The notes under the pieces were generated by a model that was not told where the DNA came from, searched no databases, and saw only the letters and a list, made by a program, of their open reading frames with translations. From the NCBI GenBank assembly GCA_902786595.1, contig CADADB010000006.1, forward strand, positions 95,277-159,276: 64,000 bases of DNA. The letters run 5' to 3'. Position 1 is the first letter of the stretch. The number at the start of each line of letters is the position of its first letter. Position numbers and translations under genes: made by a program. This document shows positions 1 to 64,000 of the stretch, piece by piece. The stretch is from an uncultured Bacteroidota bacterium. Its GTDB lineage: Bacteria > Bacteroidota > Bacteroidia > Bacteroidales > WCHB1-69.

Positions 1-746
1 TGAAGGATTTATGCTACAACTCGCCGCTGCGGAAGTTCGGGTACCGATATGTGCACTATGACTCCCCGGACCGCCGCGGCGTGGATGTGGCAATGCTATA
101 TCGCGACAGTTGCGTACAGATTTTGCGAAGCCGTAAAATCCCCGTCGTGTTTCCATTCGACTCGTTCGCCCGAAACCGCGATATCCTGTACGCTGTCGTG
201 CAATTTCCATCTGGTGACTCACTCAACGTGCTGGTCAACCATTGGACCTCGCGCTATGGAGGGTATGCCGCCACGGTGCCCAAGCGCAACTGCTATGCAA
301 AGGTGGTGCGTTGTCTAGTGGACTCCCTGATGGCCGAGAATCCTCGAGCTAAGATTCTGATTACCGGTGACTTCAATGACTATGCCACGGACGAGAGTAT
401 GACGGAACACATGCGAGTGCACGAATATGGTGTTCGCTTGCCGAGAGACACACTCTACAATCTGATGCTGCCCTATGCACGGCAAAGTCTGCGCGGCTCG
501 CACAAACACGAGGACTTCTGGGGCTGTTTAGACCAGTTCATCGTTTCAGACGCTTGGTTGACCGATTCTAGTGGTGTGCATCAGATCGGAGATGCACAAA
601 TCTTTGATGCAGACTTTTTGCTTGTGGATGATGAGAAATATGGTGGGAAGAAGAACTATCGAACCTTCCTTGGGCCACGCTACATCGGTGGCTTCGCTGA
701 CCACCTGCCCGTTTATGTAACGTTCCGGGACGATGCTGGCTATTAG
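1..746 (+). CDS. endonuclease/exonuclease/phosphatase family protein, 5' end outside window
   Basis: The reading frame is open to the first base of the window, so the start codon lies upstream and only the C-terminal part (about 247 codons) is seen. It carries hallmarks of the DNase I-like metal-dependent hydrolase fold: NHWTSRYGG, the GDFND motif (metal and phosphate ligands), and a terminal DHLPVYV that provides the catalytic Asp-His. Proteins of this type in Bacteroidota are often secreted and hydrolyse nucleic acid or phosphodiesters, but the substrate cannot be told from sequence. The last residues and the TAG stop fall inside a degenerate 7-bp repeat (736-770). Confidence 0.85.
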   Translation, partial: KDLCYNSPLRKFGYRYVHYDSPDRRGVDVAMLYRDSCVQILRSRKIPVVFPFDSFARNRDILYAVVQFPSGDSLNVLVNHWTSRYGGYAATVPKRNCYAKVVRCLVDSLMAENPRAKILITGDFNDYATDESMTEHMRVHEYGVRLPRDTLYNLMLPYARQSLRGSHKHEDFWGCLDQFIVSDAWLTDSSGVHQIGDAQIFDADFLLVDDEKYGGKKNYRTFLGPRYIGGFADHLPVYVTFRDDAGY

Positions 747-770
747 CTGCTGGCAGTTGACGGTTGGATG
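736..770. repeat. degenerate 7-bp tandem repeat, 5 units
   Basis: Five consecutive heptamers of the type TTRGCTG/CTGGCAG/TTGACGG in register. The second unit contains the stop codon of the preceding gene. This is one of the weaker arrays in the window; the last two units match only in part. Confidence 0.5.
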
Positions 771-873
771 GATATGGTTTTACCGTTATATCGAGTGTTC
801 CCAGTTTTCATCAGAGAAAGAAATAAATTTATAAAACATTGTAAACCAAAATATTACACAAAAACTAATAACC

Positions 874-2949
874 ATGAAGCTTGAAAACTATCCTGTTGTG
901 AAGTTGTTGTTTCCGTACGTTATCGGTGTTGTCATTGCCTATTACGCTGATTTCGGGAATCGGATGCGTCTTGTAATGTTCCTCTTGACGGGTACGTTTT
1001 TCTTGATGGTTTTCTCATTGACCTTCGTCAAGGCATACCGTTGTCGCGTGGTAAAGACGATCGTGATGAACATCGCTTTTGTTCTTACTGGTATTTTGTT
1101 GACAGAATTACAGTTGCATCCCGATTATTCTCCAGATTATATGGAAAACAATACAGAATGGATGGTGCGAGTGGAGGAGGAGCCCACCTTGCGCAAAAAA
1201 AGCGTGAAGGTTCCGGCAATTGTTCTGACTACGGATAGAAAAAAAGAGAAAGCCAAAGCAAAAATCCTGCTCTATCTGAAACCAACTCCAGATGCTTTAG
1301 GATTACATTACGGAGATCTTTTGTTTGTTCACTCAAAGCTGTCGAGGATTCCTCCGCCCTGCAATCCCGCCACTTTCAACAACCAACGGTACATGCAGCG
1401 GCGAGGCATATTCTATTCGGGATTTGTAAATGAAAACGGCTGGGAACGCATCGGCAACAAACCGGGCAACTTGTTGAAATACTTTTCAAAAAGCACCCGT
1501 GACAAACTGACAGCCATCTACTCTTCTGCCGGAATGAGTGGTGAAGAACTGGACATTTTGAAGGCCATCCTTTTGGGTGATGACGACACCTTGGATCCCG
1601 AATTGAAAGCATCCTATTCGTCTGCGGGAGTGAGTCACATTCTATGCGTTTCTGGAATGCACGTGGGCGTTATCTTTATGATTATCAACTTCTTGCTAAT
1701 GCCACTGAATCTTTTTCGCAGTTCCAGAATTATCAAAACGATACTTGTAATGTTGGTGATCTGGCTGTATGCACACATTACCGGATTGGCCCCGTCAGTG
1801 ACCCGTTCCGCCACTATGTTCACCTTTGTGGCCATTGGACAGCTCTTGCAACGAAACACCAACGTTTTCCACAGTCTGTTTGCTTCCATGTTTATCCTCC
1901 TGATCATCCATCCGTTGCTGCTGTTCGAGGTGGGTTTCCAACTCAGCTACCTTGCTGTGGCGGGAATTGTGTTGTTCCAACCGAAGTTGTCAGCGCTATA
2001 CACGTGCAGAACTCGCATCGGACACTATTTTTGGGAGTTGGTTACGGTTTCCATGGCGGCCCAAATCGGTACTTTCCCCATTTCCATCTACTATTATGCG
2101 AAATTCCCCAACTATTTCTTGTTCTCCAACCTGTCCGTTATCACCCTCTCTTTCGCTGTCATCATCACCGGCATCTCGCTACTGCCGTTCTCGTTCATTC
2201 CCTCCTTCACCCGATATGTCTCTTGGATGCTGACAAAGGAAATCAGCATCATGAACAGCATTATCCGATTCATTGAGCATCTTCCCTGCTCAGTAACGGA
2301 AAATATTGATTACCATGTTGTTCAAGTGATTCTTTTATATGCCGTTATCGGATGTGTATGTATGTTGCTTTATCAGAGAAGCCGCAAAACGTTTTGGATT
2401 GCCAGCACCTTTTTCACCCTGTTCTCTGTTTCCTTTGCCGTGCGGAAAGTCCTGTTGGACAGCGAAACAAGATTTTTGGCCTACCATATAAGGAAAAGCA
2501 GTGCATTGGGATTTCAAAAGCAGGGCGACATGGTGCTGTTTTCGGATTCCATTCAGGACGAAAAGAGCGATTTATACCGTTACAATATCAGCAACTATGT
2601 GAGGAAGCATCATCTGAAGGTCGTGGTAGTGCCGATAGACACTTTCAGTTTTGATACGCCGTTTCTGTGCAAACGCGGGAATTTCATCCGATTTGATGAC
2701 AAAAACTACTATGTACTCAACAAAAATCAGAAAAATATGGTTCGAAACAAAAATGATAGCCCATGTGTTGACTGTCTGCTTCTTTGCCAAAATCCGAGAA
2801 TGCCTCCCGACGAGCTGATGGCGCAAATTCCTTTCAAGGAGGTAATGGCGGACGGTTCAAATTCCGATTATTGCGTGGAAAAATGGCGTGTTTTCTGTGC
2901 GGAAAATCATATTCCGTTTCATTATACAGGGGAAGAAAATGAAAAATAG
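874..2949 (+). CDS. comEC: ComEC/Rec2 family DNA-uptake channel protein
   Basis: Polytopic inner-membrane protein of 691 residues. An N-terminal DUF4131-like region with paired helices is followed by the competence domain, with the family signature SHILCVSGMHVGVIF near residue 255 and GLAPSVTRSATM near residue 303. ComEC forms the channel that carries single-stranded DNA across the inner membrane during transformation. As is usual for Bacteroidota versions, the C-terminal metallo-beta-lactamase domain of Bacillus ComEC is missing; the last 150 residues are not recognisable. It runs in the same direction as ruvA with 46 bp between stop and start. No convincing promoter is seen in the 127-bp spacer upstream. 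Confidence 0.9.
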   Translation: MKLENYPVVKLLFPYVIGVVIAYYADFGNRMRLVMFLLTGTFFLMVFSLTFVKAYRCRVVKTIVMNIAFVLTGILLTELQLHPDYSPDYMENNTEWMVRVEEEPTLRKKSVKVPAIVLTTDRKKEKAKAKILLYLKPTPDALGLHYGDLLFVHSKLSRIPPPCNPATFNNQRYMQRRGIFYSGFVNENGWERIGNKPGNLLKYFSKSTRDKLTAIYSSAGMSGEELDILKAILLGDDDTLDPELKASYSSAGVSHILCVSGMHVGVIFMIINFLLMPLNLFRSSRIIKTILVMLVIWLYAHITGLAPSVTRSATMFTFVAIGQLLQRNTNVFHSLFASMFILLIIHPLLLFEVGFQLSYLAVAGIVLFQPKLSALYTCRTRIGHYFWELVTVSMAAQIGTFPISIYYYAKFPNYFLFSNLSVITLSFAVIITGISLLPFSFIPSFTRYVSWMLTKEISIMNSIIRFIEHLPCSVTENIDYHVVQVILLYAVIGCVCMLLYQRSRKTFWIASTFFTLFSVSFAVRKVLLDSETRFLAYHIRKSSALGFQKQGDMVLFSDSIQDEKSDLYRYNISNYVRKHHLKVVVVPIDTFSFDTPFLCKRGNFIRFDDKNYYVLNKNQKNMVRNKNDSPCVDCLLLCQNPRMPPDELMAQIPFKEVMADGSNSDYCVEKWRVFCAENHIPFHYTGEENEK

Positions 2950-2969
2950 GAAGATAACCCCAAATTTTG

Positions 2970-2977
2970 TATCTTTG
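2970..2977 (+). promoter_or_regulatory. Bacteroidota -7 promoter element for ruvA
   Basis: TATCTTTG matches the phylum consensus TAnnTTTG and lies 18 bp before the ruvA start, just after the comEC stop. No clear -33 TTG was found. It favours the internal ATG at 2996 over longer upstream starts. Confidence 0.55.
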
Positions 2978-2995
2978 CCGCTTGTTTTTTTGAAT

Positions 2996-3586
2996 ATGAT
3001 AAATTACATAAAAGGCAGAATAGAAGAAGTGAATCCCGCGTACGTCATCATAGAGACCGCCGGCGGAATTGGGTATTATGTAAACATATCTCTTGCAACT
3101 TTTTCTGAGATAAAGGATTGCCAGGACATCAAACTCCTCACGCACTATATCGTGAAAGAGGATGCTCAGGTTTTATACGGGTTTGCCACGGAAGAGGAAC
3201 GGGAGCTGTTCAAGTTGTTGCTGTCCGTAAACGGCATCGGTCCGAACACTTCCCGGCTGATTCTGTCCTCCATGAGCGTGGGCGAAGTGTTGAATGCCAT
3301 TGCCACCGAAAATGTCAAAGCTATCCAATCGGTCAAGGGCATTGGCGCCAAAACAGCGCAACGAGTCGTGATTGAATTGAAAGACAAAGCGAAGAAGGCG
3401 TCTTGGGCGGATGCAACAAAAATTAACGTGGCATACAATAATAACAAATATGAAGCGTTATCTGCTCTTGTTGCTTTGGGATTTCCAAAGTCTGGAGCAG
3501 AAACTGTTTTAGACAAAATTATCAAATCCGAAGGAATACAACTATCTGTAGAAGAGCTTATTAAGAAGTCGTTGAAGTTGTTGTAA
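2996..3586 (+). CDS. ruvA: Holliday junction branch migration protein RuvA
   Basis: 196 residues, the normal length. The N-terminal OB-fold begins MINYIKGRIEEVNPAYV. Two helix-hairpin-helix motifs follow (VNGIGPNTSRLIL near residue 77, VKGIGAKTAQRVVIEL near residue 111) and bind the junction DNA. The C-terminal domain III (from about residue 148) contacts the RuvB motor. The frame is open back to 2888, but the -7 element at 2970 and the conserved N-terminus fix the start at 2996. sprA follows after 16 bp, so the two are probably cotranscribed. The resolvase ruvC is separate, at 48449-49012. Confidence 0.96.
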   Translation: MINYIKGRIEEVNPAYVIIETAGGIGYYVNISLATFSEIKDCQDIKLLTHYIVKEDAQVLYGFATEEERELFKLLLSVNGIGPNTSRLILSSMSVGEVLNAIATENVKAIQSVKGIGAKTAQRVVIELKDKAKKASWADATKINVAYNNNKYEALSALVALGFPKSGAETVLDKIIKSEGIQLSVEELIKKSLKLL

Positions 3587-3602
3587 CAAAAAAGGAAGAA
3601 AT

Positions 3603-6600
3603 TTGAAAGTAAGACAATATATATATGCTGTCATAGTAGCATTTCTATTCATCGGATTCGGGCATCTGAGTTTGCGTGCTTCGAATTCGATTGGAGTGCA
3701 TAATGCTTTACCTGTAGGGGAGATGTTGTTGTATCCTATATGTCCTCCCGATACAAATCCGCCGACCTTGCCCCAACCGGACAACAATCCGCTGAATCCA
3801 CCCACAAACAACCCTTTCTATCTTCAGAATCCTCCGGGTATTGGTCCGTCCATCATCTATGACCCTACTACCAACACGTACAATTTCCAGTACATGACGG
3901 GTAACACCCCGTTTGGACCTGGTGCCTACATGAACATTAATGAATACATTGACTACGACCTGCAACAGAGCATTCACGACTATTGGCAGAATCAAAGTCG
4001 CAGTATCGGCGGCAAAGGAAATTCGCGAACAGGCAGCGGTCTGATTCCGCAACTGCATATTGGGGGTGACATTTTTGAAGGCATCTTCGGCAGCAACACG
4101 ATAGATATCCGCCCTTCCGGAAACCTCGGATTGAAATTAGGGGTCAAATATGTCAAAACAGACAACTTCAACATTCCGGTCAAAAAGAGACGCAATCTGC
4201 AACTTGACTTTGACGAGGATATTCAATTGAACTTGTTGGCGAAAATCGGTGAAAAAATCGAATTCAACTTGAATTACTCCACCGACGAGCTGTCCGTAAC
4301 TACCAAATCGGACCAGATCAAGCTGAAATACAACGGCAAGGAAGATGACATTCTGCAATTGATTGAATTCGGCGACATCACTTTCCCGTTGAACAGCACT
4401 CTGATTACGGGTAGTCAGAGTTTGTTTGGTGTAAAGACGCAACTCAAATTCGGGAACCTGTTTGTCACGGCGGTGGCTTCACGGAAAAAGAGTTCTTCAC
4501 AATCCATCACGATTTCAGGGGGCGCAGAAGAGACTGAATTCTACTTCCGGGCTGACGAATATGAGGAAAACAAGCACTTCTTCCTCGGACAGTTCTTTGA
4601 GGAGCATTACAACCAATACCTCAGCACATTACCTCTCGTAAGTTCTCCTATCATCATCACCAAGATCGAAGTTTGGCGTACCACAGTGGGCTCGGCTACT
4701 ACAAACAACCGAAACATCGTGGCTTTTACGGACTTGGGTGAATATGACCCTGAATTTTCAAACCTTTCGTATAACCCGGCATATTCGGGAGGCCAATATC
4801 CTGACAACAACATCAACAATTTGACTGCCTATGCTGACAGTTCTTTGATCCGCAATATCGCCAACGTGTCTGGCAACATGCAGTCGCTTGGCTTGAAATC
4901 GGGGACCAACTATGAGAAAGTGGAGAGTGCACGCTTGCTTTCTCCCAGCGAATATACGGTGAATACCAAATTGGGTTTCATTTCATTGAATTCGGCTTTG
5001 GCCGCTGACCAAGTGCTGGCAGTGGCGTTCCAATATACGGTCATTGGTGACGACCATGTTTATCAAGTGGGTGAGTTTTCCAACGAGGTGGCCACCCCGA
5101 ACTGTATTCGAGTCAAATTGCTGAAGAGTTCCAGCTTGAACACCAAGTCGCCGTTGTGGAAACTTATGATGAAGAACGTTTACAGTCTTTCCGCTTATCA
5201 GCTTTCTCCCGACAAGTTCCGTCTGAACGTTTTATACACGGGCGATGCGGAAGGCACTCCCAACGGTTTCTTTACCCAAGGGGCACAGAAGGGTATTCCT
5301 TTGATCCGACTCATGGGATTAGACCGTTTGAACAAACAGCAAGACCCCACGCCAGACGGTGTTTTCGACTTCATTGACGGAGCGGCCACCAAAGGCGGTA
5401 CCATTAATTCCAACAATGGACGTGTCTATTTCCCAACTACGGAGCCGTTCGGTAAAGATTTGCGTGCCGTGCTTGACGACCCTGAGCTGGCTGACAAATA
5501 TGCGTTCGATTCGCTCTATACGATGACGAAGACGATGGCGCAGCAGATTACCAACAAGAACAAGTATTACATTGAGGGAAGCTATCGTTCGTCTTACGGT
5601 TCCGAGTATCATTTCCCCAGCGGAGGCGCGACGAAGTCGGTCAAAGTGACCGCCGGTGGCGTTTCTTTGACGGAAAACGTGGACTATACAGTCAACTATG
5701 ACATGGGTGTGGTGACCATCATCAACCAAAGCATTTTAGCTTCAGGTACTCCCATTACGGTCACACCGGAAACCGATGACAACTACCAGACAGACAAACG
5801 GATGTTCGGGGTGAATTTGGATTACGTTTTCTCGCAAGACTTCACTATAGGGGCAACTTTGTTGAACCTTCGCGAACGTCCTATCACCAATAAGGTCAAC
5901 TATGGTGACGAACCCATCAACAACTTGATATGGGGTATGAATTTCGCCTATAAAGCCGAACTTCCTTTTATCACCAAAGCCATTGACTTGCTGAGTTTCC
6001 ATCATACCACCACCAAATCGTATCTGAATTTGGACGGTGAGTTCGCGCATTTCATCCCCGGTCATAACCGGCAGATTGGCAAGAGTGGTACCACTTATAT
6101 TGACAATTTCGAGTCGGCGAAATCGACCATAGATTTGATGAATATGGGCAACTGGGTGCTGGCATCCACGCCTCAAGGTCAACCAGACCTTTTCCCCGAG
6201 GCCTCTCCAGTGACCATCTCTGCCTCTGCCCGTCGTCATTTGGCATACGGGTTTAACCGAGCCAAGATGGCATGGTACACCATTGACCCGTTGTTCTACA
6301 ACGGCGGTACCGCAGTTCCGTCGAATCTGACCGCAGAAGATCTTTCACAGCCATATACCCGTGCGGTGTATGAACCCGAGCTTTTCCCCTATAAGGAGCA
6401 ACCTACCACAGCGCTTTCCACCTTGATGACCGTGTTTAACATTGCTTATTTCCCTTCTGAACGCGGGGCGTACAACTATGATGTCGATGGGTCGGAAGGA
6501 TTCTCCCGAGGATTGAATGAGGACGGTACCCTGCGTGATCCCGAAACCCGTTGGGGCGGTATCATGCGGAAGTTCGACAACACCGACTTCGAATCCTCCA

Positions 6601-9600
6601 ACTACGAATATATCGAGTTCTGGATGATGGACCCGTTCATTGAGAACCCTGAACACAAAGGTGGTAAGCTCTATTTTAACTTAGGAGATATTTCCGAGGA
6701 TATTTTGCGTGATGGACGTAAATTCTATGAAAACGGTTTGCCAACTGATGAATCCGATCAAGATATTGAGTTTACCCCTTGGGGACGTGTGCCTACCAAA
6801 CAAATGATAGTGAATGCCTTTGACAACAAAACGGGTTCACGTATCTATCAGGATGTTGGTTACGATGGTTTACCGTCCGTCCGTGAAGCCGAGTATTTCC
6901 AGGAAACATTCCTTGACAGAGTTGCTGCGGCCTTTGGTGTTGGTTCCCAGGCCTATCAGATGGCGCTGGCTGACCCTTCTGCTGACGATTATCACTACTT
7001 CAGGGGTAGTGATTACGATGAGGCAGACCTTAAAATCACAGAACGTTATAAATATTTCAACAACGCTGAAGGCAACTCCCCGGAGCAAGGCCAGGGTGGC
7101 GAGAACTATCCTACCTCCGCTACCAGCATGCCTAACATGGAGGATATGAACAATGACAACACCTTGAGCGAGGATGAACGCTACTACCAATATGTCATTG
7201 ACTTGTCTCCTGATAAAATGGTGGTGGGTGAGAACTATATCAATGATGTTTACGAAGGACACCCCAGAGCGCTTCCCGACGGAAGCCGTCCCGCCACAAA
7301 ATGGTATCAGTTCCGTATCCCGATTCACAATCCCGACAAGGTGGTGAACAACATGTCGGGGTTCAACTCCATACGCTTCATGCGTGTTTTCATGAAAGAT
7401 TTCGAGGAGCCCATTATCTGCCGTCTGGCCACTTTTGAGTTGGTTCGCAGCGATTGGCGCACCTATAACTTAAGCTTGCGTGAAGACGGTGACTACAATC
7501 CTACCCAAGATGATGGAGAGTGCTCATTCTATGTCGGAACGGTGAGTTTGGAAGAGAATGCCAACAGAGTGCCGATACCATACGTGCTTCCTCCCGGAAT
7601 TGTTCGGGAGCAAACGTTCGGTATGACGGCCCAACTCATCAATGAAAATGAGCAGTCTTTGACCATGAAAGTGGTCAACCTGCCTGATGGTGACTCCCGT
7701 GCCGTGTATAAGAATACCTCCTACGACTTGCGTCAGTTCAACAACCTGCAAATGTACATCCACGCGGAGGATGCCCAATCCACGGGTGACATAAAGCCGG
7801 GCGATGTCAGAGTTTTCATCCGTTTGGGTTCCGATTTCACGGAAAACTACTACGAATACGAAATTCCAGTCGAAATCACTCCTTGGAACGTCGGGCGTGA
7901 CACCAATGCCATCTGGCCAGACAAAAACCAAATGTACATCACACTGGACTCATTAGTGTCGCTGAAGATGCAGCGCAATGCCGCTGTCAGAAACGGTCTG
8001 CATCCGAGCATTATGGTGCCTTATCCGCCTAAGGGTCTTGAAAGCGAGGAAAACAGGATGTCTGTGGTGGGTAATCCTAATTTGGGAGAGATTACTACCA
8101 TCATGGTTGGCGTACGTAACCCAAAGAAACAGACCCAGGGAGTGGATCCTCATGGTTACTACGACGACATGTTGCCTAAATCTGCGGAAATATGGATCAA
8201 CGAGTTGCGTTTGAGCGGATTTGATGATCGTCAGGGATTTGCTGCACTTTTGCGTGCCCGCACCACCCTCGCTGATGTCGGTAACATCACCGTGTCGGGA
8301 ACTTATTCCACCCCCGGATACGGTGCGTTGGAACAATCCATCACCGAAAGATCCCATGAAACCAATATCAATCTGGATATTGCCACCAATATAGATGGTG
8401 GAAAACTGTTCTTCCCCGAAAAATGGAATATCCGTATCCCTATCCACTATGACTACTCTTTAGGTGTTGTTCAACCTGAATACAACCCGCTCAACCCCGA
8501 CGTGAAGATGAAGGATGACCTGGCGCAGCTTCATTCCGCAGAGGCGCGCGATTCTCTGCGTTTCTTGACAAACACCGTCACACAGCGACAGAATGTCAAT
8601 TTGATGAATGTCAGAAAAGAGCGTGATTTCTCGAAGGGCAATAACAAAATGCACCCATGGGATGTTGAAAACCTTGACTTCTCCTATTCCTACTCAGAAC
8701 TGATTCAGCGCAATGAGGATATGGAAATGAACAATGAGTTCATCCATCATGGGGAAATCGGATACACGTTCAGCACAAACCCGAAAAATTACCGGCCCTT
8801 CTCCCGTGCAAAATGGACTAAGAGCAAATGGTTGCAGCTGATTCGGGATTTCAACGTGACCCCCATGCCAAAGAATGTGACCTTCCGCACCTCTCTGCAC
8901 CGAGATTTGCAGGAGTTCAAGTATCGTCCTAAGAGCCAAGGGAATATCATTATTGATACCAATTATGTGAAATCTTTTGATTGGACAAGAAACTACGGCA
9001 TCAACTGGGATATTTTCCAAAGCTTGAAACTGGAGTTCAAAGCCGATGCATCCGCACGCATTGACGAACCGGACGGACGTATTGACACTCGCGTGAAAAA
9101 GGACTCCTTGTGGCACTGTATCGGCAAAGGTGGCCGAACCACTGATTACCGCCAGAACTTCAATGCCACTTATCAGCTCCCGCTGAATAAAATTCCGTTG
9201 TTCAAGTTTGTGAGTGCGAACGTGCGCTACACCTCCATGTACACATTCACGGCCTCCGCACTCTCCCTTGCCTATCTGGGCAACACCATCCAGAATTCTC
9301 AAAATGTTCAAGGAAATGCTTCTTTGAATTTCGTGACACTTTATAATTCTGTCCCCTACCTTAAAAAGGTGAATCAAGGCATTCTCCAAAACAATAAATC
9401 CGGCAAAAACGCCAATCCAAAGGATCAAAAAGGCAAAGGTTCCAAAGATGTTGAAGAGGATATCGAAGAGGAAATCCAAAAAGGTAAAAAAGGCAAGGGT
9501 AAAGACAAAAACGATTCCCTGAAGGAAAAACCGCAGATTGGTAGGATTATTCTGGACGGAACTGTGCGCCTGTTGATGTCTGTCAGGAATGTATCTGCAA

Positions 9601-10907
9601 ACTACACCCAAGGGCGCGGAACAGTACTGCCCGGTTATATGTATTCGGCCACTTTGGTGGGGCATAGCAAGGAAACCAGCACTCCCGGATTCCTCTTTAT
9701 GTTCGGTGGCCAGCCAGACATTCAAGCTATCGCAGCAAGAGACCATTGGCTGACCACAGACTCTCTGATGAATACCGCCTATCAACGGACCAAAAACCAG
9801 GTGATGAATTTCCGGGCTTCCGTGGAGCCGTTCAAGGATTTCAGAATAGATGTTTCCGCAAACCGGAACTTCACTGAAAACTACTCAGAATATTTCCATG
9901 TGGATGAAATGGGCAATGTGGAGCATTACACTCCTCAACGTTCAGGATCGTTCAGTATGACCTATTGCGGATTAGGTACGTTCTTCAAGAATCACGATGA
10001 TTTATTCCAAGATTTCCGTGCTATAAGAGCGGAATTGTCAAAGCGTTATTCTGAAAACAATCCTAACTATAATGGCGAGGTGGATCCAGAGACGGGCTTC
10101 CCTGTCGGTTACAGCGCGATATCCCAAGATGTGCTGATGGGCGCCTTCTTCACCACTTACATGGGTAAAGATTCCAAAAAAGCAGATATTTTCTCTCCTT
10201 TCTTGAAAATCCCGTTGCCTAACTGGCGTATCAATTACAATGGTTTGACGAAGATCAAGGGCATGAACAAAGTGTTCCAGACCTTCTCTCTTATCCATAA
10301 TTACACTTGTAACTATAATGTTAACGGCTACTCTACGAATATTGCTTATACTCAAGACGCCAACGGATTCCCTAACGCATACAATGCTCTTGGAGACTTC
10401 ATCTCCACCCATGAGCTCAGTCAGATGGCCTTGTCTGAGCAGTTCTCTCCGCTCATCGGCTTTGATATGACTTTGAAGAATAGCATGGTGTTGAAAATCG
10501 AATACAAACAATCCCGCAATTTGTCTTTGAGTTTCACGAACACTCAAATTTCGGAAACCACGAGCAAAGAGGTTGCTGTTTCGGCAGGTTATCGCTTTAA
10601 AGACATCAAGATCGGACTTGTGTTCTCCGGCATGAAACGCCAGTTTGTCAGTGACTTGAATCTCACAGCCGGTTTTGGTTTGAAAGACAACCAGACAATG
10701 CTGCGTAGAATTACGGAAGATGACGAGCAGGTTACTTCGGGTTCGTTAGACATCACCATTAATGTGGCTGCCGATTACCAATTCAGCCGTATGGTCGGTA
10801 TCAAATTCTACTACGACCAAACCATCAACCGGCCGAAAAACCAGAATCAATACAACCAGATGAATTTCCAGACGGGTATTCAGCTTCAGCTGATGCTGTC
10901 GCAGTAG
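3603..10907 (+). CDS. sprA: SprA, type IX secretion system outer-membrane translocon
   Basis: At 2,434 residues this matches the size of SprA of Flavobacterium and Sov of Porphyromonas, the very large beta-barrel through which T9SS substrates leave the cell. A signal peptide (MKVRQYIYAVIVAFLF followed by small residues) needs the TTG at 3603 as start, preceded by AAAAGGAAG; no ATG would keep it. The sequence is beta-strand rich, with conserved SprA blocks such as the region around FIPGHNRQIGKSGTTYIDNF. A Lys/Glu-rich low-complexity insertion lies at about residues 1930-1980. Its presence implies a working T9SS, in agreement with the sorting-domain protein at 33492-36299. Confidence 0.95.
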   Translation: MKVRQYIYAVIVAFLFIGFGHLSLRASNSIGVHNALPVGEMLLYPICPPDTNPPTLPQPDNNPLNPPTNNPFYLQNPPGIGPSIIYDPTTNTYNFQYMTGNTPFGPGAYMNINEYIDYDLQQSIHDYWQNQSRSIGGKGNSRTGSGLIPQLHIGGDIFEGIFGSNTIDIRPSGNLGLKLGVKYVKTDNFNIPVKKRRNLQLDFDEDIQLNLLAKIGEKIEFNLNYSTDELSVTTKSDQIKLKYNGKEDDILQLIEFGDITFPLNSTLITGSQSLFGVKTQLKFGNLFVTAVASRKKSSSQSITISGGAEETEFYFRADEYEENKHFFLGQFFEEHYNQYLSTLPLVSSPIIITKIEVWRTTVGSATTNNRNIVAFTDLGEYDPEFSNLSYNPAYSGGQYPDNNINNLTAYADSSLIRNIANVSGNMQSLGLKSGTNYEKVESARLLSPSEYTVNTKLGFISLNSALAADQVLAVAFQYTVIGDDHVYQVGEFSNEVATPNCIRVKLLKSSSLNTKSPLWKLMMKNVYSLSAYQLSPDKFRLNVLYTGDAEGTPNGFFTQGAQKGIPLIRLMGLDRLNKQQDPTPDGVFDFIDGAATKGGTINSNNGRVYFPTTEPFGKDLRAVLDDPELADKYAFDSLYTMTKTMAQQITNKNKYYIEGSYRSSYGSEYHFPSGGATKSVKVTAGGVSLTENVDYTVNYDMGVVTIINQSILASGTPITVTPETDDNYQTDKRMFGVNLDYVFSQDFTIGATLLNLRERPITNKVNYGDEPINNLIWGMNFAYKAELPFITKAIDLLSFHHTTTKSYLNLDGEFAHFIPGHNRQIGKSGTTYIDNFESAKSTIDLMNMGNWVLASTPQGQPDLFPEASPVTISASARRHLAYGFNRAKMAWYTIDPLFYNGGTAVPSNLTAEDLSQPYTRAVYEPELFPYKEQPTTALSTLMTVFNIAYFPSERGAYNYDVDGSEGFSRGLNEDGTLRDPETRWGGIMRKFDNTDFESSNYEYIEFWMMDPFIENPEHKGGKLYFNLGDISEDILRDGRKFYENGLPTDESDQDIEFTPWGRVPTKQMIVNAFDNKTGSRIYQDVGYDGLPSVREAEYFQETFLDRVAAAFGVGSQAYQMALADPSADDYHYFRGSDYDEADLKITERYKYFNNAEGNSPEQGQGGENYPTSATSMPNMEDMNNDNTLSEDERYYQYVIDLSPDKMVVGENYINDVYEGHPRALPDGSRPATKWYQFRIPIHNPDKVVNNMSGFNSIRFMRVFMKDFEEPIICRLATFELVRSDWRTYNLSLREDGDYNPTQDDGECSFYVGTVSLEENANRVPIPYVLPPGIVREQTFGMTAQLINENEQSLTMKVVNLPDGDSRAVYKNTSYDLRQFNNLQMYIHAEDAQSTGDIKPGDVRVFIRLGSDFTENYYEYEIPVEITPWNVGRDTNAIWPDKNQMYITLDSLVSLKMQRNAAVRNGLHPSIMVPYPPKGLESEENRMSVVGNPNLGEITTIMVGVRNPKKQTQGVDPHGYYDDMLPKSAEIWINELRLSGFDDRQGFAALLRARTTLADVGNITVSGTYSTPGYGALEQSITERSHETNINLDIATNIDGGKLFFPEKWNIRIPIHYDYSLGVVQPEYNPLNPDVKMKDDLAQLHSAEARDSLRFLTNTVTQRQNVNLMNVRKERDFSKGNNKMHPWDVENLDFSYSYSELIQRNEDMEMNNEFIHHGEIGYTFSTNPKNYRPFSRAKWTKSKWLQLIRDFNVTPMPKNVTFRTSLHRDLQEFKYRPKSQGNIIIDTNYVKSFDWTRNYGINWDIFQSLKLEFKADASARIDEPDGRIDTRVKKDSLWHCIGKGGRTTDYRQNFNATYQLPLNKIPLFKFVSANVRYTSMYTFTASALSLAYLGNTIQNSQNVQGNASLNFVTLYNSVPYLKKVNQGILQNNKSGKNANPKDQKGKGSKDVEEDIEEEIQKGKKGKGKDKNDSLKEKPQIGRIILDGTVRLLMSVRNVSANYTQGRGTVLPGYMYSATLVGHSKETSTPGFLFMFGGQPDIQAIAARDHWLTTDSLMNTAYQRTKNQVMNFRASVEPFKDFRIDVSANRNFTENYSEYFHVDEMGNVEHYTPQRSGSFSMTYCGLGTFFKNHDDLFQDFRAIRAELSKRYSENNPNYNGEVDPETGFPVGYSAISQDVLMGAFFTTYMGKDSKKADIFSPFLKIPLPNWRINYNGLTKIKGMNKVFQTFSLIHNYTCNYNVNGYSTNIAYTQDANGFPNAYNALGDFISTHELSQMALSEQFSPLIGFDMTLKNSMVLKIEYKQSRNLSLSFTNTQISETTSKEVAVSAGYRFKDIKIGLVFSGMKRQFVSDLNLTAGFGLKDNQTMLRRITEDDEQVTSGSLDITINVAADYQFSRMVGIKFYYDQTINRPKNQNQYNQMNFQTGIQLQLMLSQ

Positions 10908-10956
10908 TTGGCTTTTAGCTATTGGCTATTGGCTGTTAGCTGTTGGCTGTTGGTGC
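10908..10956. repeat. 7-bp tandem array, unit TTRGCTN, 7 units
   Basis: Seven consecutive heptamers (TTGGCTT, TTAGCTA and similar) begin at the first base after the sprA stop codon, in the convergent spacer with the symporter. Variation is confined mainly to positions 3 and 7. The array has no long dyad or T-run, so it is not an ordinary terminator. Confidence 0.85.
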
Positions 10957-10966
10957 TTCGCCAATA

Positions 10967-12610
10967 TTACCAAAATACGGCGTAAATTACCACCAGGAGA
11001 ATGCATATCGCGTATGCTGCGATATGGAAATCGCGCTTGGTTTGGAACATACTGGATGTTAACGCAATACCCTTAACATCGTCTTCGTTTTCGCAGGTGC
11101 ATAAACTCACCATCACGATGATGGCCATCGTGAGCAGACAGGTGTAGAACATCTGGTCGATGAAGGGCATGTCAATGGGCAAGAACTTGAGCGCCAATGC
11201 AATGGGGATGGATAACACCACGCCCGTAATGGCGCCTTTGTTGGTGGTCTTCTTCCAGAAAAGTCCTAACAAGAAGAGTGCGAGGATGCCCGGACTCACC
11301 AATCCCGTATATTCCTGGATATACTGGAACATCTGTCCCACACTTCCGAGCAGTGGGGCAATCAGAATGGCGATAATGAGGAAAAGTCCGGCGGAAATCT
11401 GTCCGACCGCTACCAAACGAGGCTCTCTTCCTAACCTTTCTTCTGCTTTCGAAGTAAAATAGGGTTTGAAAATATCCATCGTAAATATGGTGGAAGCGGA
11501 GTTGAGCATAGAAGCCAACGAGGAGATGATGGCGGCGGCTAACGCAGCGAGTACCAGTCCTTTAAGACCCGTCGGGATGAAGGTGCTGATCAGCCACGGA
11601 TAGGCGTTGTCGTTGTTGAGGGCGCCGTTGGCCTTGGTGAGGGCCTCCATTGCTCCCGGATGACCTTCAGTAAACATCACGTAGGCCACAATGCCAGGAA
11701 TAACCACGATGAACGGGATGAGCAACTTGAGGAAGGCCGCGAAAGCCAAGCCCTTTTGCGCTTCGGGCAGCGATTTGGCGGCAAACGCCCGCTGGATGAT
11801 GTATTGGTTGAAGCCCCAATAGTAGAGGTTGGCCACCCACAGTCCGCCGATGAGCATCGCAATGCCAGGCAGGTTATGGTATTCAGGGTTGTCTTTCGGC
11901 AAAATCAGATGCATACGGTCGCCCGCTGAATCCGTGAGATGCCGGATGCCTTGCATCACGGTGCCGTCGGGACTGATGACCTGCAACGCCACCACCGTGG
12001 TGATAAGGCCGCCCAACACAAGCAGAATGACCTGCAGGATGTCCGTCCACGCCACTGAGGAAAGGCCGCCTGTGATGGAATAGAGCGCGGCAACCACCCC
12101 CAGCCCAATGATAGCGGGCATGATGAGCGAGCCGTCACCTGTGCCGATGATGGTGTCAATGGCCTTGGCGCCGAGGAAGAGCACCGAGGTGAGGTTCACG
12201 AAGATGAACAAACCAAGCCAAAACACCGCGAGAATAGTTTTGAGATTTCGAGAGTAACGTTGCTCCACGAATTGGGGAATGGTGTAAATTCCCTGTTTCA
12301 CAAACACAGGCATGAAAAACTTGGCCACAATGATGAGGGTGAGCGCTGCCATGAACTCGTATGAAGCCACTGCGAAACCGCCCGCGAAGCCCGACCCGGA
12401 CATCCCGATAAACTGCTCTGCCGAGATGTTCGCGGCAATCAGCGACGCGCCTATCGTCCACCACGGCAGCGACTTGCCCGCAAGAAAGTAGTCCTCAGCG
12501 GTCTTGTCTTTATTCTTCTTCCGATGTGAAATCCAGATGCCTAATCCAACAATAATTACCAGATAAGCAGCGAAAATGATGATGTCCAGGGTATGAAATG
12601 CGGGGTTCAT
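10967..12610 (-). CDS. sodium/sugar symporter of the SSS family, vSGLT-like
   Basis: 547 residues with about 14 membrane helices. Several stretches are nearly the same as the Vibrio sodium/galactose symporter vSGLT: DYFLAGKSLPWWTIGASL, AANISAEQFIGMSGSG, and NLYYWGFNQYIIQR, which holds the Tyr of the inner gate and an Asn of the sugar site. Glu of SYEF and Lys of AAFLKLL also match sugar-contact positions as I recall them for vSGLT. It should import galactose or glucose with sodium. It stands alone, 110-180 bp from its neighbours, with its own promoter at 12636-12643. The galK and galM genes elsewhere in the window favour galactose, but the substrate is inferred. Confidence 0.9.
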   Translation of the reverse strand: MNPAFHTLDIIIFAAYLVIIVGLGIWISHRKKNKDKTAEDYFLAGKSLPWWTIGASLIAANISAEQFIGMSGSGFAGGFAVASYEFMAALTLIIVAKFFMPVFVKQGIYTIPQFVEQRYSRNLKTILAVFWLGLFIFVNLTSVLFLGAKAIDTIIGTGDGSLIMPAIIGLGVVAALYSITGGLSSVAWTDILQVILLVLGGLITTVVALQVISPDGTVMQGIRHLTDSAGDRMHLILPKDNPEYHNLPGIAMLIGGLWVANLYYWGFNQYIIQRAFAAKSLPEAQKGLAFAAFLKLLIPFIVVIPGIVAYVMFTEGHPGAMEALTKANGALNNDNAYPWLISTFIPTGLKGLVLAALAAAIISSLASMLNSASTIFTMDIFKPYFTSKAEERLGREPRLVAVGQISAGLFLIIAILIAPLLGSVGQMFQYIQEYTGLVSPGILALFLLGLFWKKTTNKGAITGVVLSIPIALALKFLPIDMPFIDQMFYTCLLTMAIIVMVSLCTCENEDDVKGIALTSSMFQTKRDFHIAAYAICILLVVIYAVFW

Positions 12611-12635
12611 TCTTTTGGGGTTTTAAGTTGGGGGG

Positions 12636-12643
12636 CAAAAGTA
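12636..12643 (-). promoter_or_regulatory. -7 promoter element for the symporter gene
   Basis: CAAAAGTA on the plus strand reads TACTTTTG on the minus strand, matching TAnnTTTG, 26 bp upstream of the symporter ATG. Confidence 0.6.
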
Positions 12644-12650
12644 CAAATTT

Positions 12651-12699
12651 TTGGCTATGGGCTGTTAACTTTTGGCTGTTGTCTTTTGCAACTTGGCGA
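12651..12699. repeat. 7-bp tandem array, unit TTGGCTR, 7 units
   Basis: Seven in-register heptamers (TTGGCTA, TGGGCTG, TTAACTT, TTGGCTG and more divergent copies) directly behind the symporter promoter. The array runs into the decayed membrane-protein fragment on the minus strand and contains its TAA stop. Confidence 0.75.
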
Positions 12700-12787
12700 T
12701 GCAACGGACTGGAATGCCTATGGCTATAAGAAAAACCATAAGTACAAGTATCTGAAAAAAGAACATTGCCGCTTTGCTGGTCAAATG
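12665..12787 (-). pseudogene. remnant of a small membrane protein (C-terminal part only)
   Basis: On the minus strand the codons after the stop of the XRE regulator continue in the same frame as AAMFFFQILVLMVFLIAIGI followed by PVRCIAK. This closely matches the C-terminal helix of the intact protein at 17986-18297 (GAALFFLQMLSVVVVLLVIG, then IPVRRIAK). The underlying DNA is also visibly similar. There is no start codon of its own, the N-terminal two thirds are missing, and the frame ends in a 7-bp repeat. I read it as a truncated paralog left after a recombination that placed the regulator gene directly upstream. Confidence 0.65.
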
Positions 12788-13090
12788 TTACAGCACAGCC
12801 GCAGCCAAATTCACTTTCTTACGAGGTCTGACAACTTGGATAATATCCTGACCAAGGGCAACAGATATCTTTGCGATGGTGGCGGTAGTTAAGTTGTGCG
12901 TTCCGGAAAGCCATCTGCTAACCTCGGTTTCTGTTTTGCCCAGCGCATACGCCAAATCCTTCTGACTCATCCCCTTCTCTTCCAAAATCTCATAGATACG
13001 ATTGGCTATGCTCACTGACAACTCCATCTGCTTTTTCATTTCAGGAGTCATAGTCTGCCTAATTTCATCCATCAACTTATTGGTTTTCAT
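12788..13090 (-). CDS. XRE-family helix-turn-helix regulator
   Basis: 100 residues with an HTH at about residues 40-65: MSQKDLAYALGKTETEVSRW is a typical XRE/Cro-type motif. An N-terminal helical extension (residues 1-30) and a short basic tail flank it. It resembles HigA-like antitoxins in size, but no toxin-sized gene lies next to it: upstream is a promoter spacer and downstream only the membrane-protein remnant. It is therefore better called a solitary regulator. A -7 element lies at 13114-13121. Confidence 0.85.
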   Translation of the reverse strand: MKTNKLMDEIRQTMTPEMKKQMELSVSIANRIYEILEEKGMSQKDLAYALGKTETEVSRWLSGTHNLTTATIAKISVALGQDIIQVVRPRKKVNLAAAVL

Positions 13091-13113
13091 ATTGTTAAAT
13101 TTAATAGTTAATG

Positions 13114-13121
13114 CAAAACTA
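13114..13121 (-). promoter_or_regulatory. -7 promoter element for the XRE gene
   Basis: CAAAACTA (TAGTTTTG on the minus strand), 24 bp before the regulator's start codon. Confidence 0.5.
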
Positions 13122-13188
13122 TACCATGCCTCTAATATTTTCTATACGCGGCAAATACACTTTTTCCAACTAAAGATTAATGTTTCAT

Positions 13189-14643
13189 TCACTCCCGCAC
13201 CGGACAAATCATCAAAACCTTATAACCGGGTTGCTCTTCGGTATGTCTTGCAATGGTTTCTTGCTTGATGGTTATTTTTGAGATACTGTTTGGACAAATG
13301 GAATCCATTTGCTGGCACAAGAACGTCCCTCTTCTTGCAGCAAGATACGAGGACTCATCTTCAATGTAATAATCCCAATATGTAAGTTCAAAACGGCCAT
13401 TTTCCGGACAAACGGAATGTATGGTTCTCTTCAAATCGTCCAGCGAAAAGTCCAATAGTTCCTCTTTCGCTAATTTCCAGTATAGTCTCACCAAAATCGT
13501 GTCTTTGGAGGGCTTAATGTTCTGCCATTCGGAAAACTTAGACTCTTGGATAGTCATAATCTCGGAAACATCCTGTGCCGTCATCGGCTGCTTGCGCAAT
13601 CCTTCGGTGCGTACCATTTTCTGAACACCAGGGATGTCAAAAGTGAGCGTCGCACCGTCCGCACGCACCTCCATGGTGACGGGCGCGCCTATCACGAGCG
13701 GCAGGTTCAGCTTTTCGTGACCGGCAGGAAAGCCGCAGAGCAACGGGATATGGTACGGTTCAATGTATTGGCGCAGCATCGCCTCCACACTTTCATAGCC
13801 GACATCGTTGGTGCAGTCGGTGAAATCGCCTAAGATAATGCCTTTGCAATGCGCGAGTACACCACTCATTTTCAGCATGTTGAAAAGCCGGTCGATGTTA
13901 TGGTGGGTCTCCTCCACCTCTTCCACGAAGAGGATGATGTCTGACTGGCCGATTTCGTTGACCTGAGAGCAGAGCAGCGGGGCGAAGGTGGCGAGATTGC
14001 CGCCCACGAGGGTGCCCTTGGCCCGACCGAGGATGTTCTCTTTGTGGGCAGGCAGCTCATAGCGCGGCACCTGACCCTTGAGCAGGTCGCGCAGCAACAT
14101 GCGGGATTGTTCTCCATGAATACTTCCTGAACCAGTAATGTTGCAGCCCATCACTCCATGGATACTCATCACGCCAGCGCAAGCTTCCATGCTAAGGAGC
14201 GTGGTGATGTCGCTGTACCCGATGAGCCATTTCGGAGATGCAGCAAACTCTTTCAAGGGCAACCCTTCCACCAAATGCAGGGTGCTGTAACCGCCGCGCA
14301 GACAGATGATGGCCTTGATGTCGGGGTCTTTGAGTGCCCAGCGGAGGTCGGCGAGCCGCTCCTCCACGGTTCCAGCATAGTGTTCCAAAAACTTCTTGCC
14401 GACGTTCGGCCCGATGACCGGCTCGTACCCCCAACTGCGAAGGGTGTCAACCGCCGCAAGAGCCGTCTCCATCGAACAGTAGTACGACGGGGAGATGAGC
14501 GCCACCTTGTCGCCCGGTTTCAGGTAGGCAGGAGCCGCACACTTAAGCGGCTTCTTAGGTTCCGCGCCCTTCACCACGGGAACCAAGAGGATGAAGCTCA
14601 GAATCACGAGCATGATTCGGATTGAAAAGGCGCGTTTATTCAT
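13189..14643 (-). CDS. LD-carboxypeptidase (peptidase S66) with C-terminal extension
   Basis: 484 residues from the ATG at 14643, chosen because it opens a signal peptide (MNKRAFSIRIMLVILSFILL). Residues 35-340 are a peptidase S66 domain: the nucleophile elbow is GYSD (Ser144), with Glu near 242 in FVEEVEE and His309 in AGHE completing the Ser-Glu-His triad. These enzymes remove the terminal D-Ala from murein tetrapeptides in peptidoglycan recycling. About 140 residues after the domain (from residue 345) are not part of the usual family and I do not recognise them. A VanX-type dipeptidase gene lies directly upstream in the same direction, giving a peptidoglycan-peptide context. Confidence 0.88.
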   Translation of the reverse strand: MNKRAFSIRIMLVILSFILLVPVVKGAEPKKPLKCAAPAYLKPGDKVALISPSYYCSMETALAAVDTLRSWGYEPVIGPNVGKKFLEHYAGTVEERLADLRWALKDPDIKAIICLRGGYSTLHLVEGLPLKEFAASPKWLIGYSDITTLLSMEACAGVMSIHGVMGCNITGSGSIHGEQSRMLLRDLLKGQVPRYELPAHKENILGRAKGTLVGGNLATFAPLLCSQVNEIGQSDIILFVEEVEETHHNIDRLFNMLKMSGVLAHCKGIILGDFTDCTNDVGYESVEAMLRQYIEPYHIPLLCGFPAGHEKLNLPLVIGAPVTMEVRADGATLTFDIPGVQKMVRTEGLRKQPMTAQDVSEIMTIQESKFSEWQNIKPSKDTILVRLYWKLAKEELLDFSLDDLKRTIHSVCPENGRFELTYWDYYIEDESSYLAARRGTFLCQQMDSICPNSISKITIKQETIARHTEEQPGYKVLMICPVRE

Positions 14644-14684
14644 TTCTCTATCATTTAATTGGCAAAGTACATTTTTGTTTTTGG

Positions 14685-14719
14685 TCAACAGTTAACAGCC
14701 AACAGCTAACAGCCAATAG
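14685..14719. repeat. 7-bp tandem array, unit CYAACAG, 5 units
   Basis: Five in-register heptamers (TCAACAG, TTAACAG, CCAACAG, CTAACAG, CCAATAG). Read on the minus strand they are the same TTRGCTG-type unit as at 10908. The array begins 1 bp beyond the stop codon of the dipeptidase gene. Confidence 0.8.
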
Positions 14720-14720
14720 C

Positions 14721-15536
14721 TTACCTCAGCTCCTTCACTGGAAACTCAAAGTACGTCTCCGGATACGGTTCGTCCTTTAACGTGAAGTGCCACCATTCGC
14801 TGTCGAGGGGTTTGAAACCGTGGCGGAGCATCGCGGCCCGCAAAATCATGCGGTTTCGGAACTGCTCTTCGGTGATGGTACGGCCTGCGGGAGAGGGTTT
14901 TCCGTTGAACTCGCCCGTCTCGGGGTTGCCGCCGAAATCAGGGTGGCTCTCCTCGCCGAACCAGTCGAAGGTGCCGCCCATGTCAACCTCCTTCTCGGTG
15001 GTCATGTCGAAGAGGGTGAGATCGACGGTGGAGCCGCGGGTGTGGCCGCTTTTCGCCGCGATGTAGTCCAGTTCGAACAACCGACTCTTATCGACCTCGG
15101 GGTAGAAATAGCGCCGCATCATCGTGTCGGGGATGTTGGCGGCCCAGCGCACGAAATGATCGACGGCCATCTGCGGACGGTAGGCGTCGTAGATTTTCAG
15201 CCGGTAGCCCATGCGCATCACGTCGTCGCTGACGGCCTTGAGACTGTCGGCGGCGCGTCTGGTCATCAGGGCGGTGGGCTGCAGGTAACCATCAATGCGC
15301 TGTCCCACAAAGTTGTAGGTGCTGAAATAGCGGATTTCCAAAATCGCGTCCGGCACCACGTCGGTGATGTTCACGAACTGGCTGGCGTCCTGCTCGGGCT
15401 TCACGGTTGTGCTGGAAGCGGCGGAGGTGCAGGGTGCAAACCCGGCCACGACGACATGCCCGTTTTGGGCGGTGGCCGTCAAGGTGAAACACAACGCGAC
15501 GGTACATATAAACAGAGTTTTGAGGTCTCTTTTCAT
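14721..15536 (-). CDS. D-alanyl-D-alanine dipeptidase, VanX type (M15D), secreted
   Basis: 271 residues with a signal peptide (residues 1-23). Zinc ligands are visible in SGHTRGSTVD (His165, Asp172) and SEWWHF (catalytic Glu247, His250), and the substrate-binding Arg is in DAYRPQ (Arg120). VanX-type enzymes cleave D-Ala-D-Ala. Outside vancomycin clusters they are general cell-wall or nutrient dipeptidases, and no vanH or vanA gene is present here, so a resistance role is not implied. A second, lipoprotein member of the family lies at 42074-42823. Confidence 0.92.
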   Translation of the reverse strand: MKRDLKTLFICTVALCFTLTATAQNGHVVVAGFAPCTSAASSTTVKPEQDASQFVNITDVVPDAILEIRYFSTYNFVGQRIDGYLQPTALMTRRAADSLKAVSDDVMRMGYRLKIYDAYRPQMAVDHFVRWAANIPDTMMRRYFYPEVDKSRLFELDYIAAKSGHTRGSTVDLTLFDMTTEKEVDMGGTFDWFGEESHPDFGGNPETGEFNGKPSPAGRTITEEQFRNRMILRAAMLRHGFKPLDSEWWHFTLKDEPYPETYFEFPVKELR

Positions 15537-15556
15537 AATTGGGAATTTTCAAGGGG

Positions 15557-15564
15557 CAAAAGTA
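15557..15564 (-). promoter_or_regulatory. -7 promoter element for the dipeptidase gene
   Basis: CAAAAGTA (TACTTTTG on the minus strand), 21 bp before the start codon, in a divergent spacer. Confidence 0.6.
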
Positions 15565-15605
15565 CGAATTTTTAGGCACAATGACTTAGGGCAAATAAAA
15601 AAATG

Positions 15606-15613
15606 TATTTTTG
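15606..15613 (+). promoter_or_regulatory. -7 promoter element for the AAA ATPase gene
   Basis: TATTTTTG, followed by an AT-rich leader of 57 bp before the ATG at 15671. It is divergent from the dipeptidase promoter. Confidence 0.6.
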
Positions 15614-15670
15614 CAGCTCAAAATTTGATTGAAAATTTAAGTTATAATCTGAAAAATTCAATAAAAATAT

Positions 15671-16816
15671 ATGGTTTTATACGACAGGATAATTCGACTT
15701 GAAGAAGAACTGGACATGAGTCTGTTTCTTTTTGGTGCACGTAAGACGGGTAAATCCACTTTATTGTGCAACACTTTTCCTCATGCCATATATATTGATT
15801 TACTTGATAATGAAGTACGTCGATTGTATAAGGAGAGGCCGTCAAGATTGTATGAGCAACTTGCAGGAAAGCCGGAAGAGACATTGGTGATTATCGATGA
15901 GATCACGGAAGTGCCAGAACTGTTGAATGAGGTACATCGCTTGATATTCAAGTTTAACATCCTCTTTATTTTATGTGCCAGTAGTGCGAGAAAACTGAAA
16001 CGAAAAGGTTATAACACTTTGGGGGGCAGGGCTTACCCTTGTTATTTGTATCCTTTGGTCAGCCGGGAAATTACGGATTTTGACCTTGAGCGTGCCGTAA
16101 ATTACGGATTGATTCCGCAACACTATACGGCCAAGAATCCTCAAAAGCACCTCGCCGCATACATTGATATTTATTTGCGGGAGGAGATTCGGGCCGAGTC
16201 GGTAGTGCGGAACTTGGATTCGTTCGAGCGTTTTTTGGAGGTTGCGGCGATGACTGACGGTGAGATTGTCAACTACAGCAATATCGCCAGTGATTGCCAT
16301 GTCAAATCTGTTACCGTAAAAGAGTATTTCACCATTCTTCAGGACACTCTGATGGGCTATATGATTCCCGCATATCAGGATGCAGAGAAGCGGAAGACAG
16401 TTCAGGCGCCGAAATTCTACTATTTTGATGTGGGAGTAGCGAACTACTTGCTGCATCGGAAGAATCTTGTCCGTGGTACCGTTGAATTCGGTCATGCTTT
16501 TGAACACCTGGTGATGCAGGAGATTCAAGCGTACATCGGTTATGAACGGAGGGAAAGCAAATTAACCTACTGGCACACTTATACCGGCCATGAGGTGGAT
16601 GCCGTTATTGACCATAAGATTGCCATAGAAATCAAGTCTGCGGATGATATCCAAAACCGGCATTTGAAGGGGCTACGGGCTTTCAGGGAAAATCACGATG
16701 GCTTCAGACTTGTTATAGTTTCTTTGGACCCGATGACTCGCAAGACCGAAGACGGTATCGAAATCATATACGTGCGCGACTTTTTTCGTAAGCTTTGGAA
16801 TGGGGAATTATTCTGA
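15671..16816 (+). CDS. AAA-type ATPase with DUF4143 domain
   Basis: 381 residues. The N-terminal AAA_14-like domain has Walker A GARKTGKST (22-30) and Walker B LVIIDEI (72-78). The C-terminal DUF4143 region ends in a nuclease-like segment (YWHTYTGHEVDAVI, then IAIEIKSADD) of the PD-(D/E)XK pattern Glu/Asp...ExK. Such proteins are widespread accessory ATPases of bacteria and archaea with poorly known roles, often thought mobile or defence-linked. Nothing in the neighbourhood ties it to a system: the dipeptidase is divergent and galK convergent with an 8-bp gap. Confidence 0.85.
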   Translation: MVLYDRIIRLEEELDMSLFLFGARKTGKSTLLCNTFPHAIYIDLLDNEVRRLYKERPSRLYEQLAGKPEETLVIIDEITEVPELLNEVHRLIFKFNILFILCASSARKLKRKGYNTLGGRAYPCYLYPLVSREITDFDLERAVNYGLIPQHYTAKNPQKHLAAYIDIYLREEIRAESVVRNLDSFERFLEVAAMTDGEIVNYSNIASDCHVKSVTVKEYFTILQDTLMGYMIPAYQDAEKRKTVQAPKFYYFDVGVANYLLHRKNLVRGTVEFGHAFEHLVMQEIQAYIGYERRESKLTYWHTYTGHEVDAVIDHKIAIEIKSADDIQNRHLKGLRAFRENHDGFRLVIVSLDPMTRKTEDGIEIIYVRDFFRKLWNGELF

Positions 16817-16824
16817 CTAAACTA

Positions 16825-17934
16825 TTATCTCTCTCCCGCCCCGTCTCCAATCTCCGCCACATAGAAATCAGCCCTGAGGTGGAACTGTTGTTCGTAGGCA
16901 TCTCCAACTTCCCGCACAAACGCATCCACCTGATTTTCCGCAATCAGCGTGACGGTGCAGCCGCCGAAGCCCGCGCCGGTCATGCGGCTGCCGAGCACGC
17001 CGGGGGACTGCTGCGCCCGTTCGGCTAAGAAGTCCAGTTCGGGACAGGTGACCTCGTAGTCGTCGCGCAGGGTGGCGTGCGAAGCGCTCATCAGCTGCCC
17101 GAAACGGACCATGTCGCCGGCCTTGAGCGCGGTGACGGCCTCGCGCACGTTCTCGTTCTCGCGCACCGCGTGCCGGGCGCGCTTGAGTACGTTGCCCTCA
17201 AGATATGGCGCAACCGTATTAAACTGATCCATCGTGAGTTGGCAGAGACAATCGACCGGTCGGTGCGCACGGATAAGCTCCAACGCCTGCTGGCATTCGC
17301 TGCGTCGCTGGTTGTAGGCCGAATCCACGAGTCCGCGTTTCTTGTTGGTATTGGCGATGACGAACTTCAGCCCGTGCATCTCCAACGGCACATGCTCGTA
17401 CTCCAACGTATTGCAGTCCAACGCGATAGCACAATCCTTCTTCCCGAATCCCGAGGCGAACTGGTCCATGATGCCGCAGTTCATCCCCACGAAGTCGTTT
17501 TCCGCATGCTGGGCCAACTGCACGAGCTCTAACATCGTGAACGGTTCTCCGCAAAGCGCGTTGATGGCAACGGTTGTCACCATCTCAATGGAAGCCGACG
17601 ACGAAAGCGCCGCCCCGATGGGCAGGTCGCCACGGTAGTGGAACTGGAGACCGCTCACGGGAAATCCCCTGTCGGTGAACTCCTTGACCACGCCGAGCGG
17701 GTAATCCACCCAGCTGTTCCGCTTCTGCGACAGTTCCTCCTTGCGAATCAGGAACTCCGCCGGATCGTTTTCGGAGATGAAACAGCAAAGATTCGCATCA
17801 TCGTACTGTTTCACAGTGAGATACGTACCCATATTGAGCGCGGCGGGGAAGACAAGTCCGCCGTTGTAGTCGGTGTGGTCGCCGATGAGGTTCACGCGCC
17901 CCGGGGCGAAAAAGTGGCGTTTTTCTTGCTGCAT
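16825..17934 (-). CDS. galK: galactokinase
   Basis: 369 residues, a GHMP kinase that phosphorylates alpha-D-galactose to galactose 1-phosphate in the Leloir pathway. The galactokinase signature is PGRVNLIGDHTDYNGG (about residues 11-26), the ATP-binding loop GAALSSSASIEM (near 110), and the C-terminal GSRMTGAGFGGC. The N-terminus is about ten residues shorter than in E. coli but complete. It has its own promoter at 17955. galT is not in this window; galM is at 22527-23585 and a likely galactose transporter at 10967-12610. Confidence 0.96.
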   Translation of the reverse strand: MQQEKRHFFAPGRVNLIGDHTDYNGGLVFPAALNMGTYLTVKQYDDANLCCFISENDPAEFLIRKEELSQKRNSWVDYPLGVVKEFTDRGFPVSGLQFHYRGDLPIGAALSSSASIEMVTTVAINALCGEPFTMLELVQLAQHAENDFVGMNCGIMDQFASGFGKKDCAIALDCNTLEYEHVPLEMHGLKFVIANTNKKRGLVDSAYNQRRSECQQALELIRAHRPVDCLCQLTMDQFNTVAPYLEGNVLKRARHAVRENENVREAVTALKAGDMVRFGQLMSASHATLRDDYEVTCPELDFLAERAQQSPGVLGSRMTGAGFGGCTVTLIAENQVDAFVREVGDAYEQQFHLRADFYVAEIGDGAGER

Positions 17935-17954
17935 AGTCGGAGGTTTTCAGGGGG

Positions 17955-17962
17955 CAAAGGTA
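17955..17962 (-). promoter_or_regulatory. -7 promoter element for galK
   Basis: CAAAGGTA (TACCTTTG on the minus strand), 21 bp before the galK start. Confidence 0.6.
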
Positions 17963-17985
17963 CGAATTTTTCAGGCAAGAAGATA

Positions 17986-18297
17986 TTACCGCTTGGCGAT
18001 ACGGCGGACAGGAATGCCTATAACTAAGAGAACCACAACAACACTGAGCATCTGCAAAAAGAACAGGGCCGCTCCGCTGGTGATATACTGCGATAGCCAT
18101 TTCTCCGTTAATTCTATGATAGGCACCGCTATAAGACCGATAGAGAGACCGCCCATGATTTCTGTGAGGTATGCTTTTTTGCGGACCTCTTTTTCTTCTT
18201 TCTGAAGTTTATCATTGCGGACTTCGACATAGACAGAATAGGCATAGCCCACAAATCCTATCAACAGCAGGACGATGTAAACAACTGTTTTCCACAT
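17986..18297 (-). CDS. small membrane protein of unknown function
   Basis: 103 residues: an N-terminal helix (TVVYIVLLLIGFVGYAYSVY), a charged linker (about residues 30-45), and two further hydrophobic stretches ending in a short basic tail, IPVRRIAKR. No family recognised. Its C-terminal third is duplicated as a decayed fragment at 12665-12787 next to an XRE regulator, so the genome has held at least two copies. It has its own -7 element at 18327. Confidence 0.75.
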   Translation of the reverse strand: MWKTVVYIVLLLIGFVGYAYSVYVEVRNDKLQKEEKEVRKKAYLTEIMGGLSIGLIAVPIIELTEKWLSQYITSGAALFFLQMLSVVVVLLVIGIPVRRIAKR

Positions 18298-18326
18298 AAT
18301 GATTGATTTTAATGTATTTTCGACGG

Positions 18327-18334
18327 CAAATATA
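18327..18334 (-). promoter_or_regulatory. -7 promoter element for the small membrane protein gene
   Basis: CAAATATA (TATATTTG on the minus strand), 30 bp before the start codon in a divergent 207-bp spacer. The other half of the spacer is AT-rich with no clear plus-strand promoter. Confidence 0.5.
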
Positions 18335-18504
18335 CATTTTTATCTACGAGTATTTATTGGTTTGCCGTTGTTCTTCTTTGGATTTTTTCAAAAACAGCTC
18401 AATTATTTCTTTGGATATTTTTTTTATTTTCGCGGCGTATTCGTTTGAACAACGAATCAACCAAAGACAATTAAGAATTGTAATCGATTAAAAATCAATT
18501 TATT

Positions 18505-18975
18505 ATGAAAAAATATAGTGTGTTATTATTGATGGCATGTTTCATTTTGGTGTGCGTTTCATGCCATCGCGAAGAGGCAACTTCCACAGGTGTATATGGA
18601 ACTGTGACAGAACGGGTAGGCAATTGGATGCCTATGGTGGGAGGAAATGACCCCTCGGCACAAGAATATCCGATAGAATGCGAAGTAGCCATTTTCGACT
18701 CTATCAAAATATACGATTTACATGATTTATACCCTGACCGGATTGCTATTTCGGATGTCAATATCCACGAGGTGGCACGCACTTCCACTACTGGCGACGG
18801 ACATTTTAAAATAATGATTCCCGCCGGAAAATACAGTATTGCTTTAGTGGACGGGGACTCCCTCATTATGAGAAGTTTAAGATCCTTCGAAGGGAACGGA
18901 TGGATGGAGAAGGTTGTAGTGGTTGAGGGAAAGATGACCAAACATGATGTTTTAGTTGACTACGCCGCATATTAG
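18505..18975 (+). CDS. lipoprotein with carboxypeptidase-regulatory-like fold
   Basis: 156 residues. A type II signal peptide ends in VCVSC, with lipidated Cys20. The rest (STGVYGTVTERVGNW ... TTGDGHFKIMIPAGKYSIAL) has the spacing of a transthyretin-like carboxypeptidase-regulatory domain, a small beta-sandwich common in Bacteroidota envelope proteins. No enzymatic residues are seen and the function is unknown. Confidence 0.75.
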   Translation: MKKYSVLLLMACFILVCVSCHREEATSTGVYGTVTERVGNWMPMVGGNDPSAQEYPIECEVAIFDSIKIYDLHDLYPDRIAISDVNIHEVARTSTTGDGHFKIMIPAGKYSIALVDGDSLIMRSLRSFEGNGWMEKVVVVEGKMTKHDVLVDYAAY

Positions 18976-19135
18976 AATGCAATTGTCATTTAGTTGATGT
19001 TCCTGCGGAAGTCTGCGCGTTATGCGGGAGGACAAATGCAATCATTTCTCATTAATATGACGCAGAAATCCCAAAGGGTTGCGCAATGTTGAAAAATATT
19101 TTTTACTCATATTCTCGTATCTCATTTATTTTTAG

Positions 19136-19143
19136 TATTTTTG
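19136..19143 (+). promoter_or_regulatory. -7 promoter element of the AbiE-type operon
   Basis: TATTTTTG, 80 bp before the antitoxin ATG. The palindromic operator at 19152-19208 starts 8 bp downstream, so bound repressor would cover the transcription start region. Confidence 0.6.
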
Positions 19144-19151
19144 CCGCGTTT

Positions 19152-19208
19152 TTGTTCAAAAACAGGAGCATGTTCAAAAAAATTGAACATTGTATAGAAA
19201 ATGAACAA
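19152..19208. promoter_or_regulatory. nested palindromic operator of the toxin-antitoxin operon
   Basis: Four copies of a GTTCA half-site are arranged as two inverted pairs with one common centre at 19180: outer TTGTTCA (19152-19158) with TGAACAA (19202-19208), inner ATGTTCA (19170-19176) with TGAACAT (19184-19190). Half-sites on each side are 18 bp apart. The site lies between the -7 element and the antitoxin start. AbiEi antitoxins are known to repress their own operon by binding inverted repeats, so this is the likely autoregulatory site. Confidence 0.65.
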
Positions 19209-19222
19209 GGACAAAAGATATT

Positions 19223-19798
19223 ATGCAAAAGACAGAGTTATTAGTCACCTTTTTTCTCTTGCAATCGAAAGAGAATGTGAACAGGACGATACGGAAAATC
19301 GCTGCTGAGACAGGCGTCTCGGTGGGGTCTGTACATAGTGTGCTCAACAAATTGACAGAGCAAGGATATATCGTAGAATCCGGCGACCGCCGCCTCTTGC
19401 GCAAACGGACAAATCTGATTGAACGTTGGGCACACGGATATGCCGATGGGGTGAAGAACAAGTTGTTAATCAACCGTTTCACCTTTCTGACCCCGCAAGT
19501 CAGGGAACAATGGCAGGATATCGTGCTGCCTTCTAACTGTCATTGGGGAGGGGAGCCTGCCGCCGCGTTGTTAGATGCTTACATACAGCCCGGAGAATGG
19601 GAAGTCTATGTGCCTGACAATGCCAATGCTTTGATTACAACAGGGAGGATGATTCCCGCTCCTCAAGGTGAAATTTTTGTTTACAAACGGTTTTGGTCGG
19701 GCGATGAGATGCCGCTGTTGGTAGTCTATGCCGACCTGCTGGCAACTGAGGATGACCGTTGTCGTGAGGCCGCCGATCGTTTAAAACCACAAATATAA
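19223..19798 (+). CDS. AbiEi-family antitoxin / autorepressor (type IV toxin-antitoxin)
   Basis: 191 residues. The N-terminal winged helix (RTIRKIAAETGVSVGSVHSV, about residues 24-43) is followed by an AbiEi-like C-terminal domain of about 120 residues. The next gene, 2 bp away, encodes the nucleotidyltransferase toxin, which identifies the pair. In AbiE systems the antitoxin does not bind the toxin but opposes its effect and represses the operon. The palindromes directly upstream fit that. Identification of this partner rests on domain order and the toxin neighbour. Confidence 0.8.
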   Translation: MQKTELLVTFFLLQSKENVNRTIRKIAAETGVSVGSVHSVLNKLTEQGYIVESGDRRLLRKRTNLIERWAHGYADGVKNKLLINRFTFLTPQVREQWQDIVLPSNCHWGGEPAAALLDAYIQPGEWEVYVPDNANALITTGRMIPAPQGEIFVYKRFWSGDEMPLLVVYADLLATEDDRCREAADRLKPQI

Positions 19799-19800
19799 CC

Positions 19801-20655
19801 ATGGAATATCATATTCGTAAAACGGATTTGCAGAATGTGCTGCTTGTGGATACGTTGCAAGCGTTGGCCAAATGTTACGTAACGATGGGAATGGAATTAT
19901 ATGTAGTGGGCGCAACGGCACGTGACATTGCCATGCATTTGCTTGGCGCAGGTGGTTCTACACGTCGTACACTGGACTTGGATGTGTCTGTGGCCTTGGA
20001 AAATTGGGAGCAGTATAGCCACTTGACAGCCCTTCTCTTGCAACATGATTTTTTGAAATTTCCTGAAAAACAACGTTTTAAGTATATAGGAAAACATCCA
20101 TACGAATATGAAGTGGATATTGTTCCTTTTGGAGCAATCGCCAAACATGATCAGGTGGCATGGCCTCCGGATGGGTCACCGGTGATGTCTGTTCGTTGTT
20201 TTGAAGATGTGATGAGAACTGCTGATACAGTTCATGTTGACGACCTGTTTTCTTTCCGTATAGCCTCCTTGAGCGGTCAGTTCCTGATCAAACTCGACAC
20301 ATGGTTCGATCGTCATAACTTGACAAAAAGAGATGCGGTAGATATGGTCTTTTTTCTGCAGAATGTGTATGTGGTGTACGCACTGACTCGAACGGAACTT
20401 CCACCCGAAATTGATGTGGATGCCAACCAATTTGACGTGGTGGTGGCAGGGGCGGAATGGATAGCCTCCGACCTGAAACAGATGCTCACTACGGAACACC
20501 GGCATTTTTACGCGAACCAATTACAAGAGGAGGTGAACAAGGGTGAAGAAAGTGCATTGCTGAACGACTTCCTTGACATGTCAAGCGCCAAATACTACGA
20601 CCTGTTCCGCCGCGCCCTGCAGCGCATGTCCGAAATATTAAAACATTCTTTGTAG
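19801..20655 (+). CDS. AbiEii-like nucleotidyltransferase toxin
   Basis: 284 residues with a DNA polymerase beta-type nucleotidyltransferase core: helix-turn GATARD (37-42), the metal-binding pair in DLDVSV (Asp59, Asp61) and a third Asp in EVDIVPF (Asp106). AbiEii/MenA-type toxins add nucleotides to RNA acceptors such as tRNA and stop growth, giving phage defence or plasmid stabilisation. All three catalytic carboxylates are present, so it should be active. It is translationally coupled to the antitoxin. Alternative: a host nucleotidyltransferase used for another purpose, but the paired HTH gene argues against this. Confidence 0.8.
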   Translation: MEYHIRKTDLQNVLLVDTLQALAKCYVTMGMELYVVGATARDIAMHLLGAGGSTRRTLDLDVSVALENWEQYSHLTALLLQHDFLKFPEKQRFKYIGKHPYEYEVDIVPFGAIAKHDQVAWPPDGSPVMSVRCFEDVMRTADTVHVDDLFSFRIASLSGQFLIKLDTWFDRHNLTKRDAVDMVFFLQNVYVVYALTRTELPPEIDVDANQFDVVVAGAEWIASDLKQMLTTEHRHFYANQLQEEVNKGEESALLNDFLDMSSAKYYDLFRRALQRMSEILKHSL

Positions 20656-20698
20656 TTTTTCCATACCTCCTGCGTCTAACCTGTGTAATTCTAAACCA

Positions 20699-21190
20699 AT
20701 GACGAAGAAAGAAACGGATTTTGAACGAATGGTCCGGGAGCACAAAAGCACCGTCTATACGGTCTGCTACATGTTCTCCAAGGACGCCGACGAGGTCAAT
20801 GACCTGTTCCAGGAAGTCCTCATCAACCTCTGGAAAGGCTTCGACAGTTTCAGGGGCGAGTCGAAGGTGGACACCTGGGTCTGGCGTGTCGCCCTCAATA
20901 CCTGCATCTCCGACGACCGCAAGAAAAAGCGGCGAGGCGAGCGTGTGCCCCTCGAAATGGCCGCCGACCTCTACACCGACACCGACGAGGACACCAAGCA
21001 GATCCGCCAGCTTTATGCGCGCATCAACAAGCTGGGCATCATGGACCGCGCCCTCGTCCTGCTCTGGCTGGAGAACCTCAGCTACGAGGAGATCGGAGCT
21101 ATCGCCGGCATTTCCGCCAAAAACGTTTCCGTGAAGTTGGTTAGAATCAAACAACAGTTAATGAAAATGTCTGACAATCAAGAATGTTAG
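20699..21190 (+). CDS. ECF-type RNA polymerase sigma factor
   Basis: 163 residues. Region 2 (about residues 8-75) contains the core-binding and melting segments (DADEVNDLFQEVLINLW, then FRGESKVDTWVWRVALN); region 4 (about 105-155) ends in an HTH, LSYEEIGAIAGISAKNVSVK. It overlaps or abuts the next gene, a four-helix membrane protein, so the two form a unit. Its codons are richer in G and C than those of the AbiE genes just upstream. Confidence 0.93.
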   Translation: MTKKETDFERMVREHKSTVYTVCYMFSKDADEVNDLFQEVLINLWKGFDSFRGESKVDTWVWRVALNTCISDDRKKKRRGERVPLEMAADLYTDTDEDTKQIRQLYARINKLGIMDRALVLLWLENLSYEEIGAIAGISAKNVSVKLVRIKQQLMKMSDNQEC

Positions 21191-21192
21191 TT

Positions 21193-21795
21193 ATGGAAAA
21201 CAATGAAATAAACAACAGCGAATTGGAAACCATGCGTGCGCAAATCGCACTGCTGAAGGACAAATTAGACAAGGAGACCATCGTTTCCGACAAGCTTCTT
21301 CGCGACACGATGCGGCACAAAGCCCGTAACATCAATGCCAACGCCTGGATTAGCGTGGCAGCCTCTATCTTCGTGATATTCTGGGCATTGTTCTATCTTC
21401 CGGGCGAAGGGTTCAGCTGGTGGTTCTCCGGTGCCACCATCTTGATGATGCTTGTGTGCGACTTCTTTACTTGGAAGTATCATAAGGATGTGAATGACAA
21501 AACGATGAGTGGCGACCTGCTTACCGTTGCCAAAGTGATGAAACAGCTGCGCGACAACTACAAAAAATGGTTGAAATATAGCATTGTTTTGATTGCCGTT
21601 TGGTTTACATGGCTTTCCATAGAATTCTGTATCCGGCTGAAAGATTGGAGATTAGCTGTCATCATGATTATTGCATTGCTCATCGGCTTGGCCATCGGTG
21701 CCTTCATCGGACTGAAGATGCACAATTCGGTGATCCGCAACGCGGAGGAAATCATCAGTCAGATTGAGGAGAACAAAGAAAATGACGAGGAATAG
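21193..21795 (+). CDS. four-helix membrane protein cotranscribed with the sigma factor
   Basis: 200 residues from the ATG at 21193; another ATG at 21184 would overlap the sigma gene by 7 bp and cannot be excluded. A soluble coiled N-terminus (residues 1-50) is followed by two helix pairs (about 52-95 and 125-180) and an acidic tail. Its position after an ECF sigma gene suggests a regulatory partner, possibly an anti-sigma factor, but no anti-sigma domain is recognised. The stop codon is part of a 7-bp repeat array. Confidence 0.75.
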   Translation: MENNEINNSELETMRAQIALLKDKLDKETIVSDKLLRDTMRHKARNINANAWISVAASIFVIFWALFYLPGEGFSWWFSGATILMMLVCDFFTWKYHKDVNDKTMSGDLLTVAKVMKQLRDNYKKWLKYSIVLIAVWFTWLSIEFCIRLKDWRLAVIMIIALLIGLAIGAFIGLKMHNSVIRNAEEIISQIEENKENDEE

Positions 21796-21827
21796 GCCAA
21801 AAGCTAATAGCTAATAGCCAAAAGCCA
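21793..21827. repeat. 7-bp tandem array, unit ATAGCYA, 5 units
   Basis: Units TAGGCCA, AAAGCTA, ATAGCTA, ATAGCCA, AAAGCCA in register; the first holds the stop codon of the membrane protein. Confidence 0.8.
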
Positions 21828-21858
21828 TTTTAGATGAACATTGTATCAGAATAAAATG

Positions 21859-21866
21859 TACTTTTG
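21859..21866 (+). promoter_or_regulatory. -7 promoter element for the DUF937 gene
   Basis: TACTTTTG, with a TTG at 21841-21843 as a possible -33 element (short spacing). It lies 35 bp before the start codon. Confidence 0.6.
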
Positions 21867-21901
21867 CCCTCGTATAATTAAAACTTAAAAAATTAATCAT
21901 T

Positions 21902-22399
21902 ATGGATCTAAACAGTATCATTTCCTCGCTCACGGGCAACAACCTCATCGGAGAAATTGCCAAAAAGTTCAACATTGACCCTAACAAAATCATTGAAGTT
22001 ATCAAGGCCGCTATCCCTAAATTCCTCGGTTCCATGCATCAAAACGCATCAACAGCGGCGGGAGCTGCAGCGTTAACCCAAGCCCTTGGCAACCACGCTG
22101 GTCAGGGATTTGGAATCAACCTTGAAGATGGACAGAAGATTCTCTCCAAGATTTTCGGTGGCAATCTGGGTTCCGTGATTTCCTCTTTGGGCAAGCAAAC
22201 GAGCACCCCTAACGATCAGGTTAACAACATTTTGGCTTCCATTGCCCCGAACCTCCTTTCCGTTTTGGGCAAAGGTGCTGGCACGGGCAACATCGGCAAC
22301 ATCCTCGGTGGACTGTTGGGCGGTAGCGCCAGCGCGAATTCCGGTTCCAGCGCAGGCAAAGTCCTCGGCGGCCTACTGGGAAAGATTTTCAAGAAGTAA
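21902..22399 (+). CDS. DUF937 family protein
   Basis: 165 residues, Gly/Ala/Leu rich, with the DUF937 pattern: two copies of a helix-Gly-Gly-loop (IFGGNLGSVISSLGK near residue 80; ILGGLLGGSASAN and VLGGLLGKIFKK near the C-terminus). No signal peptide or catalytic motif. Function unknown; relatives such as YidB are linked to envelope homeostasis only loosely. It has its own promoter and a strong downstream terminator. Confidence 0.75.
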   Translation: MDLNSIISSLTGNNLIGEIAKKFNIDPNKIIEVIKAAIPKFLGSMHQNASTAAGAAALTQALGNHAGQGFGINLEDGQKILSKIFGGNLGSVISSLGKQTSTPNDQVNNILASIAPNLLSVLGKGAGTGNIGNILGGLLGGSASANSGSSAGKVLGGLLGKIFKK

Positions 22400-22441
22400 G
22401 ACTTGAGACTTAAGACTTAGGACTTAGGACTTAAGACTTTT
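22400..22441. repeat. 7-bp tandem array, unit GACTTRR, 6 units
   Basis: GACTTGA, GACTTAA, GACTTAG (twice), GACTTAA, GACTTTT, starting at the first base after the DUF937 stop codon. The unit differs completely from the TTRGCTN type while keeping the same period. Confidence 0.85.
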
Positions 22442-22467
22442 GGGGCATTCCGCTCCAAACAGCTACA

Positions 22468-22503
22468 AAAAACACCGTCATCTCACTTGGCGGTGTTTTT
22501 TTG
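22468..22503. terminator. bidirectional rho-independent terminator
   Basis: AAAAACACCG (22468-22477) pairs with CGGTGTTTTT (22491-22500) around a 13-base loop, with A and T runs on both sides. It sits between the convergent DUF937 and galM genes and can serve both. Confidence 0.85.
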
Positions 22504-22530
22504 TAGAGACGTTTCATGAAACGTCTCTAC
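22503..22530. repeat. 28-bp palindrome, GTAGAGACG family (copy 1)
   Basis: A perfect 28-bp palindrome from GTAGAGACGTTTC to GAAACGTCTCTAC. It overlaps the end of galM and provides its TAG stop. An identical copy is at 28143-28170. Confidence 0.85.
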
Positions 22531-23585
22531 AATGTCATAAACCGAAACATTGTTCTACTGCGGTAAGTCTCCCCCGGCCGCAAAAATGCATCCGACTCCG
22601 GCCATTTCTGGTTCGGCGAATCTGGGAATTTCTGCGTTTCGAGGCAGACGGCGGCACGCTGCTGATAGACGTTCCCGTACTTGCCTGTCATCGTGCCGTT
22701 GAGGAAGTTGCCGGTATAGACCTGCATTCCCGGTTCGGTGGTGTAAACCTCTAAGGCAATGCCCGTTACGGGACTCTCCAAGCGGGCGCATGGACGGGCA
22801 TCGTCGCCTTTCGTGTTCAGCACCCAGTTGTGGTCGTAGCCGCGTCCGATGCGCAGCTGTCCGAAATCGGCGGCGATGTCGCGGCCAATCGGCTTGGGCT
22901 GCCGGAAATTCATCGGCGTGCCCTCCACGGAAGCCAACTCGCCCGTGGGGATGAAGGTTTCGCCAATCGGGGTGTAGCGGTCGGCGTCGATGGTCAGCAG
23001 ATGGTTGAGGATGTCGGTAGAAGCGTCGCCGTTGAGGTTGAAGTAGCTGTGGTTGGTCATGTTGATGACCGTCGGCTCGTCCGTAACCGCCTCATACTGA
23101 ATATCCAGTGCATTGTCGTCCGTCAGCATGTAGGTGACGCGGGCGCACACGTTGCCCGGGAACCCGCTGTCACCGTCCTCACTGACCAAGCTCAGCACCA
23201 GCCGGTTGTCGCCCATTTCCTCAACATTGAAGATGCGGTACTGCCAGCCGTCCGGACCGCCGTGCAGACAGTTCTTGCCATCGTTCTGCGGCAGCTGGTA
23301 CGTTTTCCCGTCAATCGTTATCTGACCGTTATTCAGCCGGTTGGCGTACCGTCCGATGGCTGCCCCGAAGTCGGAGCGGTGGTTTTCGGGAAGGTAGTCT
23401 TCCACGTTTTCGAATCCGAGCACGACATCGCGCAGGATACCGTTTCTGTCGGGCACCAGCAGCGATACGACGCGTCCACCGAGGTTGGTGATGGTGGCCC
23501 GGAGGCCGTGGGCGTTTTTCAGTGTGAAAAGGTTGATGGTGCGGCCGTCGAGCTCGTTCGGGTCTGATTTGGGGGTTGTCAGCAT
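22527..23585 (-). CDS. galM: aldose 1-epimerase (galactose mutarotase)
   Basis: 352 residues of the GalM fold. NHSYFNLNG (about residue 178) holds a substrate-binding His, GGPDGWQYRIF contains the conserved glycine-rich segment, and a Glu in VCLETQKFPDSPNQ near the C-terminus is the catalytic base. It interconverts alpha- and beta-hexoses, supplying GalK with alpha-galactose. There is no signal peptide, so it is cytoplasmic. The gene upstream (23594-24277) is 8 bp away in the same direction. The last codons (MTL then TAG) run into a 28-bp palindrome. Confidence 0.93.
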   Translation of the reverse strand: MLTTPKSDPNELDGRTINLFTLKNAHGLRATITNLGGRVVSLLVPDRNGILRDVVLGFENVEDYLPENHRSDFGAAIGRYANRLNNGQITIDGKTYQLPQNDGKNCLHGGPDGWQYRIFNVEEMGDNRLVLSLVSEDGDSGFPGNVCARVTYMLTDDNALDIQYEAVTDEPTVINMTNHSYFNLNGDASTDILNHLLTIDADRYTPIGETFIPTGELASVEGTPMNFRQPKPIGRDIAADFGQLRIGRGYDHNWVLNTKGDDARPCARLESPVTGIALEVYTTEPGMQVYTGNFLNGTMTGKYGNVYQQRAAVCLETQKFPDSPNQKWPESDAFLRPGETYRSRTMFRFMTL

Positions 23586-23593
23586 AAAAGTTC

Positions 23594-24277
23594 CTATTTT
23601 ATAAGTGCAAAAAGCGAGTCGTTCTGAATTTGTTCGTAATAATCTCTGTCGCTTAATCGGTAAAAGGAGGTAAGATGCCGCACACTGTCGCTATCGTATG
23701 GCACATAATCCATCTCTTCCTTTATCAAATCAAGCGGTTCGTAAATGGTATAATCAACCTTTCGTATCCGACTCATATCTCCAGTGTTGAACAGATATTG
23801 CCGCATGTCACCGATCATACCCAATCTATCATCCACAATACCTTTCCGTTCGTAAAAAACAAATATCGATGGGCTGCGGAAGCCGCCATTTTCATCGTCA
23901 GATACTTTATAGCCATATATCACGTACTTGCCGTCGCTCCACACCTTATGGTCGGCCTTAAGTATGGCCACGAGGAAGAAAACAACGCATATTATCACTG
24001 CCATGCAGCACACCGACCAATTCCTTATCCTTACTACATATAGAATTTTATTTTCATCCTGACAAATGTCTTTGTTAGCCCTAATAGTAAACAAGATAGC
24101 ATACACTATTGAGAAAATAGCGGCCGGAATCAAGGACCAATGCTGCAACTGCCATGCCAATCTGTCACCGGCCGGCAGGATAATCCATGGCACTATGACT
24201 ATGGCCCAGCACACCAGCGCGGAGATGCCCAAGATTCTGCGGATAGTCTCGATTTTTGACTTATGGGATTCATTCAT
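23594..24277 (-). CDS. three-helix membrane protein of unknown function
   Basis: 227 residues from the ATG at 24277, chosen because the -7 element at 24299-24306 overlaps any earlier start. Three hydrophobic stretches lie in the first 110 residues (for example ILGISALVCWAIVIVPWIIL); the rest is a soluble, acidic domain with many aromatic residues. No family recognised. It is 8 bp from galM and probably in one transcript with it, but nothing suggests a role in sugar metabolism. Confidence 0.7.
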   Translation of the reverse strand: MNESHKSKIETIRRILGISALVCWAIVIVPWIILPAGDRLAWQLQHWSLIPAAIFSIVYAILFTIRANKDICQDENKILYVVRIRNWSVCCMAVIICVVFFLVAILKADHKVWSDGKYVIYGYKVSDDENGGFRSPSIFVFYERKGIVDDRLGMIGDMRQYLFNTGDMSRIRKVDYTIYEPLDLIKEEMDYVPYDSDSVRHLTSFYRLSDRDYYEQIQNDSLFALIK

Positions 24278-24298
24278 GCCATTCAATCTTTCAGACGG

Positions 24299-24306
24299 CA
24301 AAAGTA
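24299..24306 (-). promoter_or_regulatory. -7 promoter element upstream of the membrane protein and galM
   Basis: CAAAAGTA (TACTTTTG on the minus strand), 22 bp before the start codon at 24277. Confidence 0.6.
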
Positions 24307-24340
24307 CACTTTATTGGGATAGACAATAATAATTGAAAAA

Positions 24341-24928
24341 TCACATTCCGTTTGAATTGAAATTCTTCACGCAAAGCTCCTTGATGCGCTCTATGACAAT
24401 CTCTTGCTGGTCATAGTTGAGCAACAGTCCGAACCGTACCTTTTTGGTCTTGCCTTTTGCGTTTTTGTAGGTCAGACAGAGCGTCTCGTCCCCATCTCGC
24501 CCTTTAAATTTGTACCACGGATAGGAATTAGGTTCCACGTTCAGGATACAATCCCACGGAATCCACAACTCACTGCTGAACAGACTCTTATGCTGGATAA
24601 GCAAGTCCTTTTCCGAATAGGTGACAAGTTCCTCGCCTTTTATCTGCCAAATCAGCATATCCAAAACCATTAGCGTGTAAGCGATGGGAATACCGCAGAT
24701 GATGAACGCCTGGATAAAAAGTCTTAAAAACGGCCCAAAACCGTCTAATCCCTGCCATCCGATTTCTATTATCTCGGAAATCACAAAATAAAACGCCGTG
24801 AAGCAGACAAACAGCCCAATCAGGGTTGTACCACCGAACACCAGTATATTGTCCGGTTCCGGGCGGCTGCGCAGCAGTTTGGTGCGGCCGACGGATTCGC
24901 TAAAACTAGATTCGTGATCTTTTGTCAT
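24341..24928 (-). CDS. two-helix membrane protein with a PH-like cytoplasmic domain
   Basis: 195 residues: a soluble N-terminus of 28 residues, two membrane helices (about residues 30-50 and 68-92), then a beta-rich segment ending in a long helix. The order, with IPWDCILNVEP in a strand position, resembles bacterial PH-like domains of membrane proteins, but the match is by pattern only. Function unknown. Confidence 0.65.
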   Translation of the reverse strand: MTKDHESSFSESVGRTKLLRSRPEPDNILVFGGTTLIGLFVCFTAFYFVISEIIEIGWQGLDGFGPFLRLFIQAFIICGIPIAYTLMVLDMLIWQIKGEELVTYSEKDLLIQHKSLFSSELWIPWDCILNVEPNSYPWYKFKGRDGDETLCLTYKNAKGKTKKVRFGLLLNYDQQEIVIERIKELCVKNFNSNGM

Positions 24929-25020
24929 AACGCTCTTTTTTAACGCGAACCCCCTCCACTAATATTTATCCTTTCTTTTCTTGTCGGAAACCAAACATCC
25001 AGTTACTCAGGAAACAACAT

Positions 25021-26034
25021 TCACACATTCCTGTCGAAAACAAACCTCACCAACCGGGGCCACCGGCAACAGAATCCGCTGAAAGCAAGTCCAAATCTAG
25101 AATAGAAAAACTTTGTCATCCGCTGTTCCCGATTTTTCTTCTTGAAAAACAAGCGATTCACCTTTGAGAAACTTTGTCCACTCACAATGGCCTTGTAAGC
25201 ATTTTCCGCAGTCTTGAAAGCGTAGAAAAGTCCCTCGTACGTCACCCGGTTGCCAAAACCTCCCGCATCACCGATCAAGAGAATACGATCGTGTCTGACA
25301 TAATCCGAAGAGACTGTAATGACAGCACCTTTTATCGTTGTCTCTTCCAAATTCTTGTTTTCCAGAATGGTACGAAATTTTTCGATGCTGTTTTGATGGT
25401 CGCAGTAACCGACAGCATCGAAGTCATTGTTCGGAAAGCGGTAATAATATCCGCAGGAATAATCCTTTGACAACAAAACTTCTATTTCGTTTTTGCTGTT
25501 TTTCTCCATATATTGCTCCAAAATCAGCACCTTTTGGTCTTTTTGGAGCATCATTTGTCTCCGCACACAGCTGTTTGCTCCATCGGCCCCCACAAGGTAA
25601 TCACAAACCAACTCCGGACCGCTGGACAAAGTCACCACGATACTTCCGTCTTTCTCCTCGCGGAAACTCTTCAGTCCTTCATTCACAAAAAGTCCGCCTG
25701 TTTGCTCGTATTGTCGCAGCAGCTCGTGGTCGAACTTCTCACGTCGCACGATACGTATCTCATGGCTTGAATCAAATTCGCAGGTGTGCTTTCCGTTCAC
25801 GGTAACCTTGATGTGGCGGACAGGGTTATAATCGTACTGGAAATCAGGATAGAGCTCTGACAGCAGTTTGTAGGCCTTGTGCGTCAGTCCGCCGCCGCAG
25901 ATCTTGTCGCGGGGAAACTGTGCTTTGTCGAGCAGTGTCACGTCCACACCGGCCTTGTGCAGCAGGTAGGCGCAGACACTGCCTGCGGGTCCAGCACCTG
26001 CCACAATTACGCGTTTATGTTGAATCTCGTCCAT
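25021..26034 (-). CDS. FAD-dependent oxidoreductase of the geranylgeranyl reductase family
   Basis: 337 residues from the ATG at 26034; an ATG at 26058 would add eight residues and directly follow the upstream stop. The dinucleotide-binding motif is VIVAGAGPAGSVCAYLL, followed by FPRDKICGGG, the signature of geranylgeranyl reductase-type flavoproteins. The second FAD contact is LLIGDAGGFGNRVTYEG. Such enzymes saturate isoprenoid chains or act as halogenases and hydroxylases on various substrates; the substrate here cannot be told. It abuts the GH97 gene upstream but is functionally unrelated to it. Confidence 0.82.
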   Translation of the reverse strand: MDEIQHKRVIVAGAGPAGSVCAYLLHKAGVDVTLLDKAQFPRDKICGGGLTHKAYKLLSELYPDFQYDYNPVRHIKVTVNGKHTCEFDSSHEIRIVRREKFDHELLRQYEQTGGLFVNEGLKSFREEKDGSIVVTLSSGPELVCDYLVGADGANSCVRRQMMLQKDQKVLILEQYMEKNSKNEIEVLLSKDYSCGYYYRFPNNDFDAVGYCDHQNSIEKFRTILENKNLEETTIKGAVITVSSDYVRHDRILLIGDAGGFGNRVTYEGLFYAFKTAENAYKAIVSGQSFSKVNRLFFKKKNREQRMTKFFYSRFGLAFSGFCCRWPRLVRFVFDRNV

Positions 26035-26058
26035 ACTTTCAATTTCAACGGTCAACAT

Positions 26059-28104
26059 TCATCGAACCGTAATCGCGGTTCCCCCGCCCGGTGCCAACTC
26101 CATTTTCAGCTTTCCGTCGGCGGGAACGGTTACCGTTTTCTTCTGATAGTCAACGCCTTTTCGGTGGGCGTTGGGACCATCCACAAACATTGTGACCGTG
26201 CCGGAGGTGATGCCTAATGCCTTGAGGTCGATTTCGACGGTGCGGGCATTCCAGTCGGTGATGGCGCCGATGTACCAGGTGTCGCCTTTGCGTTTGGCGG
26301 AGACTATAAATTCCCCGACCCTGCCGTCTAAAATGCGGGTCTCGTCCCATACGGTGGGCACCTTGGCGATAAAATCGGTGCATTCGGGCTCCTGCATGTA
26401 GGCCGTGGGGGCATCGCAGAGCATCGCGAACGGCGCGTCAAAGACCATGTACTCAGCCAGTTGGCGGCAGCGTGTGCCTTGACTCATCGGCTCGTTCCAG
26501 CTCGGGAAGTAGCACCAGTAGGCCCCGTTGCGCATCGCGCCCTGCGTGAAGTCCATCGGACCCGCGAGCATCCGGATGAACGGAATCGTGACCTCGTACT
26601 TCACCATATCGGTCTTGCTGTCGGCCCATTTGCACTGCTCCAGCCCGAACACGCCTTCGTAGTTGAGCACATTCGGGTAGGTGCGGCTCAGCCCCGTGGG
26701 CTTGTACGCCCCGTGGAAGTCGATGAAGAGGTGGTATTTGGCGGCTATGGCGGCCATCCGTTCGTAGAAGTTGACCACAATCTGGTCATCGCGGTCCATG
26801 AAATCGACCTTGAAGCCCTTCACGCCCATCTCGGAATAGTGCTTGCAGACGCGCTCCATCTCCTTGTCCATCGCGGCGTAACCGGCCCACAATACGATGC
26901 CAACGCCCTTACTTTCAGCGTATTTCACCAACATCGGCAGATCTATTTCAGGCACCACCTGGAAAAGGTCGGCCTGCTTGTTCACGGCCCAGCCCTCGTC
27001 TAAAATCACGTATTCAATACCCTTATCCGCGGCAAAATCGATGTAGTATTTGTAGGTCTCGTTGTTGATGCCGGCCTTGAAATCCACGCCCCAGATGTTC
27101 CAGTTGTTCCACCAGTCCCATGCCACCTTGCCGGGCTTAATCCACGAGATGTCAGCCACTTTCGAAGGTTCGGAAAGCAGATAGACGAGGTCGTTGTCTG
27201 CCAAATCTTTATCCTCCGTGGTGATGGCGATGACGCGCCACGGAAAGTTTCTTGTGCCGGCGGTCTTGGCGATGTAGTTCTCGCGCTCTTTTACCACATA
27301 CTGTAGGTTATTGTGCCCGCCCTGCTCCCAGGTTTTTGGCAGCGGCGCAAAATAACCAATCATCGAGTTGCCCTCGGTGTGCTTGAGGTACATGCCCGGG
27401 TAGTCGTGCAGGTCGGCTTCGGTGATGACGGCGAAACGTCTGCGCAAACTATCCAAGTATCTCAAATCATTTTCTCTCCTATCGAAATATGATTCTCTGA
27501 CCAATAAGGGCAAAAAGGCCAGACGGTTGTCTTCCATATCGCGAAGTAACGTATCGGCATAGGTATTCTCAAAAGAGGTACAGAATTGTTCTGAAAAATC
27601 GCCGTTTTCCGCCGGTTTTCTATTGACATAAGGGATGTGTGCCCTAATGTCACCATTAAAATTCACAAAATTGAATTCCGCAATCTCATGCTTTACAACA
27701 ATAGAATCCTTCATTTTGGTCACAAAACGATAAGCGATGCCTGAGTTGTAAGCACGGAAAATTACTTGAAAGTTGCCTTTGAAGCTGATTTTCAACTCAT
27801 TGTATTGGTCTTTCACTTTGCTCTTCCGGTAAAAAGGTGCATCAATTTCTTGATTTACACTCCTCCGTTCTATTTTAGTCACTTTAGGATTCCGGCCTAA
27901 AATGGTGCCGTTGTCCAACTCCATACCGATGTCGCAATTCTTCAAAAAAGGGAGTCCGACCGTATAGACGGTGTATTGAAGTTGCCCGGATGAACCGTCT
28001 ATTTCCACAAAAATTTGTCTGTTGGGGGAATAGAGAGTCTCTTTTTGCGCGGAAAGGGTCATCAGCAGTCCGCAAAACAGCATCAGGAGGAGGTGTTTTT
28101 TCAT
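26059..28104 (-). CDS. glycoside hydrolase family 97, probable alpha-galactosidase
   Basis: 681 residues with a signal peptide (residues 1-19), so periplasmic or outer-membrane associated. An N-terminal beta-sandwich is followed by the catalytic barrel (ILDEGWAVN; GVKGFKVDFMDRDDQ near residue 433; VLNYEGVFGLEQ near 483) and a C-terminal sheet domain. In GH97 the retaining alpha-galactosidase group has an Asp nucleophile in the barrel, where the inverting alpha-glucosidases (SusB) rely on a Glu base elsewhere. The Asp in FKVDF points to the retaining type. That fits the galactose genes in the window but is inferred from memory of the family. Confidence 0.88.
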   Translation of the reverse strand: MKKHLLLMLFCGLLMTLSAQKETLYSPNRQIFVEIDGSSGQLQYTVYTVGLPFLKNCDIGMELDNGTILGRNPKVTKIERRSVNQEIDAPFYRKSKVKDQYNELKISFKGNFQVIFRAYNSGIAYRFVTKMKDSIVVKHEIAEFNFVNFNGDIRAHIPYVNRKPAENGDFSEQFCTSFENTYADTLLRDMEDNRLAFLPLLVRESYFDRRENDLRYLDSLRRRFAVITEADLHDYPGMYLKHTEGNSMIGYFAPLPKTWEQGGHNNLQYVVKERENYIAKTAGTRNFPWRVIAITTEDKDLADNDLVYLLSEPSKVADISWIKPGKVAWDWWNNWNIWGVDFKAGINNETYKYYIDFAADKGIEYVILDEGWAVNKQADLFQVVPEIDLPMLVKYAESKGVGIVLWAGYAAMDKEMERVCKHYSEMGVKGFKVDFMDRDDQIVVNFYERMAAIAAKYHLFIDFHGAYKPTGLSRTYPNVLNYEGVFGLEQCKWADSKTDMVKYEVTIPFIRMLAGPMDFTQGAMRNGAYWCYFPSWNEPMSQGTRCRQLAEYMVFDAPFAMLCDAPTAYMQEPECTDFIAKVPTVWDETRILDGRVGEFIVSAKRKGDTWYIGAITDWNARTVEIDLKALGITSGTVTMFVDGPNAHRKGVDYQKKTVTVPADGKLKMELAPGGGTAITVR

Positions 28105-28142
28105 AATGGAAGTTGTTTATGGTGTTAATAACGGTAATCCGC

Positions 28143-28170
28143 GTAGAGACGTTTCATGAAACGTCTCTAC
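28143..28170. repeat. 28-bp palindrome, GTAGAGACG family (copy 2)
   Basis: Identical base for base to the copy at 22503-22530. It lies in the spacer between rfbC and the GH97 gene, 16 bp beyond the rfbC stop. Confidence 0.85.
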
Positions 28171-28186
28171 AATCGGGAAATTCGGA

Positions 28187-28735
28187 TTAGTATTCAAACG
28201 GCGACACAAACGTGGCAAACGCCTCGCCGTGCATGTCCTTTTCAGAAGTGATGGGGTTCTCAATTTGCCAATCGATGTTCAAATCCTTGTCATTGAACAT
28301 GATACACCCCTCGGAGGCCTTGTTGTAGAAATTCGAGCATTTGTAGGCGAAAACGGTGTTATCCTCCAAGGCGGCGAAACCGTGTGCAAAGCCGGCAGGG
28401 ATGTAGAACTGACGGAAATTATCGGCGGTAAGCAACGTGGAAACGTACTGTCCGTATGTCGGACTGCCTTTGCGGATATCTACGGCGAAATCTCTTACCG
28501 AACCGCGCAGCACCCGCACGATTTTGGCCTGCGCGTAAGGCGGCTTCTGAAAATGCAACCCGCGCACCACACCCTTCTGCGAACACGACTGGTTGTCTTG
28601 CACGAAATCGTCTGTGATTCCTAACTCCTTGTAGCGTTGCTCGTTATAACTCTCGAAAAAATACCCGCGGTCATCCTTGAAAACCGTCGGCTCAATGATT
28701 AACAATCCTTCAATTTGTGTTTTTATTATTTCCAT
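28187..28735 (-). CDS. rfbC: dTDP-4-dehydrorhamnose 3,5-epimerase
   Basis: 182 residues, the usual length. It carries the cupin signature with FKDDRGYFFESY, the catalytic His61 in VRGLHFQKPP, and IPAGFAHGFAAL (about 112-123). It catalyses the third step of dTDP-L-rhamnose synthesis for polysaccharides. The other rfb genes (A, B, D) are not in the window, so this copy is detached from a surface-sugar cluster. Its 3' spacer has a 28-bp palindrome and its 5' spacer a 7-bp array. Confidence 0.95.
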   Translation of the reverse strand: MEIIKTQIEGLLIIEPTVFKDDRGYFFESYNEQRYKELGITDDFVQDNQSCSQKGVVRGLHFQKPPYAQAKIVRVLRGSVRDFAVDIRKGSPTYGQYVSTLLTADNFRQFYIPAGFAHGFAALEDNTVFAYKCSNFYNKASEGCIMFNDKDLNIDWQIENPITSEKDMHGEAFATFVSPFEY

Positions 28736-28740
28736 TATTC

Positions 28741-28775
28741 TAGTGAATAGTGATCAGTGATTAGTGAACTATGAT
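28741..28775. repeat. 7-bp tandem array, unit YAGTGAW, 5 units
   Basis: TAGTGAA, TAGTGAT, CAGTGAT, TAGTGAA, CTATGAT, beginning 6 bp upstream of the rfbC start codon, so it occupies the rfbC leader position. Confidence 0.75.
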
Positions 28776-28787
28776 AGGTGGATGTCT

Positions 28788-28815
28788 GTAGAGACGCTAT
28801 GCATAGCGTCTCTAC
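28788..28815. repeat. 28-bp palindrome, GTAGAGACG family (variant copy 3)
   Basis: Same outer nine bases as copies 1 and 2, but the centre is CTATGCATAG instead of TTTCATGAAA, with the dyad kept. It is flanked by a further inverted pair, ATAGGTG (28774-28780) and CACCTAT (28816-28822). Confidence 0.8.
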
Positions 28816-28823
28816 ACCTATCC

Positions 28824-28865
28824 AATTTTCATCATTCATCATTTTTCATTCTACATTGTACATTG
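28824..28865. repeat. 7-bp tandem array, unit WACATTS/ATCATTY, 6 units
   Basis: AATTTTC, ATCATTC, ATCATTT, TTCATTC, TACATTG (twice); ends 2 bp from the stop codon of the ClC gene. The unit drifts along the array while the period holds. Confidence 0.7.
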
Positions 28866-28867
28866 AA

Positions 28868-30655
28868 TCAGTCTTCGGAGTTGTCCGCAATAAACGTCTG
28901 GTATTCCGACAAGAACTTTGCTTTGGAGACAAATCCGATATATTTCCGGTCGCGGGTGATGACGGGCATGTTGAAATTACCGGTTCGTTTGAACTTCTCC
29001 AGCACTACGGCGGCGGTGTCATCATCGTAGATGAACTCTTCGGGCTCAATCATCAGATCTTCAACATGGATAGTGTCGTACAATTCTTGTTTGAAAATGG
29101 TTTCACGATGGTCATCCATCACCAGTAAACCCGCAAAGTAGTTGTCTTCACCAGTCACCACGAAAAGGTTGCGTTTGCAGTGTGCGATGACCTCTGTGTA
29201 GGTGCGGAGCGTGCTGTGTACGGGAACCGTGAGTATATTTGTATCAATAGTCTGATGCCAGTGCAGTTTGCGCAGCGCGTATTTGTCTTTGTTGTGGGTA
29301 CGGAGGTTGTCCTTCTCGGCTAAGGGCTGCGTATAGACGGAATATTTCTCGAAAGGGTTGACGCAGAGGTAGGAGCAGGCGGCGGTGACCATCAACGGAA
29401 TCAGCAGCGTGTAACCTGTTGAGGATTCGGCAATTAGGAACATGGCCGTGAGCGGGGCCTGCATCACTCCTGTCATCACGCCGGCCATGCCCGCAAGGAT
29501 GAAGTTGACGTAAGGCAGATCCACATGGAGGAAGACCTGCGCCACGTGTGCAACCAGAAATCCGACAAATGCACCGATGAAGAGGGTAGGGGCGAAAACG
29601 CCGCCCACGCCGCCGGCTGTGGTAGTGAAGGTGGTGGCAAAGACTTTCATCAGGATGATGCCGATGATGGCCAACACTAACAGACCTTCGTGTCCCATTG
29701 CGCCTAACAGAGGCGAGTTGTTAAAGACGGAAATCCACTCGCCGTGCAACAAATCGTTGACATTATTGTAGCCTTCGCCGTAGAATGCCGGGAAAAGATA
29801 GATGAGCAAACACAGTGCTATCGAGCCAATTAACGCCCGCACATAAACCTTCTTGATGCGGCGCATCTGCTTCTCAATCCAGCGCGACATTCGCAGGAAA
29901 TAGACGGAGATGAAGCCGCAGAGCACGCCCAGAATGATGTAAAATGGGATGTTGCCCACCGAGAATCCCTGTGTCGCATCAATGGTGAACATCACGTCTT
30001 GACCCAGGAAAAGGACGGACATTACTGTCCCTGTGGCGGCGGAGAGCAGCAACGGCAGAATCGCGCTGCCCGTAAGGTCGAGCATCAGTACCTCGAAGGT
30101 GAAGACCAGCGCGGCGATAGGTGCCTTGAAGATAGCTGCCATGGCCGCCGTGGAGCCGCAGGCCAGCAACAAGGTGGTCTGTTTCGTGTTGAGGTGGAAA
30201 AAGCGCGCCACGTTCGAGCCGATGGCGCTACCGGTGAGCACGATGGGCGCCTCCAGTCCCACGGAACCGCCGAACCCGACGGTGATGGCACTCGCCACCA
30301 TGGAGGAATAGACGTTGTGAAACCGCAACATGCCGTCGCTCTTGCAGATGGACTTCAGCACGATGCTCACGCCGTGGCTGAGGTTGTCGCGCACCACGCG
30401 CCGCACGAACAGAAGCGTGAGGAAAATGCCGATGGGCGGGAAAATCAGGTAGAGGTAGTTGACATCGGCCACAGGGAACGCCTGGCTCAGCAACCGAGTG
30501 GTGAAGTGCAGCAGGTTCTTGATGATAATAGCCGCAGCGGCTCCCAGCATGCCAATCACCACGCTGAGAATCAGCACCATGGTCTTGTCCTTGAAGTGCC
30601 GTTTGAAGAACCGCCTGCAACGGGCGATGAAATATAGAAACCTCCTGCTTTTCAT
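28868..30655 (-). CDS. ClC-family chloride channel/antiporter with C-terminal CBS region
   Basis: 595 residues from the ATG at 30655, supported by the promoter at 30673-30680; the frame is open further upstream. The ClC pore motifs are GGSVGLEAPIV (the GxEGP-type loop) and GGVGGVFAPTLFIG (the GxFxP loop), set in about 11 helical segments. The last 120 residues form a CBS-domain region (DLMIEPEEFIYDDDT, then FNMPVITRDRKYIGFVS), which usually senses adenine nucleotides. Whether it is a channel or an H+/Cl- exchanger cannot be settled; the GLE in place of GRE/GKE is noteworthy. Confidence 0.92.
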   Translation of the reverse strand: MKSRRFLYFIARCRRFFKRHFKDKTMVLILSVVIGMLGAAAAIIIKNLLHFTTRLLSQAFPVADVNYLYLIFPPIGIFLTLLFVRRVVRDNLSHGVSIVLKSICKSDGMLRFHNVYSSMVASAITVGFGGSVGLEAPIVLTGSAIGSNVARFFHLNTKQTTLLLACGSTAAMAAIFKAPIAALVFTFEVLMLDLTGSAILPLLLSAATGTVMSVLFLGQDVMFTIDATQGFSVGNIPFYIILGVLCGFISVYFLRMSRWIEKQMRRIKKVYVRALIGSIALCLLIYLFPAFYGEGYNNVNDLLHGEWISVFNNSPLLGAMGHEGLLVLAIIGIILMKVFATTFTTTAGGVGGVFAPTLFIGAFVGFLVAHVAQVFLHVDLPYVNFILAGMAGVMTGVMQAPLTAMFLIAESSTGYTLLIPLMVTAACSYLCVNPFEKYSVYTQPLAEKDNLRTHNKDKYALRKLHWHQTIDTNILTVPVHSTLRTYTEVIAHCKRNLFVVTGEDNYFAGLLVMDDHRETIFKQELYDTIHVEDLMIEPEEFIYDDDTAAVVLEKFKRTGNFNMPVITRDRKYIGFVSKAKFLSEYQTFIADNSED

Positions 30656-30672
30656 ATTGCAAACTCGGGCGG

Positions 30673-30680
30673 CAAATGTA
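30673..30680 (-). promoter_or_regulatory. -7 promoter element for the ClC gene
   Basis: CAAATGTA (TACATTTG on the minus strand), 18 bp before the chosen start codon. Confidence 0.55.
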
Positions 30681-30711
30681 CATAATTTTCGATATGGTGC
30701 AATATATTTTG

Positions 30712-30719
30712 TATTTTTG
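30712..30719 (+). promoter_or_regulatory. -7 promoter element for the 30734-33465 genes
   Basis: TATTTTTG, 15 bp before the start codon of the secreted protein gene; divergent from the ClC promoter. Confidence 0.6.
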
Positions 30720-30733
30720 CCGTTTGTTTTCAG

Positions 30734-31690
30734 ATGTTCAAACGCATTTTGATTATATCGGCATTGGTCCTGCTCTGCGGAACAACAGCTTTCTCCCAAA
30801 AGAAGGCCGATTTCCGTATGTGGGAGGACAGCTTAATCCATCTTCGCGACCAAGTGATGGCCGAACCTGATGAAACGACACGCTTGGCCCTGAACGAGGA
30901 TTTCATGACTCTCTTGGAAGAGGTGCTGCAAATGCCCGATGCCTTCAAATTCACGTGGGATTCTGTCAAAAATTTCAGCGTACTGGCTTCACCTGACAAT
31001 GTTTTCAAAATTTTCACCTGGTATGTCGTGAAAAACAACTACGACATTGAGAATTTTGGTTTCATCCATGTTTATAATGAAGGTCGCAGAAAGCATGTCA
31101 TCTATCCGCTATACGACAAAAGGCAGAATATAGATTACCCCAAGACGCTGGTGGGCAACCACAACCGCTGGTACGGCGCGGTCTATTACAAACTGATTCC
31201 CGTGAAGGACAAGAATACCACCTATTACACCTTGTTAGGATGGAATGGCAACAATCTTTTTACTAATCAGAAACTTATTGAAATTCTGCATTTTAACAAA
31301 GACATGACTCCAATTTTCGGCGGTCGGGTCTTTAAAAATTATACCGAAAAAGTGGCGCGGGTGATTTTCGAATACTCCAAAAACGCCAACATGTATCTTA
31401 ACTTCGAGAATCAGGAATACCTTGTCAGTACCGGCAAATACAACCCCAAGACACACGATTTCGACTACAAACGGATGCGTTGCGACATGATCATTTTTGA
31501 GGAACTGATCCCAATGGACGAATCCATGAAGAACGTGTCGGCCTATATGGTACCTGAATCCAGCTTGAATCAAGGGTTTATCGAAGAAGATGGCAAGTGG
31601 GTTTTTCAAAAAAATGTGCGTGGTTCAAACCCCGACAAAGCGCGTCCCGATTTTCAACATAAAAACCGAAACTATTATTCTGTACAATAA
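30734..31690 (+). CDS. conserved secreted protein of unknown function
   Basis: 318 residues with a signal peptide (MFKRILIISALVLLCGTTAF, cleavage near SQ). The mature part has regular spacing of aromatic residues (NHNRWYGAVYYKLIP, then YYTLLGWNGNNLFTNQK) and no recognised catalytic motif. I have seen similar proteins only as Bacteroidota hypotheticals. It is 3 bp from manA and under the same promoter, so expression is coupled to manA. Confidence 0.75.
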   Translation: MFKRILIISALVLLCGTTAFSQKKADFRMWEDSLIHLRDQVMAEPDETTRLALNEDFMTLLEEVLQMPDAFKFTWDSVKNFSVLASPDNVFKIFTWYVVKNNYDIENFGFIHVYNEGRRKHVIYPLYDKRQNIDYPKTLVGNHNRWYGAVYYKLIPVKDKNTTYYTLLGWNGNNLFTNQKLIEILHFNKDMTPIFGGRVFKNYTEKVARVIFEYSKNANMYLNFENQEYLVSTGKYNPKTHDFDYKRMRCDMIIFEELIPMDESMKNVSAYMVPESSLNQGFIEEDGKWVFQKNVRGSNPDKARPDFQHKNRNYYSVQ

Positions 31691-31693
31691 GAT

Positions 31694-32677
31694 ATGTCAA
31701 CTTTATATCCCTTGAAATTCACGCCCATTCTGAAAGAAAAAATCTGGGGCGGCAACAAAATCGAAACCATTCTCAAACACAAAATCAGCCCGTTGAAAAA
31801 CTGCGGCGAAAGCTGGGAGATTTCCGGCATCGTGGATGACGAGTCCGTGGTCGCCAACGGCTTCTTGGCTGAAAATAACCTCAACGAGCTGATGGAAATC
31901 TACCTCACCGACCTTGTGGGAGAGAAAAATTACGAAAAATACGGGTTGGGCTTCCCGCTGCTCATCAAATACATTGATGCACAGGATAATCTTTCCGTGC
32001 AGGTGCATCCGGATGATGAATTCGCTCAAGAAAAATACGGTCAGAACGGCAAAACCGAAATGTGGCATGTCATCCAGGCGGACGAAGGTGCCGGCTTGTA
32101 TGTCGGTTTCAATCAGAAGATTACCGCACAACAATATATGGATGCCGTGGAGAACGGCACGTTGGAGGACTACCTCAAATTCTATCCCGTAAAATCTGGC
32201 GACACCTTCATGATCCCCGCAGGCACGGTGCACGCCATCGGAAAAGGGGTGCTTTTGGCTGAAATTCAACAACCCTCCGACATCACCTTCCGCATCTACG
32301 ACTGGAACCGTGTGGACGAACAAGGAAACAGCCGCGAACTACACACCGAGGAGGCATTCGAAGCTATCCACTCCGAGGAAAATCTGGCTGATTTTCAAGT
32401 ACATTACGAACATGAGATGAACAAAACCATAACGCTCGTGCATTCGCCGTACTTCAACACCAACCTTTTGGAAATGGACATGCAAGTGGATAAATCGTTC
32501 GTCCAATTAGACTCTTTTGTGATCTATATGTGTCTGGAAGGCAGCGCTTTTCTCGTGTCTGGCGATTCTAAAGAAAGACTTGAAACCGGAGAGGTGGTGT
32601 TGATTCCTGCCGAAATCGACCAGTTGCAAATCATCCCCGACCCAAAAGCGAAACTGTTAGAGGTTTATTGTTCATAA
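31694..32677 (+). CDS. manA: mannose-6-phosphate isomerase, class I
   Basis: 327 residues, a cupin zinc enzyme interconverting mannose 6-phosphate and fructose 6-phosphate. The zinc ligands are in VQVHPDDEFA (near residue 101), a Glu in GKTEMWHV, and the His of PAGTVHAIGKG (near 177). It is the second gene of a three-gene plus-strand run. The GH92 alpha-mannosidase at 52151 could supply mannose, but the genes are far apart and no mannose kinase is present here. Confidence 0.93.
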   Translation: MSTLYPLKFTPILKEKIWGGNKIETILKHKISPLKNCGESWEISGIVDDESVVANGFLAENNLNELMEIYLTDLVGEKNYEKYGLGFPLLIKYIDAQDNLSVQVHPDDEFAQEKYGQNGKTEMWHVIQADEGAGLYVGFNQKITAQQYMDAVENGTLEDYLKFYPVKSGDTFMIPAGTVHAIGKGVLLAEIQQPSDITFRIYDWNRVDEQGNSRELHTEEAFEAIHSEENLADFQVHYEHEMNKTITLVHSPYFNTNLLEMDMQVDKSFVQLDSFVIYMCLEGSAFLVSGDSKERLETGEVVLIPAEIDQLQIIPDPKAKLLEVYCS

Positions 32678-32682
32678 CCATC

Positions 32683-32738
32683 ACAGCCATTGGCTATTGG
32701 CCATTCGCTAAAAGCCAACAGTTAAAAGCTAACAGCCA
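32683..32738. repeat. 7-bp tandem array, 8 units, mixed strand sense
   Basis: Eight in-register heptamers: TTGGCTA-type units in the first half and the complementary sense (AAAGCCA, ACAGTTA, AAAGCTA, ACAGCCA) in the second, starting 5 bp after the manA stop and ending 4 bp before the next start. The switch of sense without loss of register makes an imperfect hairpin. Confidence 0.85.
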
Positions 32739-32742
32739 GAAA

Positions 32743-33465
32743 ATGTTTCATTTCAAGCAGTTTGACTTAGCGCACGAACGCAGTACCCTGAAAATCGGAA
32801 CTGATGCGCTGCTGCTGGCTGCGCTTACTTCGGTTGATACTGCCCGATCGGTGCTTGACATTGGCTGCGGCTGCGGGGTCATCGCCTTCTGTCTGGCACA
32901 GAAACTTGCAGAAAATCAGATTATTCCGAATATTGTTGGAATTGACGTGGATGCGGATTCCATCACGGAGGCGCGTGAAAATGCCACTCAATTCCCTCTT
33001 CTTCCCAATAACAGTATCCATTTTGAACAAATCTGTCTGCAAGACTTTGCAAATCAGGATAATGCTTGCCGTTTTGATCTCATAGTAAGTAATCCTCCCT
33101 ATTTTCATGGAGATCTTAAACCACAGGATAAAAACAAGTTACAAAGCAAGCATGGCGACGGTCAACTTTCTTTTTCGGAATTGGTGGACGGTGTTGACAA
33201 TCTCCTTTCTCCTGACGGTCGTTTCGCGCTGATTCTGCCGCCTACGGAAATGGTTGAATTTCATCAACTTACCATTGAAAAATGGCATTGTTTGAAAACC
33301 GTTTACATCCGTCCCACCACGAGAAAGCCGATTTTCCGTGTGGTGCGCGAATATGGACACCATCATCATTCAGAAGAAGAACAATATCTCAATATCCGGG
33401 ATGCAGAATTGCAATATACACAGGAATATTTGGCGCTTGTAAAACCATATTTGACAATATGTTAG
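32743..33465 (+). CDS. tRNA1(Val) adenine-37 N6-methyltransferase (TrmN6/YfiC type)
   Basis: 240 residues. MFHFKQFDLAHERSTLKIGT is the typical N-terminus of this family, so the start is the ATG at 32743; the open frame extends to 32668, but that extension would be encoded wholly by the 7-bp array. The SAM-binding motif is VLDIGCGCGVI (near residue 38) and the N6-adenine catalytic motif is VSNPPYF (near 116). It methylates A37 of tRNA-Val(1) in E. coli; the same target is likely here. Confidence 0.9.
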   Translation: MFHFKQFDLAHERSTLKIGTDALLLAALTSVDTARSVLDIGCGCGVIAFCLAQKLAENQIIPNIVGIDVDADSITEARENATQFPLLPNNSIHFEQICLQDFANQDNACRFDLIVSNPPYFHGDLKPQDKNKLQSKHGDGQLSFSELVDGVDNLLSPDGRFALILPPTEMVEFHQLTIEKWHCLKTVYIRPTTRKPIFRVVREYGHHHHSEEEQYLNIRDAELQYTQEYLALVKPYLTIC

Positions 33466-33491
33466 GCAAGAGCTGTCGTCCCTAAGCAGTA

Positions 33492-36299
33492 TTATCGTTT
33501 AATGAACTTCCTGGTGGCGCTATTGTTGTGGCTGCTGATACGCACGAAGTACACACCGGCGGCCAAATTGCTGAGATCAAGACGGGCTTGGTTGTTAGTT
33601 AGTGCCACAGTCTGAATTAGCTGGCCGAAAGCATTGAAAACCACGGCTTCTTTCACTTCAACATTGCCATTGACGCTCAATTCGATGTAGTTGTCGGCAG
33701 GATTTGGCCTCAGACAAAAGCTTTGAGCCAAAAGATGATGGTCAACACCCACACTGTCGGTATCAACACTGTCAATACCACCACTTTGAGTGGTGAAGCT
33801 GACAGGATTTGTCCAGTCACTGAGCATGTCGATGCAATTTGCTTGCACACGAACCTGGTATTCGGTTTCTGCTGTCAAGTCTGGAATTTGGTAGTGGGTA
33901 CTCGTTAAAGGAATGCTTTCGCCCCACGAAGCGGCGGCGGCTTCCTTATACTGCAAATTCCATTCGGTCTCAACGTAACCGGCTGTCCAACTGACATCCG
34001 CACTGTTCCAGCCAATAGAATCAACAGTGAGGTATAAAGGCATGTCACAAACAGGAGATATAAAACCGTCGCAGTTCGCAAAGAAGTTCAACAAAGTATC
34101 GGTATTAACCGTTGACATATTTGTGTGATTATAGAGTGTATCTCCTGCGGGGGTCAATATTATCAGACTGGCTTCATAGTCATAGGTTCCTCCAGCATGC
34201 CAAATGATTGTCGTGTTGATATTGTCGCATAGCATTACACTGACAGTATCAATCATGGTGGAAGATACACTTGTCGCATTCGTGGTGTTTTTCACAGTGG
34301 CTATGGGCAACCCGTTTTGCTGTATGATGATGTATGCACCATTCCAGCCATCGCCATAACTGTCCACACATACGAAAGAATATTCGCATTGATGGGCAGG
34401 TGTGCAGCTGTGTGTGGTGAATGATGCATGATCCGGACTCCAGTCACTCATATTTCCTTCGTCGCAGAAGGAACGCACGTAAACGTCATATCCGGTTTCG
34501 GCATAGAGACCTGTCAGAGTATATGGATTCTGTGTGGTTTGTATGGTAGTGCCCGTCCCCGGGGTAAAGCCGGATGGTCCGTATTCCAATATCCATTCGG
34601 TAGCAGAACCTCTTTCTGTCCAAGCAATTACAGCAGAGTCTTTGTAAATATCTGTGACCACTATATGGTTTGGGTATCGGCAACTTGGAATCAGCGTCAC
34701 ATAAACATCATCAAGATAGAGTTCTCCAGAAGTGCTGTTACAGTTTTTAAATGCAATGTATTTGCCTGTTCCCTGATAGGTATTCAAGTCAACCGCCTGG
34801 TGTTGAAAGGTATTCGTAGCTGAGCAGAAAACCGTGTCAACCGGAACGAAACCATCAAAACCATCAGCTTCCGTCATCACACCTACTATCATTCCATTTA
34901 CAAGTTTGTCAACTCTCAAATAGAAAGAGACTTCCAAAATGCTTACATCGATTTCTGCTTCAGGCATAACCACCATGTTATAGTTGGTAGCGTTAGAATA
35001 GAACCTCAGTGAACGACCATCGGCTCCACCGTGATTAGGGAGGCTAACAAAGGGATAAAAAGTGCTGAAGCAATCATATTTAGTCCAACAGTCTGGAATC
35101 CACGTGCTTATGGAGCCCGTGGTGTTACATGAGTTGAAATCTTCGGAAAACGGAATGGAGATCGTAGCGCATTCGGTAGTGAAATCGGTCATAGCCCATT
35201 CGCTTACTTGACCGGGAGCGCACACGGCACGCATTCTTACTTGATAGCGGGTGTGCGGATTCAGTTGATAGAGGGTGACCCTACCACCTGTAGGACCGGT
35301 AATGGGTATCCATAATGAATCGCCAAAGAGGGCATATTCCAGTTCCCACGCGTTTTCGTCATAACCGGGAGCCCATATCACGTCAGCAGAAGTGTCACTG
35401 ACATGGTCAACATAGATGTTCGGCACGATGCAGGTTACCGTATTGTCGCAAAAGCCACCAAAGATGACATTGTTACGAACATTTGCTGGCGTACCAGACG
35501 ATGATGGAATCGTGTTGATATCGTAAGGTGTGTCTCGATTGTAAATATAACGGGTGCAATTTGAATAAGCCGTGTGAACGGAACAACGGGTGTTGTCCCA
35601 AAGAGCGGTGTAATCATTAGTAATATCAACAAAGATTAACACAAGATTATCAGTGCCATTATAAGCGAATGGAGCGGAGAAATGAAAGGTGTTCCATCCA
35701 TTTTCCAAGTCTTGGTCAGCATCAAATACCAATTGAGCATCATTGGCAGGCAACCAGGTGGATACTGTGGTCGCTGTAGTGTGCATCAGATAAATTTTAT
35801 AACGTCTGGATTGTGTCACATTGGACATCTCAAGAGATAAGGAATAGATGTTGCCTGCACTCCCTATTTCCGCCGCTGTGAATATTTGCTGCGAATATCC
35901 ATACTGATAGAAGTCGTATGTGGGAAGATATTCATTCGTAGAGGTGCCGTTGCCCACGGCATTTTCACCACCCGCCAAACAGTCTGTAGTAAAAGATATT
36001 GTACTCCATTCGCTCATGGTATTGTCATTGTAATTGGCTTGGAGACGTACCACATAATAGGTGAGCGGCTCAAGTGGGCTGAGCATATAGGACGTGCCCG
36101 TAATATTTGATATAAAAACGCCATCGGCTTGGCCCACTTCAGCGTATTCCAAAGAATAGGAACTGACAGTACCGGTAGGGTCGTTGTCCCATGACACCAA
36201 AGCGGAAGCGCCGGCAATTTGGGTAACCTGCAAATTTTGTGCGATTGCACCATAAGCCGTGAATAATGCTGCCAGTAGAAAAAGAGAAATGTTTTTCAT
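33492..36299 (-). CDS. secreted FN3-repeat surface protein with T9SS type A sorting domain
   Basis: 935 residues: signal peptide (1-20), several fibronectin type III-like modules marked by YxVRVxAxC strands (for example ETGYDVYVRSFCDEGNMSDW), a lectin-like jelly-roll region around residues 390-510, and a C-terminal domain starting LRPNPADNYIELSV and ending GVYFVRISSHNNSATRKFIK. That tail is the type A signal recognised by the type IX secretion system, so the protein should pass through SprA and be attached to the cell surface. No catalytic domain is seen; adhesion or carbohydrate binding is an inference. Confidence 0.87.
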   Translation of the reverse strand: MKNISLFLLAALFTAYGAIAQNLQVTQIAGASALVSWDNDPTGTVSSYSLEYAEVGQADGVFISNITGTSYMLSPLEPLTYYVVRLQANYNDNTMSEWSTISFTTDCLAGGENAVGNGTSTNEYLPTYDFYQYGYSQQIFTAAEIGSAGNIYSLSLEMSNVTQSRRYKIYLMHTTATTVSTWLPANDAQLVFDADQDLENGWNTFHFSAPFAYNGTDNLVLIFVDITNDYTALWDNTRCSVHTAYSNCTRYIYNRDTPYDINTIPSSSGTPANVRNNVIFGGFCDNTVTCIVPNIYVDHVSDTSADVIWAPGYDENAWELEYALFGDSLWIPITGPTGGRVTLYQLNPHTRYQVRMRAVCAPGQVSEWAMTDFTTECATISIPFSEDFNSCNTTGSISTWIPDCWTKYDCFSTFYPFVSLPNHGGADGRSLRFYSNATNYNMVVMPEAEIDVSILEVSFYLRVDKLVNGMIVGVMTEADGFDGFVPVDTVFCSATNTFQHQAVDLNTYQGTGKYIAFKNCNSTSGELYLDDVYVTLIPSCRYPNHIVVTDIYKDSAVIAWTERGSATEWILEYGPSGFTPGTGTTIQTTQNPYTLTGLYAETGYDVYVRSFCDEGNMSDWSPDHASFTTHSCTPAHQCEYSFVCVDSYGDGWNGAYIIIQQNGLPIATVKNTTNATSVSSTMIDTVSVMLCDNINTTIIWHAGGTYDYEASLIILTPAGDTLYNHTNMSTVNTDTLLNFFANCDGFISPVCDMPLYLTVDSIGWNSADVSWTAGYVETEWNLQYKEAAAASWGESIPLTSTHYQIPDLTAETEYQVRVQANCIDMLSDWTNPVSFTTQSGGIDSVDTDSVGVDHHLLAQSFCLRPNPADNYIELSVNGNVEVKEAVVFNAFGQLIQTVALTNNQARLDLSNLAAGVYFVRISSHNNSATRKFIKR

Positions 36300-36320
36300 A
36301 CGATAACGTTTTGTTGATGA

Positions 36321-37976
36321 TTATTGATTGCGAAGACAACGGACGGAATACCCGAAGAGCTTAGCGTCGGCATAGGTGCTACCTACATGGGCAGCATTAT
36401 AGTTAAGCCCCCGATGGTATGCATCATTGTCATCCTCTTCCGTGGAACTCCAAAATTGGGCGACATTACCGAGCATGCTGGAGTGAGTCTTGCTAGCCGG
36501 AATAGCTGTAAAACCAGTTGCGTTATTATTAGCCGGTGTATTGCCCACTGCACAATCTTGATTGCTGCTAAGCCAATACGTAGTGGAAGCTAAGGCCTTG
36601 GCTATATTATTGCTGTTATTACCGCACACATACGAGATTTGTCCGCTCACATAGTCGGTCAGCTGTGTCCATTCCGAATAGCTTGGCACATGCCAGCCGT
36701 TGGGGCAGATGCCTTGCACACCGCTCGGATTGCTATTGCTGGAAGCTGAACCACCCATTACGGCAGGCCAGTTATAAAGATAGCCGTAAGTGGGAACATT
36801 GCTTTCATTACTACTTGGATAAAAGCGATAGGCGATTGTTGAACTTGTACTCGTATTGACGCCCAAAGGAATAGTGTTTCCGTTGGCATAATGCGTAGTG
36901 CGTAGATTCTCCCGCATCCAACACTGATAGCCAATCTGTACAGTATTGTATATATTGCCATCGTAGTCAGTGACGGTTGCTGTTTCAGGGCAAGGCAGGC
37001 TGTCCATATTGGAAACAAAATCCACCTCATTGCCATACGCTGTACCTGAGTTGTTGGTAGCATACGCCCGAACATAGTATTGTGTATATGGCTGCAGATC
37101 TGTGATATGGCTGGTGAAGCTCCCCAATCCGCTGCTGTCAACGGTGTGGTTGTCATTTAAGGTAGGGTTAGGGGAGGTGCTCCAACACACTCCGCGGGCG
37201 GTCACAGAGGATAAGCCCTCAAAACTCACATTACCACCGCAAGTGACGGATGTGAAGGAGATTCTATTAACTCCGCTTGTAGTGATTGCCGGAGTGGCAA
37301 CAAGTGTGGTGAACTGACGTTGTACACCATATACTGTGCCTGCAGTGTTGGTGGCGTAGGCCCGCACATAGTAATGCGTGTTGGGCTGCAAACCTGTGAT
37401 TTGGCTGCTGAAACTGCCCAAACCGCAGCTGTCAACGGTCATACTGTCGTTTGTTGTGGGATTTATTGAGGTACTCCAACAAACGCCACGGGCAGTTACG
37501 GGAGAAATTCCTTCGGATGTCACATTACCGCCACATGTGGCAGTCGTGCAGGTGACATTGCTCATAACAGCAGTCGTTACCGTTGGTGTGGCAACCGGTG
37601 TGTTGAACTGACGTTGTGTGCCATATACCGTGCCCGCGCTGTTGGTGGCGTAGGCCCGCACATAGTAATGCGTGCTGGGCTGCAAACCTGTGATATAACT
37701 GGTAAAACTGCCCAAACCGCAGCTGTCAACGGTCAGACTGTCACTTATTGTTGGATTCGATGAGGTGCTCCAGCATACGCCACGGGCAGTTACGGGAGTA
37801 ATTCCTTCGGACGTCACATTACCGCCACATGTGGCAGTCGTGCAGGTAACATTGCTCATAGCAGCAGTCGTTACCGTTGGTGTGGCAACAGGTGTGGTGA
37901 ACTGACGTTGTGCACCATATACCGTGCCTGCAGTGTTGGTGGCGTAGGCCCGCACATAGTAATGCAGTAAAACCAT
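36321..37976 (-). CDS. C-terminal part of a frameshifted FISUMP surface protein
   Basis: 551 codons in a different frame from the upstream part (37819-41607). It holds three full copies of a ~92-residue module (VTARGVCWSTS ... HYYVRAYATN ... FTT) and a closing FISUMP domain (about 215 residues, from ATVTDYDGNIYNTVQIGYQC to SVRCLRNQ). Its apparent start is in the middle of a module (LLHYYVRAYATN), so it is not a real start. With the upstream part it would form one protein of about 1,780 residues. A deletion of about 59 bp near 37965 explains the break. Confidence 0.8.
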   Translation of the reverse strand: MVLLHYYVRAYATNTAGTVYGAQRQFTTPVATPTVTTAAMSNVTCTTATCGGNVTSEGITPVTARGVCWSTSSNPTISDSLTVDSCGLGSFTSYITGLQPSTHYYVRAYATNSAGTVYGTQRQFNTPVATPTVTTAVMSNVTCTTATCGGNVTSEGISPVTARGVCWSTSINPTTNDSMTVDSCGLGSFSSQITGLQPNTHYYVRAYATNTAGTVYGVQRQFTTLVATPAITTSGVNRISFTSVTCGGNVSFEGLSSVTARGVCWSTSPNPTLNDNHTVDSSGLGSFTSHITDLQPYTQYYVRAYATNNSGTAYGNEVDFVSNMDSLPCPETATVTDYDGNIYNTVQIGYQCWMRENLRTTHYANGNTIPLGVNTSTSSTIAYRFYPSSNESNVPTYGYLYNWPAVMGGSASSNSNPSGVQGICPNGWHVPSYSEWTQLTDYVSGQISYVCGNNSNNIAKALASTTYWLSSNQDCAVGNTPANNNATGFTAIPASKTHSSMLGNVAQFWSSTEEDDNDAYHRGLNYNAAHVGSTYADAKLFGYSVRCLRNQ

Positions 37977-40900
37977 CGTTTATGGTGGGATTTGATGAGG
38001 TGCTCCAACACACGCCTCTTGCAGTTACGGATGTCATACCTTCATTAGTCACATTACCGCCACAAGTGGCAGTTGTGCAGGTGACATTGCTCACAGGGAC
38101 AGTCGTTACCGTTGGAGTTGGCACCAATGTGGTGAACTGGAGTTGTGTGCCATATACCGTGCCCGAATTGTTGGTGGCGTAGGCCCGCACATAGTAATGG
38201 GTGTAGGGCAACAAACCCGTGATATAGCTTGTGAAATCACCCAAACCGCTGCCGTCAACGGTCAGACTGGCCGTCACAGGTGTCATGCCCTCGCTGGTTA
38301 CACTTCCGCCGCAAGTAGCCGTGGTGTATGAGATGTCGCTGACGGTATTGGTGCTCACTTCAGGCATGGGTTCCAAAGTGTTGAAGAACCGTTGTGTGCC
38401 ATAAACCGTACCGGCACTGTTGGTGGCGTAGGCACGAATATAGTAGCGGGTGTCAGGTTGCAAACCCATAATGGAGCTGGAGAAGCTGCCCAAACCGCTG
38501 CCGTCAACGGTATGGCTGTCATTGGTTGTGGGGTTAGGGGAAATACTCCAGCATACCCCTCGGGCGGTAACCCCGTCAAGACCTTCGTAAGTCACTTCCC
38601 CGCCACAAGCGGCAGAGGTGAAAGTGATATTGCTTAAAGCAGCCGTGGTCACCGTTGGCAGGACATTCGGGGTGAAGAAACTCTTTTGTTCCCCATATAC
38701 TGTGTCTGTGCCATAATAAATGGCGTATGCCCTCACATGATAGGTGGTGTTGGGTTGCAAACCTGTAATACCACTGGTGAAACTGCCAATGCCGCTGCCA
38801 TCAACGGTATGGCTGTTGGCTAGGGTGGGATTGGCCGAAGTGCTCCAGCAAACGCCATAGGCGTCAACGGCGAAAGGATTGCCTGCCGCCACATTTCCTC
38901 CGCAAGTGGCGGAAGTACACGTGATGTCACTTACAGATGCGGTGTTCACCGCTATAAATGACACAGTAGTAGTGAAACTGCGTTGCTCGCCGTATGCAAT
39001 ACCGGCAACGTTGGTGGCGTATGCCCGCACATAATAAGTGGTGTTGGCATCCAAATTTTCAATACTACAGGTGAATGTATTCAACCCGCTGTTATCCGAG
39101 ATATGACTGTCACTAATCGTGGGATCGGGAGAAGTGCTCCAGCATATACCTCGTCCTATTATTGTGGCACCTCCCGTGGAAGTGATTTTTCCACCGCAAA
39201 GTGCCGAAAATTCCGTGACGTTTGAAACAGGAAGAGTTGATATAGTTGGCAAATACACTGGAATCCCCTCATCGCGAATACATCGGACGGACATGCCATT
39301 ACATTTGTCGCCAAAAATGTTCCTTTCCACAAAACTGTTATCATAGTTCAAACTGTAATAATAGGCAAAATCACTATTATACGCTGTGGCTGTCCAGAAA
39401 TTGGCACTTTTGCCATAATCGTCAGGGATTCCGTATGCCTTGCCCGCAGGGAAAGCGGAAAAGGAAGTGGCGTTGTTGGAAGACATGTCGTGGCCAACAG
39501 CACAAATGTTATCGGAAATGTTCCAACCTGTCTTGGTGGCCATGGATTTGGCCATACTACTCGTGTTATCGCCACAAGAATACTCACTATTGAGACTAAG
39601 ATATTCCATCAACAGAGACCACTCGGCATCAGCAGGTACATGCCAGCCGTAAGGACAAATTCCTCGGATGTGGTTTGTTGATGTGGTATCAGAACTTGCG
39701 CCTTTCATCACTGCTGACCAGTTATATAAGTAGCCGGCAAGGGTGTCTTCTGTGTTCTCTGGCAGATAATAACAGGCCATCGACGTGCTTGTCCCTTCTC
39801 CCAAGTGTATTATTTCGTTATACGAGTAATGTGTGGTACGTAAATTCTCTCTCAACCAACACTGGTTTCCTATGGCAACCGTGTGATATACGTTTCCATC
39901 AAAGTCTGTGACGGTTGTAATATTTTGGCACGGGTGGGTGAGGGTGGCATCAGATTCAGGAGCCGCTGGTTTGTTTCTGCCACTAAAAGCAATTTCCCAT
40001 TCGGTCATCCAGCCATCGAAAACAGACCAGCCATCGATGATTTCAATAGACCATGTGCCATTCATCGGACAGCCGATAAGTTGGGAAAAGGGTTGGTCAG
40101 GGTGATATACTTGGGTCATGTTGATCGTATTGGTGGAGTCCACTTTCCCATCTGTAACATTCGTACTATCATAAACATAGCCCGACCCATTGGCGTATTG
40201 ATAGCCGTTGGTAGTATTATTTGACCAACAGTAGTTCCAAGGAACTCCTATTTGATTCAAGCTGTCAGTGGGTTCACATCCGTGAAAATTGGTATTGGCT
40301 TCACCAAAATAAGCGCTACTCACGAAACCTGTCGTTAAATGCCATCCCCAGGGTGTTGGAATCTGACTTGAACAGAAGGAGGATCCCTGCCCGTATTTGT
40401 TCATTATCTTTACGCTTTGTCCATTCGGACAAGTCAGCGCAATATAAAGGTCACCGATAAAAGAATGCTCCAGCTTGAGTCGCAAGAATAAAATATCTTC
40501 GGCGCTAAGGATGGTGGCTGCAGGGGTGTAACCTGATACCTCTATGGAGGAGCCACGAATACAACCATTATTGCAATCAACACCATCTGGGATAAATACA
40601 GTCTCTGAATTTGTAAAGGAAAATGTAGGCGCACAAGTTATATTTTCACCATACGCTGTGTCTGTTCCATTAATGGCGTAGGCCCTGATGTAATAGGTGG
40701 TGTTTGCATCCATCGCTGTCAGAACACTGGCGAACAGGCCTTCCGTCATACCGCTTGAGATGTGACTGTCAGACAAAGAGGGGTTTGGATCGCAGCTCCA
40801 ACAAAAACCCGTTTGAACGGCTCCCAAACCGTATGTGTTCACTGTGCCGTAACAAACAAAGGTGGTTTCGTCATTAAATATCACTGAATCCGTAGAAACC

Positions 40901-41607
40901 TCAATCGGGTATCCTTCAAATGCGAGGGTGATTTCTTCACTTGTGTATTGCATTTGCTGAACGGGTGCACTGTGCAGGAGACGGCCATAAATCTGAGCGA
41001 ATCCGGTATATCGCATTTCATCACCTAACTCGAATTCATGCGAAGAGGACCCTTTGATATTTACTTTGATCGTCTTTGGATTGTTGCTCGCATAAGTGAT
41101 TCGGTCTGTTCCTCCGTGCCCGGTGTTTACCATTTTCAAGCTACGGGTACCACTTTGGGTCTGTATGGATAAAATATAGGTTTGCGGGGTGGTCAGCGTA
41201 ATGTCAAAATAATTGTCTCCCGATGTGATTCGGCCTGTATATTGGGCGTGCGTTCTTCCATTAATATCCACTATCTGTATTTTAGCTTCTTCATCCTCGG
41301 TGGAAAAGACATTTACCCGTGTATGTCCTTCAAAGGGATTGGGCATTACCTTCATTTCGGTTGCCTGTTCGATGTTCTCGATTCCCAAGCCGATATTCAA
41401 CGTGTATATGGTGTCTGGAAACAAGAGGGTTTCCTGCCAATTACGGCTTATGTTTTGTATGGTCAGGCCATTCATGCTGACATGGGATCCATGCTGGTCT
41501 TCCCCTGAAAACACTAACGTTACAGAATTCTGTGCATAACAATCCAATATTAGGGTTAGCAGTGCGAAGAGACTAAATATTATTTTAGGGAATGAGTTCA
41601 TTTTCAT
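37819..41607 (-). CDS. N-terminal part of a frameshifted FISUMP surface protein
   Basis: Signal peptide (MKMNSFPKIIFSLFALLTLI, Ala cleavage), an early T9SS-like domain (VMPNPFEGHTRVNVF, residues about 87-165), a P-domain-like jelly roll (about 330-540), a FISUMP domain (about 555-780), then repeated ~92-residue modules. After TINDGF (near 37970) the frame leaves the module pattern and reads Cys/His-rich nonsense for about 45 codons to a chance stop, so the real end is the 36321-37976 frame. One module (near 38270) also lacks about 16 residues in frame. Likely a cell-surface protein whose modules have recombined. Confidence 0.8.
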   Translation of the reverse strand: MKMNSFPKIIFSLFALLTLILDCYAQNSVTLVFSGEDQHGSHVSMNGLTIQNISRNWQETLLFPDTIYTLNIGLGIENIEQATEMKVMPNPFEGHTRVNVFSTEDEEAKIQIVDINGRTHAQYTGRITSGDNYFDITLTTPQTYILSIQTQSGTRSLKMVNTGHGGTDRITYASNNPKTIKVNIKGSSSHEFELGDEMRYTGFAQIYGRLLHSAPVQQMQYTSEEITLAFEGYPIEVSTDSVIFNDETTFVCYGTVNTYGLGAVQTGFCWSCDPNPSLSDSHISSGMTEGLFASVLTAMDANTTYYIRAYAINGTDTAYGENITCAPTFSFTNSETVFIPDGVDCNNGCIRGSSIEVSGYTPAATILSAEDILFLRLKLEHSFIGDLYIALTCPNGQSVKIMNKYGQGSSFCSSQIPTPWGWHLTTGFVSSAYFGEANTNFHGCEPTDSLNQIGVPWNYCWSNNTTNGYQYANGSGYVYDSTNVTDGKVDSTNTINMTQVYHPDQPFSQLIGCPMNGTWSIEIIDGWSVFDGWMTEWEIAFSGRNKPAAPESDATLTHPCQNITTVTDFDGNVYHTVAIGNQCWLRENLRTTHYSYNEIIHLGEGTSTSMACYYLPENTEDTLAGYLYNWSAVMKGASSDTTSTNHIRGICPYGWHVPADAEWSLLMEYLSLNSEYSCGDNTSSMAKSMATKTGWNISDNICAVGHDMSSNNATSFSAFPAGKAYGIPDDYGKSANFWTATAYNSDFAYYYSLNYDNSFVERNIFGDKCNGMSVRCIRDEGIPVYLPTISTLPVSNVTEFSALCGGKITSTGGATIIGRGICWSTSPDPTISDSHISDNSGLNTFTCSIENLDANTTYYVRAYATNVAGIAYGEQRSFTTTVSFIAVNTASVSDITCTSATCGGNVAAGNPFAVDAYGVCWSTSANPTLANSHTVDGSGIGSFTSGITGLQPNTTYHVRAYAIYYGTDTVYGEQKSFFTPNVLPTVTTAALSNITFTSAACGGEVTYEGLDGVTARGVCWSISPNPTTNDSHTVDGSGLGSFSSSIMGLQPDTRYYIRAYATNSAGTVYGTQRFFNTLEPMPEVSTNTVSDISYTTATCGGSVTSEGMTPVTASLTVDGSGLGDFTSYITGLLPYTHYYVRAYATNNSGTVYGTQLQFTTLVPTPTVTTVPVSNVTCTTATCGGNVTNEGMTSVTARGVCWSTSSNPTINDGFTALLCAGLRHQHCRHGIWCTTSVHHTCCHTNGNDCCYEQCYLHDCHMWR

Positions 41608-41692
41608 ATTTGTTATTTTAGTTTTCTTTGATGCTGAATAAAATTACGGATACAAAACGTTCAAGACTAAGCCGTTTGACGGTTTCCGACCG

Positions 41693-41700
41693 CAAAAATA
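41693..41700 (-). promoter_or_regulatory. -7 promoter element for the FISUMP surface protein
   Basis: CAAAAATA (TATTTTTG on the minus strand), 86 bp before the start codon, which implies a rather long leader. Confidence 0.5.
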
Positions 41701-41935
41701 CAATCTTTTTTTTTCTTTCATATCCCTCATGACTGAAATATTTTCCATACAGCCCCCAAAAGCTTGTCCATTATTCTTTTAAATAACTTAAAATATTGAT
41801 TATAAGTAAATTAATTCATATCAATTATGAAGGTCTTTGTGGTGGAATAATCGATTTTGTGTGAGGGAATGGGATGGCCTATGTTGCACCATCACAATGT
41901 AGAAGAAAAATCGCACTGTGTATCGAAAAAAATTG

Positions 41936-41943
41936 TATTTTTG
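41936..41943 (+). promoter_or_regulatory. -7 promoter element for tRNA-Ala
   Basis: TATTTTTG, 18 bp before the first tRNA base. Confidence 0.6.
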
Positions 41944-41961
41944 CCGCCGATTTCAAACGAT

Positions 41962-42035
41962 GGGGCGTTAGCTCAGTTGGCTAGAGCGTTTGACTGGCAG
42001 TCAAGAGGTCGTGAGTTCGATTCTCATACGCTCCA
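41962..42035 (+). tRNA. tRNA-Ala (anticodon GGC)
   Basis: 74 bases folding as a full cloverleaf: acceptor GGGGCGT with ACGCTCC, D-arm GCTCAGTTGGCTAGAGC, anticodon loop CTGGCAG with GGC at the centre, and T-arm GTGAGTTCGATTCTCAT. The acceptor has G3 opposite T70, the G3:U70 wobble pair that defines alanine tRNAs. The CCA end is not fully encoded (ACA follows). A terminator follows at once, so it is a single-gene transcript. Confidence 0.96.
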
Positions 42036-42040
42036 CAGAA

Positions 42041-42071
42041 AAAAAACCTGCGAAACCGCAGGTTTTTTTTT
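42041..42071 (+). terminator. rho-independent terminator of tRNA-Ala
   Basis: CCTGCG (42047-42052) pairs with CGCAGG (42057-42062) with loop AAAC, preceded by an A run and followed by nine T residues. It may also end the minus-strand operon, whose last gene stops at 42074. Confidence 0.9.
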
Positions 42072-42073
42072 GT

Positions 42074-42823
42074 CTATAAATCAATAATTTTCAATTCTGA
42101 TTTTGCCCGGATGGAAGGTATGTGGTTGAAATGCCACCATTCTGACACGCAAGTGATGAAACCGCTTTCCGTCATCACGCGGCGCAGCAGTTTACGGTTC
42201 TCCAATTCCGCTTTGGTTATCAGCCCGTTGGCAACCAGTTCCGCCTCGTGGTCAATGCGCGCCTCGGGACCGAAATAGTCGTGCTTTGAACCCATCGGGA
42301 GCGGCATGCCTGTGCTGTCCATAATGGTGATATCGACCGCCGCGCCGTAGTTGTGCATACCCCTGCCTTTTGCCGGGTTGGCTACGAACGAAATGTTGGA
42401 CGTGCCTTTCACCGACTCCCACATCTCGCGCTGCACGCTGAGCGGCCGTGCGGCATCGTAAATCAACAGCGACAAATCGGGACGGATGGCTTTCAACCGC
42501 TGCTGTGCCTTTGCCAGCTTCTCCGCCATCGCGGGAATCGCAAACGCATGGTGGATGTCAGGATAGAGCACATGCCCGAGGAAATTGTCCGGGGTCGCGT
42601 AAACCAATTGCACCCCGATGGTGGAATCCACTTCGGCGATATCTACCAATCCGAAGTCGAGGAGCTGCTGCTCCATTTCAGTATATTTTACCGTTTCGAC
42701 AGTGTCCTCCGCCTGCACCTCCACTACAGAATTCTCTTCCGATGAGTTCTTTTCAGAGGAACAGCAAGACCACAGTATGAAAGCGGCAAATAAAAAGAGG
42801 GGAATACAGACCCACTTTTTCAT
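42074..42823 (-). CDS. D-Ala-D-Ala dipeptidase, VanX type, lipoprotein
   Basis: 249 residues with a lipoprotein signal (LFAAFILWSC, Cys20) and a 30-residue acidic linker. Zinc and catalytic residues are complete: GRGMHNYGAAVDIT (His157, Asp164), SEWWHF (Glu228, His231) and Arg126 in YDAARPLS. The catalytic half is only distantly like the soluble paralog at 14721-15536, so this is not a recent duplicate. It follows dxs by 22 bp and may be the last gene of that operon. Probable role: trimming dipeptides in the periplasm, not vancomycin resistance. Confidence 0.9.
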   Translation of the reverse strand: MKKWVCIPLFLFAAFILWSCCSSEKNSSEENSVVEVQAEDTVETVKYTEMEQQLLDFGLVDIAEVDSTIGVQLVYATPDNFLGHVLYPDIHHAFAIPAMAEKLAKAQQRLKAIRPDLSLLIYDAARPLSVQREMWESVKGTSNISFVANPAKGRGMHNYGAAVDITIMDSTGMPLPMGSKHDYFGPEARIDHEAELVANGLITKAELENRKLLRRVMTESGFITCVSEWWHFNHIPSIRAKSELKIIDL

Positions 42824-42845
42824 CTTGATATTCGTTTTGGATTAT

Positions 42846-44771
42846 TTATTCATTCATTTGCCAAGCTTTTTTTACCACTTCTGCAATGGAATCTTCGTCA
42901 AACCCCACCTCTTTGTACAAATTCGGGATATCGCCGTGGGAGATGAATCGGTCGGGGAGGGCGATGTGCAACAGATGAGGTTGTGTTGCAGAGATGTTGC
43001 TCGCAACGTCCCTCCGGTCAAGGAATTCCGCGATTTCAGAGAAAAGACCTCCTTTTTCCGTCCCGTCCTCCACCGTTATCCAAATAGGATATTGTTTTGC
43101 CAAATCCTCTAATGCGTCTTCGTCCAAAGGTTTAAGGAATCTCACATCAAAATGTGCAGGTTTGATGTTTTGTTGTTCCAGACGCTGGATCACCTTCGCC
43201 ACATTGTTGCCCAATGGGCCGAGGGTCAGCAAAAGCACTTTTTCGCCTTCACGCATCATGCGGCCTTTGCCAATCGGCAAGAGTTGGGGATCGTTATGCC
43301 AGTCTGTCAGCACGCCACGTCCTCGCGGGTAGCGTATGACGAATGGAAGTCCTTTGTTTTTAGCATTCTGATATGCCGTGAACATCAAATTGCGCAATTC
43401 GTGCTCGTCATACGGCGAAGAGAGAATCAAATCCGGGATACAGCGAAGGAATGCGAGGTCAAAGGATCCGTGATGCGTGGCGCCATCTTCGCCCACGAGT
43501 CCGGCCCGGTCGATACAGAAAATCACAGGCAGTTTCTGCAGGGCCACGTCGTGGATCACTTGATCGTAGCCACGTTGCAGGAATGAGGAATAGATGTTGC
43601 AGAAGGGTATGTAACCTTCTGTGGCTAAGCCCGCGGAGAAAGTCACGGCATGCTGCTCTGCGATTCCGACGTCAAAAACGCGGTCTGGATATACAGCGTC
43701 CATGATGGTCAAAGAACAACCCGTCGCCATAGCGGGGGTGATACCGACAACCTTTTCGTCCTGACGGGCAAACTCCAATATCGTATTTCCAAAAACATCT
43801 TGATATTTAGGAGGTTGCGATTTCTCTTCAACCTTGATTATTTCTCCCGTGTCGGGATTGAATTTTCCAGGGGCATGATATTGGGTCTGATTTTGCTCCG
43901 CCGCTTCCAGCCCTTTTCCTTTGACGGTCAGCACGTGGAACAGCTTGAGGCCTGGAAGCCGTTTGAGGTCACGCAGCGTCTTCACCAGATAGACCACATC
44001 GTGACCGTCGGCGGGACCGAAATAGCGATAACCGAGACTCTGGAACCAGTTGCTGCCGCCAAACAGCCAACCTTTGACGGAATTACCCATCTTGCTGAAG
44101 AAATTGGTGACCTTGTTGGGGTGGTTGGTGCGGAACGTGAAGAAATTCCAAAGGCGGCTCTTGAATCGGTTGTAGGCAGGCGATGTGGTGATGGACAACA
44201 GGTATTTGCTCATCGCACCCGTACTTTTGTCGATGGATATCTTGTTGTCGTTCAGGATGACTAACATGTTGACATCGCGGTAGGGTGCTTGGTTCATGGC
44301 CTCGAAAGCCATTCCCCCGCCGATAGCGCCGTCACCGATAACCGCAATATGATTGCGTTTCATGTTCCCTTCCATTTTGGCGGCCACGGCCATTCCCAAA
44401 ATGGCGGATACGGAAGTGGATGAGTGTCCTGTGCCGAAGGTGTCGAACTCGCTCTCCTCCCGACGCGGGAATCCGCTGATACCCTGGTAACTGCGGTTTG
44501 TACGGAACTGATCTTTGCGACCCGTCAGGATTTTGTGGCAATAGGCCTGATGTCCTACATCCCAGATCAGTTTATCATTCGGTGTATCAAAGACATAGTG
44601 TATGGCCACGGTCAACTCCACCACCCCAAGACTGGAGCCGAGATGCCCTGGATGCTGGGACGTCTGCTCAATGATGAACTGACGCAACTCATTGCATAAT
44701 TTCGGCAACTCGTTGACCGGCAGCTTACGTAAGTCCTCGACAGATTCTATGTGTGATAACAGATCACTCAT
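42846..44771 (-). CDS. dxs: 1-deoxy-D-xylulose-5-phosphate synthase
   Basis: 641 residues, thiamine-diphosphate enzyme making DXP from pyruvate and glyceraldehyde 3-phosphate, the first step of the MEP isoprenoid pathway. The GDG...N cofactor motif is AVIGDGAIGGGMAFEAMN to NDNKISI, the early His is in HPGHLGSSLG, and the pyrimidine-binding Glu is in DVGIAEQHAVTFSAGLA. It overlaps the glycosyltransferase start region by 4 bp (ATGA coupling), so it sits in a tightly packed operon with lptF and the transketolase half. Confidence 0.97.
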   Translation of the reverse strand: MSDLLSHIESVEDLRKLPVNELPKLCNELRQFIIEQTSQHPGHLGSSLGVVELTVAIHYVFDTPNDKLIWDVGHQAYCHKILTGRKDQFRTNRSYQGISGFPRREESEFDTFGTGHSSTSVSAILGMAVAAKMEGNMKRNHIAVIGDGAIGGGMAFEAMNQAPYRDVNMLVILNDNKISIDKSTGAMSKYLLSITTSPAYNRFKSRLWNFFTFRTNHPNKVTNFFSKMGNSVKGWLFGGSNWFQSLGYRYFGPADGHDVVYLVKTLRDLKRLPGLKLFHVLTVKGKGLEAAEQNQTQYHAPGKFNPDTGEIIKVEEKSQPPKYQDVFGNTILEFARQDEKVVGITPAMATGCSLTIMDAVYPDRVFDVGIAEQHAVTFSAGLATEGYIPFCNIYSSFLQRGYDQVIHDVALQKLPVIFCIDRAGLVGEDGATHHGSFDLAFLRCIPDLILSSPYDEHELRNLMFTAYQNAKNKGLPFVIRYPRGRGVLTDWHNDPQLLPIGKGRMMREGEKVLLLTLGPLGNNVAKVIQRLEQQNIKPAHFDVRFLKPLDEDALEDLAKQYPIWITVEDGTEKGGLFSEIAEFLDRRDVASNISATQPHLLHIALPDRFISHGDIPNLYKEVGFDEDSIAEVVKKAWQMNE

Positions 44772-45982
44772 CGTAAATTCAATATTTTTTGATAAAAATC
44801 GGCTAATTGTTGTGAAATAACCGTGTTGTTATGATGTACGGAAATATAATGTTGGGCATTCTCGCTAATAATACTGCACAAATCCGGCATGGCCACACAT
44901 TTGTTGATGACCGACACGAACTCTTCAGGAGTATTGGCGATGAACAAATGCTTACCGTCTTGAACGTCAAGGCCTTCAGCACCAATCGAGGTGGTGATGA
45001 CCACGCGTCCCAACGCCATGGCCTCCACAATTTTGATTCGGATTCCGCTACCGGAAAGCAACGGCACCACCATAATGTCATAATCCATCATGAACTCGTT
45101 GGCATTCGGCACCGCCCCCATCACCGTGACATTTTTGTCGTGGCGACTGCGGATGCTGTCGGGGATGTCGTGACCGGCAAGGGTGAACGTCAAGTCAGGG
45201 TGTGCCAACATTATCTCCGGCCAAACCTCATCCAAAAACCAAAGAATGCCTTCCACGTTCGGTGACCAGTTCATGCTGCCAAGATGGAACAGTGCCGGAT
45301 GGTCGGTGGCGATATAATCATCGTCCTCCATGTCATAGTTGTCCACATCTATGCCAAACGGAATGACCACACCCGGGACATCCGGGGCAGTTTCATGGAA
45401 ATAGTGATAATCCGGCTCGGAAATGGACATATAACCATCCACTTCGTGCAAAATTTTGCGTTCCACACGTCGCAGCTGATGGGCGTTGACCCGATAGGCC
45501 AGCTTCAGAATAGGATTGCTTTCGTTCTCGGACAGTCTCTCCCAGATTTGATGCTCAATATTATGCAATCTCATCAAGATTTTCGCTTTTGAATATTTCC
45601 TGAGCAGCGGAATATAGGGAGCCATATAAATCGATTCGATATGTATGACATCAAATTGCTCGTTCTTAAGGATTTCCGTTAACTTGGAAACCATATTCTT
45701 ATGATAAAACCGTTCAATCTGATAGGATTTTCCCGTAAACAGCGTTCTTAGGGCCTCCATTTTGTGCGGAGTGGTGTCAATAAATACCGATTCAAAACGA
45801 GTCTTTGCCAAATAAGATTTGGAATATGCCGAAACCACGTAGGGATGCTTGGGTGTGGCTACTGCCACCACTTTCACATCTATTTCACTGTCAAGCAGAC
45901 ACTTAGTGATATTGTGAATGGCAATGCAACCTCCATCAATCGCAGGCAAAGGGGTTTTATGACAAAGTTGAAGAATTTTCAT
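44768..45982 (-). CDS. family 4-type glycosyltransferase
   Basis: 404 residues of GT-B fold. The N-terminal domain begins MKILQLCHKTPLPAIDGG; the nucleotide-sugar domain has the GT4-type pattern MVVPLLSGSGIRIKIVEAMA (sugar-binding Glu) followed by a short Gly-rich turn. It adds a sugar to a lipid or glycan at the cytoplasmic face; the donor and acceptor are unknown. It overlaps the LptF/G gene by 26 bp and dxs by 4 bp. The pairing with an LPS-export permease hints at envelope glycolipid work, an inference only. Confidence 0.87.
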   Translation of the reverse strand: MKILQLCHKTPLPAIDGGCIAIHNITKCLLDSEIDVKVVAVATPKHPYVVSAYSKSYLAKTRFESVFIDTTPHKMEALRTLFTGKSYQIERFYHKNMVSKLTEILKNEQFDVIHIESIYMAPYIPLLRKYSKAKILMRLHNIEHQIWERLSENESNPILKLAYRVNAHQLRRVERKILHEVDGYMSISEPDYHYFHETAPDVPGVVIPFGIDVDNYDMEDDDYIATDHPALFHLGSMNWSPNVEGILWFLDEVWPEIMLAHPDLTFTLAGHDIPDSIRSRHDKNVTVMGAVPNANEFMMDYDIMVVPLLSGSGIRIKIVEAMALGRVVITTSIGAEGLDVQDGKHLFIANTPEEFVSVINKCVAMPDLCSIISENAQHYISVHHNNTVISQQLADFYQKILNLR

Positions 45983-47426
45983 GTCTGTTTTTGGAAAATA
46001 GTTTTATATGTTTAATTTTTTCAATCCATTTTGAATAGGTGTCGGGCGAAAGCACGGCTGTGTCCATTGTGGCGTGGTAAGTCAGGAACACGCAGAGAGG
46101 CAGTAAGATAAACGATGACATCCACGTTCCGAACCACACGGGCATCGTGCTTCCATTGGCAATTTTCTCGCCAATTACGGACAAGGCGAAGTAGATCACG
46201 AAGAATAGAACCGTCAGGACCAGCGGCACGGCGATTCCTCCTTTGCGGATAATGGATCCCAGAGGGGCCCCGATAAAAAAGAAGAGCAGACAAGCCACTG
46301 CCAGACGATATTTCCGTTGTAATTCAATCTGATACGTCCACATATATTTCGTCCGGTAGGTGGCTTCTGTGTAATTGAACTGCATGGAATAGATGAAGGA
46401 ACGGGATGCGTTTTCTGCTTGGTTCAGAACACGTTCGCGTACATCCGGCGACAAAGCAGCCAGATCGTTCTTCAATGATGATTTTTGTTCCTTAAATTGA
46501 TCATTATCACGAATATATGTGTTGAAATAATACAAATTATTGAAAAACACATTCGCCGTATTGTTTTCAAGATCTTGGATTTGTTTCTTCATGGTGTCAA
46601 TTTGGACTTGTAATTGTCTGTTTGTCAGTGAAGAAGAGTGTCCTTCGAAAAGTTCGGCGTTCACTTGGTTCAACGAGAAGTCGGACATGTCAAACCGTTT
46701 GTATTGTTTGTCGAAGGTGGCGCGCATCAAGGGAAGCTGGGCACGTTTGCCGCGGCTTACTCCCATCGTTGATGTTTCATCCCAAAAAGAGCCGTTTTTT
46801 AGTGTGAACAGAAGGTAATGTTTGTCCGGGGTGACACTCATGGTTCCCGAGGCGGCGTATGTGACGGATGTGTTCCCTTGACGGCGTGAATGGTCGTAAA
46901 TCAGTATGTCTTTGATGGTTTCCCCGTCCGGCATCTTTTTACCGACCAGTATCGAATAGTTGTCAAAACCTTCGTAGAAAACACCCTCTTCGATATTAAG
47001 TGCGGGTTTCTGCTCTTGAATGTCATAAAGTAACATTCTGAGTTTCAAGGTGGCACGTGGGATGATCTGGTCGGAAACCAGGAACGAGAGGATGGTGATG
47101 AACACGGTCAACACAGCCAGCGGGGCCATCATTTTGCGGGTGGAGATGCCTGCCGACTTCAGCGCCACGATCTCATACCGTTCACCCATGTTCCCAAAAG
47201 TCATCAGCGAAGCGAGCATCACCGCTAAGGGAAATGCCATGGAAGCGAGGGAAACCGCAGCATAGAACAACAGTTTCAGCATTACGGTCACCTCTAACCC
47301 CTTGCCTACCAGCTCGTCCACCCATTTCCAGACAAACTGCATGAGCAGCACAAACAAGGCCACAAAGAAGGTCAGGAAAAAGGGCCCGAGAAAGTTTTTA
47401 CAAAGGTATTTATTGACAATTTTCAC
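45957..47426 (-). CDS. LptF/LptG (YjgP/YjgQ) family permease
   Basis: 489 residues. Three N-terminal helices (first at about 12-32, with the family pattern FMNMGERYEIVALKSAGIS-like sequence near residue 75), a large periplasmic domain (about 130-370), and three C-terminal helices. LptF and LptG form the inner-membrane part of the LptB2FG exporter that moves lipopolysaccharide to the outer membrane; from one gene I cannot tell F from G. The long periplasmic insert relative to E. coli is common in Bacteroidota. It lies between transketolase and a glycosyltransferase with overlapping ends. Confidence 0.88.
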   Translation of the reverse strand: MKIVNKYLCKNFLGPFFLTFFVALFVLLMQFVWKWVDELVGKGLEVTVMLKLLFYAAVSLASMAFPLAVMLASLMTFGNMGERYEIVALKSAGISTRKMMAPLAVLTVFITILSFLVSDQIIPRATLKLRMLLYDIQEQKPALNIEEGVFYEGFDNYSILVGKKMPDGETIKDILIYDHSRRQGNTSVTYAASGTMSVTPDKHYLLFTLKNGSFWDETSTMGVSRGKRAQLPLMRATFDKQYKRFDMSDFSLNQVNAELFEGHSSSLTNRQLQVQIDTMKKQIQDLENNTANVFFNNLYYFNTYIRDNDQFKEQKSSLKNDLAALSPDVRERVLNQAENASRSFIYSMQFNYTEATYRTKYMWTYQIELQRKYRLAVACLLFFFIGAPLGSIIRKGGIAVPLVLTVLFFVIYFALSVIGEKIANGSTMPVWFGTWMSSFILLPLCVFLTYHATMDTAVLSPDTYSKWIEKIKHIKLFSKNRHENSSTLS

Positions 47427-47437
47427 GAGAGGATAAA

Positions 47438-48280
47438 TTAATAATCTCCCAAAGTTTCAGGGAGTTGGGCTAAAGCGGCAGCCGCTTGCTCATCGTTAGG
47501 AGGTGTACCATGCCATTTGTGCGTGCCCATCATGAAATCAACACCTTGACCCATCTCGGTCTTCATCAGAATAACGATGGGTTTCTGGTTGCCTGCAAGT
47601 GTCTTGGCCAATTTCAGTGTTTGGACACAGCTTTTCATGTCATTACCGTTCATTTCGAGCACTAACCATTGGAATGCCTCGAATTTTGCGCGGAGATTGC
47701 CGAGACTCATCACAGCATCTGTGCTTCCGTCTATCTGTTTCTTGTTGTAATCTACCGTAACAATAAGATTGTCAACATGTTTTGAGCCGGCAAACATGAT
47801 TGCCTCCCAGTTCTGACCCTCTTCAAGCTCGCCGTCGCCCGTAAGCGCATACACCAAATGTTTGTCCTGGTTGGCTTTCTTGGCCAATGAAGCTCCGATG
47901 GCTACGGACATCCCTTGTCCTAAAGACCCGGAAGCCACACGCACTCCCGGCAATCCCTCGACAGGGGTGGGGTGACCTTGCAAGCGGGTGCCTAACTTAC
48001 GAAAAGTGGCCAGCTCTGACACAGGGAAATAGCCGCGACGCGCCATCACACTGTAGAACACAGGGCTGATGTGACCGTTGGAGAGGAAGAACATGTCTTC
48101 GCCGTTACCTTCGCGGGTGAATTGCCCGGGATCAATTTCCATCGCGTCAAAATAGAGAGCTGTCAAAAAGTCGGCGCAACCCAAAGAACCGCCCGGATGC
48201 CCGGATTTTGCCCCGTGAACCATACGGATGATATCTCTGCGCACCTGCGCCGCAATGTCTTGTAACTTATTGATTTCCAT
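47438..48280 (-). CDS. transketolase, N-terminal subunit
   Basis: 280 residues equal to the thiamine-diphosphate (PP) domain of transketolase. Visible motifs: GAKSGHPGGSLGCADFL, the GDG...N cofactor site in TGDGELEEGQNWEA (near 150-163), and the conserved FLSNGH. The pyrimidine domain that completes the active site is missing; in organisms with a split enzyme it is a separate gene, usually next door, but neither neighbour here (lptF/G downstream, ruvC upstream) encodes it. The partner must be elsewhere in the genome. It is the first gene of the operon, with a promoter at 48341. Confidence 0.9.
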   Translation of the reverse strand: MEINKLQDIAAQVRRDIIRMVHGAKSGHPGGSLGCADFLTALYFDAMEIDPGQFTREGNGEDMFFLSNGHISPVFYSVMARRGYFPVSELATFRKLGTRLQGHPTPVEGLPGVRVASGSLGQGMSVAIGASLAKKANQDKHLVYALTGDGELEEGQNWEAIMFAGSKHVDNLIVTVDYNKKQIDGSTDAVMSLGNLRAKFEAFQWLVLEMNGNDMKSCVQTLKLAKTLAGNQKPIVILMKTEMGQGVDFMMGTHKWHGTPPNDEQAAAALAQLPETLGDY

Positions 48281-48340
48281 AACTGTATATTATTGTCGTT
48301 TATTCTTTTTAATTATTTTCGCCTTAAAGCAAAGATGCTG

Positions 48341-48348
48341 CAAAGGTA
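48341..48348 (-). promoter_or_regulatory. -7 promoter element for the transketolase-lptF-GT-dxs operon
   Basis: CAAAGGTA (TACCTTTG on the minus strand), 61 bp before the start codon. Confidence 0.5.
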
Positions 48349-48388
48349 CATAAATTACGAATACGAGCGGACAAATGAAATTGCCATT

Positions 48389-48452
48389 GTAGAGACGTTT
48401 CCAAAAACGTTTTTTACGCATTACTCTGAGACGTTTCAGGAAACATCTCTAC
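48389..48452. repeat. degenerate composite of the GTAGAGACG palindrome family (copy 4)
   Basis: A left half (GTAGAGACGTTTCC) and a right half (GGAAACATCTCTAC) form the outer stem with one G-T mismatch. Between them lie further fragments of the same element (GAGACGTTTC). It looks like two nested copies that have decayed. The right end supplies the TAG stop codon of ruvC. Confidence 0.7.
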
Positions 48453-49012
48453 TTCACAACCCTCTCCGCGTTTTGCGCAATAAAACTCTTCCAATTGGTC
48501 GCTTTGGTTTTGCCGAAGACCACCTTCTGCTGCAAATGGTGGCACACCGCCACCGCTAATGCGTCTGTAGCGTCCAGATATTCAATACTTTCTGAAATAG
48601 GATACATTCGGCAGAGCATTGCGGAGACCTGCTCCTTGGAGGCGTTGCCATTACCCGTGATGGACTGCTTTATCTTTCGGGGCGAGTATTCATAGACCTC
48701 CATGCCCGCGTGCAACGAAGCGGCAATGACGATACCCTGTGCCCGTCCCAACTTCAGCATTGACTGCACATTTTTGCCGTAAAAAGGGGCTTCAATGGCC
48801 AAAACATCAGGGTGATACTGCTCGATCAGGCCGTTGATTTTTTCGTAAATATATTTCAACTTGGCGTATGGATCCCCTAACTTGGTCATTTGCAGCACAC
48901 TGAGAACTTCCACCTCGGATTTGTTCAACTCCGTGTTCAACAGTGCGTATCCCATGATGTTGGTACCGGGATCCACCCCCAAAATCTTTCTTCGTATCGT
49001 ATTGTCATCCAT
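48449..49012 (-). CDS. ruvC: Holliday junction resolvase RuvC
   Basis: 187 residues, complete. All four catalytic carboxylates of the RNase H-like fold are present: Asp14 in LGVDPGT, Glu74 in AIEAPFYGK, and Asp147 and Asp150 in LDATDALAVA. It cuts Holliday junctions held by RuvAB. It stands apart from ruvA (2996-3586). The coding sequence ends in a palindromic repeat that provides its stop. Confidence 0.96.
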   Translation of the reverse strand: MDDNTIRRKILGVDPGTNIMGYALLNTELNKSEVEVLSVLQMTKLGDPYAKLKYIYEKINGLIEQYHPDVLAIEAPFYGKNVQSMLKLGRAQGIVIAASLHAGMEVYEYSPRKIKQSITGNGNASKEQVSAMLCRMYPISESIEYLDATDALAVAVCHHLQQKVVFGKTKATNWKSFIAQNAERVVK

Positions 49013-49027
49013 GTTTTAACTATGACT

Positions 49028-49104
49028 TTGGCTATTAGCTATTAGCTGTTGGCTTTTGGCTCTTAATTCTTGGTCTTTGGCCCTGTTGCCTTGGCCCTTC
49101 TCCC
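49028..49104. repeat. 7-bp tandem array, 11 units, extending into the 3' end of a gene
   Basis: Eleven in-register heptamers (TTGGCTA, TTAGCTA, TTAGCTG, TTGGCTT, TTGGCTC, TTAATTC, TTGGTCT, TTGGCCC, TGTTGCC, TTGGCCC, TTCTCCC). The right part lies inside the protease gene, whose stop codon is in the sixth unit and whose last 13 residues are array-encoded. Confidence 0.8.
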
Positions 49105-49527
49105 CTTTTTGAAAAAAAAACTGTTGTTTTCGTAATCAATGACCGCCTTATGATTCACACAGAAGTCGTTACCCAAAATCATTTGGACGGGTTTATGGTG
49201 CAGAGCTTTGTAGGCATTATTGATGTGGGCAAAGTCAATTACCGCGACGTTTTGCATAAGTTTTTGATGGTAATGGCCGATTTTGAAGTCAGGGAGGTCG
49301 GTAACCATCACTTCAAACCCCGTACCGCCAATTCCAGCGTTAACACCTTCGTTTTTCTCCATTTCCTTGTCCGGAAACAGCTTGTTGACAAACGATTTGT
49401 CCACACAACTATGCGACGCGCCTGTGTCCAGAACGATACGGATTTTCTCCCCCGCCACCGAGCCGTTCAGTAGCGTGTGGTAGTCACCTTTTTCTAATTG
49501 AAGTATTTTCAGAGGGGTTTTATACAT
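49063..49527 (-). CDS. retropepsin-like aspartic protease
   Basis: 154 residues. LDTGASHSCVD (Asp34) is the retropepsin active-site motif and MILGNDFCVN the usual conserved strand near the C-terminus; a single lobe means the enzyme must dimerise. No signal peptide. Such clan AA peptidases are common in Bacteroidota with mostly unknown substrates. The basic tail (GRRAKATGPKTKN) is translated from the 7-bp array and is probably not part of the ancestral fold. No promoter or partner gene is obvious. Confidence 0.85.
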   Translation of the reverse strand: MYKTPLKILQLEKGDYHTLLNGSVAGEKIRIVLDTGASHSCVDKSFVNKLFPDKEMEKNEGVNAGIGGTGFEVMVTDLPDFKIGHYHQKLMQNVAVIDFAHINNAYKALHHKPVQMILGNDFCVNHKAVIDYENNSFFFKKGRRAKATGPKTKN

Positions 49528-49563
49528 TTTATGGTTAAAGGTTTATAAGCTCATTCGTTAATT

Positions 49564-49598
49564 AATGTAAAATGTACAATGAACAATGAACATTGGGG
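49564..49598. repeat. 7-bp tandem array, unit AATGWAM, 5 units
   Basis: AATGTAA, AATGTAC, AATGAAC (twice), ATTGGGG, 37 bp upstream of the protease start. Confidence 0.7.
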
Positions 49599-49652
49599 TA
49601 TTTGGCCTTTTCATTCATTTGATAGAGTAATAACACATGACGACTTTATATT

Positions 49653-49684
49653 TATCGTGTCATCGCTTCATCGTGTCATCGTCT
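49653..49684. repeat. 8-bp tandem array, unit CATCGTNT, 4 units
   Basis: TATCGTGT, CATCGCTT, CATCGTGT, CATCGTCT, ending at the base before the corA stop codon. The reverse complement of this unit forms the array on the other side of corA (50687-50790). Confidence 0.8.
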
Positions 49685-50596
49685 TTACAGCCATCGTTTC
49701 TTGATGAAGAACAAAATCAGCAGCACAGAAATGACAAGGCAGAGGACGATCACATACAGGAACGCAAACGGGGAGTTTGCCATCGGAAGTCCCACATTCA
49801 TACCGTAAAGTCCTGAAATAAAGGTCAGTGGCAGCACTATTGTGGAGATGATAGTGAGCATTCGCATGATTTCGTTGGTCTTATTGGCCTGCAAGGAATC
49901 GAACGTGCTGGAGAGGCCGGCGACCAATTCGCCGTAATCGTCCACCATATCCCACATCTTCTGGTAGAAGTCCAAGATGTTGCCCCAGTACTCTTCCATG
50001 TCGTCGGCGAAACCTTTCACTTCACCGCTCTCAAACATCTTGAACAGACGGAGTTGCGGTTTGAACATGGTGTTCATCTGGATGATGTTTTTCCGGATGA
50101 TGGAGATCTGTTCAATGATTTTCTCGGCCTTGCTGCTGAACAGTTCGCGACTGATGAAATCGATTTCGGTGCCAAGACGTTCCACAATGAGGAAAGTCTC
50201 CTTCATCATTCTGTAGAGAATGTGATAGAGCATGGAGTCGGAGGTGCCGGTGATTTCGTCTTCATCTTCCGGCTCGGGATCGATTTTCTTCAGGTTGAAG
50301 AGGTCTTGCACCACATAGTGCGAATTCCCGACTGTAATGAGGTAATCTTGTCCCCAGAAAATCTTGGTTTCCTCGGTTTTCACCAAGCGTGTGCGCTGGT
50401 CGAGCAGCGGAAAATGCAGCACGAGGAAGAAATAGTCGTCGTAAATATCGATTTTGGGACGTTGCACAAAGCTGGAGCAGTCTTCAATATCCAAGGGGTG
50501 GAAATGGAAGTTATCTCGCAAAAAATCCAAATCTTCAACGGTCGGATCCGTTATATGATGCCACTTATAAGCACCGAAATTAATGGTGTCAACCAT
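49685..50596 (-). CDS. corA: CorA-family magnesium/divalent metal transporter
   Basis: 303 residues. A large cytoplasmic N-terminal funnel with long helices is followed by two C-terminal membrane helices; the signature LYGMNVG (GMN, near residue 268) lies at the first helix end. CorA forms a pentameric Mg2+ channel gated by cytoplasmic Mg2+. The gene has one of the few strong Shine-Dalgarno sequences in the window. It is enclosed by two 8-bp repeat arrays in opposite orientation. Confidence 0.94.
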   Translation of the reverse strand: MVDTINFGAYKWHHITDPTVEDLDFLRDNFHFHPLDIEDCSSFVQRPKIDIYDDYFFLVLHFPLLDQRTRLVKTEETKIFWGQDYLITVGNSHYVVQDLFNLKKIDPEPEDEDEITGTSDSMLYHILYRMMKETFLIVERLGTEIDFISRELFSSKAEKIIEQISIIRKNIIQMNTMFKPQLRLFKMFESGEVKGFADDMEEYWGNILDFYQKMWDMVDDYGELVAGLSSTFDSLQANKTNEIMRMLTIISTIVLPLTFISGLYGMNVGLPMANSPFAFLYVIVLCLVISVLLILFFIKKRWL

Positions 50597-50603
50597 GCGA
50601 TAA

Positions 50604-50610
50604 CCTCCTT
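50604..50610 (-). promoter_or_regulatory. strong ribosome binding site of corA
   Basis: AAGGAGG on the minus strand, 7 bp before the corA ATG. This is unusual in Bacteroidota, where most genes here lack it, and it supports the start at 50596. Confidence 0.75.
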
Positions 50611-50668
50611 TCTTTTAATGGGTTAGAAAACCTTTTTACTACATCTTGGCGCAAAAATTTACAGCTGG

Positions 50669-50676
50669 CAAAGATA
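50669..50676 (-). promoter_or_regulatory. -7 promoter element for corA
   Basis: CAAAGATA (TATCTTTG on the minus strand), 73 bp before the start; the 8-bp array begins 11 bp upstream of it. Confidence 0.55.
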
Positions 50677-50686
50677 CATTTTTTTT

Positions 50687-50790
50687 CGATGAGACGATGA
50701 AAAACGATGAAAACGATGAGGCGATGAGACGATGAGGCGATGAGACGATGAGACGATGAGACGATGAATTAACGATGAAAGGGCGATGAA
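50687..50790. repeat. 8-bp tandem array, unit CGATGAGA, about 9 units plus spaced copies
   Basis: From 50714 the units CGATGAGG and CGATGAGA follow without gaps to 50769; the flanks contain CGATGAAA copies with irregular spacers. It lies upstream of the corA promoter, and its complement (TCTCATCG) matches the downstream array at 49653. Confidence 0.85.
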
Positions 50791-50806
50791 AAAAGAGGAA
50801 GGGAAT

Positions 50807-50834
50807 GTAGGGGCGAGTAATTATTCGCCCCTAC
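50807..50834. repeat. 28-bp palindrome, GTAGGGGCGA variant (copy 5)
   Basis: GTAGGGGCGA and TCGCCCCTAC flank the AT-rich centre GTAATTAT. Same length and outer GTAG...CTAC as the GTAGAGACG family but a different stem. It overlaps the M20 gene and supplies its last codons (RGE) and TAA stop. Confidence 0.8.
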
Positions 50835-51942
50835 GGACCAATGCGTAGAACATTTTCGCGCCGATTTCCACAATTTCGTCGGGGAAGTCGAAGTCGGGAT
50901 GGTGCAGGGGCGGTTGCGACATGCCGGAGCCCAACCCGAACAGAGCGCCCGGATAATGCTGCGTGAAGAGGCCGAAGTCCTCGCCCCAGAAAAAGGGAAT
51001 CGGTTTTTCTTGATAGGTAAGATTCAGATTGTCAGCGCATTTATTGATAGCATTGACCGCATTCTCCGCGTTGTTGGAAGCAGCGAAATATTCTATCCAT
51101 CGGATTTCGCATTGCAGATTTTCGGAGGCAGCTTCGGCTTTCGATTTGCTTTCGATTTTGGAGATAATCTGCTGGAGATGAGCGTCTTCGCGAGTACGGA
51201 TGGTGAAACGAAGCACGCCGTCGCCGGCGGCCACCCCGTATGCCTGGCTGCCGACCCGGAACTCGATGAGTGTGGCCACGCAGAAGTCGTCGCGAAGCAC
51301 ATCCCGCTGGTTCATCGACAGCACGAAGTCGGTGAGTCGTTGCGCGGCGGGGAACGGCGACACGGCATTCCACGGTTCCGCGGCATGGGCGGTTTTGCCC
51401 GTCAACACAATGTCGCAACTGATGACGGAGCAGGTGAAACTGCCTGTTTTGCAGATAATTGTTCCCGCGGGTTCGGCAGGAATATTATGCAGTGCGTAGG
51501 CACAATCGATGTTGTAAGATTGCAGGATCCCGCTGTCGAGAATCTGTTTCGCGCCCTCGCCGGTCTCTTCGGCGCCCTGGAAGAGCAGCAGCACCTTTCC
51601 CGACGGCAGCGGTTTCTCGTGCAGCATCTCCGCCACGCGCAGCATGATCGTGCTGTGTCCGTCGTGCCCGCACTTGTGCGAAACGCCCTCGGTTTCAGAC
51701 CTGTACGGCAGATTCAGTGTCTCGTTGACCCTCACCGCGTCCATGTCGGCACGGAGCAGCACGGTCTTCCCGCTACCCCCGAAATCGAACTCTGCCAACA
51801 GGTGATTCCCTTTCGGGAATGTAATGATTTTGCTTGGCTGGAGCTGCTCCAGTCGCTGACGGATGTATGCGGAAGTCTGAACTTCCTCGTTGGAGGGTTC
51901 GGCAATACGATGTAATTGGTGACGTATCTCTTTGCAATCCAT
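50821..51942 (-). CDS. M20-family amidohydrolase (N-acyl-amino acid deacylase type)
   Basis: 373 residues from the ATG at 51942, which follows the -7 element at 51970; the frame is open further. Metal ligands and catalytic residues of the M20D group are present: RADMDAV (Asp66), SHKCGHDGH (metal-binding Cys91 and His93), FQGAEETGEGA (Glu125-Glu126) and ALHNIPAEPAG. It removes acyl groups from amino acids or small peptides. No partner genes indicate the substrate. The C-terminal RGE and the stop come from a palindromic repeat. Confidence 0.9.
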   Translation of the reverse strand: MDCKEIRHQLHRIAEPSNEEVQTSAYIRQRLEQLQPSKIITFPKGNHLLAEFDFGGSGKTVLLRADMDAVRVNETLNLPYRSETEGVSHKCGHDGHSTIMLRVAEMLHEKPLPSGKVLLLFQGAEETGEGAKQILDSGILQSYNIDCAYALHNIPAEPAGTIICKTGSFTCSVISCDIVLTGKTAHAAEPWNAVSPFPAAQRLTDFVLSMNQRDVLRDDFCVATLIEFRVGSQAYGVAAGDGVLRFTIRTREDAHLQQIISKIESKSKAEAASENLQCEIRWIEYFAASNNAENAVNAINKCADNLNLTYQEKPIPFFWGEDFGLFTQHYPGALFGLGSGMSQPPLHHPDFDFPDEIVEIGAKMFYALVRRGE

Positions 51943-51969
51943 AATGTTACAATCTACAATTGGAAGATG

Positions 51970-51977
51970 CAAAGGTA
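51970..51977 (-). promoter_or_regulatory. -7 promoter element for the M20 gene
   Basis: CAAAGGTA (TACCTTTG on the minus strand), 28 bp before the ATG at 51942. Confidence 0.55.
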
Positions 51978-52027
51978 CAAAAAATAGTTTCAGAGTAGCC
52001 TCATCCAGATATTCCCTCATAAAAATG

Positions 52028-52035
52028 TATCTTTG
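52028..52035 (+). promoter_or_regulatory. possible upstream -7 element for GH92
   Basis: TATCTTTG in the divergent spacer, 116 bp before the GH92 start; a second, closer element is at 52122. Confidence 0.4.
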
Positions 52036-52121
52036 CAGCTGGAAAATTATTGCGTTTTGTTATGGAAAGAACTGTATATCAAAAAACTTTATTAGAATTT
52101 TCAACTGCGATAATTATTTCC

Positions 52122-52129
52122 TATCTTTG
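52122..52129 (+). promoter_or_regulatory. -7 promoter element for GH92
   Basis: TATCTTTG, 22 bp before the ATG at 52151. It also rules out longer starts in the same frame back to 51932. Confidence 0.65.
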
Positions 52130-52150
52130 CCGCTCGTAATCCTTAAAAAA

Positions 52151-54529
52151 ATGAGAAACTTTCTAACCCCAATAATCCTCCTCGCCATGATGACCGCTAC
52201 CGCGCAACGCGATTATACCCAGTATGTTAACCCGATGATCGGGACCAACGGCATGGGGCACACCTTCCCCGGCGCGTGCTACCCCTTCGGGGGCGTGCAG
52301 GTGAGTCCCGACACGGACACCATCCCCCACAACATCAACGGCCGCTACCAGCCGGGCGTCTATGACTACTGCGCCGGCTACCAGTACCGCGACAAGACCA
52401 TCGTGGGTTTCAGTCACACCCACTTCAGCGGCACCGGCCACTCCGACATGGGCGACATCCTGCTGATGCCCTTCACCGGCGAGGTGCAGCTTAATCCCGG
52501 CACTGCCGACAACCCCGACGGCGGCTACCGCTCGCGCTTCAGCCACGAAACCGAGAAGGCCTCGCCCGGCTACTACGAGGTGCGCCTCAGCGACGACGAC
52601 ATCCTCGTGCAGCTCACCGCTACCCCGCACTGCGGCATCCACAAATACACCTTCCCCCAAGGCGAAACCCAGAAACTCATCGTCGATCTCAACCACTGTC
52701 TCTACAACTACGATGGCAAGGTGCTGTGGGCCTCCCTGCGCATGGAAGACCCTTGGACACTGACGGGCTACCGCATCACCAACGGCTGGGCACGTGAGAA
52801 TTATGTTTATTTCGCCATACACTTTAGCAAACGTGTGGCGCACTACGGCTACCAGGATTTCGGGAAACAGGACTACAACGGCTTCTGGGGCCGCTTCGAC
52901 GTGAATCACGATTTTCCCGAAATGGCGGGACGCAAGGTAGTATGTTGGGTAGAGTTTGAACAGGATGATGAGCCTGAACTTGAGGTATATGTAGCACTAT
53001 CGGCTGTCAGCACTACTGGAGCTTATGACAATCTCCGCGAAGAAGCTGTCGCTCACATTATGGACAATATTGATAGAGGACCCCGTCCTGATTCTTTTAA
53101 TGATTGGCATCAGTTGGCCAAGCAAGCGTGGAATGACAAGTTGGGTATCTACGAAGCACAAGGAACGGATGATCAGTTGGCTATGTTCTATACCTCTCTA
53201 TATCATACGATGATAAATCCATCCATATATCAAGATGTTGATGGACAATACCGCGGTGTGGACCACAATATTCATCAAAATAAAAAAGGACACACTAATT
53301 ACACGATATTCTCTTTATGGGACACCTATCGTGCCGAGCATCCGCTATTGAACATCATCGATCCGAAAAGCGCATCCGATATGGTGGAATCTATGGTGAA
53401 TCATGCCAAACTGAGCGTGCATAGAGTTTTACCCATTTGGAGTCATGCCGGCAATGAGAATTGGTGTATGATTGGCTACCACGGCGTGTCAGTAGTGGCT
53501 GATTACTACCTTACCAACTTCCTGCATAATAATAAGAATGTAAAACTAGAAAACAGTCTTATCAACGTAGAACCCTGGATCACAAGTAGCGCCAACTTGG
53601 ATTACTACGACCATACCGACCTATACAAGAAATTGGGCTATGTTCCATACGACAAATCTGCAGTAGGTACCTCCATCACCTTGGAAAATGCATACGAAGA
53701 CTGGGTGATTTACCATCTGTTGGACAAGAGCAACGGGATAGACTATGTGAAAGAAACTTACCGCCAGCGCGCGCTGAACTTCAAGAACGTCTTCAATCCG
53801 GAGACGGGCTTCGCGCAGGCGCGTTATGAGGACGGCAGCTGGAAGACGCCCGCCGACCTGCTCTCCACCGCTAACGAGGGCTTCATCGAGGGCAACAGCT
53901 GGAACTATTCGTTCTACGTGCCGCACGATGTCAACGGCTTGATCAAGATCATGGGTGGCGACAAGGTCTTCGTGAACCGCCTGGACGAGCTCTTCACGAT
54001 GTATGTGCCCGACAAGTTTTTCGCTGAGACAGAGGATGTTACCCGCGAAGGGATGTTGGGCGGCTATGTGCACGGCAACGAGCCCAGTCACCACATCCCG
54101 TACCTCTACATGTGGACCTCCCAGCCGTGGAAGACGCAGCTGCGTGTGCGCGAGGTGATGAACAAGATGTACCGCAACCACCTCGACGGGCTGTGCGGCA
54201 ACGACGACTGCGGACAGATGTCGGCGTGGTACATCTTCAGCGCGATGGGCTTCTATCCCGTCTGCCCCGCCAGCGGCCAGTACGTCTTCGGGGCGCCCTA
54301 CCTGCCCGAGAACATCCTCCATCTGCAAAACGGCAACACCCTGACCATCAAGGCCCCCAACGTCAGTGACCAGAACTGCTATGTCCAGTCGGTAACGCTC
54401 AACGGCAAACCGCTGCACTGCGCCTACATCACCTACGAGCAGATTATGGCCGGCGGCGAGCTCGTCTTCACGATGGGCAGCAAACCGAACAGAAAATGGT
54501 TCACGGAAAAGCCGTATTCGCTGGAGTAA
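52151..54529 (+). CDS. glycoside hydrolase family 92, alpha-mannosidase
   Basis: 792 residues with a signal peptide (MRNFLTPIILLAMMTATAQ). The GH92 opening YVNPMIGTNGMGHTFPGACY is followed by FSHTHFSGTGHSDMGD; the catalytic C-terminal (alpha/alpha)6 barrel has the GNEPSHHIPYLY block and LCGNDDCGQMSAWY. GH92 enzymes are Ca2+-dependent exo-alpha-mannosidases acting on N-glycans or yeast mannan; linkage cannot be told. Base composition is uneven: both ends are G/C-rich, while about 52930-53760 is clearly richer in A and T. This suggests a recombinant gene. Confidence 0.93.
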   Translation: MRNFLTPIILLAMMTATAQRDYTQYVNPMIGTNGMGHTFPGACYPFGGVQVSPDTDTIPHNINGRYQPGVYDYCAGYQYRDKTIVGFSHTHFSGTGHSDMGDILLMPFTGEVQLNPGTADNPDGGYRSRFSHETEKASPGYYEVRLSDDDILVQLTATPHCGIHKYTFPQGETQKLIVDLNHCLYNYDGKVLWASLRMEDPWTLTGYRITNGWARENYVYFAIHFSKRVAHYGYQDFGKQDYNGFWGRFDVNHDFPEMAGRKVVCWVEFEQDDEPELEVYVALSAVSTTGAYDNLREEAVAHIMDNIDRGPRPDSFNDWHQLAKQAWNDKLGIYEAQGTDDQLAMFYTSLYHTMINPSIYQDVDGQYRGVDHNIHQNKKGHTNYTIFSLWDTYRAEHPLLNIIDPKSASDMVESMVNHAKLSVHRVLPIWSHAGNENWCMIGYHGVSVVADYYLTNFLHNNKNVKLENSLINVEPWITSSANLDYYDHTDLYKKLGYVPYDKSAVGTSITLENAYEDWVIYHLLDKSNGIDYVKETYRQRALNFKNVFNPETGFAQARYEDGSWKTPADLLSTANEGFIEGNSWNYSFYVPHDVNGLIKIMGGDKVFVNRLDELFTMYVPDKFFAETEDVTREGMLGGYVHGNEPSHHIPYLYMWTSQPWKTQLRVREVMNKMYRNHLDGLCGNDDCGQMSAWYIFSAMGFYPVCPASGQYVFGAPYLPENILHLQNGNTLTIKAPNVSDQNCYVQSVTLNGKPLHCAYITYEQIMAGGELVFTMGSKPNRKWFTEKPYSLE

Positions 54530-54544
54530 TTAAGAATTAAGAAT
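54528..54544. repeat. short 7-bp repeat, unit AATTAAG
   Basis: Two full units and a partial third; the first overlaps the GH92 stop codon. Confidence 0.55.
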
Positions 54545-54566
54545 GGTGGTGGGAATAGCCCCAATT

Positions 54567-54600
54567 CCCCCTTTAGGGGGATGCCCGAAGGGCAGGGGGT
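54567..54600. repeat. paired small hairpins CCCCCTTTAGGGGG and GCCCGAAGGGC
   Basis: Two adjacent short dyads (54567-54580 and 54583-54593) followed by AGGGGGTT, between the GH92 stop and the third repeat element of the same spacer. Confidence 0.6.
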
Positions 54601-54611
54601 TAAAACAACTT

Positions 54612-54648
54612 CCTTGAGCAGCCCCGACAGGGGCAAGAGCTCGGTAGC
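54612..54648. repeat. GCCCC-loop-GGGGC repeat element (copy 1)
   Basis: CCTTGAGCA, then the hairpin GCCCC-GACA-GGGGC (54621-54634), then AAGAGCTCGGTAGC. Related copies are at 57942 and 63953. Confidence 0.75.
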
Positions 54649-54717
54649 GGAATTCGTAAAAAAATCCAACATACATAATAATTTTTCAACACACGTCGTT
54701 CATATCAAAAAAAAGAG

Positions 54718-54725
54718 TATTTTTG
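54718..54725 (+). promoter_or_regulatory. -7 promoter element for the first TonB gene
   Basis: TATTTTTG, 44 bp before the start codon. Confidence 0.6.
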
Positions 54726-54768
54726 CAGACCGATTAAAAGTGTATTTTAACGTTAAAAACAAATCAAT

Positions 54769-55458
54769 ATGATCGCAAAGAAAACAGACAAAGGAAATTT
54801 GGAAAACAAGCGCGGCTTGTTCCTTCTTGTCGGATTTGCCGTGGTTTTAGGCCTTATTTACGCTGGATTCGAGCTTTTCGCCAACGAAGACAAGGCACCT
54901 GCATTTGAGTTGCAGGATGATGAGTTCATCACGGTGGTGGATGATGATGTGATTGCCACCGACCAGACTCCTCCCCCGCCACCAGAGCCGCAACAGCAAC
55001 AACAAGAGGTGGTGCTTAATATTGTCGAGGACAATATCAAAGTCAACACTGATCTTTCCTTTGACGTGGAATTCAATGAGGAAGAAGCTATCGTGGATTT
55101 TTCCGATGAACAGATTGATGTGGTCGAGGATGTCGCCGAGGAAGAACCTCCGATGATGTTCACGGAGGAGATGCCGGAATTTCCCGGTGGTCCTGAAGCC
55201 CTCAATGCCTTCCTGACCCGCGAAATCCAATATCCTGAAGTTGCCCGTAACAATGGTATTACCGGCACCGTGCTGATTGAGTTCGTCGTCGAGAAAGACG
55301 GACGCGTCAGTAACGCCAAGGTCAAAGTTCCGTTGTTCCCCGAATGCGACAAGGAAGCTGTCCGCGGTGTCATGGCCATGCCGAAATGGAAACCCGGTAA
55401 GAACATGGGCAAGCCCGTCCGCTGTTTCTACCAGGTGCCCGTCACGTTCAGACAATAA
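54769..55458 (+). CDS. TonB-family energy transducer (paralog 1)
   Basis: 229 residues. A single N-terminal membrane anchor (GLFLLVGFAVVLGLIYAGFEL, residues 17-37) is followed by a proline/glutamine linker (QTPPPPPEPQQQQQ, near 65-78), an acidic stretch, and a C-terminal TonB domain (PEFPGGPEALNAFLTREIQY to the end, about residues 140-229). It passes proton-motive energy to outer-membrane TonB-dependent receptors. No exbB/exbD or receptor gene is adjacent. A terminator separates it from the next copy. Confidence 0.92.
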   Translation: MIAKKTDKGNLENKRGLFLLVGFAVVLGLIYAGFELFANEDKAPAFELQDDEFITVVDDDVIATDQTPPPPPEPQQQQQEVVLNIVEDNIKVNTDLSFDVEFNEEEAIVDFSDEQIDVVEDVAEEEPPMMFTEEMPEFPGGPEALNAFLTREIQYPEVARNNGITGTVLIEFVVEKDGRVSNAKVKVPLFPECDKEAVRGVMAMPKWKPGKNMGKPVRCFYQVPVTFRQ

Positions 55459-55462
55459 CTCT

Positions 55463-55497
55463 GGTTTCAGGTTTCAGGATTCAAGTTTCATGTTGAA
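55463..55497. repeat. 7-bp tandem array, unit GGTTTCA, 5 units
   Basis: GGTTTCA (twice), GGATTCA, AGTTTCA, TGTTGAA, starting 4 bp after the stop of the first TonB gene. Confidence 0.75.
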
Positions 55498-55536
55498 CGT
55501 TGCCAGTTCCTGATTCTTTAACCAAATATTACGATA

Positions 55537-55567
55537 TAAAAAGGAATCCATTCGGGTTCCTTTTTTT
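55537..55567 (+). terminator. rho-independent terminator after TonB paralog 1
   Basis: AAAAAGGAA (55538-55546) pairs with TTCCTTTTT (55557-55565) around a 10-base loop, and a T run follows. Confidence 0.85.
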
Positions 55568-55654
55568 GTGCAATAAAATGTTTTCTATTTCCGTTGTTCT
55601 AATAAAGCAAGGAGACTTGCCGAACAAGAATGTTTCACGTAAAAACCCGAAAAA

Positions 55655-56344
55655 ATGGTTACAAAGAAATCAGACAAGGGAAATCTGGAAAACAAACGCG
55701 GACTTTTCGCGTTAGTCGGATTCGTTGTGGTGCTTAGTCTTATTTATGCAGGTTTCGAACTTTTTGCCAGCGAAGACAGAGCGCCCGCGTTTGAACTACA
55801 GGATGACGACTTCATCACTGTCATGGATGATGATGTTCTCGCCACCGACCAAACCCCACCACCGCCTCCCCAACAACAACAACCTCAAACAGAGGTTATC
55901 CTGCAACTCGTGGACAATAATGTGCACGTGGATATGGATATTTCATTTGATGTTGAAGTTACCCAAGATGATGTCATTCCTGACATTGAAGACACAAAAG
56001 TGGAATTGTTGGAAGAATCGTCAGGAGAAGAACCACCGGAGATATGGACAGAGATAATGCCCGAGTTTCCTGGCGGCCCCGAAGCGCTCAATGCTTTTCT
56101 GACCCGCGAGATCCAATATCCCGAAGTGGCTCGTAACACGGGTATCACGGGCACTGTGCTCATAGAGTTCGTCGTCGAGAAGGACGGCCGAGTGAGCAAT
56201 GCTAAGGTCAAAGTCCCGTTGTTCCCCGATTGCGACAAAGAAGCCGTCCGTGGCGTCATGTCCATGCCGAGATGGAACCCCGGCAAAAAGAACGGCAAAC
56301 CCGTTCGCTGCTACTATCAGGTGCCCGTTACGTTCAGACAATAG
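55655..56344 (+). CDS. TonB-family energy transducer (paralog 2)
   Basis: 229 residues, the same length as the gene upstream. The anchor (GLFALVGFVVVLSLIYAGFEL) and the TonB domain are almost identical; the linker (residues 65-130) has diverged strongly (QTPPPPPQQQQPQTE). This is a tandem duplication whose periplasm-spanning region has changed while both functional ends were conserved. It follows a terminator, so it needs its own promoter, which I could not identify. Confidence 0.92.
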   Translation: MVTKKSDKGNLENKRGLFALVGFVVVLSLIYAGFELFASEDRAPAFELQDDDFITVMDDDVLATDQTPPPPPQQQQPQTEVILQLVDNNVHVDMDISFDVEVTQDDVIPDIEDTKVELLEESSGEEPPEIWTEIMPEFPGGPEALNAFLTREIQYPEVARNTGITGTVLIEFVVEKDGRVSNAKVKVPLFPDCDKEAVRGVMSMPRWNPGKKNGKPVRCYYQVPVTFRQ

Positions 56345-56366
56345 TTCCTTTTTGTCAATTACGCAA

Positions 56367-56402
56367 TAAAAAAGGAAAGTCGTTGGGGCTTTCCTTTTTT
56401 TT
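56367..56402 (+). terminator. rho-independent terminator after TonB paralog 2
   Basis: AAAAAAGGAAAG (56368-56379) pairs with CTTTCCTTTTTT (56389-56400) around a 9-base loop, with T residues following. Confidence 0.87.
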
Positions 56403-56403
56403 G

Positions 56404-56508
56404 TTGGACTTTTGTCATTAGACTGTGGACTTTAGACTGTGGACTTTAGACTGTGGACTAGTCCTAAGTCTCGAGTCTTAATTCCTAAGTCCTAAGTCTT
56501 AAGTCTTA
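56404..56508. repeat. 7-bp tandem array, 15 units, with in-register inversion
   Basis: Eight units alternating TTAGACT and GTGGACT are followed directly by seven units of the complementary sense (AGTCCTA, AGTCTTA). The 7-bp register is unbroken across the turn at 56460. The last unit holds the stop codon of the minus-strand gene. Confidence 0.9.
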
Positions 56509-56895
56509 ATATTTCCGTTTCAGGATCTCCGACCAGACCACTCCTTTGTACACCTCTTCCTCATCCAGGGAAAGGTTGATTTTAGTGTCCGGTTTTTTCT
56601 GAACGGAAGAGATGGTTGTTTCCTCCTCCACGTTTTGGGCGAATTCCTGCTCGAAATCGCGCTCACTCATGGTCTCGTAGGAGAAATACTCCTCGTTTTG
56701 CTTTGGTTGGGGCGCTACTCTCGTTCTCTTCGTTTGGGGACGCACCTCTTCCTCCTCGTAAGTTTCGGCTTCCACCGGCTGGCTTCGCATCTTCTTCACC
56801 TGCCGTGCCGCTTCATCCTTTTTCAATGTCTTGACGACAGATAGCAAAATACTGCCTACAATAAGTATAATGTATAAAATTAAATCAAAATCCAT
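56506..56895 (-). CDS. single-pass membrane protein of unknown function
   Basis: 129 residues: one N-terminal membrane helix (LILYIILIVGSILLSVV, residues 5-21), a basic stretch, then a charged, low-complexity cytoplasmic tail rich in Glu, Gln and Lys. No domain recognised. It starts 5 bp after the stop of the BrkB-family gene and is likely cotranscribed with it. Confidence 0.75.
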   Translation of the reverse strand: MDFDLILYIILIVGSILLSVVKTLKKDEAARQVKKMRSQPVEAETYEEEEVRPQTKRTRVAPQPKQNEEYFSYETMSERDFEQEFAQNVEEETTISSVQKKPDTKINLSLDEEEVYKGVVWSEILKRKY

Positions 56896-56900
56896 AATAT

Positions 56901-57911
56901 CTATTCTTTATTCTTGTTTTGAAAATCCAAAGTGTTCTCTTCTAATTGATCACTCAGTTTCTTGTTTTCACTTTTGGCCTTTGCAATGCTGACGTTGAGG
57001 TCGTAGCAGATGAGAAAGATGGCTGCACTCCAGTTGATCCACAGCAGAATAGCGAAAATGGCACCCAAAGATCCGTAAATCAGGTTGTAGTTGTCGAAAT
57101 TGGAAAAGTAGATGTTGAGCAGCCAAAGCAAGATGACCAGCAGGATGGTGCATGTGGAAGAACCGGCGGAGAAGAATTTGTAGTCTCCGCGCTTGACCGG
57201 GGCCAGGTAGTAGAAAATGCTGATGAGGAAATAGACGGCGGCATACACCAGCACCCATTTCAAGAAGTGTACTGCAAAAGAGTACAGACTTGGATTGTTG
57301 ACGAAATTGGTGTGGACATACCGTACCGCCAATGATGCCAAAATAAAGAAAGCCGCCACCACCACGATGATGAGAAAAGTAAGGAACATAAGCCCGGCGC
57401 TGAGCATAATCTGATCGAAAATGTTACGCTTCACATCGGTGTAATACGATGAGGTCATGGCCACCAGAATGCCGTTGATGCAAACGATGGTAAAATAAAT
57501 ACCGATGACGAGCATGAACGACGACAGTGTTCCGTTCTGGCGCATCACCACATCGGTGATTATGTCTGACACGGAAGGCCAAACATAAGGGGGCACAACA
57601 GACTCCAACAGGGAGATGATGGTGTCTTGGAAGTCCTCCCCGAAAAATGCGATGGCGGAGAAAAGGGCGATAATCATGGGGATAACGGCGACAAAAACCC
57701 GGTAGGTGATGGCCGCAGCACGTTGGAAGACTACCCCTTTGCTCAGTGACTGCCCGAAGAAACGCATCACATCGTAAAGCGGTACCTTCATCAGTCCGGG
57801 AAGTGTCATGGCCTTTGATTTTGCCACAATCTTGCCGAGACCCGGAACACGTTCCAGATCACTGCTCCATTGCCGGAGTTTCAGTTTCGCGTATCGGAAA
57901 AATCGCTTCAT
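56901..57911 (-). CDS. YihY/BrkB family membrane protein
   Basis: 336 residues from the ATG at 57911; an in-frame TTG at 57920 is less likely. Six membrane helices, with the family motif FQRAAAITYRVFVAVIPMII near residue 65 and FSNFDNYNLIYGSLGAIFAI near 260. Older annotation as ribonuclease BN was shown to be wrong for this family; the true role is unknown, perhaps transport. The C-terminal tail is charged. Confidence 0.88.
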   Translation of the reverse strand: MKRFFRYAKLKLRQWSSDLERVPGLGKIVAKSKAMTLPGLMKVPLYDVMRFFGQSLSKGVVFQRAAAITYRVFVAVIPMIIALFSAIAFFGEDFQDTIISLLESVVPPYVWPSVSDIITDVVMRQNGTLSSFMLVIGIYFTIVCINGILVAMTSSYYTDVKRNIFDQIMLSAGLMFLTFLIIVVVAAFFILASLAVRYVHTNFVNNPSLYSFAVHFLKWVLVYAAVYFLISIFYYLAPVKRGDYKFFSAGSSTCTILLVILLWLLNIYFSNFDNYNLIYGSLGAIFAILLWINWSAAIFLICYDLNVSIAKAKSENKKLSDQLEENTLDFQNKNKE

Positions 57912-57941
57912 CGTCAACAAATAATATTATCAATAGATATT

Positions 57942-58008
57942 CATTAAGCAGCCCCGATAGGGGCAAGAGATCGGTAGCCCAGGGTAAGGCCGCAGGCAGC
58001 AACCTGGG
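57942..58008. repeat. GCCCC-loop-GGGGC repeat element (copy 2, long form)
   Basis: CATTAAGCA, hairpin GCCCC-GATA-GGGGC (57951-57964), AAGAGATCGGTAGC, then a second dyad CCCAGG (57978-57983) with CCTGGG (58003-58008). This is the most complete copy. It fills the spacer between the BrkB-family gene and nadC. Confidence 0.75.
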
Positions 58009-58019
58009 AATGGTCAACA

Positions 58020-58865
58020 TTATATCGCCTTGAGGCTCATATCCAAGCTTTTGATTTGGTGGGTGAACGCGCCAACGGAGATGAAATCAACGCCAGTGAC
58101 GGCATAGTCGTGGAGGGTTGCCTTCACGATGCCGCCGGAAGCTTCGGTTTCCATGCGGTGATCCACCATCTTCACGCCTTCGCGAATTTGATCCGGGGTG
58201 AAATTGTCGAACATGATACGTTGCACACCACCATGCTTCAAGACGCGCGCCACATCGTCCAGACTGCGGGTCTCAATCTCGATATTGAGATGCATATTGT
58301 TGTCTTTCAGATATTTGTTGGCAGCATCAATGGCTTTTTCAATCCCGCCGGCGAAGTCAATATGGTTGTCTTTGAGCATCATCATGTCGAAGAGTCCGAA
58401 GCGGTGGTTTTGCGCTCCTCCGACGGTCACGGCATATTTCTCAAAGATGCGCATGTTGGGTGTGGTCTTGCGGGTGTCAAGCAGGGTGACCCCCGTGTCT
58501 TTCACTAAATCAACGTATTCGTGAGTGGTGGTGGCGATGCCGCTCATACGTTGCATAAAGTTGAGCAGGGTACGTTCGGCAGTGAGCATATTGCGGGAGG
58601 AACCGTGCAGGGTGAAGGCGATGTCGCCCTTATGCACCAATGTTCCGTCGGGAAGCAGCAGCTCCATGCGGATGTTCTCATCGACTTGGCGCAGCACTTC
58701 GCGGGCCACATCGACCCCGGCAAGAACACCGTCTTGTTTGATGAGTAGCTTCATGTCACCTTGAGCTTCCGCTGGAATGCAAGAAAGCGAGGAGTGGTCG
58801 CCGTTGCCGATATCCTCACGCAACGTCAACGCTATCAATTCTTTAACTTGTTCTGTTATCTTCAT
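58020..58865 (-). CDS. nadC: nicotinate-nucleotide pyrophosphorylase (carboxylating)
   Basis: 281 residues. The quinolinate phosphoribosyltransferase signature is LLDTRKTTPNMRIFEKYAV followed by GGAQNHRFGLFDMMMLKDNH, and the phosphate-binding end is FISVGAFTHQIKSLDMSL. It converts quinolinate and PRPP to nicotinate mononucleotide in de novo NAD synthesis. nadA and nadB are not in the window. The start overlaps the end of the upstream lipoprotein gene by 4 bp (ATGA). Confidence 0.96.
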   Translation of the reverse strand: MKITEQVKELIALTLREDIGNGDHSSLSCIPAEAQGDMKLLIKQDGVLAGVDVAREVLRQVDENIRMELLLPDGTLVHKGDIAFTLHGSSRNMLTAERTLLNFMQRMSGIATTTHEYVDLVKDTGVTLLDTRKTTPNMRIFEKYAVTVGGAQNHRFGLFDMMMLKDNHIDFAGGIEKAIDAANKYLKDNNMHLNIEIETRSLDDVARVLKHGGVQRIMFDNFTPDQIREGVKMVDHRMETEASGGIVKATLHDYAVTGVDFISVGAFTHQIKSLDMSLKAI

Positions 58866-59362
58866 TTTTTTACGATTATTTCGGGGGTGATAATGGTGTC
58901 ACTGTGATGCAGGGCGCGGTCCACAAGGTAACAGGAGAGCCGCACCGTGTCATACGGGGAATTTGGATTGTTGATGAATGTGACGATGGACAATTTGCCT
59001 TCGATGGATTCTGGCACGTCATTGCTAAGATGCGGGATGCGGGAATGTAGCGGCGTGGGCAACTCCAATTCCACCCATTCACCTTGCTGCTTTTCGTATA
59101 GATGGATGAAAAAGTTGTAGTAGTATGGAGAATCAACGGCGAAAACCGGATTTCGGTCTGTTTCATCCAATCCAATATCCCCGTCGCCATCTTGGAAATA
59201 GATGGTCAACTCCGCCTGGCTGTCATGACCGGTGCCATTATCGATTTTCTCCAACGAAACGAACTCGATGTGCGGAACCTCCGAATATTTCGGCTCGCGC
59301 CGGCAACCGAATGTGGCGATTACCAAGAGAATGACTATAATACCGATACTGAACTTTTTCAT
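58862..59362 (-). CDS. lipoprotein of unknown function
   Basis: 166 residues from the ATG at 59362, with a lipobox ending at Cys20 (LLVIATFGC). The mature part opens with IEFVSLEKIDNG and contains LTIYFQDGDGDIGLDETD, an Asp/Gly-rich segment typical of small Bacteroidota lipoproteins with one calcium-like loop. It overlaps nadC by 4 bp, so it is translationally coupled to it, with no obvious functional link. Confidence 0.8.
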   Translation of the reverse strand: MKKFSIGIIVILLVIATFGCRREPKYSEVPHIEFVSLEKIDNGTGHDSQAELTIYFQDGDGDIGLDETDRNPVFAVDSPYYYNFFIHLYEKQQGEWVELELPTPLHSRIPHLSNDVPESIEGKLSIVTFINNPNSPYDTVRLSCYLVDRALHHSDTIITPEIIVKK

Positions 59363-59388
59363 CGTTAACAATATTATCGTTTGTATCT

Positions 59389-59458
59389 TTCAGCTTTTAG
59401 CTTTTGGCTATTAGCTATTGGCATTTTTTAAGTCCCAAGTCTCAAGTCCAATGTCTAA
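59389..59458. repeat. 7-bp tandem array, 10 units, motif switch in register
   Basis: Five TTTAGCT/ATTGGCT-type units, one T-rich unit, then four AGTCYCA-type units, all in one 7-bp register. The second motif matches the array at 56404; the first matches the array at 10908. Confidence 0.85.
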
Positions 59459-59472
59459 AGAATCTCGCCAGT

Positions 59473-59507
59473 GAATAAGCCAATAGCTAACAGCCAACAG
59501 CCAATAG
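59473..59507. repeat. 7-bp tandem array, unit CCAAYAG, 5 units
   Basis: GAATAAG, CCAATAG, CTAACAG, CCAACAG, CCAATAG, ending 4 bp from the hutH stop. It is the reverse complement of the first half of the array at 59389, so the two could pair into a long imperfect stem. Confidence 0.8.
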
Positions 59508-59511
59508 CTGG

Positions 59512-61005
59512 TTACATCACCACCCGCACGCCCTTGATGAAGTCGATGGACTTCTGGATCAGCTCGTGCATGTAGGTGTCGTTTTCCACGAACGGCACGT
59601 ATTCGCGGTAGATTTTCACGAACTCCTCGATGAATTCAGAGCTCTTCAGCGGTTTGCGGAAGTCGAGGGCTTGGGCGGCGTTAAACAGCTCGATGCCGAG
59701 GATCTTCTCCACGTTGTTGACCACCAAGTAGCACTTTGTGGCGGCGTTCGCGCCCATGCTCACATGGTCTTCCTGGCCTTGCGATGATTCGATGGAGTCG
59801 GTGGAGCAGGGCATCGTGAAGGCCTTGTTCTGGTTCACGATGGAAGCGGCGGCATACTGTGGAATCATGAAGCCGGAGTTGAGGCCAGGGTTCTTCACGA
59901 GGAAGGACGGCAGTCCGCGCTTGCCGCTAATCAGTTGATAGATACGGCGTTCGGAGATGTTGCCGAGTTCTGCCATGGCGATGGAGAGGAAGTCCAAAAC
60001 CAATGCCAACGGCTGACCATGGAAGTTGCCCGCGCTGACGATGATGTCCTCGTCCGGGAATACCGTCGGGTTGTCGGTGACGGAGTTGATTTCGGTTTCG
60101 ACCACGTTCTGTACGTGTTCAATGGCATCTTTGGATGCACCGTGTACCTGCGGCATGCAGCGGAAGGAGTAGGGATCCTGCACGTGCTCTTTGTGTTGGG
60201 CGATAATCTCCGATCCCTCAAGCAGTTGCGAGATATGAGCAGCCGTGGTGATTTGTCCGGCATGCGGGCGCACGAGATGCACGAGCATATTGAACGGCTC
60301 AATGCGGCCGTCGAATGCTTCCAAGGAGATGGCACCGATGATGTCGGCGAGCCAGCTCAGCTTGCGGGCCTTCATCAGCAACCAGACGGCGTATGAGCTC
60401 ATGAACTGCGTACCGTTAAGCAGGGCAAGGCCCTCTTTGGACTTCAGCGTGATGGGCTTCCAACCGAATTTCTCGTTGATTTCGGCGGCAGAGTATTTTT
60501 TGTTGCGGTAATAAACCTCGCCCATGCCGATGATAGGCAACGAAAGGTGTGCTAACGGAGCCAGGTCACCGGAAGCGCCAAGTGAACCTTGTTGATACAC
60601 AACGGGATACACACCCTTATTGTAAAAGTCCACAAGGCGTTGGATGGTGTCGAGCTGCACGCCGGAGTGACCGTACGACAGAGATTGCACTTTCAGGAGC
60701 AGCATAAGTTGCACGATTTCTTGCGGTACCTCTTCGCCCACGCCGCAGGCGTGTGAGATGACCAGGTTGCGTTGCAAGGTCGATAGATCCTTGGCAGAGA
60801 TGTGCTTGCTGCAGAGAGAGCCGAAGCCGGTGGTCACGCCGTAAATCGGTTCTGCGCTCTTGGCTGCCTTGGTGTCCAAGAAGTCGCGGCATTTCTTCAC
60901 CGCCGCAATGGCCTCTTCAGACAGTTCGATTTTCTGCTTGCGCTCAATGATTTTCGATACTTTCTCAATGCTGAGAAACTTGGTTGAAATTTGGTGTTTT
61001 TTCAT
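59512..61005 (-). CDS. hutH: histidine ammonia-lyase
   Basis: 497 residues. The Ala-Ser-Gly triad that cyclises to the MIO cofactor is in GSLGASGDLAPL (144-146), with the catalytic Tyr55 in YGVTTGFGSL. It turns histidine into urocanate, the first step of histidine degradation. The other hut genes (hutU, hutI, ftcD) are not here; the neighbours are a lipoprotein and a disulfide reductase. The sequence is also related to Tyr and Phe ammonia-lyases; the His at position 85 (VISHACGVG) favours histidine as substrate. Confidence 0.93.
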   Translation of the reverse strand: MKKHQISTKFLSIEKVSKIIERKQKIELSEEAIAAVKKCRDFLDTKAAKSAEPIYGVTTGFGSLCSKHISAKDLSTLQRNLVISHACGVGEEVPQEIVQLMLLLKVQSLSYGHSGVQLDTIQRLVDFYNKGVYPVVYQQGSLGASGDLAPLAHLSLPIIGMGEVYYRNKKYSAAEINEKFGWKPITLKSKEGLALLNGTQFMSSYAVWLLMKARKLSWLADIIGAISLEAFDGRIEPFNMLVHLVRPHAGQITTAAHISQLLEGSEIIAQHKEHVQDPYSFRCMPQVHGASKDAIEHVQNVVETEINSVTDNPTVFPDEDIIVSAGNFHGQPLALVLDFLSIAMAELGNISERRIYQLISGKRGLPSFLVKNPGLNSGFMIPQYAAASIVNQNKAFTMPCSTDSIESSQGQEDHVSMGANAATKCYLVVNNVEKILGIELFNAAQALDFRKPLKSSEFIEEFVKIYREYVPFVENDTYMHELIQKSIDFIKGVRVVM

Positions 61006-61042
61006 TTTATTACGATTTATTATTGTTATTTTTGATTTTTTG

Positions 61043-61147
61043 TGATCAGCGATCAGTGATTAGTGAACAGTGATCAGGCAAAAGGCAATAGGGAACAGGC
61101 AACAGCATTTATCATTCTTAATTTTTAATTCTTAATTCTGAATTACA
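61043..61147. repeat. 7-bp tandem array, 15 units, three motif families in one register
   Basis: TGATCAG/TGATTAG units (5), then GCAATAG/GCAACAG units (4), then CATTCTT/AATTCTT units (6), all in one unbroken 7-bp register over 105 bp. The stop codon and last codons of the disulfide reductase lie in the final units. Confidence 0.88.
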
Positions 61148-62805
61148 TTGTGTCTGCCTGTCAGCCGATACGTCCGCATCCCGCCGATGAGATTATACAC
61201 CTCCTCAAATCCGTTCTGCATGAGGATGCGGGAGGCGACGTAGCCACGCAGACCGACCTCGCAGAAGACCACGATTTTCTTTCCTTCGGGAATCTCTTCC
61301 AGAAACTCGCGCAGCTCATCCACGGAGTAGCGGGTTGCTCCTTCAATGGTACCGTTCTTGTATTCAGGTAGTTCGCGGACATCCAAGAGGAAGAAGTCTT
61401 CATTGTTGTCAATCATTTCGTCCAGCTGTTTCACGTGGATGGGGTTCATCAGGTGGGCAAAGATGTTCTCGGCCACCATACCGGCGAACATCACAGGACT
61501 CTTGGCCGACCCGAACGGCGGCGCATAGGTGTGCTCGCTGTTCACCAAGTCGAAAATCGTGCCATGGTGTTTTAGCAATAAGGAGATGGTGTCAATCTGT
61601 TTGTCAATATTTTGCGTCCCGATGGCCTGGGCACCGTAAATCGTGCCGTCTTCCGTGGAGAAGTTCAGTTTTAGCGACATTGGGGTGCTTCCCGGATAGT
61701 AGGTGGCGTGCGCGGCTGGATGCACGATGACGGTTTCGTAGGCGAGATTCGCTCGTTGCAAAGCCGCTTCGTTCAGTCCTGTGCTGGCCACGGCCAAATC
61801 GAAAATCTTGGCGATGGCAGTGCCCACAGAACCTTGATAGACAACGCTTTCGGGATAGACCATGTTCATGGCGGCGATACGTGCCTGCGCGTTCGCGGGA
61901 CCCGCCAAGAAGTTGCAGTATGGAACGCCCGTCACGGGATGCGGGAACTCGATGGCATCCCCCACCGCGAAAATGCGCTCGTCGGAGGTCTGCAAGTATT
62001 CGTTGACCTTGATGCCCCGGCCGATTTCCAGACCGGCGGCTTCGGCCAATGCCGTGTTCGGACGCACACCGATGCTCAGCACTGCGAGATCGCAGGATAA
62101 CTTCTGCCCGTCCTCTAAGCAGACGGTCAGCTGGTCGCCGCTTTCCTCAAACCCGCTAATGCCGTTACCAGTAATCAGCTGCACGCCCTTGTCTCTCAGA
62201 TGCTTCTCCGCGATGGCTGCGATGGGTTCATCCACGGGCGTGAGGATGTGGTCGGCTTTCTCCACTACTGTAATCTGGTAACCGATCTTGTGCAAGTTCT
62301 CTGCCATTTCCAACCCGATAAAACCACCACCGATGATAACTGCTTTCGCGTTATCGTGCAGTGATTCAATGGCTTGCATCTTGATTTTGTCGCAGTCGCT
62401 GACGCTACGCAGGGTAAAGATCTTCTCACTGTGGATGCCGGGCAGTTCAGGAATCACCGGTTCGGCGCCGGGCGACAGCAAGAGGATGTCGTAGTCCTCG
62501 GTGTAAGTCTTGCCGTTGCGCAGGTTCTTGACCTCCACGGTGTGCGACTCGCGGTTGATGGCGGTCACTTCCTGCAACGTCCTGACATCCACATCGTAAC
62601 GGTTGCCGAACGACACGGGGGTCTGCACGAACAGCCGCTTCCGGTCTTCGATGGTGTTGCCGATGTAGTAGGGCATACCGCAGTTGGCGTACGAGATGTA
62701 CTCGCCCTTCTCGAACACGATGATTTCGGCATCTTCGTTCAGTCTTCTAAGTCGCGCGGCCGCCGATGCTCCGCCGGCGACGCCGCCTATGATGAGGTAT
62801 TTCAT
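61132..62805 (-). CDS. CoA-disulfide reductase with C-terminal rhodanese domain
   Basis: 557 residues. An FAD-binding motif at the N-terminus (IIGGVAGGASAAARLRRL), the single redox-active Cys42 of the CoADR class in SYANCGMPYYIG, an NAD-binding GGGFIGLEMA, and the FAD-contacting AVGDAIEF. Residues about 450-557 form a rhodanese domain whose active-site loop is CEVGLRG (near Cys512). CoADR-rhodanese fusions reduce CoA disulfide, CoA persulfide or polysulfide with NADH, keeping the thiol pool reduced. The last residues (VIQN) are encoded by a 7-bp array. Confidence 0.92.
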   Translation of the reverse strand: MKYLIIGGVAGGASAAARLRRLNEDAEIIVFEKGEYISYANCGMPYYIGNTIEDRKRLFVQTPVSFGNRYDVDVRTLQEVTAINRESHTVEVKNLRNGKTYTEDYDILLLSPGAEPVIPELPGIHSEKIFTLRSVSDCDKIKMQAIESLHDNAKAVIIGGGFIGLEMAENLHKIGYQITVVEKADHILTPVDEPIAAIAEKHLRDKGVQLITGNGISGFEESGDQLTVCLEDGQKLSCDLAVLSIGVRPNTALAEAAGLEIGRGIKVNEYLQTSDERIFAVGDAIEFPHPVTGVPYCNFLAGPANAQARIAAMNMVYPESVVYQGSVGTAIAKIFDLAVASTGLNEAALQRANLAYETVIVHPAAHATYYPGSTPMSLKLNFSTEDGTIYGAQAIGTQNIDKQIDTISLLLKHHGTIFDLVNSEHTYAPPFGSAKSPVMFAGMVAENIFAHLMNPIHVKQLDEMIDNNEDFFLLDVRELPEYKNGTIEGATRYSVDELREFLEEIPEGKKIVVFCEVGLRGYVASRILMQNGFEEVYNLIGGMRTYRLTGRHNVIQN

Positions 62806-62814
62806 ATTTTTAAT

Positions 62815-62940
62815 GGTTATGGGTTATGGGTTATAGGTTATCGAAGCCTCTGATGAGACTTAAGACGTGAGACGTGAGACGTTGGGGTTGTTCGTTACCA
62901 CGCGCCTTACGTCCACGTCTTACGTCCTACGTCTAACGTC
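62815..62940. repeat. 7-bp tandem arrays GGTTATN, GACGTGA and inverted YNACGTC
   Basis: Four GGTTATN units (62815-62842), then GACTTAA, GACGTGA (twice) and GACGTTG (62857-62884), a degenerate centre, and five units of the complementary sense CCACGTC/TTACGTC/CTACGTC/TAACGTC up to 62940. The stop codon of purC lies in the last units. Confidence 0.8.
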
Positions 62941-63880
62941 TATTACTCAGCCACTTCGTTACATTGTCATAAATCCGTTGCTCCACGTTGTCGGCGGGGG
63001 CGGGGACGAACTTCTCGCCGGTGATGTGCTCGTAGAGCTCAATGTAGCGGTTGGTGATGCCGTTGACGACCTCTTCGGTCATTTCGGGCACCTGCTGGCC
63101 CTCCTGTCCTTGGAAGCCGTTGGCCATCAGCCACTCGCGCACGAACTCCTTCGACAACTGCTTCTGCGGCAGACCTTTGGCGAATTGCTCTTCATAGCCC
63201 TGCGCGTAGAAGTAACGGGAGGAGTCGGGGGTGTGGATTTCGTCGATGAGGTAGATCTTGTCGTCGGTCTTGCCGAACTCGTACTTGGTATCGACGAGGA
63301 TCAATCCTTTCTTGGCTGCGATTTCGGTGCCGCGAAGAAAGAGTTTCATCGTGTAGTCCTCCAACACGGCGTAGTCTTCGGGAGAGACGAGACCCTTGGC
63401 GAGGATTTCCTCCTTGGAGATGTCAGCGTCATGCCCGCCCTGCTCGGCCTTGGTGGTCGGGGTGATGAGCGGCACCGGGAACTTCTGGTTCTCCTTCATG
63501 CCGTCGGGCAGGATGTTGCCGCAGAGGTTGCGTCCGCCGTTCTTGTAGAAACGCCACGCGCTGCCGCACAGGTAGCCGCGCACGATCATCTCCACCGGGA
63601 AGCCCTTGCAGACGCGGCCCACCGTGACCATCGGGTCGGGGGAGGCCATCTTCCAATTCGGACAGATGTCGCTGGTGGCATCCAAGAACTTGGATGCTAT
63701 CTGGTTGAGGATCTGTCCTTTGTAAGGGATGCCCTTCGGTAAAATGACATCAAAGGCGGAGATGCGGTCTGAAGCGACCATCACTAAAACATCGTCCAAG
63801 AAATAAACATCGCGGACTTTTCCGTGATACACCGATTTTTGATTCGGAAATTGGTAATTGGTTTTTGTTAAGGCGTTCAT
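62933..63880 (-). CDS. purC: phosphoribosylaminoimidazole-succinocarboxamide synthase
   Basis: 315 residues, the longer SAICAR synthase type. The ATP-binding opening is [20 protein letters not shown], followed by [20 protein letters not shown], and the substrate loop is [14 protein letters not shown]; the metal-binding region is [14 protein letters not shown]. It condenses CAIR with aspartate in purine synthesis. No other pur gene is near. Both ends of the gene touch 7-bp arrays: the stop codon lies in one and the sequence 5 bp before the start codon in another. Confidence 0.96.
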
Positions 63881-63884
63881 ATTG

Positions 63885-63940
63885 GGTTTAAGGTTTATAG
63901 TTTAAGGGTTAAGGGTTAAGGTTTAAGGTTTAAGGGTTAA
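63885..63940. repeat. 7-bp tandem array, unit GGKTTAA, 8 units
   Basis: GGTTTAA, GGTTTAT, AGTTTAA, GGGTTAA (twice), GGTTTAA (twice), GGGTTAA, starting 5 bp upstream of the purC start codon, so it occupies the leader of purC. Confidence 0.88.
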
Positions 63941-63952
63941 TGAAAACATTTT

Positions 63953-63989
63953 CCTTGAACGTGCCCCGGCAGGGGCAAAAGCTCGGTAG
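63953..63989. repeat. GCCCC-loop-GGGGC repeat element (copy 3)
   Basis: CCTTGAACGT, hairpin GCCCC-GGCA-GGGGC (63963-63976), AAAAGCTCGGTAG, up to the window end; the element may continue beyond it. Confidence 0.7.
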
Positions 63990-64000
63990 AAATGAGGGAG

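Follow-up and report, generated by a model that had tools for sequence, protein, structure and literature searches.

In a group of uncultured bacteria from the ruminant gut, tandem arrays of 7-bp units are a genuine, genome-wide feature; they occupy many of the gaps between genes and turn over between close relatives in 7-nt steps. We give an even chance to the explanation that they are non-coding sequence turning over in such steps after being seeded from a shared repertoire of unit families.

Heptamer arrays in the spacers

Across 464 kb of the genome, including the window (the whole 64,000-nucleotide stretch analyzed here), our detector found 108 strict period-7 arrays (score ≥12) in 75 kb of non-coding DNA, whereas 389 kb of coding DNA held 6 and one dinucleotide-preserving shuffle none. 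Spacers held 5 arrays of period 6 and 10 of period 8 at the strict score, and 0–10 for each of the periods 4–24 other than multiples of 7. Spacer autocorrelation at lag 7 was 0.295, as compared with 0.266 in base shuffles (z 26), placing the excess well beyond the window; it was also raised at lags 1 (z 33), 2, 3, 6 and 8, in part because the first gene caller left coding DNA among the spacers. With a looser threshold we counted 248 arrays in 864 kb, where array and polarity counts cover spacers of 40–700 bp. Of the 278 spacers examined, 89, about a third, contain an array. Gene calls came from a simple script, in which stops are firm and start codons approximate. In the window, Tandem Repeats Finder (TRF) reported period 7 in 28 of 64 rows, which overlap one another, and our detector, with gene boundaries entered by hand, returned 21 spacer arrays at score ≥8. 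Both programs, together with the shuffle and period controls, bear out the heptamer arrays described in the first-pass annotation.

Arrays in the window (found by both detector and TRF unless stated otherwise):
10908..10953 (+): TTRGCTN array directly 3' of the stop of an SprA-like gene (3723-10907, +)
14684..14720 (-): array with inward unit TGTTRRC, abutting the stop of 14721-15536 (-)
21796..21827 (+): GCYAAWA array of the minority opposite polarity, abutting the stop of 21184-21795 (+)
22391..22439 (+): GACTTRR units that overlap the stop codon of 21902-22399 (+)
28741..28767 (-): TAGTGAW units a short way upstream of the 28187-28735 (-) start codon
28828..28865 (-): TTCATCA/TTGTACA units, 2 bp away from the stop at 28868 (-)
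32685..32735 (+): TTRGCTN-like units, then inverse AGCYAAN-like ones, past the stop at 32677 (TRF and letters, not detector)
49028..49064 (-): TTRGCTN array (as read on +) of opposite polarity, overlapping the stop of 49063-49527 (-)
49564..49595 (no strand): AATGWAC units in the spacer that precedes the start at 49527
54528..54544 (+): short run of AATTAAG units that overlaps the stop at 54529
55460..55502 (+): GGTTTCA array past the stop at 55458
56421..56459 (+): GACTKTR array, left in a convergent spacer and facing 56467..56509
56467..56509 (-): AGTCYTA units that overlap the stop at 56506; by eye the inverse of the GACT words in 56421..56459
59387..59422 (+): CTWTTRG units that form the left arm of an inverted pair, 16 bp upstream of the start at 59371 (detector, pair search)
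59430..59448 (no strand): AAGTCYN array between the arms 59387..59422 and 59478..59508 (detector)
59478..59508 (-): AGCCAAY array, right arm of the pair, 3 bp from the stop at 59512 (detector, pair search); three more units in relative G020
61044..61144 (-): TGATCAG, GGCAAYA and AATTCTT arrays in succession, up to the stop at 61132 (detector); other families at this site in relatives
62815..62841 (-): (ATAACCN)4 cassette immediately upstream of the 61132-62805 (-) start codon (detector, flank comparison)
62856..62882 (+): AGACGTR units, left-hand arm in an inverted pair with 62915..62942 (detector, pair search)
62915..62942 (-): ACGTCTW array, right arm of the pair, overlapping the stop at 62933 (detector, pair search)
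63885..63940 (-): GGKTTAA array (TTAAMCC outward) just upstream of the start of 62933-63880 (-) (detector)

Thirteen of the fourteen stop-codon sites first named as carrying arrays were recovered, twelve by the detector (10908, 14719, 21795, 22400, 28865, 49063, 54529, 55463, 56506, 59507, 61132 and 62933) and 32683 by TRF only; neither program found the one at 746. The proposed confinement to DNA just past coding regions holds in part: stop codons are favored (58 arrays observed, 26 expected), but 47 of the 248 arrays in 864 kb are no more than 25 bp from a start codon, and the window arrays 28741-28767, 62815-62841 and 63885-63940 sit just upstream of starts. All five divergent spacers reported as empty are so at score ≥8, although outside the window such spacers do hold arrays, at a lower density (1.57/kb, 29 arrays) than tandem (3.67/kb) and convergent (4.31/kb) spacers of the 864 kb.

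Families, turnover and polarity

A few families, TTRGCTN, GGTTATN and GACTTRR among them, recur genome-wide. The five largest clusters, which are greedy and coarse and mix related words, take in 185 of the 248 arrays, compared with a null mean of 111 for column-permuted units. Three tandem TTRGCTN units give 231 overlapping matches in the genome and are present in 29 of 35 other genomes of the genus but in only 3 of 24 genomes of other families. Units are thus not private to each site, as had been thought, but recur across the genome and across species, and the arrays are not ordinary spacers retained unchanged in distant relatives.

With this genome and 39 sister genomes searched, one can follow how arrays at a given gene end appear, disappear, change in unit number or switch family. 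The named relatives are metagenome-assembled genomes rather than isolates. Orthologous spacers were compared, 4 of 120 being left out as too long. Relative to one relative, 18 of 32 indels inside arrays are multiples of 7, as against 8 of 155 outside them, and the family differs at 8 of 28 shared array ends. Orthologous stop ends of G000 and G020 have arrays of the same family in 15 cases, of different families in 6, in G000 only in 15, in G020 only in 4 and in neither in 72; the corresponding start-end counts are 5, 2, 5, 4 and 104. Unit number, family and presence therefore all change at the same spacer between close relatives, supporting the stepwise 7-nt process that had been proposed, and with arrays on both start and stop sides, each gain or loss is a natural experiment on a gene's 5' or 3' end.

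Family-defined arrays vary at set positions, and their neighboring units are not homogenized: adjacent units are slightly less alike than random ordering would make them (z +2.75, n=121), which fits expectation if interrupted arrays persist. In detector-defined arrays, by contrast, adjacent units resemble each other more than randomly ordered ones do (z -10), in a set that the detector itself selects for lag-7 similarity; on the family-defined result we provisionally set plain homogenizing slippage aside. At the last position of AGCYAAN, G is rare on the outward strand (A53 T57 C41 G2), and no such avoidance was seen at the free positions of TTGCCTN and TCACTNN. In 30 conserved array pairs, counted from both sides, free positions (taken from the family patterns) differ at 69 of 350 sites. 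The figure is 53 of 1068 for fixed positions, partly fixed by array selection, and 806 of 10354 for the rest of the aligned spacer DNA.

Read inward from the gene boundary, units contain more G than C in 97 of 119 stop-side arrays (97:22) and in 41 of 45 start-side arrays (41:4) of the 864 kb, arrays with G = C being left out of the ratios. Nine relatives gave 22:4 at stops and 19:1 at starts, a replicate that is not fully independent since the relatives share ancestry. The start side of G020 alone gave 14:6 (p=0.1, not significant). In two genomes, arrays are too few for a verdict: G029, an array-poor genome of the genus (9 arrays), gave 4:1 at stops and 1:2 at starts, and G056, from another Bacteroidales family and with 9 spacer arrays, gave 3:0 at stops, 2:1 in the interior and 1:0 at starts. 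Array pairs within one spacer are inverted versions of the same family in 13 of 45 cases, where about 4 are expected, and 27 of 118 arrays have an inverted partner in their spacer, as against 8.2 expected, with 11 of 129 arrays left out for too little remaining spacer. Any mechanism will have to account for two definite regularities, the inward polarity and the set location of the free positions.

Local slippage predicts neither the inward polarity nor the inverted same-family pairs, and slippage in place is not enough to account for the arrays, because families recur, units run inward, inverted pairs share a family, and variation falls at set positions without homogenized neighbors. Of the original interpretation, the 7-nt steps and the stop bias stand; stop-only placement, site-specific units and local slippage as sole cause do not.

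Relation to known heptanucleotide repeats

The arrays are a polarized, multi-family version of heptanucleotide repeats known from cyanobacteria, Xanthomonas, Beggiatoaceae and some Bacteroidetes. With intergenic heptanucleotide tandem repeats in general they share enrichment in spacers of 7-bp units, not of other periods, as well as many copies per genome and lengths that differ among close relatives. The STRR repeats of heterocystous cyanobacteria are likewise multi-copy heptanucleotide tandem repeats.

The repeats of Xanthomonas (GGGAATC) and Nostoc PCC 7120 (GGGGAYT), as described in PMC4692102, resemble ours in being heptamers mostly in spacers near one gene, with many copies and with length and sequence that vary among close relatives. 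That work considers one G-rich, G4-forming unit per genome, which in Xanthomonas lies about equally on a gene's own and opposite strands, whereas here there are many degenerate families with inward polarity and inverted pairs; the same paper mentions three heptanucleotides reported in Calothrix. TAACTGA direct repeats are reported from Beggiatoaceae, cyanobacteria and five Bacteroidetes, some of the latter with other heptamers in the same spacers (PMC4679880), which overturns the first-pass remark that nothing of this kind had been described in Bacteroidota. They too form arrays beside start codons, mostly in one orientation relative to the start, but in that account they consist of a single invariant unit mainly on the start side, whereas ours lie mainly on the stop side and fall into many degenerate families. 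Two tandem units of TAACTGA, GGGAATC or GGGGAYT occur 0 times each in 864 kb, placing our arrays in none of these families. The reason why seven is so frequent as the unit length of long bacterial repeats is discussed, without being settled, in PMC4679880 and PMC4692102.

The trnL intron of Nostoc has in its P6b region heptanucleotide stems of two classes, TDNGATT (Class I) and NNTGAGT (Class II), described in PMC4476775. They are similar in their degenerate 7-nt units with set free positions, their complementary arms, and their 7- and 14-nt indels and whole-class replacement at one site in related lineages; they make up one intron stem, whereas our arrays occupy spacers genome-wide. NNTGAGT as three units occurs 0 times in 864 kb (permuted controls 0–3) and TDNGATT as three units 7 times (controls 0–5), little above permuted units. 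An Rfam search of the window matched only a tRNA and no group I intron, and this search and the unit counts speak against membership of either class.

Origin and possible roles of the arrays

If turnover explains the arrays, whole units would be gained and lost in 7-bp steps, as in replication slippage or unequal recombination, in those parts of spacers without coding or promoter information, and new arrays would be seeded from a common repertoire of roughly a dozen families. Replacement of a whole array by another family would most simply reflect recombination or gene conversion between dispersed copies, together with interspecies exchange of spacers. Arrays whose neighboring units differ slightly would survive because perfect repeats are presumably unstable, and no function would be required of them; facing arrays of one family could form long imperfect hairpins, probably for the most part a by-product and perhaps used in some cases. 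The restriction of the period-7 excess to spacers (108 arrays against 6 in coding DNA) favors turnover, whereas slippage and drift predict neither set-position variation with a G-poor outward strand nor the inward running of G over C, which this account leaves unexplained.

The (ATAACCN)n cassette, mostly four units with a common flank, also tells against turnover, resembling a defined element more than a slipping tract. It recurs with its upstream flank at unrelated genes in 18 places in 464 kb: 13 have exactly four units, 14 have TTCA directly upstream (8 have GCTTCA), and in 17 the nearest gene boundary is on the same side. The exact GCTTCA-(ATAACCN)4 has 36 matches in the genome and matches in 18 of 40 genus genomes, and two of four TTAAMCC arrays have a 16-bp upstream flank in common. 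The arrays might on this evidence be small mobile elements of the REP kind, set in fixed orientation beside gene boundaries by a transposase acting in trans, which we consider improbable. REP elements are short palindromes that flank a Y1 (RAYT-like) transposase, which moves them. Such Y1 genes were found in 36 of the 40 genus genomes, yet the four loci that we read (G000, G020, L268 and L269; one to two kb each) have other repeats nearby and no heptamer array; by eye, the other families that we compared show no common flank, and the cassette copies themselves differ at free positions.

Units might instead be added by a telomerase-like, template-directed polymerase to 3' ends running inward from each boundary, before end joining. 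This would fit the polarity: the G-rich strand runs 5' to 3' inward at both boundaries and arrays stand head to head. Copying of five or six positions, with one or two misread or untemplated, would fit free positions that are not homogenized between neighbors, and repeat-adding bacterial reverse transcriptases exist (DRT10, PMC12632851). We nevertheless regard this as very unlikely. A profile search, which would miss a reverse transcriptase too distant from the profile, found RVT_1 in 9 of 40 genus genomes, including G000, G006 and G009, but not in array-rich G020 (99% complete), G010, G026 or G031, arguing against a reverse-transcriptase link and against a DRT10-like system with the enzyme wherever repeats are. 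Ku, which would serve end joining, turned up in 0 of 40. Each of the many families would require a template of its own, and step-7 indels can be explained without templated synthesis. A trans-acting templated process with several templates per genome, rewriting spacers inward from both boundaries in 7-nt steps and joining the ends, is similarly far-fetched; if true, a spacer would be two telomere-like tracts fused head to head, the families would be a readout of templates, and a bacterial repeat-addition system would be acting on its own chromosome.

The link between strand polarity and stops and starts, like the excess of inverted partners, could also mean that the arrays are selected RNA elements, a doubtful reading that we nonetheless place ahead of mobile cassettes. 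A G-over-C arm after the stop and a C-over-G arm before the next start would form imperfect intergenic hairpins, serving in 3'-end protection or differential expression within operons, and would give G-poor unstructured leaders before starts; unit identity would be free while the pattern was kept, so families would be interchangeable. Predicted hairpins reach -30 to -56 kcal/mol in some spacers, both arms switch family together at C2:154812 (GTTTAAG..CTTAACC in G000, TTRGCT..AGCYAA in G020), and the Nostoc trnL intron is described as having interchangeable complementary heptamer stems (PMC4476775). However, 91 of 118 arrays lack an inverted partner at the threshold used, and arrays are gained or lost outright at many ends. 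Array-bearing stop ends fold little better than array-free ones (mean z -2.09 with an array at the stop, n=100; -2.14 with one further off, n=63; -1.81 with none, n=275), which lends no clear support to hairpins as a general role. At free positions, the two arms agree no better than an arm and a shuffled partner do (14, 8 and 4 spacers in three families), a result that does not support fold-back copying of one arm into the other. Palindromes occur at 5 of 19 array-free ends with an array-bearing orthologue, as against 22 of 144 (p=0.32, not significant), which does not show arrays and palindromes to be equivalents at one site. Judging from the letters, some array ends also have a T-tailed hairpin distinct from the array.

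Period-7 arrays in spacers

The source genome (2.84 Mb in 40 contigs, 93% complete; one of its proteins has its best named matches, at 92–97% identity, in MAGs of uncultured Bacteroidales from the ruminant gut, e.g., RUG538 and RGIG2805) carries period-7 arrays in the window (contig C6, 95277-159276) as the first-pass annotation had described, with 28 of 64 TRF rows at this period and 21 spacer arrays found by our own detector. Of the 14 stop-codon sites named there, our detector recovered 12 and TRF alone recovered 32683, but neither found the site at 746. We extended the count to a 464-kb sample, the window plus 20 stretches (75 kb non-coding, 389 kb coding), where strict period-7 arrays number 108 in non-coding versus 6 in coding DNA. 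One dinucleotide shuffle of this sample yielded none, and other periods from 4 to 24, multiples of 7 excluded, yielded 0–10 spacer arrays each (10 each at periods 8 and 16). Against base shuffles, spacers show elevated autocorrelation at lags 7, 14, and 21 (z 26, 10, and 25); lags 1–3, 6, 8, and several multiples of 3 are elevated as well, partly because of coding DNA overlooked by the first gene caller. Genome-wide, three consecutive TTRGCTN units give 116 + 115 matches versus 1 + 1 for the reversed pattern.

An array is present in 89 of the 278 spacers of the 464-kb sample. Arrays overlapping a stop codon or lying at most 9 bp from one number 58, versus 26.0 expected if they were scattered at random over those spacers; the corresponding figures for start codons are 22 and 19.1, and enrichment is therefore clear at the stop side only. 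By eye, promoter-like TTTGC motifs mark where some arrays stop. The five divergent spacers of the window, named earlier as array-free, are indeed empty, but elsewhere divergent spacers contain 29 arrays (1.57/kb, compared with 3.67/kb in tandem and 4.31/kb in convergent spacers).

Heptamers are a known favourite among long bacterial repeats. The published cases considered here concern one unit per genome (PMC4679880, PMC4692102), three heptanucleotides in Calothrix (PMC4692102), and, in another case, heptamers sited in a single intron stem (PMC4476775). PMC4679880 includes Bacteroidetes cases, which corrects the earlier remark that no such description was known from Bacteroidota; beyond that paper, the matches listed (titles and opening lines of abstracts, mostly of literature open without subscription) showed no further description for Bacteroidales or rumen genomes. 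We file the present arrays as new relative to known heptamer repeats in being multi-family, degenerate at set positions, polarised, and partly paired.

Strand polarity and unit families

In the source genome, on the strand read inward from the nearest boundary, G exceeds C for stop-side arrays in 97 of 119 cases (p 2e-12) and for start-side arrays in 41 of 45 (p 9e-9), with weak polarity in spacer-interior arrays (51:29, p 0.02). In the relative G020 the stop-side ratio is 37:4, and its start-side ratio of 14:6 is not significant; nine further relatives show 22:4 at stops and 19:1 at starts. Array-free spacer ends in the 464-kb sample have no such skew (71:59 stops, 84:69 starts). In most families, G is rare at the free positions (those varying within a family) of the outward strand, as in AGCYAAN (A53 T57 C41 G2) and ATAACCN (C51 A36 T27 G1); exceptions are TTGCCTN (G9/29) and one TCACTNN position (G34/82). 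Polarity and free positions would both follow from templated, telomere-like synthesis, but two profiles (RVT_1, Ku) found no candidate enzyme, and we consider such an origin very improbable.

Clustering of 248 arrays from 864 kb of the source genome gave 25 coarse groups, the five largest holding 185 arrays versus a mean of 111 with unit columns permuted. The main words, given in the inward direction from the closest gene boundary, include TTRGCTN, GACTTRR/GACGTRN, GGTTATN/GGKTTAA, TTTNCGR, and TAATKGA. Triple TTRGCTN is present in 29 of the 35 other genomes of the genus (1–283 matches) and, outside the family, in 3 of 24 genomes from other families of the order, with one match each. With 20–425 kb sampled per genome, period-7 density per 100 kb is 10.5–35.4 in ten closer relatives, 0–7.0 in four other genus members, and 0–2.0 in three further families; G056, from another family of the order, reaches 15.0 in 67 kb (L248–L252) with its own units CTTGAGC, AAGGCTC, and CGTCACG. 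If a chance seed slipped in place, each site would have units of its own, polarity would be absent, and neighbouring units would resemble each other. Neither of the first two predictions holds, and the third is split by array definition: adjacent units are slightly less alike than in random order in family-defined arrays and more alike in detector-defined arrays (z −10), the detector being biased that way.

Turnover, pairing, and possible origins

We compared 120 orthologous spacers of the source genome and its relative G020, whose orthologues have a median identity of 95%, and dropped 4 as too long. Arrays occur in both genomes in 31 spacers, in the source genome only in 13, in G020 only in 2, and in neither in 70. 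At stop ends, 15 have the same family, 6 different families, 15 an array in the source genome only, 4 in G020 only, and 72 none; at start ends, these figures are 5, 2, 5, 4, and 104. Within arrays, 18 of 32 indels have a length divisible by 7, versus 8 of 155 outside, showing that arrays gain and lose units stepwise, as the first-pass annotation had proposed. Conserved arrays differ at 69 of 350 free and 53 of 1068 fixed sites, and the remaining aligned DNA of the spacers at 806 of 10354. The comparison of the same spacers in close relatives that the first-pass annotation had suggested showed that array presence and family both differ between species, for example at the stop of a CoA-disulfide-reductase-like gene (61132-62805) whose proteins are 93–97% identical across the species compared.

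Stop of the CoA-disulfide-reductase-like gene in relatives' genomes
G009: TAGTGAW
G016: GACTTWA + CTACTGC
G062: AATGTAG
G020: ACAATGT
G013: AAGTCTY + GGCAATA
G003, G026: GTAGAGACG palindrome instead of a stop-side array
G012: GTAGAGACG palindrome next to an array
G010: words shared with the source genome

We favour a shared pool of arrays that would be exchanged by recombination, with slightly interrupted arrays surviving; this explains most of the data, and we give it about an even chance of being right. The inward G-over-C polarity remains unexplained by it. Among 45 same-spacer array pairs, 13 are inverted versions of one family versus ~3.9 expected (control 8.6%) and 1 is a direct copy (control 2.8%); a looser search found an inverted partner in the same spacer for 27 of 118 arrays (8.2 expected) and a direct one for 7 (4.6 expected). 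In some inverted pairs the predicted stems reach −30 to −56 kcal/mol. Taken as a class, ends with arrays are predicted to fold just slightly better than ends that lack them, and free-position matching between arms is no greater than chance. That the arrays are RNA elements is possible though doubtful: this would account for polarity better than the shared pool does, but leaves the weak folding, missing inverted partners, and frequent array loss unexplained. Mobile cassettes are unlikelier still; they fit ATAACCN (mostly four units, a common flank, one orientation in 17/18) and perhaps TTAAMCC, with no visible fit to other families.

Other repeats and genes nearby

Further features of the window
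3723-10907: SprA-like gene, 2394 aa (PF14349, motility related/secretion protein)
22503-22530, 28788-28816: GTAGAGACG..CGTCTCTAC-type palindromes
36321-41607: gene for a Fibronectin-III/Fib_succ_major protein; long repeats within it have units of 294 and 235 bp
50687-50767: 8-bp array in a tandem spacer, unit CGATGAGA, 9.8 copies
54529-54768, 63941-64000: dispersed hairpin repeat, GTCCC/GCCCC..GGGAC/GGGGC then the GCTCGGTAG word

The palindromes, found at 53 places in 864 kb by a simple pattern, sometimes occupy the spot of a relative's heptamer array, an exchange not significant as a class. CGATGARA tracts resembling the 8-bp array lie at gene ends of some relatives where others carry heptamers. 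In the source genome the hairpin repeat is also found on both sides of a Y1 (RAYT-like) transposase gene, and the two possibly form a REP/RAYT system.

Y1 transposase loci listed for the hairpin repeat
L203: C1:270141-270485
L190: G020:C12:241838-242182

A second reading frame overlaps the Fibronectin-III/Fib_succ_major gene, possibly reflecting a frameshift or an assembly join.
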